Shown one piece after another: positions 1 to 64,000 of a stretch of 64,000 bases of DNA (position 1 is the first letter of the stretch; each line of letters begins with the position of its first letter). A model generated the notes under the pieces. The model saw only the letters and a program-made list of their open reading frames with translations, was not told the DNA's origin and did no database searches. This stretch comes from Asterochloris sp. CNOR1 (taxonomy: Eukaryota > Chlorophyta > Trebouxiophyceae > Trebouxiales > Trebouxiaceae), in the NCBI GenBank assembly GCA_963969365.1, contig OZ017751.1:1550001-1614000 (forward strand), read 5' to 3'. The position numbers and the translations under genes were made by a program.

Positions 1-74
1 TTTATCAACAGGGCACGCTATCGGCTTATCTGCTTATGTGACAGCATTGATTGCTGCCATGTGCCATGTTTGTT
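1..74. other. Host chromosomal flank left of the provirus
   Basis: This is the only host sequence on the left side. It ends where the inverted repeat begins and shows no recognisable coding signal. If the element is removed it would abut the sequence from about 21115, which begins with a T-rich stretch and a possible CTGCAG acceptor, so the insertion may lie in an intron or the 5' region of the downstream host gene. This cannot be settled with 74 bases. Confidence 0.7.
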
Positions 75-75
75 A

Positions 76-81
76 CGTACG
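76..81. repeat. Putative 6-bp target-site duplication, left copy (CGTACG)
   Basis: CGTACG occurs at 76-81 and again at 21108-21113. Because the motif is its own reverse complement it can be read either as the last bases of the TIR or as a 6-bp target-site duplication. Polinton integrases usually leave 5-6 bp duplications. In that reading the element proper starts at ATAGGGTGG and ends at CCACCCTAT. Confidence 0.55.
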
Positions 82-383
82 ATAGGGTGGCCTGCGTTAT
101 TCCGGGCACCAGAATGCCCGAATTCATAATCCCTTCGGGCGGCTGGTGACTCTAATGAGGCCGGCTGACTCATCGGGCTGGTGCCCCGGCGGTGGGTCCA
201 CCGGTGTGGCAGCAGGCAGCTTTGGGCTGCCACGCGGCGCCGATGCCCCCAACCCCCGGCTGGTTTCGGGGCGGCATGGAAGGTGGTGGCTTGCTGGCTT
301 ATCAACTGGCACCCCCGGGGTTGGAAGCTGCTGCCTAGCGCACGCAGACTGTTTTGAGACTCCGCCCCCACCGGGGGCGCCCC

Positions 384-417
384 GGGCCCGCAGGGCCCCC
401 CCGGGCCCGCAGGGCCC
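384..417. repeat. Two tandem near-palindromes GGGCCCGCAGGGCCC inside the left TIR
   Basis: The 15-mer GGGCCCGCAGGGCCC occurs at 384-398 and 403-417, separated by four C/G bases. Each copy can fold on itself through GGGCCC/GGGCCC. The mirrored pair lies at 20772-20805 in the right TIR. A strong double hairpin near each terminus could be a replication or packaging signal; that role is inference. Confidence 0.7.
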
Positions 418-657
418 GTCCCCCCCAGCTGCTAGGGGGGTGGCACGGGCGGTGTCTGGACGGCTAGTGCACCACTAAATTGGCGTGGGCGAGGGTTTCC
501 CGTGGTCCAGGCGCTAGGGTGCTAGGGTTTCCCGGGGGGTGGGGGTTCGAGTAAAAACCGGTTTGACCTAAAGTCCCAGAAATCGGGGGCGATAGGGGGA
601 CACCCGGTGTCCCACAATTGGGGGCCCAAAGACGGACAGCTTGCTTACATCCTTTTA

Positions 658-975
658 CTATTCATCATCTTCAAGAAAAGGTATGTCGGGCTGAGTTGCC
701 TTCACGCGCTCGACGATGAAAGCTGGAACCTCGGTGCGATTGGGGGATCGCGGGGTGGGCTTCATCGTAAAGAGGTCGATGGTGTAGATGGACGTCCCGC
801 GAGAGCCAGCCGGCACATAGCACAGGAAACGCGTGCGTCCGTCATTGTCCTTGATGAAGGCCCTGTACTTCCCGTCCTTGCTGCCGCCGACCTCGGCATC
901 GTACAGAGATATCTTCGCGTTGAAGGCGATCATGTGCTGCTCCATCTTCGATACAGTGGGCGCCCAGTCGCTCAT
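658..975 (-). CDS. Small viral protein of unknown function (105 aa)
   Basis: The ATG at 975 opens a 105-codon frame that ends 17 bp inside the inner edge of the left TIR. The protein is mixed alpha/beta in character with a very acidic tail (ends FLEDDE) and no Cys, signal peptide or membrane segment. I recognise no family. It is transcribed divergently from the large replication gene across a 168-bp promoter region, which suggests an early, co-regulated gene. The short intact frame with normal composition supports it being real. Confidence 0.65.
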   Translation of the reverse strand: MSDWAPTVSKMEQHMIAFNAKISLYDAEVGGSKDGKYRAFIKDNDGRTRFLCYVPAGSRGTSIYTIDLFTMKPTPRSPNRTEVPAFIVERVKATQPDIPFLEDDE

Positions 976-1143
976 TGTGCTGTGTTGTGAAGTGAGAAAT
1001 TGTGTTGTGGCTGGTTGCTAGCGCTATAAGGCCTTTGCTGACAACTCTCGCTGACATTGGCTGACGTTTGCATTGTCAGCGGGACTTGTCAGGTATATAT
1101 ACATGCTCGCTTGATTGCCCGCATTATTTCCTGTGCTCACATC
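976..1143 (+). promoter_or_regulatory. Divergent promoter between the left-end gene and the replication gene
   Basis: A TATA box, TATATATA, lies at 1094-1101, about 43 bp before the ATG at 1144. Upstream are three copies of GCTGAC (1037-1042, 1050-1055, 1060-1065) and one inverted copy GTCAGC (1075-1080). The regular 10-13 bp spacing is about one helical turn, as expected for a protein-binding array. The leftward gene starts at 975, so the segment probably serves both directions. Confidence 0.6.
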
Positions 1144-4100
1144 ATGTCGCCAGTGAAATTCCGCGATGTGAGGTTCGGTACCGCTCTGACCAAGAAGCAG
1201 GTTGATGATTTCCTAGACGTGAACAAGCTGAGCGTGGCACAGGCTGCGAAGGATGTCAGCATCCTCGACGACTCCTACGTCTTCAAGCGGGTCCAGGGCA
1301 GAGCTCGCCTGGTTCATGTTGACAGGAGTTTCGTTGTGGGCGGCGTCGTGACCAGCAAGAAGCACGCAGTACAGAGGCTGAAGGAGAGCAAATACACCAA
1401 CGTTAAGCATGCTCGAAAGGAGGTCAAGATGCCGAAGGGCTACACGATGGATAAGGCCAAACGGGGAGGCAACGTCCGCCTGCGCAAGCAGACCAAGGAC
1501 GAGCTGGCTGCCGAGGAGCGGAAGGCTGCCAAGGGCAAGTTCGTGGAGGCTCGCCTCGATCTGTGGAACCGAGAGGACAAAGCCAAGAACACCCACTCGA
1601 ACAAACGCGACATCAGCGGCGTGGAGTGCTACCTGCAAAAGGAGTACGACATCATCGTACCGGCATCGCTGCTAAGGCACGGGACCATCACCGTCGACGA
1701 CGAGTCCGACTTCAACTCTTTGATCAACGGGCTTAGGACCCACCCAACGCTCGGCGACAACCAGGATGCGCTGTTCTGGATGGCCGACGGAGTAAACGAG
1801 GACTACATCCACGCCGTGACAGTCAGTGGCATGTCTGAGCACGCTCCGCGGCAGTCCTACAGCTACGGGGCGGAGAAGTTCGCAAGAGCCTTCGCCAACC
1901 GGGCTTCATGTAGCCGCTTCACGTCTACCTTCCTTGACCCTGCCGCCACCTCGTTCGAGCACATGTACTACGCTGAGACCTCACGCGAGCACCACGAGCT
2001 GTGTGGCTACCGCTACAAAAACGACGATGTACCTTTCGACAGGCTTAAGGACGGCCAGTGCGCCCTCAACGTGCTGCTGCTCAACGGGGAGTCCAGCCGC
2101 AAGGTCTACGAGGACCAGAAACACTCTCGCGTCAAGAGGAAGCGGCCAGAGGATGTCGTGCCGGAGGGGCCGGCATCACTTATGCAGCTGGCGGACTTTC
2201 AGCGGAGCCGACGCCAGAAGCTGCTGGTCCTCAACGCGGAGGAGAACGTGCCGGTCTACTGGTACCACCCCGCCATGGACGGCAATAAGGTCTGCGAGAA
2301 CGCAAAGACGCTGGCTCTCTTCGCCACCGACAACCACCTGACCCTCGCGGACAGCAACTCTGTCTTCCATGCCTTTCGCTGGGACGAGGAGTCCTTGACC
2401 TTCGTGAAGCGCAAGAAGGAAGAGGTCAAGGCGGAGAAGCAGTTCCCGTTCCCGCAGAGGGACAAGTCCCATCAGAAGCGCACGCTGTCAGAGCACTCCG
2501 CCCTCGCCCGCCCTTATTTTGCAGCAGCACCTCGGCCTCGGAACATCGGAACCGGCAGGGGGACGGCGAGGGAGCAGCTCGACGAGGTGATGAAGATCAT
2601 GCAGAAGATCGCGTACCATCCCGAGGAGAGGGACTTGTACAAGGACGAGCTGCAGAAGTCCCACCGCATCGTTGTGGATGCCTCCACCGTAAAGGAACAC
2701 ATCTGGGAGTTACTGCAAACCGGCATCCAGCCGGCCAGCTCAAGTCAGTCGCGATTTTCGCTGGTGCACGGTGACATCTTCTTCAACATAGAGGCTGGCA
2801 ACACCGCCTCTGACGAGGCAACAGCCCTCTACGGCGACGAACGCCAGTTTCGGCTGATGGAGGATGCCCGCCGCACCGTTGGCCTCAACATCATGCCTCG
2901 CCACATGATCTCAACGCTGGACCCTGACGTGCGGGCCACCATCAGGCAGCTGGCCCCCAGCGCCAACTGCCGCATCATCTGCCAGTACGAGGGTGCTCCT
3001 GAAAAGCAGCCCATCGTGTGGGAGGCGGACATCTGCAAGTCCCACCCCAGCATGCTGCGAGAGATCGGGGGTGTGATGGCCACCACCCCCCTGTCGAGGT
3101 TCAGATGGTTAGACGCCGCGGCGCCGCTGTCTGACCGCGCGTTCTACATCGTTGAGATGTACACGGATGTGCCCTCAGTTTACTTCACCAAGAAGATTGG
3201 CTTACACTACGGCCTCTGGTTGAAGAGGCAGGCACGGCGCGGCGATGATTGGGAGGCGGTGGCAGTGCTGGACATGACGGAGTTCTCTCCTCTCGACAAC
3301 TTAGACAACCTCCTTGATCACGTCTACACAAACGAGGAGCTGGACCCAGTGCTCCGCAAGTTCGTATTTAACGAGGCCATCGGTAAGATGGGCAAGGACT
3401 TCAACCGCTACTACAAAGCCCACCCCTACCGCTCTCAGGCGGAGGCTCATGCGGCTCGCGACCTGCTCCGGACTGGAAAGGTGGTGCCACGATCTGTGGA
3501 GACGGTACTAGACTACCGCGAGGGAGTCCCCGTAGTAGATGTCAATAAGTACTGGGAGGTGGCCCAGACGGACGAGGTGGAGCTGTCGAGCACCTTCATG
3601 GTTAACCGGCTGGCCATTGTCGACGGCCAGAACGCTCGCGTGCAAGAGATTGACGAGGCCGTGGCTGCTGTGCGCAGCGACAGCTATCCAGAGCTTGAGC
3701 TGTCATCATGCTTTGGTGCCGACGCTTGGAAAGCCTGCCACGCTCCGGGCCAGGAGGAGATGTTCGCGCAGGCTTTTGCCGAAGTTCAGCGGCGCTTTTC
3801 CCACCTCTTCGTTAAGCCGGGGATGTCGACACGTGAGGAGATGGGCCTCTTCAAGGTCCTCTTGCACCCAGTCACCGCCGTGAACAAAGTCCCCCGGACC
3901 ATGCGGGGAAAGGAGCTTGCGATGGAGGACAACACGACCTCATATGAGAAGCCCACGGCATGGGTGGCGGAGAAGGACAGCCTCGATCCCGAGGGGGGTC
4001 CTTTGATCGAGGTTCCCAATGGATACCTGGACACCCTGCCAATAGATGGGCCCGTACAATGGACAGACGTGAACATCGAAACAGAGGCTCGCTTCGACGA

Positions 4101-5691
4101 TGACCCAGTGGCATTCAACGCCGAGGTGACTGCTGCGATGGACAAGTGCCTGAAGGCATCTCGCGGCGTCCAGCTGCGAGGCCCTCCCGGCACAGGCAAG
4201 AGCTTCGCATGGGAGCAGTACTGCCCGCGCGAGACGACCGTGGTGTTTTGCCCCACGCATGAGCTACGCGAGCGACAGCAGGCCAAAGGGGCCAACGCGC
4301 TCACGATCAACTCGTACAGGAAGGTCAAGCACTTCGCAGACATACCCAAGGACGACGGGTTCGTCACGGTGGACATTGCCCCCAAGGACGACCTGCCAAC
4401 CGAGATCGACGGCGCCATCACGCATGTGGTGCTGGAGGAGTTTGGGCTCTGCACGGACTACCAATGGCGGTGCGCGCTTGCCCTCCGCATGCAGCACCCC
4501 AACGTCAACTTCATAATCGTGGGGGACCCCCGCCAGGAGCTGCCTTGCGAGGACAGGCTGACCGAGTTGTCGTGGGCCGAGAGGCTGGCCTACTACGACA
4601 GGGCGGCAGCCCGCGTCGCTGCCTGTAATCGCATCTCGCTCAAGCTAGACAAGCGCGTGTGCAAGAGGGATCGCGACCTGAAGCACGAGCTGAGCGAGGC
4701 CATCTGGGCGGCTCCCTCCCTCAAAGCTCTGCTTCGCGGCAAGCTCTGGAGGGCTCACGTGCCTGTTTTGACAAGCATCGACGAGCTGCCCTCCACGGAA
4801 GGCGGCAGCCACTGCACCTTCCTGCGTGCAACGCTGATGGGCATCTGCGCAGCGGTGCTCCGGCGCAATGGCAGAGACTATGGCTTCGAGGTTGGGGATA
4901 TAGTGCGGAACAGAGGCGGCAATAGGGGTAAGGGAGCGATGCCACAAAACAGCATGTGGAAGATCGTCTCGAAGGCGGAAGCCAACATCGAGTTCGAAGG
5001 TGTGCGTTACACTTTGGAGAAGCAAGGGCCTGCCCCAGCAATGGCAAAGAAGACCACGGAGAAGGCCTTCCTCAACCCGCAAGGCTATCGCATCGAGACA
5101 GAGGCGGCAATGTTGTCCACCTTCAGGCACACATACGCCACCACGACTTTCGGCCAGCAGGGAGGTTCCCAGCGCTGGAACTGCGTCTGGGACCTTGACA
5201 ACCCCTATCTTCAGAACGACAACCGCTGGCGGCACACCCTTTACAACGCGCTTGGGCGCTTGACGTCAGTGCGCCCAAGGAAGAATGGGGACGGTGTCAT
5301 CACGGGTGGCATGTTCATCTTCGCACCTGGAGCGGCAGCATCCGCAGTCACCGCGGAGGGCTACCGCCTGCTGGGGGTCCCCGACTGCGACAACAACGAG
5401 GTGTGGAAGAAGATACGCACGGCAAAGTGCAATGACGAGAAGCCCAAGGACGGTACGGCCAGGCCGTGGAAGCTCTGGAGCGAGAACGACTGGCTTGACA
5501 GCCAGACTGTCGTCAGACGATTGGAGAAGCAGCTTGGTACGTGTGCAGGGAGGGATTGCGGAGCCGATCTATACGGCACCGACTGGGAAATCGATCGCCC
5601 GGACTGCACGAGGCCTCATCTCAAATCGAATATGCAGTTGCTTTGCCGTGATTGCAACCGTGCCAAATCTGGTCCGGAACGGGCTATTTAG
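1144..5691 (+). CDS. Giant replication protein: polymerase-like region, SF1 helicase, C-terminal HNH domain (1515 aa)
   Basis: I take the ATG at 1144 because it follows a TATA box; an in-frame TTG at 1057 lies upstream of that box. The central part has a family-B-polymerase-like motif A (ADICKSHPS, residue D629) and a motif-B-like block (KFVFNEAIGKMGK, about residues 738-750), but no DTD motif C is visible, so polymerase activity is doubtful. Residues about 1013-1380 are a superfamily 1 helicase: Walker A GPPGTGKS (1013-1020), motif II VLEEFG (about 1097), GDPRQELP (about 1127), HTYATTTFGQQGGS and LYNALGRLTSVR near the end. The last 50 residues form an HNH-type zinc module: C1467-x4-C1472, H1492-x3-N1496, C1501-x2-C1504-N1505-x2-K1508. 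Likely role: genome replication and processing. The N-terminal 600 residues are unassigned. Confidence 0.9.
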   Translation: MSPVKFRDVRFGTALTKKQVDDFLDVNKLSVAQAAKDVSILDDSYVFKRVQGRARLVHVDRSFVVGGVVTSKKHAVQRLKESKYTNVKHARKEVKMPKGYTMDKAKRGGNVRLRKQTKDELAAEERKAAKGKFVEARLDLWNREDKAKNTHSNKRDISGVECYLQKEYDIIVPASLLRHGTITVDDESDFNSLINGLRTHPTLGDNQDALFWMADGVNEDYIHAVTVSGMSEHAPRQSYSYGAEKFARAFANRASCSRFTSTFLDPAATSFEHMYYAETSREHHELCGYRYKNDDVPFDRLKDGQCALNVLLLNGESSRKVYEDQKHSRVKRKRPEDVVPEGPASLMQLADFQRSRRQKLLVLNAEENVPVYWYHPAMDGNKVCENAKTLALFATDNHLTLADSNSVFHAFRWDEESLTFVKRKKEEVKAEKQFPFPQRDKSHQKRTLSEHSALARPYFAAAPRPRNIGTGRGTAREQLDEVMKIMQKIAYHPEERDLYKDELQKSHRIVVDASTVKEHIWELLQTGIQPASSSQSRFSLVHGDIFFNIEAGNTASDEATALYGDERQFRLMEDARRTVGLNIMPRHMISTLDPDVRATIRQLAPSANCRIICQYEGAPEKQPIVWEADICKSHPSMLREIGGVMATTPLSRFRWLDAAAPLSDRAFYIVEMYTDVPSVYFTKKIGLHYGLWLKRQARRGDDWEAVAVLDMTEFSPLDNLDNLLDHVYTNEELDPVLRKFVFNEAIGKMGKDFNRYYKAHPYRSQAEAHAARDLLRTGKVVPRSVETVLDYREGVPVVDVNKYWEVAQTDEVELSSTFMVNRLAIVDGQNARVQEIDEAVAAVRSDSYPELELSSCFGADAWKACHAPGQEEMFAQAFAEVQRRFSHLFVKPGMSTREEMGLFKVLLHPVTAVNKVPRTMRGKELAMEDNTTSYEKPTAWVAEKDSLDPEGGPLIEVPNGYLDTLPIDGPVQWTDVNIETEARFDDDPVAFNAEVTAAMDKCLKASRGVQLRGPPGTGKSFAWEQYCPRETTVVFCPTHELRERQQAKGANALTINSYRKVKHFADIPKDDGFVTVDIAPKDDLPTEIDGAITHVVLEEFGLCTDYQWRCALALRMQHPNVNFIIVGDPRQELPCEDRLTELSWAERLAYYDRAAARVAACNRISLKLDKRVCKRDRDLKHELSEAIWAAPSLKALLRGKLWRAHVPVLTSIDELPSTEGGSHCTFLRATLMGICAAVLRRNGRDYGFEVGDIVRNRGGNRGKGAMPQNSMWKIVSKAEANIEFEGVRYTLEKQGPAPAMAKKTTEKAFLNPQGYRIETEAAMLSTFRHTYATTTFGQQGGSQRWNCVWDLDNPYLQNDNRWRHTLYNALGRLTSVRPRKNGDGVITGGMFIFAPGAAASAVTAEGYRLLGVPDCDNNEVWKKIRTAKCNDEKPKDGTARPWKLWSENDWLDSQTVVRRLEKQLGTCAGRDCGADLYGTDWEIDRPDCTRPHLKSNMQLLCRDCNRAKSGPERAI

Positions 5692-5745
5692 GGGGTGCGT
5701 GGAGCCGCCACTCCGCACACATTTTACGTGTATCATTACAGCCAG

Positions 5746-6864
5746 ATGGCGACTAGTAGTCAATCCCTACCCGAGCTCCTGACTCAACCCAAGTACGCAT
5801 TGCTGTCGAAGTCCAAGCTCAAGAAGGCGCTGAAAAAAGATGGGCATCAGTTTAACGCGAGAGACGTAGACAAGTATCACGGGGAAGGGGAGGTGAATCA
5901 ACGATTCGCGCGGGTCCAGTTCGACAGGAGCAGTGCATTCAAGATCACGACCCCTATGGGATGGTTCCAGGTGGATGTCGTGTTCTTCCCTCGGTACCCA
6001 GAGGAAAACGACGGCATCACGCGTTTCTTGCTATTCGAGAATGTGCTCAGCCGCAAGGCATATGCCTACCCGATCCGCAGCGGTTCCGTGGCCGATCTCC
6101 TCAAGGTCTACAAACAGTTTCTGAAGGATGCGAAGTCTGTTAAGGGGCTGATTGGCGATGAGCAGTTCGGGGCCAAAGGGTTCGTGGACTTCAATGCCTC
6201 GCGTGGCATTGACGTCTACCACGACATCGCAGCCAACGACCACATCACGGGAGGCGACAAGCTGGGGTTGGTAGACAGCCTATGCAAGACCGTCAAGAGG
6301 CTGATGTTGAAGTACATCGCGCACACAGATGAGCTGCGATGGACTGAGTGGCTCCCCACCGTGATATCGGCATACAATTCCAGCCCGCACAGCAGCCTCG
6401 GGGACATGTCTCCCAACGAGGTGGATGGCGACAAGGCCTACCAGCTGGGCGAGCACATCATTGACACTGCCCACAACACACATCAGCTGTCGTTGTCCAG
6501 CATCCAGCCGGACATGAAGGTCCGCATCGTGGAGGCACGTGGCACCTTTTCAAAGGATGGCCCCCGGTTCAGCAAAGAGATCTACACGACGGATTCCTTG
6601 GACGGTTTCAGGTGGAAAGTGCGTAACGAGGAGGGCAGGTTGCAACGCAGGCGTTTCAAGGCACAGGAGCTGCTTCCCGTGGGGCAGGTACGCAAGGCGG
6701 TTGACGCTGCGGTTCAACGTGCGGCAGAGGCCAAGACGTCTCACGCAACCAAGCTGCGACGGTCCGGCTTATTCAGCACCGATGCTGATGTCAGAAAAAA
6801 CATTGTCCAGCCACCTGCCAAGTCCACCAGAATCAGAAGGGTGCCACGAAAGTTGAGGGAGTAA
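5746..6864 (+). CDS. Retroviral-type (rve/DDE) integrase
   Basis: The 372-residue protein starts at ATG 5746, 54 bp after the replication gene; an in-frame GTG at 5695 is less likely. The catalytic core shows a first acidic residue in FQVDVVFFP (D77), a second in LIGDEQFG (D138) and a third position in GLVDSLCKTVKRL (D177), where the family normally has Glu. Spacing between the second and third is 38 residues, close to the classical 35. Downstream is the NSSPHSSLGDMSPNE block typical of Polinton and retrotransposon integrases, then a chromodomain/SH3-like basic tail. It should join element ends to host DNA. The Glu-to-Asp change could lower activity. Confidence 0.92.
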   Translation: MATSSQSLPELLTQPKYALLSKSKLKKALKKDGHQFNARDVDKYHGEGEVNQRFARVQFDRSSAFKITTPMGWFQVDVVFFPRYPEENDGITRFLLFENVLSRKAYAYPIRSGSVADLLKVYKQFLKDAKSVKGLIGDEQFGAKGFVDFNASRGIDVYHDIAANDHITGGDKLGLVDSLCKTVKRLMLKYIAHTDELRWTEWLPTVISAYNSSPHSSLGDMSPNEVDGDKAYQLGEHIIDTAHNTHQLSLSSIQPDMKVRIVEARGTFSKDGPRFSKEIYTTDSLDGFRWKVRNEEGRLQRRRFKAQELLPVGQVRKAVDAAVQRAAEAKTSHATKLRRSGLFSTDADVRKNIVQPPAKSTRIRRVPRKLRE

Positions 6865-6865
6865 C

Positions 6866-7297
6866 ATGGCTAGCCTCTCGTACTTCACCAGGACGGACTG
6901 CAAGAGGCATTTCCACCTGCCTCGCTCTCCCTTGTCGGACGACGACTACATTCCTCGCAAGAAGTTCTTCCTGGGGACGATCTGTGGCAGCGACTACGAC
7001 GACCGCAGTTACGAGGGCATCGTGGCGTTCAACAAGCTTTTTCGGCCCATTTGGCCGGCGCTGTACGCGCGATGGAGCGAGGACAAGCAGGAGTGGCCCG
7101 TCTTCGAACTTTGCGACGACGACAACCGCGAGATTCGTCCTCGGAAGGCTGTTGATGGAGCCGAGGGGAGGGTGAAGCTGATGTTTTTCAAGGCCGCAAG
7201 CAAGGTCGGAGACGCGACTGCGGAGGACTACGACAAGTACACCTACGTCAAGCACCACCCGCACATGAAAACTGCTGCTGACATCATTGAAGGTTGA
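6866..7297 (+). CDS. Conserved-looking viral protein of unknown function (143 aa)
   Basis: The ATG at 6866 is one base after the integrase stop, so the two are probably co-transcribed. The protein is rich in Asp, Tyr, Phe and Lys, with a cluster SDDDYIPRKKFF near residue 24 and a central WPVFELCDDDN stretch. There is no signal peptide or transmembrane segment. I recognise no family; tight coupling to the integrase is the only contextual hint. Confidence 0.75.
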   Translation: MASLSYFTRTDCKRHFHLPRSPLSDDDYIPRKKFFLGTICGSDYDDRSYEGIVAFNKLFRPIWPALYARWSEDKQEWPVFELCDDDNREIRPRKAVDGAEGRVKLMFFKAASKVGDATAEDYDKYTYVKHHPHMKTAADIIEG

Positions 7298-7366
7298 ACA
7301 TGCGCATTAATCAGCAGCCAATCAAATGTGGCCAGATTAAGGAACTAATACATAATTGGAGCAACC

Positions 7367-7792
7367 ATGCTTGGAGAGCTGCCAACAGAGCTGGTGGAGA
7401 TCATATGCGCCAAACTCCCTGTGAAGGCTCGCCTCCGCTTGGAGCTCACGTGCAAAGCGTACTTGGTGGACGAGAGCTACAAGAAGAAACAGTACATGAG
7501 GAAGAGACGTCAGGTCAAAGCGCATTTTCTCGAATTGAGACGCTATGTCCGACTCTTTCTTGTGCGGCCATATGAAACAGCAACGCTTCTGGAATTCGTG
7601 GAGCGCGCAGTTGCTAAATATTTGTGGCTCCAGCGCTACAGCCGGCGACCCTTCGTGGATGACAGCTTCGACAGTGGGTTCGAAGGAAGGGTGCCCGAAG
7701 TGGTTGAGGCCGTCGACAGGCAACAGGCGGTCCGCACGCTGATGTCTGGCGTCATGTCCAACGTTCTGTTCAAGGAAATTTACCCATGCTGA
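7367..7792 (+). CDS. F-box-like protein (141 aa)
   Basis: The N-terminus reads LGELPTELVEIICAKLP followed by LRLELTCKAYL, which fits the F-box pattern (LPxEL...I...LP...L...CK) at residues 2-33. The rest is basic and helical (YKKKQYMRKRR) with no leucine-rich or kelch repeats. F-box proteins bind Skp1 and bring substrates to SCF ubiquitin ligases. Large DNA viruses use them to redirect host protein degradation, but the only target-binding part here is about 100 residues. A 69-bp AT-rich gap with a CCAAT precedes the ATG. The motif match is clear but short. Confidence 0.6.
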   Translation: MLGELPTELVEIICAKLPVKARLRLELTCKAYLVDESYKKKQYMRKRRQVKAHFLELRRYVRLFLVRPYETATLLEFVERAVAKYLWLQRYSRRPFVDDSFDSGFEGRVPEVVEAVDRQQAVRTLMSGVMSNVLFKEIYPC

Positions 7793-7842
7793 TCTGGTGA
7801 ATCATCTTATGGCCAGCTTGTAACATTTAATAGCTACCAACC

Positions 7843-8070
7843 ATGACCTCGATTGAGAGACGCGAGATCGCGGTGAGCGAGGAGACCACCTACTCTTTTA
7901 ATGTGGTAGGACGGAACAACAAAATCCTCGACTTCGACCGAAAAAAAATGGACTGCCGCTCCGGTCACTCTATGAAGAACGTCGAGATGCGAGACAGGCT
8001 GAGGCGCAAGCTTAAACTAAAAAGTGGCTGTAAGGAGGATGGCGACGCGACCCCCGACCCCCTTCGGTAG
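7843..8070 (+). CDS. Small basic viral protein (75 aa)
   Basis: The ATG at 7843 follows an AT-rich leader. The first half resembles a compact beta-rich domain (SEETTYSFNVVGRNNKILDF) and the second half is strongly basic (MRDRLRRKLKLK). No family is recognised. The stop codon TAG lies inside a hairpin that recurs at the end of the gene at 14254-15606, which supports this being a genuine transcript end. Confidence 0.6.
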   Translation: MTSIERREIAVSEETTYSFNVVGRNNKILDFDRKKMDCRSGHSMKNVEMRDRLRRKLKLKSGCKEDGDATPDPLR

Positions 8071-8365
8071 GGCCGTACCGCGTGGGGCACAACATGAACC
8101 AAAGGTAGCCAGACATGATTGCTCGCAGAGCAATGCCGCCCAAGGGGCTAACGAACAGCCGACCGAGAAGGAAGTGCGCGACGCTAAGAAGACGTTGCAC
8201 ACCGCCCTGACCCTGTGTTTGAATAAGGTGCTTTGCCCCCTCATTTTGAAGACGTGTTGGAATTTCGTGGTGAAGGACAGGCCTTTGAGCTACACCGAGA
8301 GTGCGGCGATCTGCCTCGGTGCTGCCACGTTAAGATCCTTCACCGTTTTTTCCTGCGACATGTAA
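8039..8365 (+). CDS. Possible small viral protein with hydrophobic C-terminal half (108 aa)
   Basis: The frame opens at ATG 8039, 31 bp inside the end of the preceding gene, so its 5' end overlaps the hairpin at 8059-8087. The first 40 residues are low-complexity, while the C-terminal half (CLNKVLCPLILKTCWNFVV and AAICLGAATL) is hydrophobic and could associate with membranes. There is no later in-frame ATG. The hydrophobic part looks protein-like, but the start is uncertain and the gene could be spurious. Confidence 0.4.
   Translation: MATRPPTPFGRAVPRGAQHEPKVARHDCSQSNAAQGANEQPTEKEVRDAKKTLHTALTLCLNKVLCPLILKTCWNFVVKDRPLSYTESAAICLGAATLRSFTVFSCDM
8059..8087 (+). terminator. Stop-codon hairpin (CTTCGGTAGGGCC type), copy 1
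   Basis: CCCC-TTCGGTA can pair with TACCGCG-TGGGG around a short GGGCCG loop, with one bulged base. The TAG stop of the preceding gene (8068-8070) sits in the stem. A near-identical sequence overlaps the stop of the leftward gene at 14254. I infer a 3'-end processing or termination signal. Confidence 0.5.
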
Positions 8366-8368
8366 CCA

Positions 8369-8704
8369 ATGAACGCAACAATCGATCTGCTTCCTTATCA
8401 CGCCAGCCTGTGGGAGATCGAGCATGTGCTTGGCCACGGGACCATCGAAAGGAAGCTTGTGAACGCTGACGTTATTCTCGCATCGCCGGAGTTTGACTCC
8501 GTTTACAAGAAGATCGCGAGCGTACACAAGCAGAACTTGCTCCTCGAAAAGATGCTGGACAACGACGAGGATCAGGACAGAGACGAGCCGAAACCGGTGG
8601 TGAGGAAGAGGGCAGCCCCCAAGAAGAAGGCACCTGCAAAACGCGTTGCGTTGTCAAAACTCATTGAAACCTCGCCAAAGACGGTCTCAGACCCCGCCAC
8701 CTAG
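8369..8704 (+). CDS. Small viral protein with lysine-rich tail (111 aa)
   Basis: The ATG at 8369 lies 3 bp after the previous stop. The first 65 residues form a regular helical region (SLWEIEHVLGHGTIERKL, SVYKKIASVHKQNLLLEKML), followed by an acidic DNDEDQDRDE run and a basic KRAAPKKKAPAKR tail that resembles a nuclear localisation or DNA-binding tail. Its end overlaps the convergent gene by 18 bp. No family is recognised. It closes the rightward early block. Confidence 0.65.
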   Translation: MNATIDLLPYHASLWEIEHVLGHGTIERKLVNADVILASPEFDSVYKKIASVHKQNLLLEKMLDNDEDQDRDEPKPVVRKRAAPKKKAPAKRVALSKLIETSPKTVSDPAT

Positions 8705-9028
8705 GTTCGATACGTGCTTCCCAAAGTCGTTCACTCTGTCCGCAATTTTATGCCCGGTGTCCAGGTACTTCTCCAGGGTATTTCCCCCTTTGAGTACTTT
8801 GTCGGCCACGCGAAGGGCCACGGCTCCTCCTGGGATACTCCTAGCAGCGTCTCCGATGATGCCACCACTGGATAAATCGGCTGCACGTGCGGCGTTGGCG
8901 ATTTGGTTGCCGATGTGCAATGCTTTTCGGGCGATCCCGCCACCCACGTGCAGGACCTTCTTCGAGATGCCCCCGATCTTGAGGGCCGTCTTACCGACCT
9001 TGGACGCTAGATTGTTGAAGAACCCCAT
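8687..9028 (-). CDS. Small Gly-rich basic amphipathic protein, probable virion component (113 aa)
   Basis: I start at ATG 9028 (MGFFNNLASKVGKTALK); a longer frame to 9064 needs TTG. The sequence alternates Gly, Ala and Lys with hydrophobic residues, giving amphipathic helices (KVLHVGGGIARKALHIGNQIANAARAADL). Small basic Gly/Ala-rich proteins next to the penton gene are common in adenovirus and Polinton-like virions, where they act as cement, core or membrane-active proteins; that role is inferred from position and composition. It is the most downstream gene of the leftward morphogenesis block. Confidence 0.65.
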   Translation of the reverse strand: MGFFNNLASKVGKTALKIGGISKKVLHVGGGIARKALHIGNQIANAARAADLSSGGIIGDAARSIPGGAVALRVADKVLKGGNTLEKYLDTGHKIADRVNDFGKHVSNLGGGV

Positions 9029-9065
9029 CGTTTGACATGCGCCATACTTTCTGATGTGAGTCAAA

Positions 9066-10247
9066 CTATGACCCGACCCGTTCGAACTTGAACAGCAGGC
9101 AAATGCTGTAGATCATCGAGCTCAGGTTCAAGGCGTACCCAAGAGGGTCGCGTATCGACAGGCCAAGCTGATTCACTTGCCTGTCAGTGACGTAGAGCCC
9201 CGGGTCCTCGCTGTGCGGGTTATACACGATCTTCTCGTTGTATTCGACGTCGATCGGGATGATCGCGAGAACATTCGGCGTGCTCAGGAACGTCTTAGAG
9301 CCTTGCGAGAAGTTCGATATGCTGCTGCCTGGGAGGCCGTTTATGGAGCCCCCCTGCGATAGACTCAAGATCAGCGCGTCAGGGCCTTGGATGACGGCGC
9401 TGTTAGGGGAGGTCAGCGAGCTTCCGAGAAGGTACGACTGCCCGCGAACGAACCCAAGGCATTTCGCGCACGAAACTTGAAGTCTTGCGGCCGAGAAGTC
9501 GAAGTAGATGTCCTGCTTACTGGACGTGTTGTTGAAGATCAGCGCATCAATCGGTGCCGTGGTGCCGTCGGAGTCCGTGACAGTGATGCCGGGGAGCTGA
9601 GAGTTCAGGCTCGCGATGACGGCGTCTAAGTTCGGTGCGCCAGCGGGGATGTTGTAGACGGTGTAGTACACGCAATACGGGTTCGTGTCCTGTGACGTCT
9701 GCACGGTGTACGTGCTGCCGGACTGCACCGCGGAGTACCCAGCCGATTGGAAGCCGAACCTGGCCTTCGTGTTGGGCTGCAGGATAGTCCAGTTAACGTT
9801 GAATGGAGAGCTCGAGCTAAACTGCCAGTTACCAAGGCCAGAGTACGAGATCGTGAGCGTGATCCCTAGCGTGGTGCCGTACGTCGAGTTGAACGAGTTG
9901 ATGATCTCCTGGTCGGTGACGTCTCCACTGGGCATCGTAACATTGACTGTACGCTGCTGAGCACTGCCAGGCAGCACGGTGATCTGGTAGCTATCGTTCT
10001 GGCCAGAGACGATGGTGGGGACGCTCTGGCTACGCACGACGAAGCCGCTGTTGTACCCGAGCTGGATCTGCGGGAATGTGTACCTCGAGTTGAACGAGAG
10101 CAGCTGCACGCGCATCACTTCGTCTTCACGACACTGCAACAGGCCTGGTGCCACGGACTGGGACAGGTCTGCAGCGGTTCCCTGATCGGCGTTGCTGGAC
10201 ACCGCGTAGAGCCTGACGCTTCTAAGCCCCGGAGTCGTCGTGGCCAT
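9066..10247 (-). CDS. Penton-like minor capsid protein (393 aa from ATG 10247)
   Basis: The protein is beta-rich, Ser/Thr/Asn-rich and nearly free of charged clusters, like a jelly-roll capsid protein. It starts MATTTPGLRSVRLYAVSS and ends with YVTDRQVNQLGLSIRDPLGYALNLSSMIYSICLLFKFE, a C-terminal pattern (LxLxDxxGxxLxL...SxxLxF) that I associate with penton proteins of Polinton-like viruses. An upstream ATG at 10334 would add 29 residues and enlarge the overlap with the preceding gene from 26 to 113 nt, so I prefer 10247. It is expected to form the five-fold vertices and could anchor the fibres encoded at 15633-19319. Confidence 0.75.
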   Translation of the reverse strand: MATTTPGLRSVRLYAVSSNADQGTAADLSQSVAPGLLQCREDEVMRVQLLSFNSRYTFPQIQLGYNSGFVVRSQSVPTIVSGQNDSYQITVLPGSAQQRTVNVTMPSGDVTDQEIINSFNSTYGTTLGITLTISYSGLGNWQFSSSSPFNVNWTILQPNTKARFGFQSAGYSAVQSGSTYTVQTSQDTNPYCVYYTVYNIPAGAPNLDAVIASLNSQLPGITVTDSDGTTAPIDALIFNNTSSKQDIYFDFSAARLQVSCAKCLGFVRGQSYLLGSSLTSPNSAVIQGPDALILSLSQGGSINGLPGSSISNFSQGSKTFLSTPNVLAIIPIDVEYNEKIVYNPHSEDPGLYVTDRQVNQLGLSIRDPLGYALNLSSMIYSICLLFKFERVGS

Positions 10248-11082
10248 AGTCGCCGTCGGGGGTGGGCGCTGGGTTGACATCCTGCCCATTTGCGGGGGTG
10301 CTGTCTGTTTGTTCAGGTTGCTCGTCCGGTGCATCCTCTAGTACAGGCTTGCCGGAAAATTGTTCTGCACGTCGTTTCAGCATGCGGGCCTCCGCTCGCT
10401 TCTCCGATCCGGTCAGCGGCTTGTTCTTCTGATCGAGCAAGCCGGCCAGGTAGAACCTGACGCTGTTCTCCTGCACGTACCCAGGCGCGTCCTTGGTCAA
10501 CGGGTCGTTCTGCACCTTCTTCAGTAGAGCTATGCCCTCAGGCGTCGTCAGCGGATCCTCTCCTTGGACCATATCAACCCGCACAGAATATTGCCGCGTG
10601 GTTTTCGAACGCCTGCTCTTGTGGGCCTCCGACCTGTACAGTGACTTGCGTGGGACTCCGAACACGTCTGCGTAAGACAGCATCGAGTCGAAACGAACGT
10701 CGGTGATAGTTGCCCCAGCCTCGTCTTCGATCGTCAACAGGAACCTTGGCTTGAACAGGTTGTGAGGCTTGCGGGGTACGCTCCTCAAGAACGTCAAGCA
10801 CCCATGCTGATGAAACACGTCTAGCAACCCCCGTCTGTACCAGGACAGCTGTGCATGAGTTTCATGAGAACAGATGAAAGGCGCCGCCTTGCGTGCCTCG
10901 ACGCACAGACGGGAGCAGTGCATCTCGCCCAGAGCAGCAGCGGTCTCGTCCAACAGCTCCTCGTAGGCCGCGCGGGGATCAGAAACAGTAAAGGGAATGA
11001 TGTATGCACCCAACCTTCGACGCTTGGCTATCGCCCGGCACTCGTCGTCGTTGCACACGTAGAAGGGTGGACTGAGCATCAT
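10222..11082 (-). CDS. Viral protein of unknown function between ATPase and penton genes (286 aa)
   Basis: The ATG at 11082 overlaps the ATPase stop by 4 bp (ATGA arrangement), implying tight coupling. The N-terminal 200 residues look globular with several Cys and His residues (YVCNDDECRAIAKRRR, CSRLCVEA, FICSHETH), possibly metal-binding. The C-terminal 80 residues are disordered and Pro/Asp-rich. I do not recognise the fold. Its place between ATPase and penton suggests a virion assembly role. Confidence 0.75.
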   Translation of the reverse strand: MMLSPPFYVCNDDECRAIAKRRRLGAYIIPFTVSDPRAAYEELLDETAAALGEMHCSRLCVEARKAAPFICSHETHAQLSWYRRGLLDVFHQHGCLTFLRSVPRKPHNLFKPRFLLTIEDEAGATITDVRFDSMLSYADVFGVPRKSLYRSEAHKSRRSKTTRQYSVRVDMVQGEDPLTTPEGIALLKKVQNDPLTKDAPGYVQENSVRFYLAGLLDQKNKPLTGSEKRAEARMLKRRAEQFSGKPVLEDAPDEQPEQTDSTPANGQDVNPAPTPDGDYGHDDSGA

Positions 11083-11951
11083 TCGGGCTCTATATAGGTG
11101 CCGAACGATTTACGATAGCGCTGGTTTTTCGGAGCAGACCAGTCTATGAAGAGAAAGCTATGAGGGGCTTCGGTGGCGTAGTCGTAGAGAGACATGAACT
11201 GCTCCTCGGTGAGGTGCCCAGAAACCTCCTCATACATGTCCTCGCAAATGACCTTTTTCGAAGCGTATTTGAAAATACTGAAGCAAGAACAATTGTTTCG
11301 CAGCACGCGGGGGATTTGGCGTAACCCCTGTGTCGACACATACAGAAAACACATGAGATGCCTGTTGCGGATGGCGAGGTAATTGATGGCACTCTTTCCG
11401 GTGGCCTTGAAGGCCACACCTACGAGGTCGTCGAGTAAAAGATGATTGACGGGAGGTGTAGTGTACCGTGGTGGATCTGAAAGCTTCTGAACGGTGCTTT
11501 CGAGAAACAGAGCCTCCGCATAGCCTATGCGTTCAGGATGTTTCACGAAGCGTTTCCATGTTGCAACCATCTCTTGCCATTCCAACGCCTTTGCCTTAGT
11601 CTCTTTGATGTCGGCTATGATCGCTTCCACGAGACTCTCGCTGTATTGCGCGTGAACGTCATCGGGGTCTGCACCAAGGCCATGAAGCACAGGGTTGGCA
11701 TCGTATGTTGGACTGATTATGATGACTCTTTGCGCCAGGTTCTCCCCTGTCTTGGTGTCTCTGATACCAGCCTCCTGGTACATCTTGATGAGCTTCGCTA
11801 TGGCGAACGTCTTGCCAGAGTTGCGGCCAGCTATCCATAGCGACAGCGCATAGCACTTTGGAAGCTCGGGGTTGTTCGGGACGGGGTAGACCAGCTTTTT
11901 GTGCTTCAGCGGGTCGTCGTTCATCGTCTTCGAGGGAGTGGACTTCACCAT
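11079..11951 (-). CDS. Genome-packaging ATPase, A32/FtsK-HerA type
   Basis: The 290-residue protein has Walker A AGRNSGKT (residues 41-48) after a hydrophobic strand, and Walker B VNHLLLDDL (D174-D175). A polar strand FLYVSTQGLRQIPRVLRNN follows, matching the sensor/arginine-finger area of viral packaging ATPases. Length fits the family. It should drive DNA into preformed capsids. A second in-frame Met at residue 10 is an alternative start. It sits in the same leftward operon-like block as the capsid genes, the classical PLV/virophage arrangement. Confidence 0.92.
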   Translation of the reverse strand: MVKSTPSKTMNDDPLKHKKLVYPVPNNPELPKCYALSLWIAGRNSGKTFAIAKLIKMYQEAGIRDTKTGENLAQRVIIISPTYDANPVLHGLGADPDDVHAQYSESLVEAIIADIKETKAKALEWQEMVATWKRFVKHPERIGYAEALFLESTVQKLSDPPRYTTPPVNHLLLDDLVGVAFKATGKSAINYLAIRNRHLMCFLYVSTQGLRQIPRVLRNNCSCFSIFKYASKKVICEDMYEEVSGHLTEEQFMSLYDYATEAPHSFLFIDWSAPKNQRYRKSFGTYIEPE

Positions 11952-11956
11952 CTACC

Positions 11957-12490
11957 TTACCCGAACGGAAACATTACCCGGTGCAAGGCTTGTAGACGTG
12001 CCTCACTGGGATCTTCCGTGTCGCTTTCAGAAGACGATGACTCGCTCGGTGTCGGGTAATTCCGCTTCTTTGCCTTACGCTTCGGGAGTGGTGATGGACT
12101 CTCATCCGATTCGCTCTCAGACGGGGAAGGAGCGCGCTTCCGTTTCTTAGCCAAAGCCGGCAGAGCCGGCGTTGGGCGCGAAGCGCACACTGGCTGAGGC
12201 GCCTTCGCTTTCTTTTGTGGTGCCGCCTCTGTTTGTGCCAATGCAGCCTTCAAACGCTCTATCTCTGCGTCCCGCTCGGTATCGACGTGACGTTTGTATT
12301 GTTCTTTCAGCTCCTGCTGCAAGCGTGTGCGTTCTCCCTTGGCCTTGATCACTGTGAGCGCCTTCTCACGATTACGCTTCAACACTTCTAGCTGAGCAGG
12401 CGTGCACTTTCTCTTGGGCTTCGGATTCGTCTGGATAGTGTCTGTTCCTGAGTCCGACACAGTTTCGTTGGGATCGGCGACGCTGGACAT
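11957..12490 (-). CDS. Ser-rich basic protein with coiled coil (177 aa)
   Basis: A central segment (residues 33-88) is a strongly charged coiled coil (LEVLKRNREKALTVIKAK, ERDAEIERLKAALAQTE). It is flanked by basic clusters (KKRKRAPSPSESES, PKRKAKKRN) that resemble nuclear signals, and a tail of Ser/Glu repeats that would be good casein-kinase-2 sites. There is no enzyme motif. Only 5 bp separate it from the ATPase start. A DNA-condensing or scaffold protein is plausible by composition. Confidence 0.7.
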   Translation of the reverse strand: MSSVADPNETVSDSGTDTIQTNPKPKRKCTPAQLEVLKRNREKALTVIKAKGERTRLQQELKEQYKRHVDTERDAEIERLKAALAQTEAAPQKKAKAPQPVCASRPTPALPALAKKRKRAPSPSESESDESPSPLPKRKAKKRNYPTPSESSSSESDTEDPSEARLQALHRVMFPFG

Positions 12491-12521
12491 TTACCAGAAA
12501 ACCAGAGAAAAAACAGGGCCA

Positions 12522-12788
12522 TCAGCCGGCTGCGAGGTCGTGGGGGATAACGGGGGAACTGTGGAGTGCGGGATATCTGGGGCCAATTGGGTTCTTCAAC
12601 GCGACCCGTTCGTACTGGAGGGGTCCCAAGTGGTACGATCGTCCGATCTTCACCAGCGGCTCCTGACGCACGGTACGCTGAAAGTACTCGTCTTGCGCTA
12701 GCAGGATCGACTGCTTGCTACGTTGCAAGTCGATGGGGTCTGGGTAGGGGCTTGGAAAGCCGATCGTTCGCGGGAGTGGTGTTGCCAT
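12522..12788 (-). CDS. Small viral protein beside the major capsid gene (88 aa)
   Basis: The 88-residue frame begins MATPLPRTIGFPSPYPDP and has a Tyr/Pro/Arg-rich body without hydrophobic segments. It lies 17 bp downstream of the major capsid stop and 31 bp upstream of the next gene. No family is recognised; position suggests a minor virion or assembly protein. Confidence 0.65.
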   Translation of the reverse strand: MATPLPRTIGFPSPYPDPIDLQRSKQSILLAQDEYFQRTVRQEPLVKIGRSYHLGPLQYERVALKNPIGPRYPALHSSPVIPHDLAAG

Positions 12789-12805
12789 CTACAGAACGAC
12801 AACAT

Positions 12806-14191
12806 TTAAACGTCGAGCTCGAACTGACACGCGCTGCCAATTTTGACGACCGAGGACGATTTGCAGAAGATCAGAGGGATGCGAACGTTGCCGTTGTCGG
12901 AGGTGGTGATGCTGCCCTTGTTGGCGGTAGCGCCTGTGGTAGTGAACGTCACTTCGGTGCTGGAGTGGGCACTGTTCAAACCGCTCTGCACCCGGTCCGC
13001 GGGGTCGGTGTGGAGCGCGAACGAGACGCCGCACATCCATGCGGTCCGTACGAACGCATCGTTCGAGAGCAGCATCCGGGGGTTGGCGATGCTGTGTGCA
13101 TCCTGGCTGGTTCCGAGGACGTCGGACATGAAGGAATAGGTGAAGTTGTTATCAACGGCCCCGATCTGGGGGTATAACTGAGAATTAACTGTGAAGCCCC
13201 AGCTGGCGACGTCCGCGGCGAAATTCGAAAAGGTATCCACGTTTCCTGTGCTGTGTTTCGCTAAGCTCCAGCTCTGGCCGTTAAACGCATCGGGTGCTAC
13301 ACCATCCGCGAAGACGCCGCTGGACCCCGTGGGGGCGCCGTTTATGAACGTCCCGAGCACCAGATCTAGAGAGTTGAAGGACGCTTGAAAGCGGGTGACC
13401 TGGGTAGGGCCTTGTCCCGCAGGGATCAAGGAACCGTTGAAGGAAGTCCACTTATTGAATAGTCTGGAAATCACGTTGCCTGCGTTCAGATAGCGCTGCT
13501 GGCTTACGTAATATTCCGTCGGAAGCTGCCATACGCAAATTGTCGCGTAAAGCCCTGAAAGTGTGAAGCTCTGTGATCCGCTCAGAGTATTCGTGTTATC
13601 GAAGCCCAACACGTTGGGAGACGCGAGGGTCATTTCGACGCGCAGGGGGAGCAGCTCTGTGTCGTAGATCTGCTCGGTGCTGGACAGGAAGTCGAGGAAG
13701 TGTGACCAGACGATCGGCTGGCTCGATACCATGCCACCCACCACGTTTGCGTTGGCGCTCTGTGTCTGGTTATATCCGGCATCCGACGTGGGGATGGGGC
13801 TCGCGTTGCCAAGGATGCGCCTGTCTGGGAGCTTGTCTCCAAGCATGTGTTTCGCGAGAAGCGAATAGAGGTGCGCGTGATGTTGTGGACCTTGGGAGAC
13901 CATCTGCCCATTGGAAGTACACTGAATCCGGCTGATCAGTGTCTCCGCCTCACGGGGGAGGCAGACCGCGGGTGTCTTGCCGGTCGCTGCGGGCTGGCCG
14001 CTGGTGCTTGCGTATGAGTACACCTTCAAGGTCGAAAGGTCGCAGGTACAGTGAGGGGGGAGGTCGAAAGTTACGACGTCGCCGGGGTTGTAGGTGGTGC
14101 TGTTCAGCGGGATGATCTTCCGAATATTCTGATCGTGGCTGCACCTCTGGATGAAGTTGAGGAGACTCTTTGGCATGTACTGCCCGGACAT
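12806..14191 (-). CDS. Major capsid protein, double jelly-roll type
   Basis: The 461-residue protein begins MSGQYMPKSLLNFIQRC and soon has YNPGDVVTFDLPP, a block characteristic of PLV major capsid proteins. The rest is beta-rich with few charges and several typical loop segments (LPLRVEMTLASPNVLGF, FTLSGLYATICVWQLP). Size is as expected for a double jelly-roll hexon. It should form the icosahedral shell together with the penton-like protein at 9066. A T-run (TTTTTTTCTGCACCC) lies about 18-30 bp before the ATG and resembles those before other late genes here. Confidence 0.85.
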   Translation of the reverse strand: MSGQYMPKSLLNFIQRCSHDQNIRKIIPLNSTTYNPGDVVTFDLPPHCTCDLSTLKVYSYASTSGQPAATGKTPAVCLPREAETLISRIQCTSNGQMVSQGPQHHAHLYSLLAKHMLGDKLPDRRILGNASPIPTSDAGYNQTQSANANVVGGMVSSQPIVWSHFLDFLSSTEQIYDTELLPLRVEMTLASPNVLGFDNTNTLSGSQSFTLSGLYATICVWQLPTEYYVSQQRYLNAGNVISRLFNKWTSFNGSLIPAGQGPTQVTRFQASFNSLDLVLGTFINGAPTGSSGVFADGVAPDAFNGQSWSLAKHSTGNVDTFSNFAADVASWGFTVNSQLYPQIGAVDNNFTYSFMSDVLGTSQDAHSIANPRMLLSNDAFVRTAWMCGVSFALHTDPADRVQSGLNSAHSSTEVTFTTTGATANKGSITTSDNGNVRIPLIFCKSSSVVKIGSACQFELDV

Positions 14192-14239
14192 CGTGCTTGC
14201 AAGGGTGCAGAAAAAAATGCGTTCAGTGGCCCATCGCCC

Positions 14240-14263
14240 CCTTCGGTGGGGCCCTACCGAAGG
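14240..14263 (-). terminator. Stop-codon hairpin (CTTCGGTAGGGCC type), copy 2
   Basis: This 24-nt sequence is an almost perfect palindrome, with one G-T mismatch. The stop codon of the leftward gene (14254-14256) lies at its centre, in the same register as the copy at 8059-8087: both genes end ...CTTCGGTAG. It separates that gene from the capsid gene. I infer a transcript 3'-end signal. Confidence 0.6.
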
Positions 14264-15606
14264 CGGGCTGCCCTCATTGCGTTCTCGTCCCGCAATATCT
14301 GAGCCTCGTTTCGACGCGGCCTCCGACCCACCCTTCGCATCTTTCGGACCCCTCCTTGCGGGACATCATTAGCCCCATTCGGGGCGGCATTACCGGAACG
14401 GTAATCGTCTCTTTTTCTCTTCGCTCCAGGGTTGTTGTCGGCAAAGTTGAACCCACCCATGGGAACGGCCTCATGCGCATCGAACCTGTACTGTCTAGCG
14501 TAGGCGAAAGGGTACCTACCGGTAAGCTCTTCGAAGGGGTGGGGCCGCGTGCCGACCCCCCTAGGTGCTGCTGCAGGCACGTTGGCGAACTCCGGCCTGC
14601 CGACGTCTCCAACCATACCGACGTGGTCGTTGTCGGACTTGCGCTTCGACGCAGGCTTTCGAGACATATCCACCGCCATCCGCTCTGGCCTCGGGGGAAG
14701 GTGCCGGTAGCGGTCTCCATTATTGAAATGAAGGGGGTCGGTGTTCGTTCCCACGCTGTGTCCAAGCATACTGGTTTGGGTTCCAACGCTATCTCCAAGC
14801 ATACCGCTAGTTTGCGTGCCAAACGTGTTGGTGCCAGGGCCGATGGGATCGCTGCCTGTGGTGGTAACCGATGGGCCGATAGGATCGCTGCCCGTCGCGG
14901 TAGTCGATGGGCCCATGATGGGGTCGGTGCCAGCCTCGGCGGTACGCAGATAGGTTTGCGTCCTTTTCGTGCGCCTGTTGCTCTGGCCCCCGTTGGTAGG
15001 GCGCCCCGGAGGAGCGAATTCCACCGGGTCTGTGCCTGTGCTGGTCGTGGAGCCAACGATGGGGTCGGTGCCTGCATCCGCCACTGAAGGCCGCGAAACG
15101 CTCTCGGGCTTGGGGCCCTGTTCCGGATCGGTTTGAGTGCCACCCTCGGCCTTCGTCGTGGCTGTGACCGGCGCTGCAGGCATGTTGGCGTACAGGTCGA
15201 GATCGCGAAGATCCTGCGACGCGCCTGCCGGAAGCATATCGGTTTGCGTGCCGATCACTGCCGTCTTGGCGATCGCCTCGGCGCTGGGTCCAGGAACGGG
15301 TTGGGCGCCCTGTTGCTGGAGGGCGCGCACGATGTTGTCGACGTTGCTGGACAGCTGGTGGATGGAGTACCCCGCCTGGGCGTCGAACGATGGTAGGGGG
15401 TGTGGGACGGAGACGTGCACGCTGGCCGACCCCCCACCTCCTCCGAAGCTGGGCATCGTGTAAGAAGGCCGGCTGAAGCGGTTGCGTACGCCGGCTTTGG
15501 CTTGCCCGATGTTGACTTTGACGTTGGTGGAGACGGCCGTCGACTTGCCCTTGGCCTTAGCTTTCGCACCGGTGTTGCTTTTCTTCGCAGCCTTTCGCTT
15601 GGGCAT
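14254..15606 (-). CDS. Disordered basic protein with an array of TQT motifs (450 aa)
   Basis: The N-terminus is Lys/Ala-rich (MPKRKAAKKSNTGAKAKAK), followed by a Gly-rich linker. Residues 118-291 contain a degenerate repeat: GTQTD (119-123), GTQTD (156-160), GTDPI, GTDPV, RTQTY (215-219), GTDPI, GSDPI twice, GTQTS (263-267), GTQTS (275-279), GTNTD (286-290). The C-terminal 140 residues are basic (SKRKSDN, GAKRKRDD, RKMRRVGRRPRRN). TQT with flanking Asp/Gly is the anchor of dynein light chain LC8-binding motifs, and tandem copies bind LC8 strongly; LC8 binding here is inference. It is divergent from the fibre genes and upstream of the capsid gene, so a virion or core protein is likely. Confidence 0.8.
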   Translation of the reverse strand: MPKRKAAKKSNTGAKAKAKGKSTAVSTNVKVNIGQAKAGVRNRFSRPSYTMPSFGGGGGSASVHVSVPHPLPSFDAQAGYSIHQLSSNVDNIVRALQQQGAQPVPGPSAEAIAKTAVIGTQTDMLPAGASQDLRDLDLYANMPAAPVTATTKAEGGTQTDPEQGPKPESVSRPSVADAGTDPIVGSTTSTGTDPVEFAPPGRPTNGGQSNRRTKRTQTYLRTAEAGTDPIMGPSTTATGSDPIGPSVTTTGSDPIGPGTNTFGTQTSGMLGDSVGTQTSMLGHSVGTNTDPLHFNNGDRYRHLPPRPERMAVDMSRKPASKRKSDNDHVGMVGDVGRPEFANVPAAAPRGVGTRPHPFEELTGRYPFAYARQYRFDAHEAVPMGGFNFADNNPGAKRKRDDYRSGNAAPNGANDVPQGGVRKMRRVGRRPRRNEAQILRDENAMRAARLR

Positions 15607-15632
15607 TTCTTTCTGTACCCAAGAGAAAAGCT
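15607..15632. promoter_or_regulatory. 26-bp divergent late promoter between TQT protein and fibre 1
   Basis: Only 26 bp separate the two start codons. Leftward it reads AGCTTTTCTCTTGGGTAC and rightward TTCTTTCTGTACCCAAG before each ATG. Similar T-rich elements precede the leftward genes at 12490 and 14191. This suggests a very compact late promoter with leaders of almost no length. Confidence 0.45.
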
Positions 15633-17495
15633 ATGCCGCCGGCTGTGTTCTACAACATGGGCACCAAGCGGTCGTACATCAATGCAACGAGGATCGACTG
15701 CGGGACCCTCGACGCTGCCAATGTGACCGCGAGCTCCGTGTCGTCGGGCAGCCTTTCGGGTGGCGCTCAGAACGGACTGGGCCCTCAGATCGTGGACTAT
15801 CTGGCGGGCCAGACCTCCTCCAATTCCTACGCCATCATCAACAAGCCCGTGCTGGCTCAGGTGGCGACGAGTGGAGCCTACTCGTCTCTAAGCGGCCTGC
15901 CCTCCCTGTCCAACGTAGCCCTTACCGGCAGCTACAATTCGCTGGCCAATGTGCCCGCCTTCGCCAACGTCGCTTTCACGAACAGCTACAACAGCCTGTC
16001 GAACCTGCCCGCCCTTTCCCAAGTGGCATACACCGGTGCGTACGCGAACCTCTCGGGCAAACCCACCAACCTTTCCAGCTTCACAAACGACCTCACCAGC
16101 TTCAGCAACAGCGTCACCATAACAGGCAACGCCACCGTGTCGAAGTCGCTCGTTGTGGGCGGCAACGTCTCCGCCAACCTAATCACCCTGCCCAATGCAA
16201 ATTTCACCGGCAAGTATTCCGAATTGCAAGGCACGCCCAGCGCCACATACACCGCGTCGTCAAACATCGGTACCCTCGTAGCCAACACGATCACGGCCAA
16301 CACCATCTCTCTAAGCGCGAATGTCGACTACCCACTCAACGTCACGCAAAACTACTCCACTGGTGTTAACGGCTACACTCACGCCCTATCAGCGATCAAC
16401 ACCGCCCAGGCTCTGGGGGAGGCTTTCGTCATGCAGGTCGGTCAGACGGCCGGCCAGTACGGCTGCAGCTACCTCGGCCACGTCAATCAAGGACCCCAGA
16501 ACAGCACCAACTATGCGACGATAGGCCTGTACTCCCAAGACCGCATCCTCAACGTGACGGCTAACCGCCAGGTGGGCGTCAACACGACTACACCCGCCTA
16601 CGCCCTCGACGTGGTGGGCAACGTGCGAACGACGGCCCTTTTGACGGCAAACAACGGAATCTATTCGGGTGCCTGCGTGAATATCGGGTACAATCCCAAC
16701 GTGTACGCCTTGCTGTGTCCAGGCAGCGCCCAGATGGGCTTCACCCAGTTCGGCACGGGACAAGGTATGTCTTTCTCGAGAGTCGACAATTCCAACGGTG
16801 GGCCTGGACCAGGTATCGGCAACCCGTGGTCCGCCAACACCGTCACCAACACCCTGAACTTCATACCCAACAGCTTCCAGCAGGGCAACGCTGCAGCCAT
16901 CCAAGTCAGGGACGATGGCAACCAGTACTTGGTCAACGGAGGATACGTGCAGCCCAGCGCGTACATGTCGTTTCAGACCGGTGGCACCGAGCGCCTTCTG
17001 ATCGGAAACTCCGGCCAGGTGACAGTCGCAGGCAACATCACGACCACCTCCGTCACACAGACGAATGCGTCGTTCCTGTCACGATACCAGCTGACCTCTA
17101 ACGTTGCAATCTCGTCAGGGGGCACGGCCACCCTCAACACTTGGCCCCAGACGCCGTCCAACACGGTGGGTGCTGCGGCCCCAATTTCGTGCGACGGGAC
17201 GAACTTTACTATCAACCGGTCGGGCATCTATAGTGTGCTCCACCACGCCAGGTACAACGCGAGCGCTTCAGAGAACTCTTCTATCTTGCAGAGCTCTGGG
17301 GGCACTTGGGGGCAATCGGTCCTGGATCAGTCTGGCACGGCAGCTTACGATCCAAACCCGATGTACACAGGATACCTGGCAAAGGGGGATGTCCTGTACG
17401 CGCGCGCGTTCTCGTCGTCCACCAACTCCGTCTGCGCCAACGTGTACGGTATCCCAACCTTCATGCACTTCGCCCTGTTGACACCCTGTGCTTAA
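15633..17495 (+). CDS. Fibre protein 1 with tail-fibre-like repeats and C1q-like head (620 aa)
   Basis: Residues about 75-150 carry four tandem repeats of roughly 22 residues of the GAYSSLSGLPSLSNVA type, which resemble the tGxYxxLxnkP repeats of phage tail fibres. The middle has the QVGVNTTTPAYALDVVGNV block common in trimeric fibre shafts. The last 120 residues (from about FTINRSGIYSVLHHARYNA to KGDVLYARAFSSSTNS and HFALLTPCA) look like a C1q/TNF-type jelly-roll head. Such heads are receptor-binding trimers, so this is likely the host-attachment fibre on the vertex. The protein has almost no charged residues and no signal peptide. Confidence 0.8.
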   Translation: MPPAVFYNMGTKRSYINATRIDCGTLDAANVTASSVSSGSLSGGAQNGLGPQIVDYLAGQTSSNSYAIINKPVLAQVATSGAYSSLSGLPSLSNVALTGSYNSLANVPAFANVAFTNSYNSLSNLPALSQVAYTGAYANLSGKPTNLSSFTNDLTSFSNSVTITGNATVSKSLVVGGNVSANLITLPNANFTGKYSELQGTPSATYTASSNIGTLVANTITANTISLSANVDYPLNVTQNYSTGVNGYTHALSAINTAQALGEAFVMQVGQTAGQYGCSYLGHVNQGPQNSTNYATIGLYSQDRILNVTANRQVGVNTTTPAYALDVVGNVRTTALLTANNGIYSGACVNIGYNPNVYALLCPGSAQMGFTQFGTGQGMSFSRVDNSNGGPGPGIGNPWSANTVTNTLNFIPNSFQQGNAAAIQVRDDGNQYLVNGGYVQPSAYMSFQTGGTERLLIGNSGQVTVAGNITTTSVTQTNASFLSRYQLTSNVAISSGGTATLNTWPQTPSNTVGAAAPISCDGTNFTINRSGIYSVLHHARYNASASENSSILQSSGGTWGQSVLDQSGTAAYDPNPMYTGYLAKGDVLYARAFSSSTNSVCANVYGIPTFMHFALLTPCA

Positions 17496-17522
17496 AGCTT
17501 TTTAACTATTGTCAAGTAATGC

Positions 17523-19319
17523 ATGTCAGGCGTGACACCGATATACAGTGGCTTGACACCGGAGACGGTCCTGACGACAGATCCTCTCACGCAACAGCTG
17601 AATCTCTTGGCAGCTAATGTCCAAAACCTCTCGAACTACACGTTCGCTTACATAAACGGTAACAACTCGCAGCAGACCGCCTCGAACAACATCAACTCGT
17701 TACAGGGCCAGATCACAGTAAACGGTCAGGCCATAGCCAACCTCGGCAGCAGCACGCAGGCCACGATAACCCAGCTCGCGTCGAACACAGCCGCCTCGTT
17801 TGCGATGTCGAATTCGGTGCAGTCGGCCATCGGTGCTAATGTTGGTTCGCTTCAGACGGGCCTGTCGGCACTGTCATCGCAAACCGCGGGCATGGCTGCC
17901 AACGTATCGACTCTGCAAAGCGGCTTGTCGTCGCTGGCGTCCCAGACAGCCACTAGCTTCAACATGTCGAACGCGGCCCAAGCCTCCCTTGGAGCCAACC
18001 TCTACGCGCTGCAAGGCAACGTGTCGAGCCTGGCTATCCAGGTGAACAGCTCGCAGACCGGCGCCCTCGCCAGCAACCTCTCTGCAACGCAAAACGGTCT
18101 TGCAAACCTGTCGCAAACTCAGGCTGCGTTTGCCAACAGCACGTCCGCATCCCTTTCCACATTGAGCGTCGGCCAACAGACCCAGCAAAACGCGATCGTC
18201 ACCTTGCAGGCCAACGTCGCGCAAGCACAAGGCAACATTGCCGGGCTGAGTACATCCCTTGCCGCGTTCCAGAGCCAGGTCGGTAATACATTCGCCGCAT
18301 CTAATGCGATTCAGCAATCCCTGCTCTCAAACGTCACGCAAGCACAGGCAGGCCTCAACATTGCGGGAGCCAATCTCTCGCTCTTTCAGACACAGGTCGC
18401 CAACAGCTTCAACGTGAGCAATGCGTTCCAGTCCACGTTGGCTGCATCGTTGGCCTCCAATGTCACGTCTCTGGGAAGTAGCATTGCGAACTTGGCAAAC
18501 AGTACCTCGGCAACTTTTGGAGTGAGCAACGCCATTCAATCTACGTTGGCAACATCCCTCGCATCCAACGTCAACATTCTGGCAAGCAGCATTGCGAACT
18601 TGGCAAACAGTACCTCGGCCACTTTCACAGTGAGCAATGCGTACCAATCTACGTTGGCGGCATACTTGGCCTCGAATGTCACGTCTCTGGGAAGCAACAT
18701 TGCTACATTGTCCAACACAACCTCGGCAACTTTCACAGTGAGCAATGCGTTTCAGGCCACGTTGGCATCTTCCCTTGCCTCCAATGTCAACACGCTAACG
18801 ACCAGCCTTGCCAGCTTGTCCAACACTACCTCGGCCACTTTCACAGTGAGCAATGCGTTCCAATCTACGTTGGCGGCATCCCTGGCCTCTAATGTGACGT
18901 CCCTTGCCAGCAGCATTGCGAACTTGGCCAACAGCACCTCGGCGTCCTTCGTTGTCAGCAATGCGTATCAAACGGCATTGGCCGCATCCCTCGCATCCAA
19001 CGTGATGACTATCGGCAGCAGCATTACGTCCCTCTCCAGCAGCACCTCCTCATCGTTTCAAACAGCCAACGTACAGCTATCGGCGCACGCAAGTAACATC
19101 GCGGTCTTGCAATCAAATGTCAATGCCCTCTTTGCGAATGTTTCGACGCTGCAATCGAACGTGGGCGCGATCCAAGGCAACATCTCTCAGCTAGCTTCGA
19201 ACTCCGCACAGCAGGCTGCGATGATAAATCTCGTGTGGCGCCAGACGCAGTGGCTGTACTCGTACAAAGCCAACAGCGTCAATCTGTTGGCTGGCACCCC
19301 AGCCTATCCGACGAGCTGA
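17523..19319 (+). CDS. Fibre protein 2, long repetitive trimeric-coiled-coil shaft (598 aa)
   Basis: The ATG at 17523 opens a protein dominated by Ala, Ser, Asn, Leu and Gln with regular hydrophobic spacing (LQSGLSSLASQTATSF, LASNVTSLGSSIANL), typical of a parallel trimeric coiled-coil or beta-helical fibre. Six tandem 36-residue repeats occupy about residues 298-513. The C-terminus (VWRQTQWLYSYKANSVNLL) breaks the pattern and may be an attachment or cap segment. It lies 27 bp after fibre 1 on the same strand, so the two probably build one spike or act alternatively. Confidence 0.8.
   Translation: MSGVTPIYSGLTPETVLTTDPLTQQLNLLAANVQNLSNYTFAYINGNNSQQTASNNINSLQGQITVNGQAIANLGSSTQATITQLASNTAASFAMSNSVQSAIGANVGSLQTGLSALSSQTAGMAANVSTLQSGLSSLASQTATSFNMSNAAQASLGANLYALQGNVSSLAIQVNSSQTGALASNLSATQNGLANLSQTQAAFANSTSASLSTLSVGQQTQQNAIVTLQANVAQAQGNIAGLSTSLAAFQSQVGNTFAASNAIQQSLLSNVTQAQAGLNIAGANLSLFQTQVANSFNVSNAFQSTLAASLASNVTSLGSSIANLANSTSATFGVSNAIQSTLATSLASNVNILASSIANLANSTSATFTVSNAYQSTLAAYLASNVTSLGSNIATLSNTTSATFTVSNAFQATLASSLASNVNTLTTSLASLSNTTSATFTVSNAFQSTLAASLASNVTSLASSIANLANSTSASFVVSNAYQTALAASLASNVMTIGSSITSLSSSTSSSFQTANVQLSAHASNIAVLQSNVNALFANVSTLQSNVGAIQGNISQLASNSAQQAAMINLVWRQTQWLYSYKANSVNLLAGTPAYPTS
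18414..19061 (+). repeat. Six tandem 108-bp (36-residue) repeats inside fibre gene 2
   Basis: Each unit starts VSNAxQ(S/A)TLA and ends with NxTSATF or a close variant (SSTSSSF in the last). Copies differ by scattered substitutions at DNA level, so the array is ancient enough to have diverged or is under diversifying pressure. Unequal crossing-over in such an array would change shaft length in 36-residue steps. Confidence 0.85.
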
Positions 19320-19527
19320 GTTTCGGGGCCAGCTCCCGCTTCAGCTTGCCGTAAGCCCACTGTACAAGATCGGCGAGAATCAGTTCGTAGTTGGGAGACG
19401 CCAAAATACATTCCGCAATCTCGTTAGGTGCCGGCAGCGGGTTCACTCCGTGATTCAACACGAGGGCGTCGATCACGATCTCGAGCTGATGAAAGGGACA
19501 AAGGGTTTTCAGCGCTGAGTATTCCAT
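19279..19527 (-). CDS. Small viral protein of unknown function (82 aa)
   Basis: The ATG at 19527 opens a helical, Leu/Pro/Glu-rich protein (LEIVIDALVLNHG, IAECILASPNYELILADLVQWAYGKLKREL). Its last 13 codons overlap the end of fibre gene 2 in the opposite direction. No family is recognised. The hydrophobic periodicity looks like a real folded domain. Confidence 0.55.
   Translation of the reverse strand: MEYSALKTLCPFHQLEIVIDALVLNHGVNPLPAPNEIAECILASPNYELILADLVQWAYGKLKRELAPKLSSSDRLGCQPTD
19313..19335 (+). terminator. Weak hairpin at the end of fibre gene 2
   Basis: GAGCTG (19313-19318) can pair with CAGCTC (19330-19335) around an 11-nt loop, and the TGA stop overlaps the stem. It is a short stem with no U-run and may be chance. 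Confidence 0.25.
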
Positions 19528-19612
19528 AATTTTCTAAGATGTCACCATCGTAGCATTTTCTTACAGTTCATATAACGTCACAATCTGAATGTACTTTCAT
19601 ATCAGCTTCCAC

Positions 19613-20325
19613 TCAGGTTTGGGTGCGTGTACGCTTGGCCCTGGGAGCAGTGGCCTCGTTGGTCGAGGGCTCTGCAGCAGGCTGGGCGGTGGGGGTCTGT
19701 ATAGGAGGCTGGCTGCCAGAACTGGCAGCATGACGGTGAAGCTCCAACTCATCAAGAATCGGCCTCAGTGAATGTGCATACCCCTTTTGCTTCACCGCTT
19801 TGTCAAGCCACTTCCTGGCTTTGTCAGCGGCGTCCTTCCTGGGTTGGATGACAAGCTCTTCGTACTCATACACGGCCTTGGGGATCTCCATCGTGGGAAG
19901 CACCAGGGGAGAGTTGGTGACAACCATGTTGTTGTGGTCCACATACACCTCTATCTTAACCTGCATTTCACAAACTGAATGTTGGTCACAGTCCACACAC
20001 AGTCCACACCCCAAAAGGGGCGGGCGCAATAGGCAGGTTTACTCACATGCTTGGGCTCCAGGTAGAAATTCCCCTTCTCCTTGTGGAACTTCTCATCCAG
20101 GTCCGCCCAACAGCCAGGTGTTGCCTCGGCACCAGGTTCACCATCCTCACCCTCAGCATCTATGCCCCTCCAGTGGCGGTACCAGGACTTGGTGGTGTTG
20201 TGCAGACGGTGGCACTTGAAGCAGACGTAGGCATCGTGGGGCTGGGTCTCGGTTGGCTTGTTGACGTGACCGGTGCCCAGCAAAGGGCTGTTGAGCTTCT
20301 GGTCCTGCCTCAGTGTGAACGCCAT
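19613..20325 (-). CDS. Spliced viral gene of unknown function (2 exons, 208 aa)
   Basis: Exon 1 is 20325-20047 (ATG MAFTLRQDQK..., 93 codons) and exon 2 is 19960-19613 (115 codons plus stop). The 86-nt gap starts GTGAGT and ends with a polypyrimidine-poor ...GAAATGCAG, and joining keeps the frame. Without splicing, exon 1 would run into a stop in a Cys/Trp-rich tail. Exon 1 has a Cys pair, VCFKCHRLHNTTKSWYRHW, which may be part of a zinc-binding site. Exon 2 is beta-rich then charged-helical, with a Pro/Thr/Ala tail ending KRTRTQT. It is the only element gene with a clear intron and lies next to the right TIR, so recent capture from a host is possible. Confidence 0.65.
19961..20046 (-). other. 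86-nt spliceosomal-type intron in the right-end gene
   Basis: Read on the minus strand: exon ...CCCAAGCAT, donor GTGAGT at 20046-20041, acceptor TGCAG ending at 19961, exon GTTAAGATAGAG. Donor and acceptor are of the same type as in the host genes downstream. Length is not a multiple of three, so retention would frameshift the product. Confidence 0.65.
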
Positions 20326-20547
20326 CTGCACCACAGTATATGACGTTTCTAGATTGTAATGTACCGCAATGAAGCGATATGTGAGACTCTCAACTGTATC
20401 AAAAACACGGGCAGGAAAGCGGACAAAAGCTGCAAGCGGAGCCAGGGGTTCACCTTGGGGGTGCTGCCCAATTGTGAGGAGAAGTGAGAGACTGGGGTAC
20501 TTAAAGGTACATTTCCGTTGATTTTATTGCCGCGGCAGCTGCCAGGC
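20326..20547. other. Non-coding stretch between right-end gene and right TIR
   Basis: This 222-bp region is more AT-rich than the TIR. A TATACTG sequence lies about 15 bp before the ATG at 20325. The bases GTGGTGCAG directly before that ATG also look like a splice acceptor, so a non-coding 5' exon further up cannot be excluded. No gene seen. Confidence 0.5.
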
Positions 20548-21114
20548 AGCTGTCCGTCTTTGGGCCCCCAATTGTGGGACACCGGGTGTCCCCCTATCGC
20601 CCCCGATTTCTGGGACTTTAGGTCAAACCGGTTTTTACTCGAACCCCCACCCCCCGGGAAACCCTAGCACCCTAGCGCCTGGACCACGGGAAACCCTCGC
20701 CCACGCCAATTTAGTGGTGCACTAGCCGTCCAGACACCGCCCGTGCCACCCCCCTAGCAGCTGGGGGGGACGGGCCCTGCGGGCCCGGGGGGGCCCTGCG
20801 GGCCCGGGGCGCCCCCGGTGGGGGCGGAGTCTCAAAACAGTCTGCGTGCGCTAGGCAGCAGCTTCCAACCCCGGGGGTGCCAGTTGATAAGCCAGCAAGC
20901 CACCACCTTCCATGCCGCCCCGAAACCAGCCGGGGGTTGGGGGCATCGGCGCCGCGTGGCAGCCCAAAGCTGCCTGCTGCCACACCGGTGGACCCACCGC
21001 CGGGGCACCAGCCCGATGAGTCAGCCGGCCTCATTAGAGTCACCAGCCGCCCGAAGGGATTATGAATTCGGGCATTCTGGTGCCCGGAATAACGCAGGCC
21101 ACCCTATCGTACGT
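20548..21114 (-). repeat. Right terminal inverted repeat (567 bp)
   Basis: This is the mirror of 75-641. It ends ...CCACCCTATCGTACGT at 21114, after which similarity to the left flank stops abruptly. The inner edge is AGCTGTCCGTC at 20548. The open frame of 110 codons inside each arm is Pro/Gly/Ala-rich and probably a by-product of base composition. Confidence 0.95.
21108..21113. repeat. Putative 6-bp target-site duplication, right copy (CGTACG)
   Basis: Partner of 76-81. The palindromic sequence means the exact element end is uncertain by up to six bases. Confidence 0.55.
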
Positions 21115-21405
21115 TTTGTTTCACTGCAGAGTGCGGAGGACTTACAAGAGATGCAATGGCTTGTGGCTCCTTATTTTGCACAGCAGGAAGCAATTCGTGC
21201 TCCTTGCAGACAGGAGCATCCCTAAGCAGGTGAGGGCTGTGCCGACTTCAATGTCATCCCCAAGCTGTGTGATGGGCTGAGGGTACTCCTGCAACATCAG
21301 CATTGTCTGAAGGCTCGTCGCTCACAGGCGGCACATAGCAAACAAGAGTACATAGCGCACAGTGCAATGTCTCTTCTCTCTTTGCAAATAATTATGGGCT
21401 CTGCA
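21115..21405. other. Host sequence directly right of the provirus
   Basis: It begins with a T-rich stretch and CACTGCAG, a possible acceptor, followed by a short open segment AGTGCGGAGGACTTACAAGAG. It may hold an upstream exon of the membrane-protein gene, but I cannot confirm a frame. Confidence 0.35.
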
Positions 21406-24400
21406 GGCCTCCACAACCAGGCTGCAGCAGACTTTGACTGGCCTCCTGGCCCGAAGCCCCTTCAGCAGCGCTCTGCGTCAAGACAGCCACAGCGTGGTGG
21501 CCTTCGAGCTGGACTGGGCGCACACAGTCGGCCTACAGTATGAGAATGAGCTCTGCCACGATGGCAAGCTGGTGATGGAGGTGCATGGTGTCACGCGCCG
21601 AGAATTCCCATTTGTGAGTGTCAGTGTGGGATGCACATGCAGGACGGCTGGTTGGCATTGTGGCGATGCAGGCTGTCCTGATGAGCCACAACAGCATTGC
21701 CAACAAATACATCAGGCCATGCCTGCAGCATCTGTGGAGTGCCCCAGACTGGCCCCATGCATGCTGGCAGCTGGGGAGGTGCAGCTGTGCCCACCCTGCT
21801 CAGCATCCACGATAGGAGTCTGCATCATGCACCTGCAGGTGGAGGACGCCAGAGCCTTCTATCTGGGCAGTGCTGGCCAGGAGAGCGTGCCTAAGCCCAC
21901 GCGCGCACACTCTGAGGGCAGCCTCGAATCAGCCATCAGTGCCATGGAGCAGGACTTCCCCAACACAGACCACCTGCACAAGGCAGGCAGCCCACCTGCA
22001 GGTGAGCGGCAGGCCTGTGCAATTCCTTGGAGATGCAGGCTCGACCAGGTGACAGCCCCACTCGATGGCTCCATGTGGTCAGGCATCAGCCTGTGGCAGT
22101 TGCTTGTGTGAACTGACTGGGCCGATGCCTGGTGCAGTGTGCACCTGCCTGTGGCCTCTGCCTCTCAGTAGGGATGGTCCTGTCGCTTTCTCTGCAGGCT
22201 GCCTGCCCAGAGGCAGCCCATGGCTCGGCAGAAAGCAGCACCGCAGCTCAGCTGTGCGATGCCTGGACATGGCCAGTGCTGTCCAGGCAGAAGCACCTGG
22301 CAGCCCACAGGGTGCTGGTTCACAGAGAAGCCCAGCAGCAGTCAGGCCCGCAGGCAGCTTCAAGGACCCACATGACGGCTGCCAGGCCAGTCTTGGGGTA
22401 GTGGCAGCCTGGGCCAGGCACACTGAAGAAGAGCTCCCTTGTGGGAGCCCCACAGACAGTGGCAAGGCGGAGGGTGCCACTGCTGTGCAGCGACCTGCCA
22501 GCTCCAGCCCAAGACAAGCTCAGGCCTCTGCTGCCACGCTGGAGCCTGCTGTAGAGGCCGTCACCTCTCCATACAGCACCTCTCCCACCTGTACAGGTCT
22601 CTTTGCCCAGCCACATGTACAGCAAGAGGCACATCAACATGCAGTGCCGCAATGGCATGCCACCACTCCCCTCGCATCAGCATCAGAACCCACAGTGGTT
22701 CCCCATTCCTTGACAAGCACCCTCCACCCCTGCAGTCTACAAATACGCAACTGTTGAGTTCAGTTTCAGCGATCCCTGGCTTCCCTCCTTGCTTCGACCT
22801 GCAATAAGGGTGAGCGTGCATCCCGCTGCCTTGCCAACATACAGAACAGAAGGATCTCTGTCTTCTGACTTCAAAAGCACCACGTGGCCTCAGCCAAAGC
22901 TCATCGCCGCCTACGCAAAGCATTGAGGTCCTATTTCTGTGCCTCTGCTGACAGCAATGAGCTTCTGTTTCTCTGCTACTACTTCTGTGCTTCTGCAAGG
23001 TGCTGAACCCCTGCCGACTTGCCTCTGCAGAATGATGAGCACCTCCTTAAACTGTACGAGTCTGGGCTCCCGAGCTGGGCCATTTTCCTGGGAACCTACA
23101 CGACACTGTACCGCCCCTGGTTCCGCAAAGCCTCCTGGCTCCTCTTTGTTGCGTTTTCTCTCTTCTCCATGACCATGGGCTTCTATGACCTGTATAAGCA
23201 TGTCCCATACGTTCAGCAGGTGTGCGCCAGGTGTTGACTTCACCATATCGATATGTGCCTGCTGTCAAAGCCCACCAGTCTTGGCCACAATCCCTTGCCC
23301 GGCACCTCCACTTCATGTGCTGCCCTCCTGCAACATGCACGTGCACATCATAAGCCTCTCACAGGATCTGCCCTGTGGAAGGCTGAAGGCAAGCAAGTCA
23401 CGCAATCTGTCTCCTGCCACTGTGCAGGTCCTCAAGAGCATCATTGGCGCACTGCCCACCAGCACCCTGTTTGAATGGCTGGAGAACCATGCTCAAATTC
23501 GTCTCTCTATCCTGCTGACCTTTCTGTTTGGGAAGAGTGTCATGTTCCAGCAGCTGGCAGTCACCCTCAAGAACGCAGGCCAGGTCATCGAGTGAGCCAG
23601 ACTATACCTGTGCTAACAGGCTGCACAGTTGCCAGTTGTGCTTGCACAGACTGCACATCAGTGCAGTTGCACAGACCAGACATCGTGCAATGAACCTCCG
23701 CGCTTGTCGCAGACCACCCCTTGTCACAGCCAAGGCCTGAATGTGCCTCGCCTTCCTGACGGTGACCCTCTGGTGGCTGCAGGGCAAGTCTGCAACCGCT
23801 GGTTGGCATCGTGGGCCCTCCCTTGAGGGCTGCCTGCTTGGTCTGCCAGCAGGGTGGCACTCAGCTGTGGCTGCTGATCTGCACTCTATTTGGCCCGCCC
23901 CTGCATGCCTTCTGGACCCTGCTGGTCTCCATTGCAAGCCTTCTGCTTCCCGTGGTCCAGGTCAGTTGGTGTCTGTGGAAAGACAGCCTAAAATTTGGCG
24001 CTGAGCAACTGCATGATGCTTCCTTGGTTCAATTTCATGCCCTAAGTGCCTGTCATGATTGCAGGTGCTCAAAGCCATTGTCATGGGTCCTGTCAACCTT
24101 CTGCTGCTGGCTGGGGAGTACCTGGGCGCAGGTGCTGTCAGCTTGTGGACAGCTCTCAGTGCTGTGGGGCTAGCACTTGGGTCGACAGCGAGAGCTGTGC
24201 GCTCCTCAATGAAGTTAGCTCCTACCATGACTGCTGCTGCCAAGGACATGCACAGTCAGGTGGGCTTCTGTACTAATCTGAAGTGTGGTCCCCTGCTGCT
24301 GAGACATTCACGTCTTTTGCTGGTTGCAGGGCTCATGGTGGGCTGTGATGCAGTCAGATGCAGCAGAGGTGGTTCGCATCTCTATGTTGAAAGTGTTCAG

Positions 24401-24635
24401 GGCTCTGCAAACACTTGCTAGGTTGTGTGCTCATTTTGGGCAGGACATCTTGAGGCATCGTCTGACTCTTACATGGAAAGCTCAGCGCCTGGGGCAGCAG
24501 ATGGCTGCCTGGCTAGCAAATGTGTGGCAAAAATTACAAAACTGCATCAGGACATCAACAACAAGAAGACAGCAATCAGACCACCTGAATTCAGATGGTC
24601 ACTTGGCACAAAAGTCACATGCAAAGCATGAATAA
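21406..24635 (+). CDS. Polytopic membrane protein of unknown function, multi-exon (host)
   Basis: Recognisable exons read through GT...AG junctions. An N-terminal exon from about 21406 (ASTTRLQQTLTGLLARSP ... HGVTRREFPF). An acidic linker exon from about 21839. Exon 23033-23219 (NDEHLLKLYESGLPSWAIFLG ... FSMTMGFYDLYKHVP). Exon about 23429-23594 (LFEWLENHAQIRLSILLTFLFGKSV). An exon ending at about 23958 with a long hydrophobic run (LLICTLFGPPLHAFWTLLVS). Exon 24065-24259 (VLKAIVMGPVNLLLLAGEYLG). A last exon from about 24331 to the stop at 24635. At least five membrane spans are visible. The pattern resembles a plant/algal family of uncharacterised membrane proteins, but I cannot name it. Exons between 22100 and 23000 are unresolved. 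The provirus sits about 300 bp upstream of the first exon I can read and may have separated the promoter or earlier exons from this gene. Confidence 0.7.
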
Positions 24636-24680
24636 CTTTGGGGTTGCTAGTTGAGTTTTTGTTGGTGCATGGTCTTCCTG

Positions 24681-26542
24681 CTATCCAGACACCACACGAG
24701 AAAGTAGTGCATACGTGCCCCCAGCCAACAGAAGCACCCCGCTGGCAGGTGTGATGATGGAGCTGTACTGCCTGACAGCCAGGATGCGGGTCAATGTGCC
24801 TGTGAAGGTGGCTGCTACAAGCAGGGGCGCCACATACCTGCAGGACAACAGGAGAGTCACATGTGTGCTGCTGAGACTTGGCCCCGCTGGGAGCAGCCCA
24901 CTGTGAGGTTGAGGCCAGCAGCAGACTCATATGTGCAGCTGGGACTGGGACTGGGACAGACTCAGCTGAGAGTAAGCCTACCCTGAGGTATAGGCCAGAA
25001 GAAGAGTACCACCCTGCACCAGGTTGCCAGTTGTGGATACATACGCCAGCAGAGTGGCAAGGACTGGGGAGCTGCACGGCGACGCTGCCAGTGCAAAGGT
25101 GAGTCCTGCGAGGTAAGCCTGCAGGAGCAAGCACTACCTCAGCGCAGGGCCTTACCTCAGCGCAGGGCATCTACTGCTGACTGCCTCTGTCCTAAATGAC
25201 AGCCAAGCGGCAGCTGAGAGGCAGAGCCAGTGGTAGGCTGTGCGCACTCCAGCAGACCGGACCCCATCAGGTACAGGAACAGTCCACAAATCCGGATGTG
25301 CACAGACTGCCGAACCTGGAGCAAGGGTGGCAGGCCCAGCTGCCGGACATCAAGGTCCACCGCTGGGATTCGCAGCTGCACCACCTCCAGAAGGTTGAGT
25401 CCCATCAGGATGGCCACCAGGGCAACCCCTGGATGCAGCAACATGGGTCTGGTGCATGCCTCAACACAGCAGGGTGCTGGGGCTCCAGGGGGTGCCCCAA
25501 TCAGCTCCTGAGCTCCAGGGTGCACCAGTCAGCGGCTGCCATCAGATCAGCAGCAGAGCTGTGTGAGGATGTCGGGGCCATTTGTGCGTAGCAAGGAGCA
25601 CATTCAGCCTGTAGCATGCAGGGACTGCCATGGGAGGATCGACTCTGCCAGCATGCCAAGATGCTTACAGTGCACTATGTGGACAAGTTGCAGGTTCAGC
25701 AGCTGACATGGCGCTTCTTGAGAAGACCTGGATGCTCACCGACGGGGAGGCCCTCGCCAATCTGGCCATAGGCTTTTCCAACGGCTGACGAGACCACGCC
25801 CAGCAGAGCCAGGGTTGTGGCCAGGCCAAAAGCAAAGGCTGCTGCCCTGCATTGCATTATGGTGGCTGTCAGTTGGAGGAACACGCACTAGCCAGCAGTG
25901 TGCAGCACTGCTGACAGACTGATGCACGACGGCTTGGCCCATCAGCTCAGTGCATATGTTGCAGCACAATGGAGGATGTGCAGGGAGGGCACACAGCACC
26001 TGCCTGCCAATGAGACCATCATTGCTTGAGGACTGCCCTGCACCACTGTAGCCCCCAATGTACCCAATAGTCAGGGGAAGGACACTGAGGGTGCATGGGG
26101 ACAGGCTGGTTAAAAGGCCAGCCCCCAGCACAGCCAGGAAGGTGACTGGAGTTACCCCTGCAAGGACAGGAGCACTGCCCAGCCGTATTGTGTCACATCA
26201 TTGTTGTCACAAGCATTGTGACCGCAATGGTCGCTGTGTGCGCATGAACAGAAGCAAGCAGGATGCAGAATATCAAAGGACGTCACCTGTCAGCTGCTGC
26301 TGCACAAGCAGGTCGGCCTGTTGGCCCACATTGAACAGCGTGTCTGACTGCTGTGCAAGCAAGGGAGCCTGCTCAATGAACATTTGGACTGCAGTGTTCT
26401 GTGATACTGCGCTGCATGAGGCAGATTTGCAGAGACCTGCATGCAAGAGGTCCAGCAGCCTGTCATCATCTGACTGCTGGCAGGTGGAGGTCAAGGCAGA
26501 AGAGATCACCTCTGCTTGGCCTGACCTGCAGCCAGCCACCAT
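24681..26542 (-). CDS. CCDA: CcdA-type thiol-disulfide transport protein, thylakoid cytochrome c biogenesis (host)
   Basis: Read on the minus strand, an exon near 26160-26040 gives [20 protein letters not shown], the first CcdA transmembrane cysteine block. A following exon has [20 protein letters not shown], then [14 protein letters not shown]. Exon 25118-24982 has [20 protein letters not shown] with the second cysteine, and the last exon 24837-24681 ends [11 protein letters not shown] ... LLSRVVSG. The order matches plant chloroplast CCDA, which moves reducing equivalents across the thylakoid membrane for heme attachment to apocytochromes. The N-terminal exon near 26400-26290 ([18 protein letters not shown]) fits; the transit peptide further upstream is unresolved. 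It diverges from the phosphodiesterase gene. Confidence 0.88.
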
Positions 26543-26964
26543 GTGATGGCCTGCAGCTAGCCTTCTCAGGGGATAGCAGCATGTTGCTGAGGAATTCTAT
26601 GGAAATTGCATGATGATTGGCCTCCCGCAGCTACTGTGGAGGATGTCTCTGCTTCTGTGGGAGGATCTTGTCACCAATATATGGAGCATAAGACATTGCC
26701 TGCTTGCAAGCTGAGTCACTCCCCACAAGACAACGCTGCCGGGCAGACCATGATGCGGAATAGCATCCTGTCGAGCCAAAGAAGCGATGCAGGTCGGCTC
26801 TGTACTTTGCACCCCTGCAGACACAAAACCAGCCAGGGCAGATGTGCAGCCAACTTGCTCTGCTGCCTGATTATGCAGTCAACTGCTGCTCCTCAGTGCT
26901 CTGCATTTCCTGCCTGCTGTACTGAACATGCTGCACTGCGTCGCCAAGCTGCTTACAGTGCCAT
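26543..26964. other. Divergent intergenic region, CCDA / phosphodiesterase
   Basis: This holds the 5' ends of two divergent genes and may include the missing first exon (transit peptide) of CCDA on the minus strand. I see no clear coding exon or TATA box. Confidence 0.4.
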
Positions 26965-29900
26965 ATGCCTTCGCTAGCAGCAATCACCAATGGCACCAGC
27001 TCAGGACAAGACTGTGACTGTCTGGCAGGCTGCTCTGCCGATGGAGACCCATCTGACGTCCAACTGCTGGCAGGCATGCCCATGGTGCTGGAGAACATCT
27101 CCAGCGCGTATGCCAGTGAGGTGTACATGCTGGATGGACTCAAGGTGTTGCACGGCCTCTCCACACCCATCTGGGTCATGAAGGCTGGATTCTACCAGGA
27201 TGAGCACCGGTAAGCAGTGCAGAGCCCTGGCCTGGGGCAGCAGCGGGGCAGCGCACAGGGTCTGGCCCTCAATCTCAGGGTGCAACTGTCACTTGACTCA
27301 TGCTCTGAAGTGCTCATGGTGGCACGGCGGCGGCAGGCCTTTGCACACATGCCTGTACTCCCCGCCATGTTGTTCAAGGGAGATGTGCAAGCTTGCTGCG
27401 TCAGCTGGTGTCGTGCAGTCTCCCTGCAAACGCATGCCTGTGCCACAATGCAACCCTTGATCAGGCAGCACTCCTGTGCGCAACCCTAGGGCCGCCCACC
27501 GCAGTGTGAAGCACCTCCGAGGAGGCAGTGCCCTCGCTGGTATTGCAGCAGGGCTCCTGCTCAAACCCCCTGTGAACCCCCTGCTGCAGTGTGAAGGACA
27601 TTTGTGAGTATGTGTTTGCCAATGATGCTGCTGTGCGCCAATTTGGAGAGCTCCGCACTGCGGAGGGCTCACAAGCCATGATCCGCCAGCTGTCAGAGGC
27701 AGAGCGTGAGAACCGGCGGCGGTTCTCAATTGCAGTCATGCAGGTGGGGCCAACAGCGCAGCATCAGGCTTCCTCAGCACCACTTTACTTCTCGAGGGGA
27801 ATGTCAGCATGAGGTTGCACTCAGACCTCCTGTTGCTTGTTCTGCTTGAAGGAGCTCCAGTCCTGCTTTGTTCCTGCCAATGCGCCTAATGGTTTGCTGT
27901 GCTGGTCTCTTAGAGCCCCCTGCTGACATGGAAGGTCATGCATCTCCCTCACCCCCTTTCTGTCTGCTTGCAGCTTGGCGACAAGCTGGCTAAGGCTTGG
28001 GTCAACGCACGCAAGGCACTGAATCTGGGCTTTGTGGCAGGCGACAAGTTTGACTGCACGCATGTGATGGTCACATATCGGGTAAGGCTGGGTGCCAGAC
28101 CACCAGACTGCAGCTGCCTGCTGAGCACAGCCGTCTGCAGTCAGCGGGCACACTCGGCCTGGTGATGGCATTAGAGGCAGTCAAGTGATGCGTTGCAGAG
28201 GACTGGTTGCCATGGCCTCACACTGACAGGTCATGAGGCAGCAGCTTGAGCAGCATGATGCAGCCATTGTGGCAGGCCTGCAGGTCTGTCTGCATGCAGG
28301 AGTGCTGGCAGCCTGCAGCCATGTCTGCAGGTACAGCCTGAGCTGTGCTGTGCCTAAGGCACCTCTCTGGAATCCAGCTGCTGACGTTGCAGCCAGTCCC
28401 GTGCAGGCAACATGACACCATTCCCTCACTCCTGCATGATGTACTTCATCAGTCAAATGCCAAGGCCCCTGCTGCAAGGCACTGTCATGCCCAGGGCAGG
28501 TGTCATACAGAGCTGCAACAATCAGCTCTGAGCGCTGTCTGAGGTCTGGCCCCTTGCCTGCAGCAAATTCAGTTCAGGCGGACGGCAAAGGCTCCTGTTG
28601 AGGTGGCAGTGCTGTGCGAAATGGCAGATGCTGCCAGCGCGGACAATGCGCGCATCCTGGCCATGCTCAACCTCAGCCCCATCATCAGCTTCCTCTTCAA
28701 CTCGGAGGGCAAGCTGGTGCAGGCCAACAAGAAGGGCATGCAGAAGTATGGCCACATTGGTGAGTTTACACCGCGTCAGCTTGGGATGGCTCTGGAATCC
28801 AAGTGCTGGGGCCCTGCTTGTGGGGTGCAGTGCTGGGCCATCCTGGCACAGCTGGGGCAGAAGCCGGCTCATTGGTCCAAGCGCTGCCCAGCACTCAATG
28901 CAAACTGCTTTACTTCTCAAAAGTTAACTGCTGGACTGGGCTGGAGTCCCCCATGCAGCAGTCTGGGATCAACAAGCTGCACCATTCGTAATCACGACAA
29001 ATCTCTCTGCAGATTGTGATCGTGCTCTAGAGCCTGTGCTGCAGGCAACAGCAGACAACTTTGCACCTGCACTCACCAACTGTGGCTGTGTAGGCCACGA
29101 CCCTGCCAGACTTGTTCAAGCAGGGCACAGCCAGAGAGCTTCACAACTTATCTGCAGCATCTGGTACCTGCTGCAGGGGAGAATGGGGAGGCCCTGACCC
29201 TGCTGGACCTCTTTCGGCAGGGTGTGTATGAGGGTGGGGAGGAGGAGGCCATTGAGGCATATGAGGAGGCAATGGAGGCCATTTTTGGGATGCATGTCGC
29301 CTCCCACCGCCACACGCAGTGCACCTACAGCAAGAAGCGCCCGGGGCACAAGCGCTACGTCATGTTTGAGATGTGGCCGCTTGCGGTGCGCTGCCTTGCT
29401 TCTGCCTCATACTGCAGACATGGAATGCCGGTGCTGCTTGTGGAGGGGCTCTTGCCTGCGGGCCTGCTGTGCGCTCAGTGATGCAGCACGTACATAGTGA
29501 GGCATGGTGCTGTGTACATGGAGGCCTTCTAAACCGTGGACGATATTGGCTGCCCTGCAGTCAAGGGATCGCAGGCTCAGCGTGTGTGTCACAATGTGTT
29601 TGCAAAAGCCCTGCTAAGGCCATCCAAGCCCAAAAGCCCTCTGAACTAAGCTGCGGGTAGTGCTTAGGCTGGGTGCTGTGCGTGCGTGCCTGCAGGATCC
29701 AGTGCACGATGAGCCCACAGTACTGGTTAGCTTGTTCAATGTGACCTCCCAGAAGGAGCTGGAGGCGCAGCTCAAGGCACACAAGGAGCTGCTGCAGAGG
29801 TGAGGCGCCTGTGCAGGGATGCACATTGGCACACCGAACACACAGGGAGGCGCTGCAGAGGTGTGGCACCTGCAGCAAAGGTGCTAAAGCGGAGCCAACT

Positions 29901-32900
29901 CTAGCTGATGCACCTCACTTGATGCCTGCAAGGGGAAAGACACAAAGCAGTTCCTCAGGTCACGCCCCTGAGCAGGTCAGGTGTTTTACTGCACAGGAAT
30001 GACATGGAGCTGCTGCAGAGGAGGAACAGTGTGCTAGTATGAATCCCTCACTGCAAGAAGATCTTGCAAATGTGGGGCTGCTGTGCTGGTCCCATCTTGC
30101 TGGCACACACAGCAAGATGGGAGCAGGAGTCCATCTTGAGCTGGACAGCAGCAGGCCTGCTTGATCTAGAGTGGCCAAGCACCAACTTTGTATGGCTCCA
30201 CTTAAAGCCACAGGAGCAACATGGCCAAAGGGACTCTGCTGGCTCACTGCCTGAGCTGTGTCAGAGCCTTCGCAGCCAGGCAGCAATGCCCTCAGCACTC
30301 ATGCATTGCCAGGGCGCCTCTTTGGCCACACCCAGCCAGCAGGTGGCTGCTGCAGACAGCGCTGCAGGTTGCACAAGGGTCTCACGCGGGCCATTGCCAT
30401 GAGCGAGTAGCTGCCCCGCACAGCTCCTGCAGTGGCCTGTGCTCTGCGGGTGCTAAGGGCCGCCCGCAGTGCTCCTGCTGTGTACGTTGCAGGCAAAATC
30501 AGGACCTCACGCGGGCCAATGCGCACCTTGAGAGCCACAATGTCAAGGTCGAGCAGGAGAAGACAGTGCTGCAGGCACAGAAGGACCAGCTGGCGCAAAA
30601 CCTGGAGGCAGTTATGAAGGACAAGCTGCAGCCCCACAAGCAGGTGCTGGAGGTTGTTTGTTGGTGCTTGACAAGCAATGCTCAAATGTCAGTCGGGCCC
30701 CCCTTGTCCTTTTCACTTCGTCAGCAGTGATGGGCTCAGGCCTTGCACTGCAGAATGCCCAGCACTGAGTTTTGCAGCTGCCAGCAGGCTGGGTAGCCGT
30801 CAGCCCTCACAGCAGCCCATGTGCAGCTGGAAGCGCAACAGATGCATAGTGACCTGCAGAGAGTGAGATCTGTGCTGGCGGGCTGCAGGTTGACACTGAC
30901 ACGCCCGTGGACAAGATGGGCAACCTACTGCAGCAGCTCATGCTGGTGAGCCCGTGCCTGGGCACTGCCAGCACCAGCCTCCAGCTCTGCCAGTGCCCTG
31001 CATGAAGCCATGCCTTGTCAGCGTGTTCCTGCCTAGGCTGAGGACCAATGCCCTGGGCATGGCCTGCAGTGCCACTTAGGCTGGCACATTGGGCTCTCAT
31101 GCTGTGACACAGTCAGGCAGTCAGCACTTGTGAGCAGTGTCCACCTCCTGCACTGCACATAGGCAGCATCTCAATAGCTGCACTGCATGCCCATCCGTTC
31201 ACATTTCACAACGTAAGCTGACATCCAGGCGTGCAAGTTCTGTGTGGCTGCAGGGTAATGTGCCCCCCATTGAGGAGCTGCTGGGCCTTTACAACATGAT
31301 CACACAGTCTGGCGACTTGCGTCAGCCAGTGCAGCTGGAGAAGCAGCTGATGGAGGACGACAGCATGGAGAAGGAGGTTGGGATGGCCATGGTACAGCTG
31401 CTCAGGGTAAGTAGCAGAGGTGGCTTTGGTGCAGACATGCTGTGGGCGTGCATGGCAGGAGATGAGTGGGGGCCCATGTTGCAGCTGCTGCGGGTGAGTT
31501 TGGCTGACGTTGACAGCGTGACAGGCTATCTGGGAGCTTGTGCTGCAGCTGCTGCGGTGCGCAGGAGAGGCCATGGTCAAGGTCATGCTGCAGCTGCTGC
31601 GGTGCGCAGGAGAGGCCATTGTCAAGGCCATGGTGCAGCCGCTGTGGGTGAGGCCAGGCAGAGGTGTGGGTCTGGCGACTCATCTTGTGGGTGTGTACGC
31701 TGGAAGCTATACATGAGGATACCTTGGTAGCTGCACATGAGCAATATGCAGGCTGCATGCAGGACTTGCAGGCGTGTGTGTCATGCCAGGGATGGCGACT
31801 GAGGTGGCCACAGTGCAGTTGCTGGGGGGGTGATCGTGAAGCAAAAGCGCAGCAGAGTGGTGGAGATCTCTGCCGTGCAGCCACTGCAGGCGTGTATATG
31901 AGGCCAAGGGTGGCCCACTTTGCAGTGCAGTAGGTGAGTCGGAGGCGGACTGGTGAACATTGCTGCAGGCCTGCGTCCCAGGCTTCGGCTGCTGCAGGTA
32001 GGCTTGAGAGTTTTGTGTGGCCTGCCATTTGTGTTGCAGGAGGCTCAAGGTGGGCTGCCAGCTGCAAAAGGTGCTTCAACACAGGGGCCTGCATTGCCTC
32101 ACTGAGGTTCGGCCCATGTGACCGTGGTACAGCTTTGGTAGGTCAGGCCGTTCGACTTGACTTGGGTCCTGCACAATGGCTGCTGCAAGCTCACATGTCA
32201 GCTGGTCACTCACTGAGGCAGCTGTGGGTACAGCTGTCATGCAGGCACAGCACAGCCCTGTCTGAAGGGGCCGCCTGGCCCCATGTTAATGTGTGCTGCG
32301 CGGCGGCTGGCCCATGCACCTGCAGGTGGCAACAAGGCAGCTACAGGCTAGTGGCTTGTGCAAAGGACTCTCATGAAGTGAGACGGGGTGGTAATTTCTT
32401 GAGAGGCTGGCAGATCCATGATATCAATCTTGCGGCCACAGCCCGTGCCACTGTTCCTGCAGGGCAATCAGGCAGCGCCTGCGCCAGCTGTGACCAGCGA
32501 CAATGAAAGCGCGGTCGCTCGCACCAATAGCACGCTGTCAGCTGAGTCGACGCAGCGTCTGGAGATTAACAGCGATGCCTCCCTGGACATTGAATTTGAT
32601 GTTCCGGCCAGCATCACGCCCGATGTGGAGAGGGCGCTGCAGGTGGGCACAGCCTGCTGTCCCACAAGGCACTTTCACTGGGCAGACTTGGCTGATGCCG
32701 GCTTGGTGCTGGTTGTGCCCTTTTGGAGGCTGCTTCCTGCACGGCACTCTCGTGAGAGGTGGGTTAGGCATCGCTCGCAAGAGGGTGGAGTGATGCTGAC
32801 ACATGCTCAGTCTGGGTACCAAAAGTTGCTGCTGACACTCCATTCACATCTGATGCCACGGAGGCCTGCAGGTCAGGTGCTGCAGTTGCCAAATGCTGTT

Positions 32901-35900
32901 CAGAGAACCCCTCAACAGGTCAAAGGGCTGGATGTTTGGTGCAGGCCAGCAACGTCAACTGTGGTGCCTGTGACGGGTGCTCCACTTATACTGTCAGCAG
33001 GGGTCAGGGCATGGGCCAGCCACTGGGGTGCTGAAGCCAGGCCTCCCTGGCTGGGCAGGTGCAGCTGGCCACTTGACACCATATTTCTTCATCCTGCCAC
33101 ATGCAAGGCAGACAAGACTGGGTCGAAAGGGCGGCCCTGCCATCTCTGCCACTGGCCAGCAATCTGAGTGCTGTGACCCCAGACAGAGCTGACAGCAGCA
33201 GTTGTGTATTATTTGTGCAGCTCCTGCAGCACTGTGACACCCCTCTCATGCATGTGTAGGGGGCAGCCCTGAAGTGACAATACATCTTGTGAAGCCTCGC
33301 AAATGCTGCAAGCATTGCAAGGCGTCACTTGCCTGTGCAGGGGGCCAGCAGGGGGATGGGCGTACAGCGCATTCATTCTGGCTGTGCAGCAGGACAGGCT
33401 AGCATACACAGCACTGCAATGTGCAGATTTTGGCCTGTGCAGGGCGCGGACAGGGAATGGCAGTACAGCGTCTTCACCCTCGCGGATGCTGCAGGGCCCC
33501 TGCCCCTGTCTACGCTGACTTACCATCTGATCAGCCTGACAGGGCTGATACAGGAGCTCAGGTTGAATGAGGTCAAGCTGGGGCGCTTCCTGAGGCGCAT
33601 TGAGGCAGGGTACAGGGATAACCCCTACCATAACAGGTATCTGCCCACAATCTGTGCAACTGACCTTCAGGTAGCTGTAGCATAGCAGCACAAGGCCAGA
33701 TCAAGTGGCAGGTTTGTCACACAGGTGCCTAAACTCAGTTGGCAGCGCACAGCCGTCTTCTCTGTACAGCGGGGTGCAGCTTCAGCCCTCGCCACGTCCT
33801 GTTCCTGACGTCAACTTGCCATGAATGGCTGCTTGTCTAATGGCACCTGCAGAGTTGCCTTGTGTTGACTTGGGCGCGGCCAGAGCAGGCCCCATCTGCC
33901 CTGCATCTTGCATGAAACACTCCCTCCGTGCATGTGACTGCTGCTGGGCAGCCTGCAACTCTTGAACAGTCCAGCTAAGCATGCATGCCCTGGCTGTGAC
34001 TCAGAAAGCAGGTTGTGCCTTGTGAAGCCTGAGGGCTGAACTGGAAATTGTGGGCTCCAGCAGTCCCAAAGTTCTAGCCTAGCGCGCCATCCGGCCGCCT
34101 TTCATGCGTGCCGGCACGTGAGGCAGGGTCACTGCAGGACATGCTCTGACATGCAAGGCATGTTCTGCCTGCAGGATGCACGCTGCAGACGTGGTGCAGA
34201 CCACCTTCATGTTGCTGCACTATGGTGGCCTGCGCAAGCGGGGCATTGTGGACTCTGTGACGGCGCTGGCCACCATGATTGCGGCGGCTGTGCACGACTT
34301 CGAGCACCTGGGTACCAACAACGACTTCCTCATCAAGGTGTGGCCTGCAGGCTGACCTGTGCACTGCACCCCTCCCATGTGCACTCGAGGGAGCACAGAG
34401 TATCCCTGCGCACCCTCAGGTAAAGTTTTTGGTCATGGGGAAAGGAAGGCAAAGTTGTGTGCACGTACATTGCTCAGCAATTGGGGCTGTTGGGTGCAGT
34501 GCATTTAGATGCACATGGCCGTGGTAGGCACCAACCGCAGTCTAGTGATCATGGTCCTGAGCACCTAGGCACCAACACAACTTCCTCACAAGGATGCAGC
34601 CAGCAGGCCAACGTGTTATCTATTTGCTGTGCATCTTCAGGGCAGTTTCTGATGGCACCTTGTGGGATCTTGCAGGGCCTGTGGCCAGCCTGACAGTGCA
34701 TGAGGAGTGCCCCGTCAAGCTGCCCTGTGAAGCAGCGGCTGCCTGCCTCACAGGTTGCCTACTATGGCTGTGAGTCTCCTGGTGGGCCGCGTCGATGCCT
34801 GTGGAAAGGCCGAGGCACAGCTGCTGCCAGCAGCTTAGCAGGGCCTGGCAGCACCTGCACTCGCCTGCACTGCTGACACTGTGCGTGGCCCCTGGGTCCA
34901 TGAGCTGGCCATTGGGGGACGTCAGATTGGGGGCATCCGGGCTTTTGCAGGAATGAAGTGAAGGCCTTTGTGCAACAGCCACAAATGCCTTCTGCCCTGT
35001 GATCTGCTGCCAACTGGGCAATTCACAGGGCCTCCTGTGCGGCTCGCCGGCAGATGAAAGACCCTGTGAGACTGCCCCTGCTGCATTCTGTGGCGAAGCA
35101 CCTCTGACAGGCTCCCTCTCTGTTGCGTGCCTACAGATGAAGGACCCCCTGGCCATCACCTACAATGACCAGAGCCCCCTGGAGAACCACCATCTGGCTG
35201 CTTCATACCGACTGCTCATGCGGTCCCACTACAATTTCCTGGAGGTGGGGCTGCGCCTCTTCTAGGCAGCCTCTCTGGGCTGTTGTTCTGGCTTTTTGCT
35301 GGGTAGGCTGGTGAGCCTGGCAGACCAGCCTGTCAGGTCAGGGTATGTGCAGAATGGCAGGCACAGCCACCATTGGGCACCTCACTACAGCCTGCTGAAG
35401 CGGTCCTGTGCAGAGCCTGGCCAGGGGGACCCCATGGGGGTGGAGGCTGTGTATCTGAGGCTGACACATGTTGTGTCTGCTGTGCAGAACTTGGCCAAGG
35501 AGGACCAAGCAACAATTCGGTCGGCCATCATTGATGAGGTGCTGGCTACCGACATGAAGCGCCACTTCAACATCATCTCAACCTTCCAGGTGGGTTTGGG
35601 ATTGAATCATGATTTGTGGCAGAGATTGATGATTCTGATTGGATGCATCTTGAACTCCGTTTCAACAGCACCTCAGGCTTCCCAATGGAAGGGGGTTGGT
35701 ATTTCTTCAGTGGTGGGCCATCTTGTGTCCAGAGCTCTGAAACTCTGCTGTTGTTGGGTCTACTGACAGGGAGTGCCATCTCATGTTCCAGAAGAGGCCG
35801 GGGTCTACAACACATATGTGGTCTGCCAGGTTTGTGGTTTCAGGTGTGCCTCGTTGCAACAAAACAATGCAATACCATGTCAATTTTTACTGTGGGCAAG

Positions 35901-38137
35901 GCAGTTGCTGAAGTGGTGGCTGTCTTGCTGCACCACCGGAGGACACTTCAGATCCAGGGCCGGTGTGTTTATGCTGCAGGCCCTCAATGTTGCACCACTG
36001 GGCTAAAGAGTTCGTGCAGCAGGCCCCCAATGCTGCAACAGCTAATTTGCTGCTTTTGGTGTGGATGGAGGTCGCTTACTCAAACAATGCTTTTGGCAGG
36101 CACATGAAGTGGGCCAGCACAGGCAAAGCAGCTGCGCCTGCTGTGCATATGCTGCTGTGAGATGGACATCTTGCAGGGTGGTGCCTTGCCAGGCCACTGC
36201 GAGGTTTGCCAGCGCTTGACAGGTAGCGCTCCCTGATGCACAGCCCACTGCAAAGAGCCCCTGCCCATAATGTCTGTGATGCAAGGCTGGCAAGTGGTGT
36301 GCCAGCTGTAGCAGACCAGGAGGGCCAGGTCTCGCAGGTGTTCTTGTCCGGGGCCTCAGAATACTCAGTCATGTGCAAGATGGTGCAGCAGCAGTCATTA
36401 CAGGTGCAGCATTGCCTGCCATGCACAAGCTGCCGTGAGTATCCTGGGGTCTGCAGTGCACCACCAACAGAGGGCACGCCAGCTGCAGAGGCCCCCTGTG
36501 CCTGCTGTGCGCGTGTTGTGCAAGCAGTTCATGGAGCTTCGCTGCCCTGCACACAGGGTGTGTACCAGCGGCGGGAGACCAGCGGGAAGCAGGACGCCTT
36601 TGTGCGCACAGCGTCGGGGGCGCCCCAGGCGGCAGACATCGGCATCAATACAACCAATTGGAAGAAGCTGACCGCAGAGGAGAAGAGTGCCGCTCGGCAG
36701 GTGGGGCAGACCCCTGTCCTGTTGCCTGCTGCACTGGGCGCTGTGTGCATTGGTGTGAAGAGCAGGCTGCCAGGAGCGAGGCGCGGCAGGTGAACTGGTT
36801 GCCTGCGGCACTGTAGTGTATGGTACTGTAGTGTATGGTTCACCGATGCTCAGAGGCTGCAGAGGAGCACAGCACTGTGCTGCTGGTGGAACAGGGCGCC
36901 CATGCTGCTGGGCTGCCGTCAGCAAAGTGGCCCTACTGGTGGGTGAGAGCTGCACCACCAGCTGGACCCTGCTGGTGGCTCGAGGCGGCTGCAGTACAGG
37001 CTAGACTCTGTTGGTGGCTACACGCAGCTGCAGCACTCGCCAGAGCCCAGCATGTGCAGCGGTGGCTGCGCTAAATTGCTCTGGGCAGGAGTGTGGCAGA
37101 CCACAGCCGGTGGGACGAGCCGCCAGCGGTGTCAGGATGGCAACCAGATGCAGCTTTGCGCATTGCTTATCAGCCAGCTGCTCCAGCTTTCAGCAAACGA
37201 AATGTGGGAGGGGGTTTGCAAGCCCCAGCAGCAGCATTTGGCCAGCCAATGAGACCGCAGGATCAACAGACCTGCGGCACCATCTGCAGGGTGCTGTGAG
37301 CCCCATGCCTTGCCAAGTGTACTGTGGAATTATCTCACTCGATTGCCCCGGTCTGCACCTGCAGTTGGCCATCAAGTGTGCCGACATCGGCCACCTGGCA
37401 GCCTCAGTGCCCAACCACAAACGCTGGGCCTACCTGCTGGAAGAGGTGAGATGTGCTCGCATACTCTGCCACAACAGCTGCTGGCTCTAAGTTGCATGGA
37501 CAGGGCATGTCACAGGCTGCTGGGCCTGCTTGTCAACAGTTGCTGTGCCCACCCCTGCTGTGAAGTGAGTCACGTTTCATGCCACCTGTGCAGGAGTTCT
37601 TCCAGCAGGGGGACAGGGAGAAGGCTGCAAAGCTGCCTGTCAGTGCTTTGATGGACCGGGCGCAGAAAGGGGGCATCACGCGCTCACAGGTACCGCTGGG
37701 CTTGTCTGCAACTGTTGCTTGTGCAGCAGCAAGCTGCCCTGTTATGGGTGTCAGCCGCATCCTGAGCAGAAGTCACCCTTCCCGTTACCTTCAAGCCCTT
37801 GCCCCACTCCCGGCAGCTTCCAATGCACAGCTTGGAGCCAGGTGCAGGCGCTTCAGTTGTCAGGGTGCTTGTGTGCCTAGCTGCCAAATGCCTGAGAAGA
37901 TCGCGGAGCCTGGCACTGGGGCCAGCCCCTTGTCAGGCAGCAGGGGCTGCCATTGTCAGCTTTTTCAGCTGGTTTGCCTAACAGAGCTGTTGGTGCCTGC
38001 AGGTTGGCTTCTTCACAATCGTGGGTCTCCCCATGTTCCGATGCTTTGTGGATGTGTTTGAGGACGCAGCGCCCCTGCTGGATGGTGTGCTGGCCAATTT
38101 CAGGATGTGGGAGAAAGCCGTTCAGGAAGGAAAGTAA
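26965..38137 (+). CDS. PAS-domain class I cyclic-nucleotide phosphodiesterase, many exons (host)
   Basis: The start is ATG 26965 or 27076. Exons near 27140-28080 give a conserved N-terminal region. The exon at about 28564-28759 has ILAMLNLSPIISFLFNSEGK, a PAS domain, continued near 29190-29395. Coiled-coil exons follow (LEAQLKAHKELLQR; RANAHLESHNVKVEQEK). The catalytic HD domain spans 33434-38137: YHN|RMHAADVVQTT (split at 33637/34176), AAVHDFEHLGTNNDFLIK (34283-34338), ENHHLAASYRLL (about 35182), KCADIGHLA (about 37374) and a final exon ending KAVQEGK at 38137. The HNxxH, HDxxH and KCAD metal-site motifs are present. It should hydrolyse cAMP or cGMP under control of the PAS sensor. The 11-kb gene has long introns with repeated exon-like fragments. 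Several middle exons are uncertain. Confidence 0.85.
31430..32040 (+). repeat. Degenerate tandem repeats in a phosphodiesterase intron
   Basis: Units of roughly 45-70 bp centre on GCTGCAGCTGCTGCGG, often followed by a GTGAG- or GTGCG-type sequence. Two adjacent copies near 31540-31630 are almost identical. The core resembles the 3' end of the preceding exon (ATGGTACAGCTGCTCAGG|GTAAGT near 31390-31413), so the array appears to derive from that exon/donor junction. Confidence 0.6.
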
Positions 38138-38918
38138 AACGTCTGCGAGGCCACTGTGCTCAGCCCGCCCTCAGCATCTCTCGCCCCACAGCTGTCGTCT
38201 TTTCCAATGTCCCTGAGGCTGCATGATGCCATGATACCTGATGACTGGGAAGGTGACATGGAGCGGGCGTTGCTGCTTGATTCCTTCCATACATGAGGAT
38301 TATGAGAAGGCACAGTTCAACACTGCTGACTGGGCTCTTGAAACCATGACAACATGCAGTTAGAATTGCTCATGACCACCTAACCATACAAAGTGACAGG
38401 CCCCTAGCGCTTGACACAGCAGGCTGCAGATGCCTCAGATTGTGGAGCTTAGTGGCATCTGGGTTTGCCATATGTAAATCAAATCTTGAAATTCATCTTG
38501 CACTTGTTGTGAGTGCTAAAGCAGATGTACTGCCTGGGCCACCCAGCAACATGAAAGCTTTGAGGATCTATGAGGGTCGTAGTGCAATGCACTCCGTGTG
38601 TTTCCTTCACTCTCCTACTTGTGGTGTCACACACATGTTTTTGCAACTGCCCACCTTTCCTGCACCACAGACTTTGCAACATAGCAGAGTGTGCTGAGAA
38701 GCCTGTCTGTCAGGGAAGGCAGGCGCTTCCAGAACTGCAAAAGCTCACCAAAACTTGTCAATCCAGAGTAGTGTGCATGTGCACCTTGCGACTCTGGCAT
38801 GCACCTCGCGTGCATCTGCTGACAAATGAAAATCTGAAGTGGGACCTGCCTTGTGATGCTAGCTGCACTGACCTGGTCCCACTGGGGGCAGCCTGAGGCC
38901 ACTCAGCAGGCTGTCACC
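38138..38918. other. Convergent intergenic region
   Basis: This contains the 3' ends of the phosphodiesterase (+) and SEN1-like (-) genes. It is AT-richer than its surroundings and no coding signal is seen. Confidence 0.5.
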
Positions 38919-41900
38919 CTACTGGCCCTGTTCCAGTGCCTGCTGCTGCTGCTGTGCCTTCTGCTGCTGGCTCCTGGTCTCCAGCATGGCCTCGAGCTTG
39001 TCCTTGGTGCTGGACTCAACATGCTCAAAGAGGTTCTGGGCAGTGACATCATCCATGACCAGGCCTCTCAGGCTGGCATCGTCCAGCAGAGCCTTCCAGA
39101 CAGGACTGCCCTGCACGGCAGGGGCAGGGGCTTCAGGACCTCACCCTATGGACACGCTGTCACAAAGCAGGGATTCAGCATCGGCCCCCATCAGCTGCAC
39201 TGCTGATGCTGCGACGAGCAGTCTCATCGACATTCTCTATACAGCCTATATGCAGGCACAACCGTGCTCATAATGGCCTGCCAGCTGCTGCTGAGCGCAT
39301 GGGTAGACTGCAACAGCTTCAGTCTTGGCGGCTGCCCTGTCAAGCTGACCTGCAGCGCGACAGGCCTGTGGAGGATCCACAGCAGCAGGCACTGGCCATT
39401 CCCACTGGCATCAGCGCTGTACATTGGCCCAAGCCGCACGCAGCAGTCCTTCGTCCCCACCTGCAGTGTGCCACAACTGCCCAGGACCCAACAGCAGGCA
39501 CCCTGCCTATGCCTGGTGCCAGCAGCATCTTGCGGCAGCCTCAAGCATGGCAGCACCACCAGCAAGCAGGCCACAGCACCCCACCCCCACCTGCAGCGTG
39601 GCGCGGCTGCCCAAGATCCAAAGGGCCAGCTTGGCCCGCGTGATGGCCACATTGAGACGGCGCACATCGTTGACAAACCCGATGCTGCCCCCTCCGGTGG
39701 TGGCCCGTACACAGGACATTATGATGATGTCCATCTGCTTGCCCTGGAAGCTGTCCACTGTTTGGATCAGCACCTGCAGGGTAATTGAGGCCGGTCTGAG
39801 CAGGTGGCTGATGACGGCACTACATTTGAGAGGTTGCCAGCCTACAGAGAAACACCAGGCATGGAAGTTGTCCTGACTGAAACAGCACCTGCAGGGTGCA
39901 CGGGGCAGTGCAAGCCTGCAGGCTGGATGCATGCACGGGGACGGCCAACATCGGCGAGGAGGACATCTCAGCAGAGCATTTCGTGCTGCGCTGTGTGGCT
40001 GCATGGAAACAAGTGACAAGCATAAGAGGCTCCTTACTCCTGGCAAATCAAACCGCTAGCGGCAGATGATAGCTGGCATCTGCAGATCTGGGTCCCATGC
40101 TGCCAGCTACAACCCCAGGCTCTGCAGAATGCCAGTGCAGCCTGCCCAGCCCACCTCTGCAGCAATTTGCTCCCCACACAGCGCTTTGAAGGTCTCCTGC
40201 AGGCAGGCTTTCTGCTGCTTGTAGGGGGTGACCACCCCCACCTGCAGGGGGGCTTTCAGGGGGCGCCCCCGTGCAGCGGCCTCCTCCAGGAATGAGCGCA
40301 CCTCCCAGAACAGGCAGGCCGCCAGATCTGCCTCAGCCTGCAGCAGTCGAGCGGGCAGGCAGGGTGGAAGGCGTGCCTGGGGCTGGCATGGTCAGGGCAG
40401 GCAGTGGGAGTCAGGCAGGCAGGCAGACAAAGGTAGCAGTGGTGACCATGAGGGTGCGGTGTGCTGGAGGAAGCACAGCCAGCGCCTTGCTGCCTGCAAG
40501 CGCATGCAAAGGGAGAAATTTCACCGTGATGGGACAGTCCACCAGGTCGGTGGTGACAGGGCATCCACACCATCTTCATTGTCGTCACAGCTCAGGCTGC
40601 AGGCAGCACTGTGACCTCCCAGGAACTGCCTGGCGAGCCTGTGATGCAGGCAGCGAGGTGGCCCCCACACCTGGTTCCTGAGGGAGCGCCCCTGGCGAGT
40701 CTCCCGCCCACTGCTGACATCGAAAAAGGTATAGGGCGCCAGCAGGGGGTTGTCGTACAGGGGGTGGCCAGTCACGCTCTTCAGGATGTTGGGCCTGCAG
40801 CCAGGATGGTCCACGGTGCTTTTGCAGCCTGCTGCACAGCCTGCTGCACGGCAGCTGAGAGGTGGGGAAGCCTAGATGGTGCATGCATGAGGCACATCCC
40901 AGCAGCATCCTGAATGGGAGATGTTGTTGCGAGGGCACACTGAAGTTTCCAAGCGACCCTAGTTGCTGTGCCTGCAGAGCACCTGGCAGGTCCTGTCAGT
41001 TGGGCTGGCAGGGAGACCCACAAGACACAACAGGCTGCCATTCACTTCACTGGTGGCTCACCCATCCTGGAGCTCGTTGTTGTAGAAGTAGCGCGATGGA
41101 AACTGGCGGATGGAGGGGTGCATGCGGTACTGGATGGACAGCCTGTTCACAGGGCACCCTGCCCTCTGCAGCCTGCAGGCCATCCATGCCGCTGGGTGAG
41201 CATCGTGCCTTGCAGCCGACAAGTGTGTGCAATGTTGCCACGCAAGCAGACATGCTCTGACTTGTGCGCTTGCGATGCTGCTGGATGCAGGAAGCCAGTG
41301 ACAACTTCAGTGCATGGCGCCACCGCAAGCAGTCAGAATGTTGACACCAGTCAGGTGCACCACAGTGCTGCAGCGCGGGCAGACTACCTTTCAAACATGG
41401 AGCGCTCAAGCAGCTGCGCTCCCTTGGACAGCACTGTGGCTGGCAGCTGCTGTGGATCCCCCACCAGCACAGCCCTGCAGCCATGTGCACGAGAAGCCTG
41501 CGGGGCCACCCTTTCAAGGCCTGACGCGTCAGCAGGCAGGTGGCGCAGGTATCCTGCACTAGATTGAGCCATCTGCATATACCCATGAGCGGCTGGACAG
41601 GGCTAGAGAAGGTGCAGCTGTGGACACGCAGGCTGCTGCTGCATATCGACATGCTGCAGCAGACAGCACTTGCTGCTGCCTACGAAGTGTTGAAGCTGCT
41701 GCACAGCAGTCTCTGACGGTCTCAAGCTGCTTTCACTCTGGTCAAGGCGCTGTCAGTGGGGTCCCAGAGTCAACATCGACAGCATCAGCTACCTGCAACT
41801 GCATCAGGCAGCACCCACCACTTGCGCCCGAAATGCAGCAGGTACAGCGCAGCAGCCTCTAAAAGCTGCATACAGGCTGCAGCGGGCAGAACCAGCTGCT

Positions 41901-44900
41901 TGCGGCCAGGTAGCAACCTCTTACGTCTCAAGCTGCGTGCAACCAGGCCAGGCAGCACCCACAGCTCGCAGCCCGTGCACAGTCTCTGCCGGTCACAGCC
42001 TACACGCACCTGCATGCGGCAGCACCCACCTCTTGCACCCAAACAGCAGGGGCTGCAGCACAGCAATCTCTGACGCCTGCGCCGCCTCATCCACCAGCAC
42101 CGTCTCAAATGCGTTCTCCAGCTTGGAGAAGATGTTGCGGCGCCCTGTGCTGGACAGGGTGGTGAACACCATGTCTGCCTCGCTGACGAGGGAGAACTCG
42201 AGGTTCTCGCGGGCCTGCACACAAGCGGACGCTGATGGGAACAGCCATGAGGAACAAATACGCCAGAGACCTGTGGGGACTCCAGATTCTCAGGGGCCTG
42301 CATGCATGCCGGCAGCAACCTTCAGAGCAAGCACATGTCAGCCCGGCTGATCAGACAGACCAGCTGGCCAGAAAGAACTACACAATTTTGCGGGCCTGCA
42401 TATGGGGACACATGCTTGGATTGCACGCAACAGCAGATGGCAGCTGGACAGCAAGGATGGGGCTGCACAGATATCCTGGACCCGGCAGCGGCCTGCACAC
42501 AAGTTCAGACTTGCACGATGCAAAGCAGGAGAGCCAGAGGCAGACATTGTGTCTTGCGACCAGTCTGTGAGCCGCTGGGGCAAGCAGCAGGAGAGCCCAG
42601 CCTACTGGGCCCTGCAGCCAGACTGCACCCATACCCATTGCAGCAGGGGACTTGTGGCAAGAAGTGGAGGAGACCAAGCGCAGAGACAGAGGCACGCAGC
42701 CCATCCAGAAATGCAGACATTGCTGCAGACGCACCCTTGGATGAAGCGGCCATGGCATCACGTCAGCAGAGACGAGACTCATGTGTATGCATCATCTGGC
42801 GGCAACTTCACCTCGTTGAAGCACAAAGCAGCATCTGAGCAGGGCAGGGCGTTTCAACGTGCGTACTGATGCAAGCAGGGCAGCTGCGCAAGCATGCGCA
42901 GTGGTGCCATAGTACGCTGCAGGCGCGGCAGACCGCACTCCTGGCATCAGATGGCCTCACCAAGCGCAGCCCTGCAGCATTGCCATGGCCCCCCACATGG
43001 GCCTGTGCCTCCTCCAGGCGGTGAATCTGCACCAGGGAACGGTCACGCCCCTCGTGGGCGCCAACTAGTTCCCGAGCGTGCTGCTGCAGCTGCAGGTCAG
43101 GCAGGCGCAGAACATGTCAGTGGAGGGCGCAGCATGGCTGGCATGGCGAGAGGGCTGTGATGTGGCAGCGTTTGAGCATGGCATGCAGCACAGCAGGACA
43201 CCAGGGGCATGCTGCTGCAGCTGCCACACAGACACACAGCATGTGGGCGCATGGGTGCAGCACAGCAAAAGGCAGCTGCACATGCTGGGGGACGCCACAG
43301 CAGCTCCCATTGCTGGCTGAGATGTACAGCTTGCACGCTGGGCTATTGCGTTGTGGCCAGCATCAGTGAGGCAGCTGCAGGCCCCTGCTGCTCTCACCTC
43401 ATGCTGCTTGGAGTGCAGCTGCCCTTTGATCATGCCCGCCCTCTGAGAGTCTGTCTGCCGGGCCAGCGACTTTTCCAGCACCTCGACCTGCAGGTGCCAG
43501 GTGGGGACCATGTCGTGCGGAGGCGGTGAATCATGCACAGATGGGAGGAAGCCAGACCGGCATGCCAGGCTCTCCGCAGGGCTGGCACGGCATACAACCT
43601 GCTCGGGATCTCAAGGTGAGGCAAGACAGCAACAGGGTGCAGGCCCTGCTGTGAGCGCCATGAGCAGGCAGGGCTGCCAGCGCCCTGCTGTGACCATGCA
43701 CTTGATGCGGTGAGTTCACCTGCATGCAGGGGTGCGCAGACCAACTGCTGCACTAGGGTGGTCACCCACCAACTTGGCTGGCAACCAGTCACGGGCGCCC
43801 ACCTCAGTCTGAATGGAAGCAGCCGTCTTCTGGTACTCAACACACAGCGTGGAGAGGCGCTGCACTCTGCTGACGTGCTGGTGGTACCTGCAGGCACACA
43901 TAGCAGCTCCTCCAGGCCAGGCAGATACGTGCTCACCGTCTCATAACGCAGGCAGCCGGTGCAGGAGGTGCCGACGGCCGAACGCCCACCCGGCACGGTT
44001 CTTGCAGAGGACGATAAAGTAGCTTCATGGAGTGCGCGGGAGGGAGGGATGATGGCAAGCCACAAGTAAGACCCACCATCAACCCTCAGAAACCTTGTGC
44101 AGCTCTGCTGGGCTGGGCCGGGCTGCCCAAAGGCCAGCGCTTCTACTTACTCTGCCTCCCACTGGCCGGGGTCCATCTGCAGCAAGCCGTCAATGGTGCA
44201 GTCGGTCCAGACATGCCGCGCCATGGGGCTGATGGCCTCCTCTGCGCCGATGCGCACCACGTTGGGACGGTAGGAGCCTCCCTGCATCACAGCCGTAAGG
44301 CAGGTTCGTGTAGGGCCGTGCATTCAGGAGGGTTTATAGATACGGGGTGCAGTGGCGGCAACTGATGCACTGTGCAGCTGCTGTGCTGAGGCAGGGCCCT
44401 AAGGGGCAGCGTTCCAAATTCACAAGTGCTATGGACCATCAGGCTGTTTGCCTAAACGATGACGGAGCCTACCGCAGCTCTGTGCACAGATGATCCTCTA
44501 AGGCAGCAGGGCTGAGGGCATCACATGTTGCCCTGTGCCTGTGGACGATGCAGGCGGCAGCCCAGACTATGACATGTTGTGCCTCCCTGCAGGTAGGTGC
44601 TGTACAGCAAAGTTGCACCGACCAACTATCTTGCCAGACTGATGTTATCTGCTGCGCCAGAGATAATCCACCACTTATATGAGGCACCATCAATACCCAG
44701 GATGTCAGCCCGGCAGCCGTTGTTTCCCGCGTCAGGGCTGCATGCAGCAGGGATGACCTCTGCCTGAGCAAAGCCGTCCCGCATGACGCGCTCCAGGAGC
44801 TCATCGGTGGCAGCATTGCTGTGGGCGCAGACCAGGATGCGTGGCTTCTGGACCAGGTTGGGCAGTGTGCGCCCAAGTGCATTCTGCAGGCTGTCTTGGA

Positions 44901-47900
44901 CTGCGCGCTTGGACCTGGCAGACATGTAGCAGGTTGGCTGCACTGGATGCGTGACAGGCATGTGTGTGGTGCCAGGCAGGCTGTCACCTGGCAGGCAGGG
45001 CATCCCCACTTGCCTATGAGGGGCATGGCTGTGGTGCACGGGAGGCCACCGATTGAATATCAGGTCTCAATGCGTGGCTATCAAAGAAAGCTGTGCTGGC
45101 AACTGGAGGTGAATCAGATTTGTTGTGGGAGGGGCCCTGGTAGAATGTGTTGAGCAACAGTCTGGACGGCATCCTGGCTGGCACAGCTCAGTTCTGAATG
45201 TTCGCGCGCTGCAGCACAGAGACGGCTGGCAAACCCCGCTCCAGCTGCAGAAGAAGCATAACATTTGCTGATAAGCATGGCTCACCTGTCACTGGTAAGA
45301 GCTTCCATCAGCGACTTGTAGTACCGCTGGTAGGCCACCAGGCTCCACACATTTAGCACGCCCTTGACCGTGTGCGTCTTGCCAGTCCCTGCAGATACAG
45401 GCGGCCAACAGCATTGCGCAGCACCAGCTGGCACAGACTGCAGCGAGCTGCTGAGGCTGTGCAGCATGCTGGAGAGAGTTGTGGAGTTACAGTGCCTGCC
45501 AGGCAGGAGCAGCTGGCGTGAGTCTCGATGCACAACACCAGCAGACGCATCCTGAATGCTGCTGATAGGGAATGTGGAGAGCTGAAGTTTGCGAGGAGCT
45601 GGATGGGTGTGTCAGCATCACCAGCGCTTACCTGGTGGGCCCTGAATCAGGATGAACGGCAGCGCCTTGCGTCTGTGGTCATCCACACCTTCCTTCAAAT
45701 GGGCAGCTGCAACCTGCAGATGAACTGAGAGCTGGGGTGGCAATCTTGCCCTGGGCTTCAGCGCTGCCCATGCTCAGATTCAGACTAGCTGAACTTGTGG
45801 ACAGGGGGCCAAACTAGGGCCTTTGTGACAGACAAACCTGGGGTGGGGAGGACTTGCGCAGATATAGGCAAAGCAACTAGTTGTCAGCAGCTGTCATCAA
45901 GTGAATGCACCAGTGCTTCCAGCAGCTGCTCTCACACCTCAATGGCGTGCAGCTGCGTTTCATCGTACTGACTGCGCAGGAAGTCGATGAAGGCGGGCTG
46001 CCGCAGCTCAGCAGGCCACATGCGCGAGACATCTTCCCTGCTCAGCTTCCATTGCTGCAGCAGGCCAGGCTGCAGGATATGCTCCAACACCTGAACAGCG
46101 AACCAGCCAGCTTGACCAGGAGCATGGGCCTAGCATGAACCAATGTCATCAGGCATGTTGCACAGGAATGCAACGGCCAGCGTGACTGCTGCATCGTATG
46201 TGTGTGCCACCATGCCAAGCACACAGGTCTCAGGGGCCTGCCTGACCAGCCATGCACTGCAGGCATGCAGCATCCAGAGTGCCTGCACATGATGTGCACA
46301 CCACCGCGTCCAGCATCCCCAAGAAGGTGATAAGCAGGGTGCACAGTGAAGCACCAATGCCGCCTGAGGGGGTGTTGCCACTGCAGACGACTCACAGCGC
46401 AGTGCTTGGTGTATTGGAGGGCCCTGAACTCCCGTTCCTGCGTTGTCAGAGGCCACAGAGCCACCAGGTACCACTGGCGCGGGCTGCTGCGCAGGGTTTC
46501 CAGCACCTGCAGCCGTCGCAGCACTGGCAGTGACAGCAGTGCAAGCATGACAACCTCTGTGCTGCTTCTGGAACAGCGTCTGCCAAGGCTGTAAACTGTC
46601 TACGTCCTGACAGGCTCTGGTGATGCATCTAGACCTTCAGAAGAGAATAAAGCACGCAATCAAGCTTGATGACAAATACAATTTTCTCAGCGAAGCAATC
46701 TGCAGTACGCTCATGCTGTGTGATCCCACCTTGGTGCAGCAGCCTCCCCCTGACTTGTGTGCAGGGCAGCTGGGTGCAACGGCAATGGGCACCTCGCTGT
46801 TGTTGCCCTTTCGCTGCAGGCGCGCGATGCCAGCAACGACCTCGCCTTCCCTGCAGCCAGCCTTCCAATTGATCCACAGGTCAAGCAGGAACTTCCTGCA
46901 TCTCATGTACTGCAGGACATCTGTAGCCGTCTGAGGCACCTACGCACTTGTCTCCGTCAAGGGCAGGAATGTGGGGCACTTTGCTCAAGAGTCCGGAAGG
47001 CAAGGTGTGTCCTGCACTTGAGACTGTGAAGGCAGGTGGTGGCATCCAGCGCTCACCCCAGGCTCTTCTTGAGCCAGTCCAGCGCTCCCCGAATGGGCGG
47101 GCGGTCCCGTGTCAGCACCACGACGCTGCCGTCCCTGACCTGGTGCAGGGACTGTGGGCTCCGCAGGCACAGCAGGTGCCACCCACTGCCCTGCTCCTCC
47201 ATGCTGCAGTGGCAGTTGGTTGGGTAGTTACATCTCTCTCCTGCTCTCCTGCTGGTGGGAGAGCCTGAGCAGGACGCCGCGGCGTCTATGGGCAGGCATG
47301 TTGTGTGCCATCTGTGTGCATAGGCAGGGCAAGGGGAACCATGAGGTGCAAGGCTTTGTGCTGCCCGCTGCCTTCTCAGGAGGCAGGTGCTACAGTGCTG
47401 CTCGCTGGCATGCTGAGGGACCAGGCTGGAGTACGCTGGAGGCTAAGGCACCTCACAAATGGCAATGCTAAGGACAGCATGGGAGTCAACCAGAGAAGCT
47501 CAATATCCAGCAAGTGGCACTGCATCACACGCGGGTGAGATGCTTGCCAAAGCTTCGAGCATGCAGCCTGCCAGGCCCCACACCTGCCAATGTCGACAAC
47601 ATGGCTCCACCCCCTCTCGCAGTTCTGGTTCCACTCGCTGCGAGTGGACTCCCTAGCCTCCTCAAAGAGCAGGGGCTCAAAGGCTGCCACATACTCAGCC
47701 TGGGAGGCAAAGGCCAGGGGGAGTTCATTAGGTAGGGCGGCCCCCAGCTGCTGGCACTCTGCATGCCACAGGCGCCCACAGAGGACCTGCCTCTCCAGCC
47801 TGCAGGCACACCGCGCACTATGCTGCTTATCTGCTGCAAACTGCTGGCTAGATGTTGTGGCATGGTATGTGCAGCTCCAAAAAGCCCTGAGCAAGGCCCA

Positions 47901-48955
47901 GCTTCCAGCACCGCCTAAGCTGCAGAGAGTGACAAGGTATACTCTTCAGTATAACTACTGGAGGGGTGGCCCTCACTCATCGACAGGCACTTGTGCTAGT
48001 GGCACTTGGTGCTGCTGCGCTGGGCCTCGCCGCGCTGTACTTGGACCCTTGATGGGCCGCCTGGGAGGGTCAGGCTTGGACGGAGCAGTTGCCTGTGCCT
48101 CTTTGCGTGCAGCGTCCACCTGCAGTGCAATCCATCCTCAGCACAGCCGCAGCAATGGACAGAGGGCAAGGCCACCAGGTAGCCCAACGGCAGAAGATGC
48201 AGATAATGCAGGGTGCATGTGGCAGCCCTGGTGCAGATGACTCTGCGTCTGGTGACCAGTGCGCCTCCTGAAGCAGGCTGGAGGGTACAAGAGCAACAGG
48301 CAGTCACCTGGCGTGCATACTCTGCATCCGCTGACGCCTTGGCAGCTGCTGCCGCATTGCTTTGACTGGGTGCTGGAGTGCCAGCTGGTCGCACAAACGT
48401 GGGCCCTGCAGCTGCTGCAGCTGCTGCGTGCCCTGGTTGGCTGCCCTGTGCCTTGGCACGCTTGACATCCTGCAGGCACCAAGGTGTCAGGGCAGGTCTA
48501 GACAACTCCGAGAGGCCTATGTGCCATCATGCGGACATAGCGCCAGCCAAGGAAAATGCAGGACAGCTTGTTGCAGAAGCACATGCTGGCAGCTGGACAG
48601 CGCGGTCACCCTCAGGTGGTCCTTTACAAGCTTGCTTGCAGCAGGCGCAGGCCTCTTCTTGCTGGGCAAGGGAGGCCGCAACACTGGGTCCAGAGGCTTT
48701 GTGCGCAGAGTGGCTGGGGTCGTTTGTGCCTCCTGCAATATGCAAGTGTCCAACTGCAGATTTCTGGCAATGCTCAATGATGTAGGCCATCTCAAGCCAA
48801 TCCTGCCACCTGCAGCAGTGTGCAGCCGGCCAGCCAGCAGTCTCAGCCCGCCAGCAATTTGCATTTGTGTTGGCTATGCACACACTTATGCACATTGTGA
48901 TGCTCACCTTTGCATCAGCAGGAGGGCGGTTTGACATGCTGGTATCGACACTCAT
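38919..48955 (-). CDS. SEN1/senataxin-like SF1 (UPF1-type) RNA/DNA helicase, many exons (host)
   Basis: The start is ATG 48955 (MSVDTSMSNRPPADAK, donor GTGAGC directly after). Motifs in order on the minus strand: LPFILIQGPP near 45660-45634, joined to GTGKTHTVKGVLNVW near 45396-45350 (Walker A split by an intron); ILVCAHSNAATDELLERV near 44840-44790; FETVLVDEAAQASE near 42110-42070; AVLVGDPQQLPATVLS near 41475-41430; QYRMHPSIRQFPSRYFYNNE near 41125-41060; and VDSFQGKQMD...VNDVRRLNVAITRAK near 39765-39640. The C-terminus is Gln-rich and stops at 38919. The order and VDEAAQ/GDPQQLP/QYRMHPSI signatures are those of SEN1/SETX, which resolve R-loops and help transcription termination. The N-terminal exons (YVAAFEPLLFEEARES near 47700) also fit. 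Exact exon borders are mostly unresolved. Confidence 0.87.
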
Positions 48956-49219
48956 TCAGGACATAAGGCTCTGCCTCGAATTGTTTCTAGGATCAGGTTA
49001 GTGACATCCCATCTGACTCATGGGGATCTAGGACTTGCACCAGAAAAGCTTAAGTCCCTGCCCAATGGCACACTTGAAAGAGGATTTGACAGGTCAGGGT
49101 GGTGAGTAAAGTCCAACCCTTTTGACCGCGACCATAGGTTACAGGAAAGCATCAGAGGAAGCTGCCAGCCCAGTTACAGCTCACGCCTCCCAGCTTCACT
49201 ACCACACTCAGAGAACACC
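48956..49219. other. Divergent promoter region, SEN1-like / LEA-like genes
   Basis: This is a 264-bp spacer between two divergent start codons. No gene and no obvious TATA box seen. Confidence 0.4.
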
Positions 49220-50145
49220 ATGAGCGACAAATCAAGCAATCCCGAGGGTAAGCAAAATGGCGGTTCTTGATTCCCCCCTACCCCCACGCTGCAGCGGCTG
49301 CCAGGGATTTATACCATGTCGCGGATGTGGTGGATTGACTCAGCTGGTCCCATCCTTCACGATTACCCTTTTGCAGGAGCAGCTGCCACAGCTGGATCCT
49401 ATGTAAAAAGTACTGCAGATGGTATTGAAAGCCTCAGCAACCAGGCCGCAGAAGGGGTGAAGGGCACCCTGGGCGAGACTGTGAGAGCCCCCCTTTTCAC
49501 ACCTTGCAGAGCATTGAATCAGAACACCTTTGCACCCTTCTGACTGGGAAGGCTGGATTGGTGCAGGCAGCAGGCATCATAGCTGGGGCTGGAGGGTACA
49601 CAGCTGCTGGGCTCAAGAATGCTGGCGAGATGGTGGGCCTGCCAGGCTCCAAGGTGCGCCTCGACTGCCAGCCAGATGGTGAATCTCTCGCAGGTCCCAT
49701 GTCAGGGTTGGCTGACTCGTCAGTGCCAATGCAGGGGACTGGCGAGCAATTGAAGTCAGATGCGAAGGATACTGCCAACACAGTGCAGTCAGCCACCAGC
49801 AACGCAGCACACAAGGTTCGTCAGGAGGGAGGCCATCTGCTGCCCTGCATTGCTCACACCAACAGGCCTCCCAGATGCACCCCTGCCTGGCTTGCCAATA
49901 GTTGTGCCTGCCAGCAGTTTCCATGACGTGTGCAGGCTCAAAGCGGCGAAAGTGGCGCGAGCAAGTCTGCGCAGCAGATCAGGGATGACCTGACAAACAA
50001 GGCAGCCTCCACTGCTGATAATACCAAGAAGCACGCTGCGGACACCTACAACTCCACAGCTGACACTGTGAAGAACGCTGCAGGTCAGGGGGCCAAGAAG
50101 GCCAATGAGTTTGCTGACCAGAGCAAGCAGACTGCAAAGTACTGA
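49220..50145 (+). CDS. LEA-like stress protein, five exons (169 aa, host)
   Basis: Exons 49220-49247, 49377-49480, 49567-49653, 49735-49815 and 49936-50145 join in frame to 510 bp. The product is very hydrophilic, rich in Ala, Lys, Ser, Thr and Gly, with 11-mer-like amphipathic repeats (GEQLKSDAKDTANTVQSA, KKHAADTYNSTADTVKNA, AKKANEFADQSKQTAKY). This is typical of group 3 LEA proteins, which protect membranes and proteins during drying or freezing. The middle exon is more hydrophobic (AAGIIAGAGGYTAAGLKNAGE). All introns use GT...CAG. No targeting peptide is evident. Confidence 0.78.
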
Positions 50146-50362
50146 GTGGAAAGAGAGTTGTGCTCTGGTGTCTAACAGGTACTTAAAAAACTTAAAACTT
50201 TGAGTGGGAGGGAGCTTGAACTAAATTGTGCCCAAGAGATGGTCCACTGGCAGCCAAACATTCACTTTGACTGGGGATGGGGGTCAAGACTTGTACTGTT
50301 TTGTTTTGTTGTGACTGCTGCTAAGCATGTGACAGAAGCAACCTGCTCTACCAGAAATAAGG

Positions 50363-53083
<2,721 letters not shown>

Positions 53084-53330
53084 GAGTCGGAGGTCAAAGG
53101 GTTGGCCGAACCCCCCATGGGGGAGAGGTTTTTGAGGACAAGTCAATAAGCAGGCTCTGCTCTGGGCTTCCCAATCTGAGATCGTCAGCATTTACTCGTG
53201 GGTCTATTATCCAGGAACAAGTGTCATCAGCTTCAAGACAGCGCCTCCCAACACAGCTCTGATCATTGACAGGCAGTGCAGCCTAGCTCTGCCCGTACCA
53301 GCGCTGCATCCGTGAGCCTCAGCTCCAGTC

Positions 53331-56300
53331 ATGTCGGTGAGGCCATGCCAACCATGCCTGCAGCGCAATGCCATCAAGCTCTTTGGTTCCCCTGGTGCAG
53401 ACCTCTGACCAGCTGCTGTGATACAGATATTTGAGTACAATGGAGCAGCCATTGTTGCCATGGCTGGCAAGGAGTGCATTGCCATCGGCAGCGACCTGCG
53501 CTTTGGCGTGCAGTTTCAGACATTGGCCTGCGACTATAAGAAGGTCCAGAGAATACACGATCACCTCTTTCTAGGCCTGGCGGGGCTTGGCACAGACGCC
53601 CAGACGCTGTGAGTCTGGGTGCAAACCGTTCGTCAGTCAGATGCATGTCTTGCTGCACAGGCTTCACAATCGTAAGCGCAGCAGCAAAGGAGCCTGTGCC
53701 CCCAGGTGTTCAGGGCAGTGCACTTGACAGCGCTGCTGCTGCTGGAACGCCCTTGGGCTGCAAACAGGGCACTGCCTCCCACCAGCGCTGCTGCTGCTTT
53801 GCATTGGCACCATCTTTCAGCCTAGAGCAAGCTGGGCTCAGCCCTGCACCAGCTTTGCTGCAATGCTGAGTGTGTGCTCCAATCGAAGGCATTGTCATGT
53901 CCTGCCTCACACATGCTCTGCCATGCAGGTTAGCCCACTTCCCCACATTGTGCAACGCCATTCCTGCACCCACTCAACTGCTGCTGCACTCCTTTTTCTG
54001 TCATGCAGAACCGGTTCAGGAAGCGCCATCTGTCTGCCTTGCTGCTGCAATCCTGCTCTGCACCTGCTCTGCAAGCCAATAAAGCATGCTCTACCCTGCA
54101 GATGTAATCACATCACTTACACCTACTGTACTGCTGCTAGGCATATACGCTCTGCCATGCAGACTCATGCGCTTCATGGGCTCTTACATCATGCCATGGC
54201 GTCCCCTTTACCTGCTGTGGAGCTGCTGCTGCAAAACAAGTTCTGCTATGCAGGGATCTCCACTCCACGAGCTTGATGGTGTAGACCTTCCGCAGCACCT
54301 TGTTTGTAGCTGCTGCACAATCTGGAGATTCTTCTGCACCTGTTCTGCTGCTGCTCAGCCTAGGTTGTTCCCTGCAGGTTTGCCCGTTTCAGAATGCGGC
54401 ACAACCTATACAAGCTGCAGGAGGAGCGCAATATCAGCCCCAAGACCTTTGCAGAGCTCGTGTCCTCCACTCTCTATGAGAAGAGGTGGGCTCCATAGGC
54501 AGAGCACCCCCTCCTGCCTGAAGCAGTTGCAGGGGGCTGGTTAGTCCTCAGCACCAGCATGTTCCACACAGAAAGCACTGGCTGCATCTGCGCCTGTTTG
54601 CACAGCGCCATCTGCAGGCCTGCTCCTGCCACTCACAGCAAACCGGTGGCCATGTGCCTGGCTTCCCAGCACCCCTGATGTTGTAGCCTCCCTCTACTTC
54701 TCAGCTTCCTGAACAGGGAGTGCGCTGTCGCCACCAACGTGTTGCCTGGGCTGACAGCTCTGGTGCTTGCCTTCCATCAGCCTGATGGTGCCGTCGCCAA
54801 CCACTGGTTCACCTGTGCTGCCAGGTTTGGACCATACTTTGTGTCCCCTGTCATCGCTGGCCTGGAGAAGGACGGCACCCCTTACCTGGCGGGCACGGAC
54901 AGCATTGGCGCAATCGAGACAGCCAAGGATTTCATGCTGGCAGGGACGGCCCCGGAGTCCCTGTACGGCATGTGCGAGTCCATGTGGAGGCCTGACATGG
55001 TAAAACTCTCCTGTTTGCATCAGCGATGCTCGGCCGATTCAACTTGCGTGACACCAGGGGTATGGTACAGGGTATTTGCGTCCACGTGGAAGCCTGACGT
55101 GGTGTGCTCTCAGGAAGGAAAGGTGTAAGGCGGCTTCTGAGCGCAGCGTTGGTGAGTCCATCTGGATGCAGGAAGCTCCCGGGGCACCTGCGGGGACAGT
55201 GTGCCCACAGCATGCAGCCCCTTCTCATAGCTTGCAGACACTCAAGTACTTGGTGCAGTCTGGCAGCGCATATGCAGCGTGTCTGCCCGTTGCACTGGCA
55301 TCCCCTGGAGCAGCGGACCGCTGCGCCTCAGGTGCAGCCTGCCTTTGTAATGCCTGGCGGTCAAGGTGCCTGCCCACACAGCCACACTGCCTGCTGAGCA
55401 GGTGGCTGGTACTTTGGGGCCCAAGTCCAGGGGTTATATTATCTGCGCCCTCTGCGCCCCGTTGCATCAATGCTGGGGTCCAGTGTACAGGACCAAGGCA
55501 GCTCTGCGAGGTCACAGCACAGCTAGGTGCTACTTACTGGATATGCCATCTGTCTGCAGCCTTCCGCCTTGCTAACTGCTGCAGGACCCAGAAGCGTTCT
55601 GGGGTCACAGAGCCATCTAGCTGGGAATCTCTGAGACGCATGTCTGCCTGCAGATCACACTTTGCTTTGTCTGTGCAGGATTCAAATGAGCTGTATGAGG
55701 CGTCAATGCAGGGCCTGTTCAGACTCCGTGGGCAGCAGATCACCGCTGCACCTCACACTGTTGATATGTCCTGCAGGAACCCACCTGGCAGCTCTCAAAA
55801 GGTGAGCTGGGACTTGATGGAATGCATGACCACTGCCTTCCACTTACTCTTTCCTCTTAACATGTGCTGCAGGACCCAGAGGAGCTATTTGAGGTGACCG
55901 CACAGTGCCTGATGTCTGGAGTGGACAGGGACGCGCTGGCTGGCTGGGGTGGTGTCATCTACGTCATGTGAGCTTGTCCTTCCTTGGGCTCTTGAGGCCA
56001 CACCGCAAAGTTTCGACGAGGTTCTGGATGCTGACGGACCTGCAGTTGTGCATCGTGAGCACTTGAGGCCGGCTGCACATGCTGCAAGGCTGGCCAGCAC
56101 GGCAGCACACAGGTCGATGTGAGGTTTCACGTGAGGTAGCAGCATGGTCTGGGCATGGAAGCAAGGGCCTTTCACATTTCGTGGCGGCATTGTCTGGGCT
56201 CAGGAGGGAGTTCTTGGGCCATTTGTCAACAGCCTTGTCTGAGCTTTGGAGGTCAATCTTGCGCACTGCGAGAGACCTGGCCACAGGCAGCAGCATTGCC

Positions 56301-56696
56301 TGGGCACTGGCAGACCTGCATTTATATCGGAACCTTGACATCTGAGTGCTAACTTGCTTACAAGGCTACAGAATGATGGAGGCCTGTGCTTGCATATTTG
56401 GGGCACATGAGCTGTGCACTACTCACTGGCAAAGAGCAGGCTGCCTGGTGATTGCATCCTGGAGGCCTCTGCTTGCAGAACGTGCACTAGAAGCCCATGT
56501 GCCTTCCAAGCTTTGTGGCGCTTGTTGCTGGGACGAGGCCTGTACTCCAGATAGCATTGCAGCAGCACAACTCCCCTGTCTGCATGCCTGCGCGCTTCTG
56601 CAGGTTCTTCAGGCTGTGCACTGAGGCCAGTGTTGTCTCTGCTGCAGAACCAAAGACAAAGTCATCGCCAGGACGCTCAAAGGACGCATGGACTGA
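53331..56696 (+). CDS. 20S proteasome subunit beta type-3, six exons (204 aa, host)
   Basis: Exons 53331-53336, 53427-53608, 54378-54485, 54825-54999, 55873-55967 and 56648-56696 add to exactly 615 bp. That is 204 codons plus stop, the usual length of beta-3 (PBC/PSMB3). The product starts MSIFEYNGAAIVAMAGKEC and contains KKVQRIHDHLFLGLAGLGTD, FGPYFVSPVIAGL, TDSIGAIETAKDFMLAGTA, ESLYGMCESMWRPDM, ELFEVTAQCLMSGVDRDALA and GWGGVIYVITKDKV. Beta-3 is a non-catalytic ring subunit and lacks the N-terminal active threonine, as here. The first coding exon is only ATGTCG. The intron before exon 6 is 680 bp. Confidence 0.95.
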
Positions 56697-58347
56697 TTTG
56701 CAGCTGGGCTTTCTACTGAAGTTCTGCAAGCAAGCCACCCCCCTCTCTGTAATAAACAACGTGTCCAAACTTCGGCTGCAGCACGTCAGGAGCTGGCACC
56801 ATCTTGGGGTTCTGCTCTGCCTGGCCAGGCCAGTCGAAATTGGCAGCTGGCTGCGGCAGAGTGACTGGTGACAAGGCAGATGCAGCAGGCACCGCGGGGC
56901 CCTCCCTCTGGTGTGTGCATGAAGTAGCCTGGTGTCAGGCCAGCAGGAGTTGGCCGGCATTGCTGGGCGGCCTCTGCACAGCTGCACCTTGTCAGCAGCT
57001 GCTGCGATGCCACTGCTCATACAGGTCACTTGTGTGGCAGGTTGCACAGGATTCAGGCTCCTGATTGAGGCGGGCCCGCGACTACAACAACCTTCTCCAG
57101 GCGCTCAGGCAGTCAGTTGGCTGCAGGAGCACAAACACATGGAGTTGGCATGACCAGGTGAGTTGGCTTGCTTCTCTGCACCAGCTGGACTGCAGTCACC
57201 ATCACCATCATGTGCATGCCAGCAGCTCTGCATCAACAGAGAGCATAGTTTTGGGCTGTGTTGATCTGGTTGCTGCCTGCAGACAGGGGTTCATGTGAGC
57301 AAGTGCTGCAGTCTGGACGGGTGTTGAAACGCTGAGAGCATTGCACAGCACCTGCTGACGTGCACTGCCATGGGCAGGGCCGTCTTGGTACCTTTATGAC
57401 TTGTCAATCTGTCCAGTGAGCCTCGGCGCGCAGCAGCCACATCAAATGGTATTGCATTGCAAATGGTGCCAGCTGCTGTGCACATGCCCATGCAGCGGCT
57501 GGCCTGGTGCATTCACGTGAGTGCACCATGCTCTGCTACATGCACTGCATTGCAGCTATGCAGCCAACTTCAGTTGCCTGGTGCTTGTCATGATTTCAGC
57601 TCTGAAGTGATCTGTGCCTCGAGGGCATATGCATGGTTCAGGGTGCTGACTGCTGAGTTGCCTGAGGCACCACCTGCAGATGCTCCATCTAAGAGACATG
57701 CAGGATGTACAAATCAGCTGGGATCTGCAGATGCAGGCAGCTGCCTGTTAACATGCTGTGTATGAAGCAGACAGCTGCTGGTCCCTCCAGCTGCTGGTCC
57801 CTCCAGCAGCCGGTGGAGGTTTCCACTTTTGGCCTTGTCGGTCTTGTCCAAGAGTGCAGTACCCTAACCTCAATCCGTCTAGGAAGCTGTCCTCGGCAGG
57901 CCCCACTCGCAGTGCATTTTGGAGGGCCTGAGGCTGCCGTAACGCTTTCGAAGTGGTGGCCGCACTCTGAGTCCCGAGGTCAGTCGTGTAGCATCGCCAC
58001 TACCTGGTCATTCCGGCTGGATCCGGCTTCGGTGGCCCCTTTGCAAGCATCAGATGGCTGTTCGATTGCCTCGAAAGTTGGCTTGCCTCAACTGTGCACT
58101 TATAGCAGTGCGAAGCATGCCCATGGGCCTCCTGATGATGCTGTGGGGCCTCCAGATGCCTGATGCAGGCCGATGGCTGTAGGAGCCACCAGCTTTGTGC
58201 ATCACACCTGTCCATACTGGAATCCCCTGCCCCCAGACCGCCAGATGCAAAGCTGCCGCATCCCTACACGGATGCACCCTCGGTGATGGCCTGGCGAAGG
58301 CCATTGCAATTGTAATAGTCAGTGTTGTGCCCTGTGCCTGCAGATCA
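56697..58347. other. Intergenic region between proteasome and AP2 genes
   Basis: I found no coding exon I could support. There is a short 17-bp tandem repeat (GCTGCTGGTCCCTCCA type) near 57775-57810. The AP2 gene may have a non-coding 5' exon here because its first ATG follows a CTGCAG acceptor. Confidence 0.4.
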
Positions 58348-61300
58348 ATGGCCTCAGATCTGCAAGCTCCTTCCTCACGGCAGGCCGCCCCCGTTGGCTT
58401 GCTTCCCAACCCCTTCAATGCTCATCAGCCCTCCAACGCAGATCAGGTCAACCTCCAGGGTGAGGACATGCGCGGTCATGCTCTGCATTGATCACATTGC
58501 CACAACATATTTAATATCATATCATCTCTAAGCGGCAGCTATGCAGCCATATGGCTGTGCATGCACATTCAGGGAGAGATTTGATCTAAGCACGCTGAGT
58601 GGCAAAAGCCCGTTTACTTGTGTGACACCTGTCCATGTGACCTGCAGGCCGTCTCTTCAGCTTTCCAGGCCTGGCCAGGGCAGCGCCAGTACCCATATGG
58701 TCTGCCTGCGGGGATCAGCCCCTGTCCACAAGCGTGCTAAGCCTTCCCAAACAGCTCAGCCCACAGGCAAACCATGCACACGCCATGCAGTCTCAAGCAG
58801 GCCCACAGGTGCGCCCGTCCGCAAAACACATTGTACAGCACTACCTGCAGCCCATTGTGCGTGGATGTCACTCAAAATCAGCCCATGGTTGCCAACAGTG
58901 CCTGTTTCATGACCTGCAAGTCATGAAGGTGAAGTGTACAGCACTGTGTGGGCTCAGAAGTGCATGCAAGGGCCGCTGCCGCCTGGCCCCACCTACCCTG
59001 CACGTCCTAACTTGGTGCTGGTGCAGATGACTCTGCACCGCCAAGCGCTTGGCATGCTTCCAGAAGCCAAGGCAGACCTGTAGACATGCTACTGCTGTGT
59101 GCATGCCCTACGACAGAGCAATCAAGCCCTCTGCACCTTGTACTGCGCTCAGCATGCAAGGCAGCTTTGCGTGCATGGCCAGCAGGCCCGATTTGCTTCG
59201 TTGTTAAAATGGTGCAGAGACGTGCACCACGCCACAGGCAGTGTTTCAAGGGCTTGAACACACTCAGGCATGTGCTGTTGCAGGGCAGCCAGGTGCTGGA
59301 CTCACGCGTGGTCAGTTTGGCTATGACCTTCATCCCCACGGGTGCAAACGGTGGGCAGGTGGCTCAACTGGAGCACCAAGCCCAACCCTTTAGCCCAGTC
59401 CATGCAGCCAGTGAGCTCCAGGTCAAGATGCGGCAGGACTTGCCCAAGCCCATGCAGGTAGGCGGCCCAGCTGACTGATGCATGACATGGCAGGTGTTTG
59501 GCAATGGTGCTGGCTGGGGTCAGCCGCAGGTTGTCTTATTCGGCTCGTCAACCTGCCATGGAGTGTGCAAAGGTGGCTGGAAGGCCAGGCAGGGCCTGAG
59601 TGACCTGCAGCGCTGACTTGGCAATGACATGCATAATAGAAGCCTACACAATCTGTAGGAGGCTTGAACTCTGGGTTGCCATACATCTTACAGGAAAAGC
59701 CTGGCTGCCTGAAGGGCGTCAACTTGTTGCAAGTGCTCACTCTGTGCTAGAAATCACCCTGAGCAAGCTCAAAGTTTTACTTCACATCACGTGCGCCTGG
59801 GGTGCCACCATGGTGGTTGGAGGACTTCACCCCTGACTCACGTGCAGGTGGGCACAAGAGACACCAGCGGAACTTCCAGGGCGTCAACAGCCTCCAGACA
59901 GGCAGCACAGGAGGGGGCGCAGGCAGGGAAGGAGGTGAGGCAGCTGCTTACGCCTTTGTACCCTGGTGCCCCTCGGCACGGCAGCTGCAGGGTTTAAACC
60001 AGATGCAGTGTGTTGCTGCTTGCAAGGCACCTGTGCCATGGCATTGCAACTGGGGATGGCTGGCAGGCAGAGGCAGATATTGACCAGCTGCAGGGGCACC
60101 GTCAGATTGGTGAAGGCATTTGTTAACCCCCTTGCACGCCTCCTCAGGGCAGCTGGTCAGCCCTGGCAGCTAAGCATGCCAGCAGCAGCGCATGTGTGGC
60201 TTGCGCTCCTCTGGCTGCTTAGTCATGGCAGGCGCTGTCATGCCAGGCGGCCAGCAGCGTGACTGGCTTTGCCAGCTGGGATATGAGAGCATTGCCCTGG
60301 GGGGGCAGCAACCTGCTTGTTGCACATTGGACTCACCTAGCAAATCATGGTGACAGCATGGTGAGGCAATGAGAACCACATTTACACGTGCACATGATGA
60401 AAATGATGTGTTCATCATGTCCTCACTGGAGCCAGCAGATCACAACTATGTCACTGGGCAGGCACCAGGCTGCACATGAAGACACACATATAGGCCCTGA
60501 GACAAGCCTGCGCAGAAGAGGATGGGCATAACTCTCTGGGAAAATCCTGAAGCCAGCCAAAGTCTTCTGTAGGACCAGTCCAGCCATTGTGCTCTGCCAA
60601 ATCTGCACCCAGTGGATGTGTTGCCTGTTGCCATCACTGCACCCCGCAACCCACCCTGGCTGGTGTCAAGCGCTGAGTGCAGAGCACCTACCATGCAATT
60701 TCGCTGTCTTCTGGCATCTCAAAGCCATTATTAGGCTTGCCACCCTCAATAATGCTGGTGTGCAGGACGTGGCTGTCACCGCTCCCAAGAGTAGGAGGAC
60801 CACTGGAGCTGGCAATAGGAGCAGGAGCCGGCGGAGGTCCACCAAAGGAGAGGAGGAGGCTAAGGTGCCCAAGGAGCGCTCCAGCAAGTATCGTGGTGTG
60901 ACAAAGCACAAGCGCAGCGGCAGGTACGCTCATAAGGCTGGTATCCGCTCCTGTGGGTCCTGCAGTGTGGGTCAAGCAGGCTCTCTGGGAATTTCAGAGT
61001 TCTCAGCGTGGCTGCACCAATGCATAACAAGCTGCGGGACAGTCTTGCCCTTTTAGGCCTGCCCTTGCATCTCTCCTCCACTACTGCACGCCAGCTTGCA
61101 CCAGCAAGAGCACAGCAGCTGCTCTCACAAGCGATGCCCTGCATGAGGGTGCCAGGCAGCTTGTGCTCACAGCAACAGCAGCAGAGAAGGTGCAGGCAAA
61201 GCGCCAAAAAGCTTTGTTGCCGCCCCACTGCAGATGAAGAAAATGGGCATATGCTTCAGAGCTTCTTGTGCAAACCTTCTGTCAGTTGCTGCACATGCAC

Positions 61301-64000
61301 ACCTTGCCTGCTGCTCCAAGATTTACCAGCTGTGCCAGCTGTGCGCCAGGTGTGCATTCGCCGTGATACACTGTACAGCCTGTGTGGTTTTCAGGGTGCC
61401 CTTGCCTGGATGGTGCTAGTGTTTGTAGAGCATGCATGCACAGCATTCAACAAGGTGCAGCAGCGGTGGCTTGCATATGACTGACGCCCCATGCATGTGG
61501 GGCTTAATCGCAGCGGCACATCAGGCTGGCCCTTGCTGAATACAGTCACATTGAGCGCCTTTGCCACAGCGGCAAAAACTCTGTATAAGCCCCTGGCTGC
61601 ATCTGCACAGCGTCATGCAGGCCTTTTGGAGGCTGCTGGGCGCCATCAGCAGCTGGGCGGCTGCACAGCAACATTGTGACAACAGGAGCCAGGCTGCCAC
61701 GGGCAGCTGCTTTGCCAGCAGTTGCTGCTGAAGGCGAGGTGTCCACAGGATTGATTGCCTATTGAGAGTTTGCAGGTTGTTGGCCACGTGAAGAGCCCCA
61801 CTGCTCATCCCACAGCATAATCGATGCACCTGTAGGTGGGAGGCTCACATCTGGGTGAAGGACCTGGGCAGGCAGGTGTACCTGGGAGGTGAGCACATGA
61901 GGCGTGTGACAGTTGCATTTTGCAGCTTCCCACAGGACCCTGGCTATGCTTGCAGTTGCCCTGTGACTGGGGCTGGCCCCTGGCAGGCCTGCTAGAAGAT
62001 GTCTCTGCAGGGCAGCTCCCCTGGCACAGACCCAGTGTGGCTGGCACATGGACCTGGACCTGGAGCAGCACTGATCACAGCAGCGCTCAGCAGCACAATA
62101 AACTGAACTTGCCAAACCTGCAGCTGCAATGTGGTGGCTTGACATCAATGTGCAAGCTATGGGCTTGCCTTGTGCCCAACTAAGGGCACAGCTGTATTTG
62201 ACAGTCTGCACTGAGGCCTGCAGCCTGTTTGTAACCATTCACTGGCATTTGGCCTCCTTGCAGGCTATGAGCATGAAGACCACGCCGCAGAGGCCTTTGA
62301 TGTGGCTGCACTCAAATGCAAGGGCTCTGAGAGCAAGACCAACTTCGAAAGTGGCAGGTGCGCTCTGCGACCATGGTGCTGACCACAGGCTGCTGCATCA
62401 CCTGCACGAGCTGCAGCTGCAGGGGCTGCCACCACAGGGTGGCTGCCTGGTGCCTGGATGGCGGCCAAAGGGCCAGTGCTGGCCTATGAGGTGCCACCCA
62501 GCCTGCCTTGTTGTCCCCAGTCCCTCCTCTGCCCCGCCTGTTGCTGAAAGCACCTGCCTGCAGCTGTCCACATGCATGCACTGCCCTTAGCATGCTTGAC
62601 AGCACTTTATAAGGTCCAGCCCGCAGCACTTAGCCAACCCCTCCAGGTTCACATGCAAGGCATCTGCCCCAGCTGGCCGCTGGACCTTGCTGCAGTCTCT
62701 CTTCTGCACCCCAAAGCAGATCAACTTTGGTCGTTGAAGCAGCAGACTGTTGCACCCTCCTGTCCACTGGCGCCGCGAGGCTCTTGACCCCGCACTGCCT
62801 GTCCATGTGCAGGTACACAGACCTGACACGCTGCATGGACAGCATCAGCCTGGAAGAGCTGATCATGGCTGTCAGGCGCCAGAGCCAGGGCTTCAGCCGT
62901 GGCACCAGCACCTACAGGGGCGTCACGCACCACCCAAGTGGTGAGGCACCCCTGCTGCAGGCGACGCCAGCATTGCCTGACTTGTGCTGGTCACGTGTGC
63001 AGCACATAGCGGTGCTGTGCAGCAGTAGCCGTGGCCTGCAGGCTGGCCTGGCATTTGCATCTGCTGGAAAGAGCCAGTGAGCTGGTGCTCACCACCGCCA
63101 TGGTGAGGCACAAGGCCTTTCCTGGACAGTGAGGCACACTCTCCTCAGCTCACCCCTGCTGTAGGCCTTGCCAGTGGCTGCAGAACTTGCCATTCCAGGC
63201 TGCCTCGCCACAGCTGCCTGGGCCCCTGACAGCCTGAACTGCTGCAGGACGGCATGGGAGGCACCATCAGCCTCACCTGCAGCAGCATGCTTGGCCCCAG
63301 CCGTTTGCAGCTGGTTTGAATGAGTGACTGGCAATGGCAACCCCAGCCGTGAGCCTGTCTGACCTGCTTGCAGCCTTTGCTCCCGCGCAAGCACTGTGTT
63401 GCCTGCAGGACGCTGGGAGGCGCGCATCGGAGTCCCTGGCAGCAAGCACATCTACCTGGGCCTCTACCACCAGGTGAGGCATGGTTCGCTGCTCTGCTTG
63501 CGCAGCGCTTGTCAGCCTGGCATCTGCCTGCGGTGGCTGCAATCTTGCCTAGACGCAGCACTCTTGCTGGTTTCTTATCAGCCTGTCAAGCCAGACAGGC
63601 TCTCAAATGTCCTTGTATGCCGCCACTGCCTGCACAGGTTGCCTTTCACTCTGCCACTGCTGCCTGTGACACCAACAGACCTGTTGGCATGCTCAGATCT
63701 GCTGGCAGTCTTGTTGTCACATGTCCTGGGTCATCTTCTCATCTCTCCTGCAGAAGCAAAGCTTTGCGCCTCTACTGCCACTACAAGCCATGATGCCCCT
63801 ATACAGTGTATGGTGCACCTGAGCACTTCTTTGACACTTCGCCTTGCTACTCAGCATGCTGAGCCCCGCCTCGCCGCTCCTTGCTGCAGGAGGACGAGGC
63901 TGCCAGGGCCTATGACCGCTCCCTGGTACGCCTGCGCGGAATCGCAGCTGCCACCAACTTTGCCTTGTCGGACTACAAGCACGACCTCCAAGACTACCAT
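58348..64000 (+). CDS. AP2/ERF transcription factor with two AP2 domains (AINTEGUMENTA-like), 3' end beyond window (host)
   Basis: A plausible first coding exon is 58348-58459 (MASDLQAPSSRQAAPVGLL). The first AP2 domain is assembled from an exon ending at 60923 (basic KSRRTTGAGNRSRSRRR stretch, then SKYRGVTKHKRSG), 61836-61888 (WEAHIWVKDLGRQVYLG) and 62264-62357 (YEHEDHAAEAFDVAALKCKG). The linker and second domain come from 62813-62940 (GFSRGTSTYRGVTHHPSG), 63409-63473 (RWEARIGVPGSKHIYLGLYHQ) and from 63891 to the window end (EDEAARAYDRSLVRLRGIAA). Splice phases agree throughout. Two AP2 repeats joined by a linker define the AP2/ANT subfamily. It is a nuclear DNA-binding regulator. Exons between 58460 and 60760 are uncertain. 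Confidence 0.87.

Follow-up and report, generated by a model that had tools for sequence, protein, structure and literature searches.

An apparently complete and probably young Polinton-like provirus in a green-algal chromosome

The window analysed here, a stretch of 64,000 nucleotides (C6:1550001-1614000), carries an element bounded by two inverted arms of 567 nt that are 100% complementary and enclose 19,906 nt (Table 1). Both terminal inverted repeats (TIRs) had been described as present and identical in an earlier note on this DNA, and they agree at 100% over the entire 567 nt. A search with the TIR over the host genome (56.4 Mb in 21 contigs, as in all genome searches below) recovered only the two arms of this element, repeat counts being lower bounds. 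When lengths of 1-14 bases were tried, the two flanks agreed at lengths 1, 2 and 6 only. The six-base agreement, TTTGTT, is likely the target-site duplication of the element; a fixed 6-mer would agree by chance at about 1/4,096, and more often in T-rich DNA. The earlier note had instead proposed CGTACG. This palindrome is found at both ends, but it is ruled out as the duplication because it lies within the TIR tips (5'-ACGTACGATAGGG), as part of the inverted repeat, and because TTTGTT abuts both TIRs. Polinton-like viruses (PLVs) possess terminal inverted repeats and sometimes a target-site duplication of 5-6 bp, according to PMC12220804, and TIRs and a likely 6-bp duplication are both present here. 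A pattern built from the TIR tip occurs in two IMG/VR contigs; these have no common protein by tblastn at E 0.01 and were taken as chance matches and not as relatives.

Table 1. Features of the element and its right flank (positions in the window)
Feature	Position	Strand	Evidence or remark
Likely target-site duplication TTTGTT, left copy	69..74	.	adjoins left TIR
Left TIR	75..641	+	567 bp, tip 5'-ACGTACGATAGGG
Small frame, 105 aa	658..975	-	no Pfam match
Tlr1-like replication protein, 1,515 aa	1144..5691	+	OTU-like Cys/His, palm motifs A-C, SF1 helicase, C-terminal HNH
DGQC, candidate OTU catalytic Cys	2050..2061	+	Cys invariant in 4/4 aligned proteins
DNHLTL, candidate OTU His	2329..2346	+	His invariant in 4/4 aligned proteins
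Palm motif A candidate DICKSHPSML	3028..3057	+	by eye
Palm motif B candidate KFVFNEAIGKMG	3358..3393	+	by eye
Palm motif C candidate AQTDE	3562..3576	+	by eye; first Asp of DTD replaced
Helicase Walker A GPPGTGKS	4180..4203	+	motif
HNH endonuclease module	5542..5607	+	Pfam HNH and PHROG endonuclease VII
Retroviral-type integrase, 372 aa	5746..6864	+	D77-D138-D177
Frame, 143 aa	6866..7297	+	open frame
F-box-like protein, 141 aa	7367..7792	+	Pfam F-box E 0.0033, under curated cut-off
Frame from GTG, up to 113 aa	8024..8365	+	open frame
Frame, 111 aa	8369..8704	+	open frame
Conserved 113-aa protein	8687..9028	-	C10 element relative, blastp E 5e-12
Candidate penton (minor capsid) protein, 422 aa	9066..10334	-	position and size; C10 relative E 3e-6
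286-aa protein	10222..11082	-	weak C10 relative, E 0.003
FtsK/A32-type packaging ATPase	11079..11951	-	Walker A GRNSGKT, Walker B LLLDD
Charged 177-aa protein	11957..12490	-	similar C10 protein at same position
Frame, 88 aa	12522..12788	-	open frame
Major capsid protein, 461 aa, double-jelly-roll-like	12806..14191	-	structural matches of predicted fold
450-aa protein	14254..15606	-	507-aa C10 protein at same position, blastp E 0.029
Candidate fibre protein 1, 620 aa	15633..17495	+	inferred; 30-residue piece 60% identical to C10 protein
Candidate fibre protein 2, 598 aa	17523..19319	+	inferred; tandem repeats 18414-19000
Frame, 82 aa	19279..19527	-	open frame
Frame from TTG, up to 138 aa	19613..20029	-	overlaps frame 19951..20334
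Frame from GTG, up to 127 aa	19951..20334	-	open frame
Right TIR	20548..21114	-	567 bp
Likely target-site duplication TTTGTT, right copy	21115..21120	.	adjoins right TIR
Candidate host exon	21130..21229	+	directly after acceptor TCACTGCAG; ends CAG/GTGAGG
Candidate next host exon	21407..21613	+	one frame open through join

The genes are arranged as a replication protein, an integrase and small frames on the plus strand, a structural block on the minus strand, a pair of plus-strand fibre candidates and further small frames. All ten large genes are without internal stop (third-position GC 0.59-0.79), in agreement with the earlier statement that every large gene is open, whereas the penton and fibre names given along with that statement are kept here as candidate labels; the 20 listed frames are open as well (20/20), but by construction of the frame list. 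None of these 20 frames reaches the curated Pfam cut-off, indicating a strongly diverged lineage that is not easily filed. A relative of the element lies on contig C10 (C10:150053-169252, GC 0.474) and matches eight window genes with blastp E values from 8e-64 to 0.003, the 286-aa protein and the 30-residue fibre piece being the weakest of the eight. Genome searches with the capsid, ATPase and integrase each hit two loci, this one and the C10 element (32%, 38% and 37% identity, respectively), and neither they nor the TIR search revealed a second copy of the element itself. Pattern scans of IMG/VR returned 1 + 73 stretches for the capsid, 110 for the replication protein, 600 for the integrase and 72 for the ATPase, with no confirmed relative among them.

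Tlr1-like helicases are described in section 10 of PMC11071308 as starting with a variable N-terminal part and a middle domain, followed by an OTU-like protease, a palm, a superfamily-1 helicase and, at the C-terminus, GIY-YIG or HNH. The palm is there assigned to the protein-primed polymerase type, with a motif C that lacks the first Asp, and the proteins are predicted to remain polymerases (PMC11071308 section 10). The order found in the window protein (DGQC, NH, DICKSHPS, KFVFNEAIGKMG, AQTDE, GPPGTGKS, HNH) fits this published layout. The corresponding motif C of the C10 protein is QSNQ, where the second Asp is missing as well. Profile matches are weak throughout yet point the same way. In the helicase part, AAA_30 is matched at E 0.0014 by the window protein and at 3.2e-5 by the best of the four members, and a Dda-like helicase at 3.4e-5; the C-terminus matches endonuclease VII of PHROG (1.8e-4), and the Pfam HNH family is matched by three of the four members (best E 0.013), with the window protein under the cut-off. 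By sequence, the replication protein has no significant match in PDB. The model of the palm region failed (pLDDT 35.2, no structural match at E<=0.001), and the polymerase and OTU labels are therefore based on motifs recognised by eye.

The usual catalytic triad of retroviral-type integrases is DDE, with Glu as the third residue. D77, D138 and D177 of the element are conserved in the C10 protein, so that the triad is D-D-D in both. The tail of the protein resembles the SH3-like tail of retroviral-type integrases. When the two integrases are combined in a profile, Ty3 heads the PDB matches at E 0.02, a value that is not significant by itself. The window integrase on its own returns three chance-level rows from PDB by sequence, and Pfam gives no rve match.

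The predicted capsid fold has double-jelly-roll-like structural matches, although the model is weak (mean pLDDT 45.4) and the Foldseek TM-scores are below 0.5 among the 50 matches listed; by sequence the protein has no match in PDB or in phage records. A search of the host genome with giant-virus capsid families gave no match, but the control genomes were silent as well, which deprives this negative of weight. Walker A and B of the packaging ATPase are conserved in the C10 relative, and we take the protein to fit the FtsK/A32 motif pattern; it has no match in Pfam or, by sequence, in PDB, and its PHROG terminase match is at E 0.032. By its position and size the 422-aa protein is a candidate penton protein. 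The second fibre candidate contains tandem repeats of 108 bp (36 residues) in about 5.4 copies. The 450-aa gene and the first fibre gene start divergently only 26 bp apart (15606-15633), as does the corresponding C10 pair at 23 bp, and this short gap is a candidate for a compact two-way promoter.

The host is well supported as a green alga, because its nuclear RbcS matches Rubisco small subunits over the full length, with 1gk8, which we take to be the small subunit of the green alga Chlamydomonas, among the top rows. Directly to the right of the element the DNA reads TTTGTTTCACTGCAG, which by eye is a good splice acceptor, and one of three frames stays open throughout the predicted join of the two candidate exons (21130-21229 + 21407-21613). 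Because of this acceptor, the candidate exons and the open frame, the element probably lies within a candidate intron, in its pyrimidine tract, which the duplication would restore. The earlier note had placed the element within about 300 bp of an exon; the nearest candidate exon instead begins at 21130, only 15 bp beyond the right TIR. Neither the exon peptide nor five host frames have a Pfam match at E 1.

The host DNA examined is strongly depleted in CpG and has an excess of TG/CA, so that the CpG profile marks the element sharply. Observed/expected CpG is 0.98 in the unique part of the element versus 0.35 and 0.39 in the flanks, and TG/CA is 1.67-1.76 in the host and 1.16-1.19 in the element. 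Among 73 one-kilobase windows, the 21 inside the element (the first of which holds 74 host bases) range from 0.58 to 1.15 and the 51 outside from 0.19 to 0.53 without overlap, one window across the right end being left out. Eight host transposon pieces have values of 0.29-0.41. Such a sharp change of composition at both ends would also be produced by the misjoining of a viral contig to host DNA during assembly, but this is extremely improbable: the TTTGTT duplication abuts both ends, each tested flank (586 and 1,001 bases) matches only its own place in the genome, and the relatives likewise lie in contigs of 0.7-2.8 Mb.

The data would agree with a recent arrival of the element in a host that methylates its DNA. 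With no difference among the 567 paired bases, the rule of three puts divergence below about 0.5% unless gene conversion has acted, which could likewise leave identical TIRs. The TIRs alone have a CpG value of 0.69 and the C10 element one of 0.63 without the host-like TG/CA excess, and hence CpG may differ by virus lineage. The element might instead be old, its integrity maintained by selection or by conversion of the repeats, since conversion could also yield identical TIRs, the main genes of the C10 relative are open too, and another contig in the protein database encodes a protein identical to the C10 capsid protein. We regard this as unlikely, as CpG in the unique part is not shifted toward the host value and no decayed siblings, which the earlier note had named as a possible refutation, were found in genome searches with the TIR, capsid, ATPase or integrase. 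Identical TIRs and undepleted CpG in the unique part support the view of the earlier note that the element is probably young.

The TIRs, the 6-bp duplication, the capsid matches, the ATPase motifs, the integrase, the replication protein and the host RbcS all agree with the earlier proposal that a complete Polinton-like provirus is integrated in the chromosome of a green alga, and we consider it very probable that such a provirus, recently integrated, is what lies at this locus. The most plausible assignment is to the PLVs, as a new, intact and probably young member of the integrase-bearing Tlr1-like sort. The capsid tree covered 10 proteins, none of them a named sequence from PLVs, Polintons or virophages. 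TIRs, a 6-bp duplication and a retroviral-type integrase would also fit a bona fide Polinton/Maverick; that identity is nevertheless improbable, as Pfam detects no stand-alone protein-primed PolB or Ulp1-type protease in the 20 frames (of which it recognised little) and the replication gene resembles the Tlr1-like fusion of palm, helicase and HNH. For comparison with the PLV described here, M. neglectum, which we take to be the green alga Monoraphidium neglectum, has a Polinton-like element that encodes a protein-primed DNA polymerase, unlike the palm-like region and helicase joined in one protein in the window. That element is similar in being algal and in having a retroviral-type integrase (PMC4642659, in part). 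Tlr1 of Tetrahymena, a PLV variant with an RVE integrase, shares with our element an integrase of retroviral type, capsid genes, an ATPase and a large multidomain replication protein, in which an SF1 helicase and a nuclease at the C-terminus accompany a palm, represented here by candidate motifs (PMC11071308, PMC4642659). Compared by description, it differs in that Tlr1 has GIY-YIG (PMC12721341, in part), whereas here the nuclease is HNH and the host a green alga. Tetraselmis TvV-S1 and TsV-N1 and the PgVV-group PLVs, relatives of which are integrated in chlorophyte genomes, are likewise small capsid-bearing algal elements (PMC10120064, in part), and TvV-S1, again by description, also has a Tlr1-like helicase (PMC11071308 section 10). 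However, the retroviral-type integrase present here is mostly absent in PLVs, according to the pertinent part of PMC11071308. The element was not recognised in the accessible parts of the open-access literature; surveys of chlorophyte PLVs (PMC10120064, PMC12220804) may include it in their tables.

In the proposed life cycle, the integrase would have inserted the virus as linear DNA at TTTGTT through a staggered cut of 6 bp, a reaction whose end product is seen in the window. Replication would fall to the element's own Tlr1-like polymerase-helicase, perhaps with protein priming at the TIR tips, and the ATPase would package the DNA in an icosahedral capsid of the double-jelly-roll type that carries penton and fibres. 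With its exact ends, legible duplication and open genes, and a CpG-depleted host background that sharply marks foreign DNA, the element makes this algal strain convenient for studying whether such proviruses remain mobile or still produce particles. The strain also suits the study of a replication protein with an altered polymerase motif, and the question whether insertion alters the host gene that apparently contains the element.

The C10 element differs in arrangement. In the window, block A (replication, integrase) is followed by block B (small genes, structural block, fibres), while C10 has B followed by A with relative strands alike; the two gene orders are thus circular permutations of each other. 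The permutation may have come from a circular or concatemeric stage, or from one block move, and is treated as no more than a lead. Eight matching genes in one circular order with different opening points suggest a possible, though doubtful, reading in which the element represents an undescribed green-algal PLV lineage that combines a retroviral-type integrase (Asp for Glu), a Tlr1-like replicase and a circular or concatemeric stage. Inverted repeats of 94% identity surround the C10 element (147644-147861 / 171622-171839) as candidates for its ends, and a search for shorter ends gave scores inside the shuffle range. This C10 repeat has 17 further matches in the genome (19 in all): 12 of these make up six plus/minus pairs with spacings of about 6-13 kb, two are separated by 48 kb and three are single. 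Eight inspected pieces of the family contain no match of the capsid, ATPase, integrase or replication frames, and one weak match, to C10 frame 170231-170491. The C10 PLV may hence be nested in, or carried by, a transposon of this repeat family. The repeat copies on C6 and C14 look near-palindromic.
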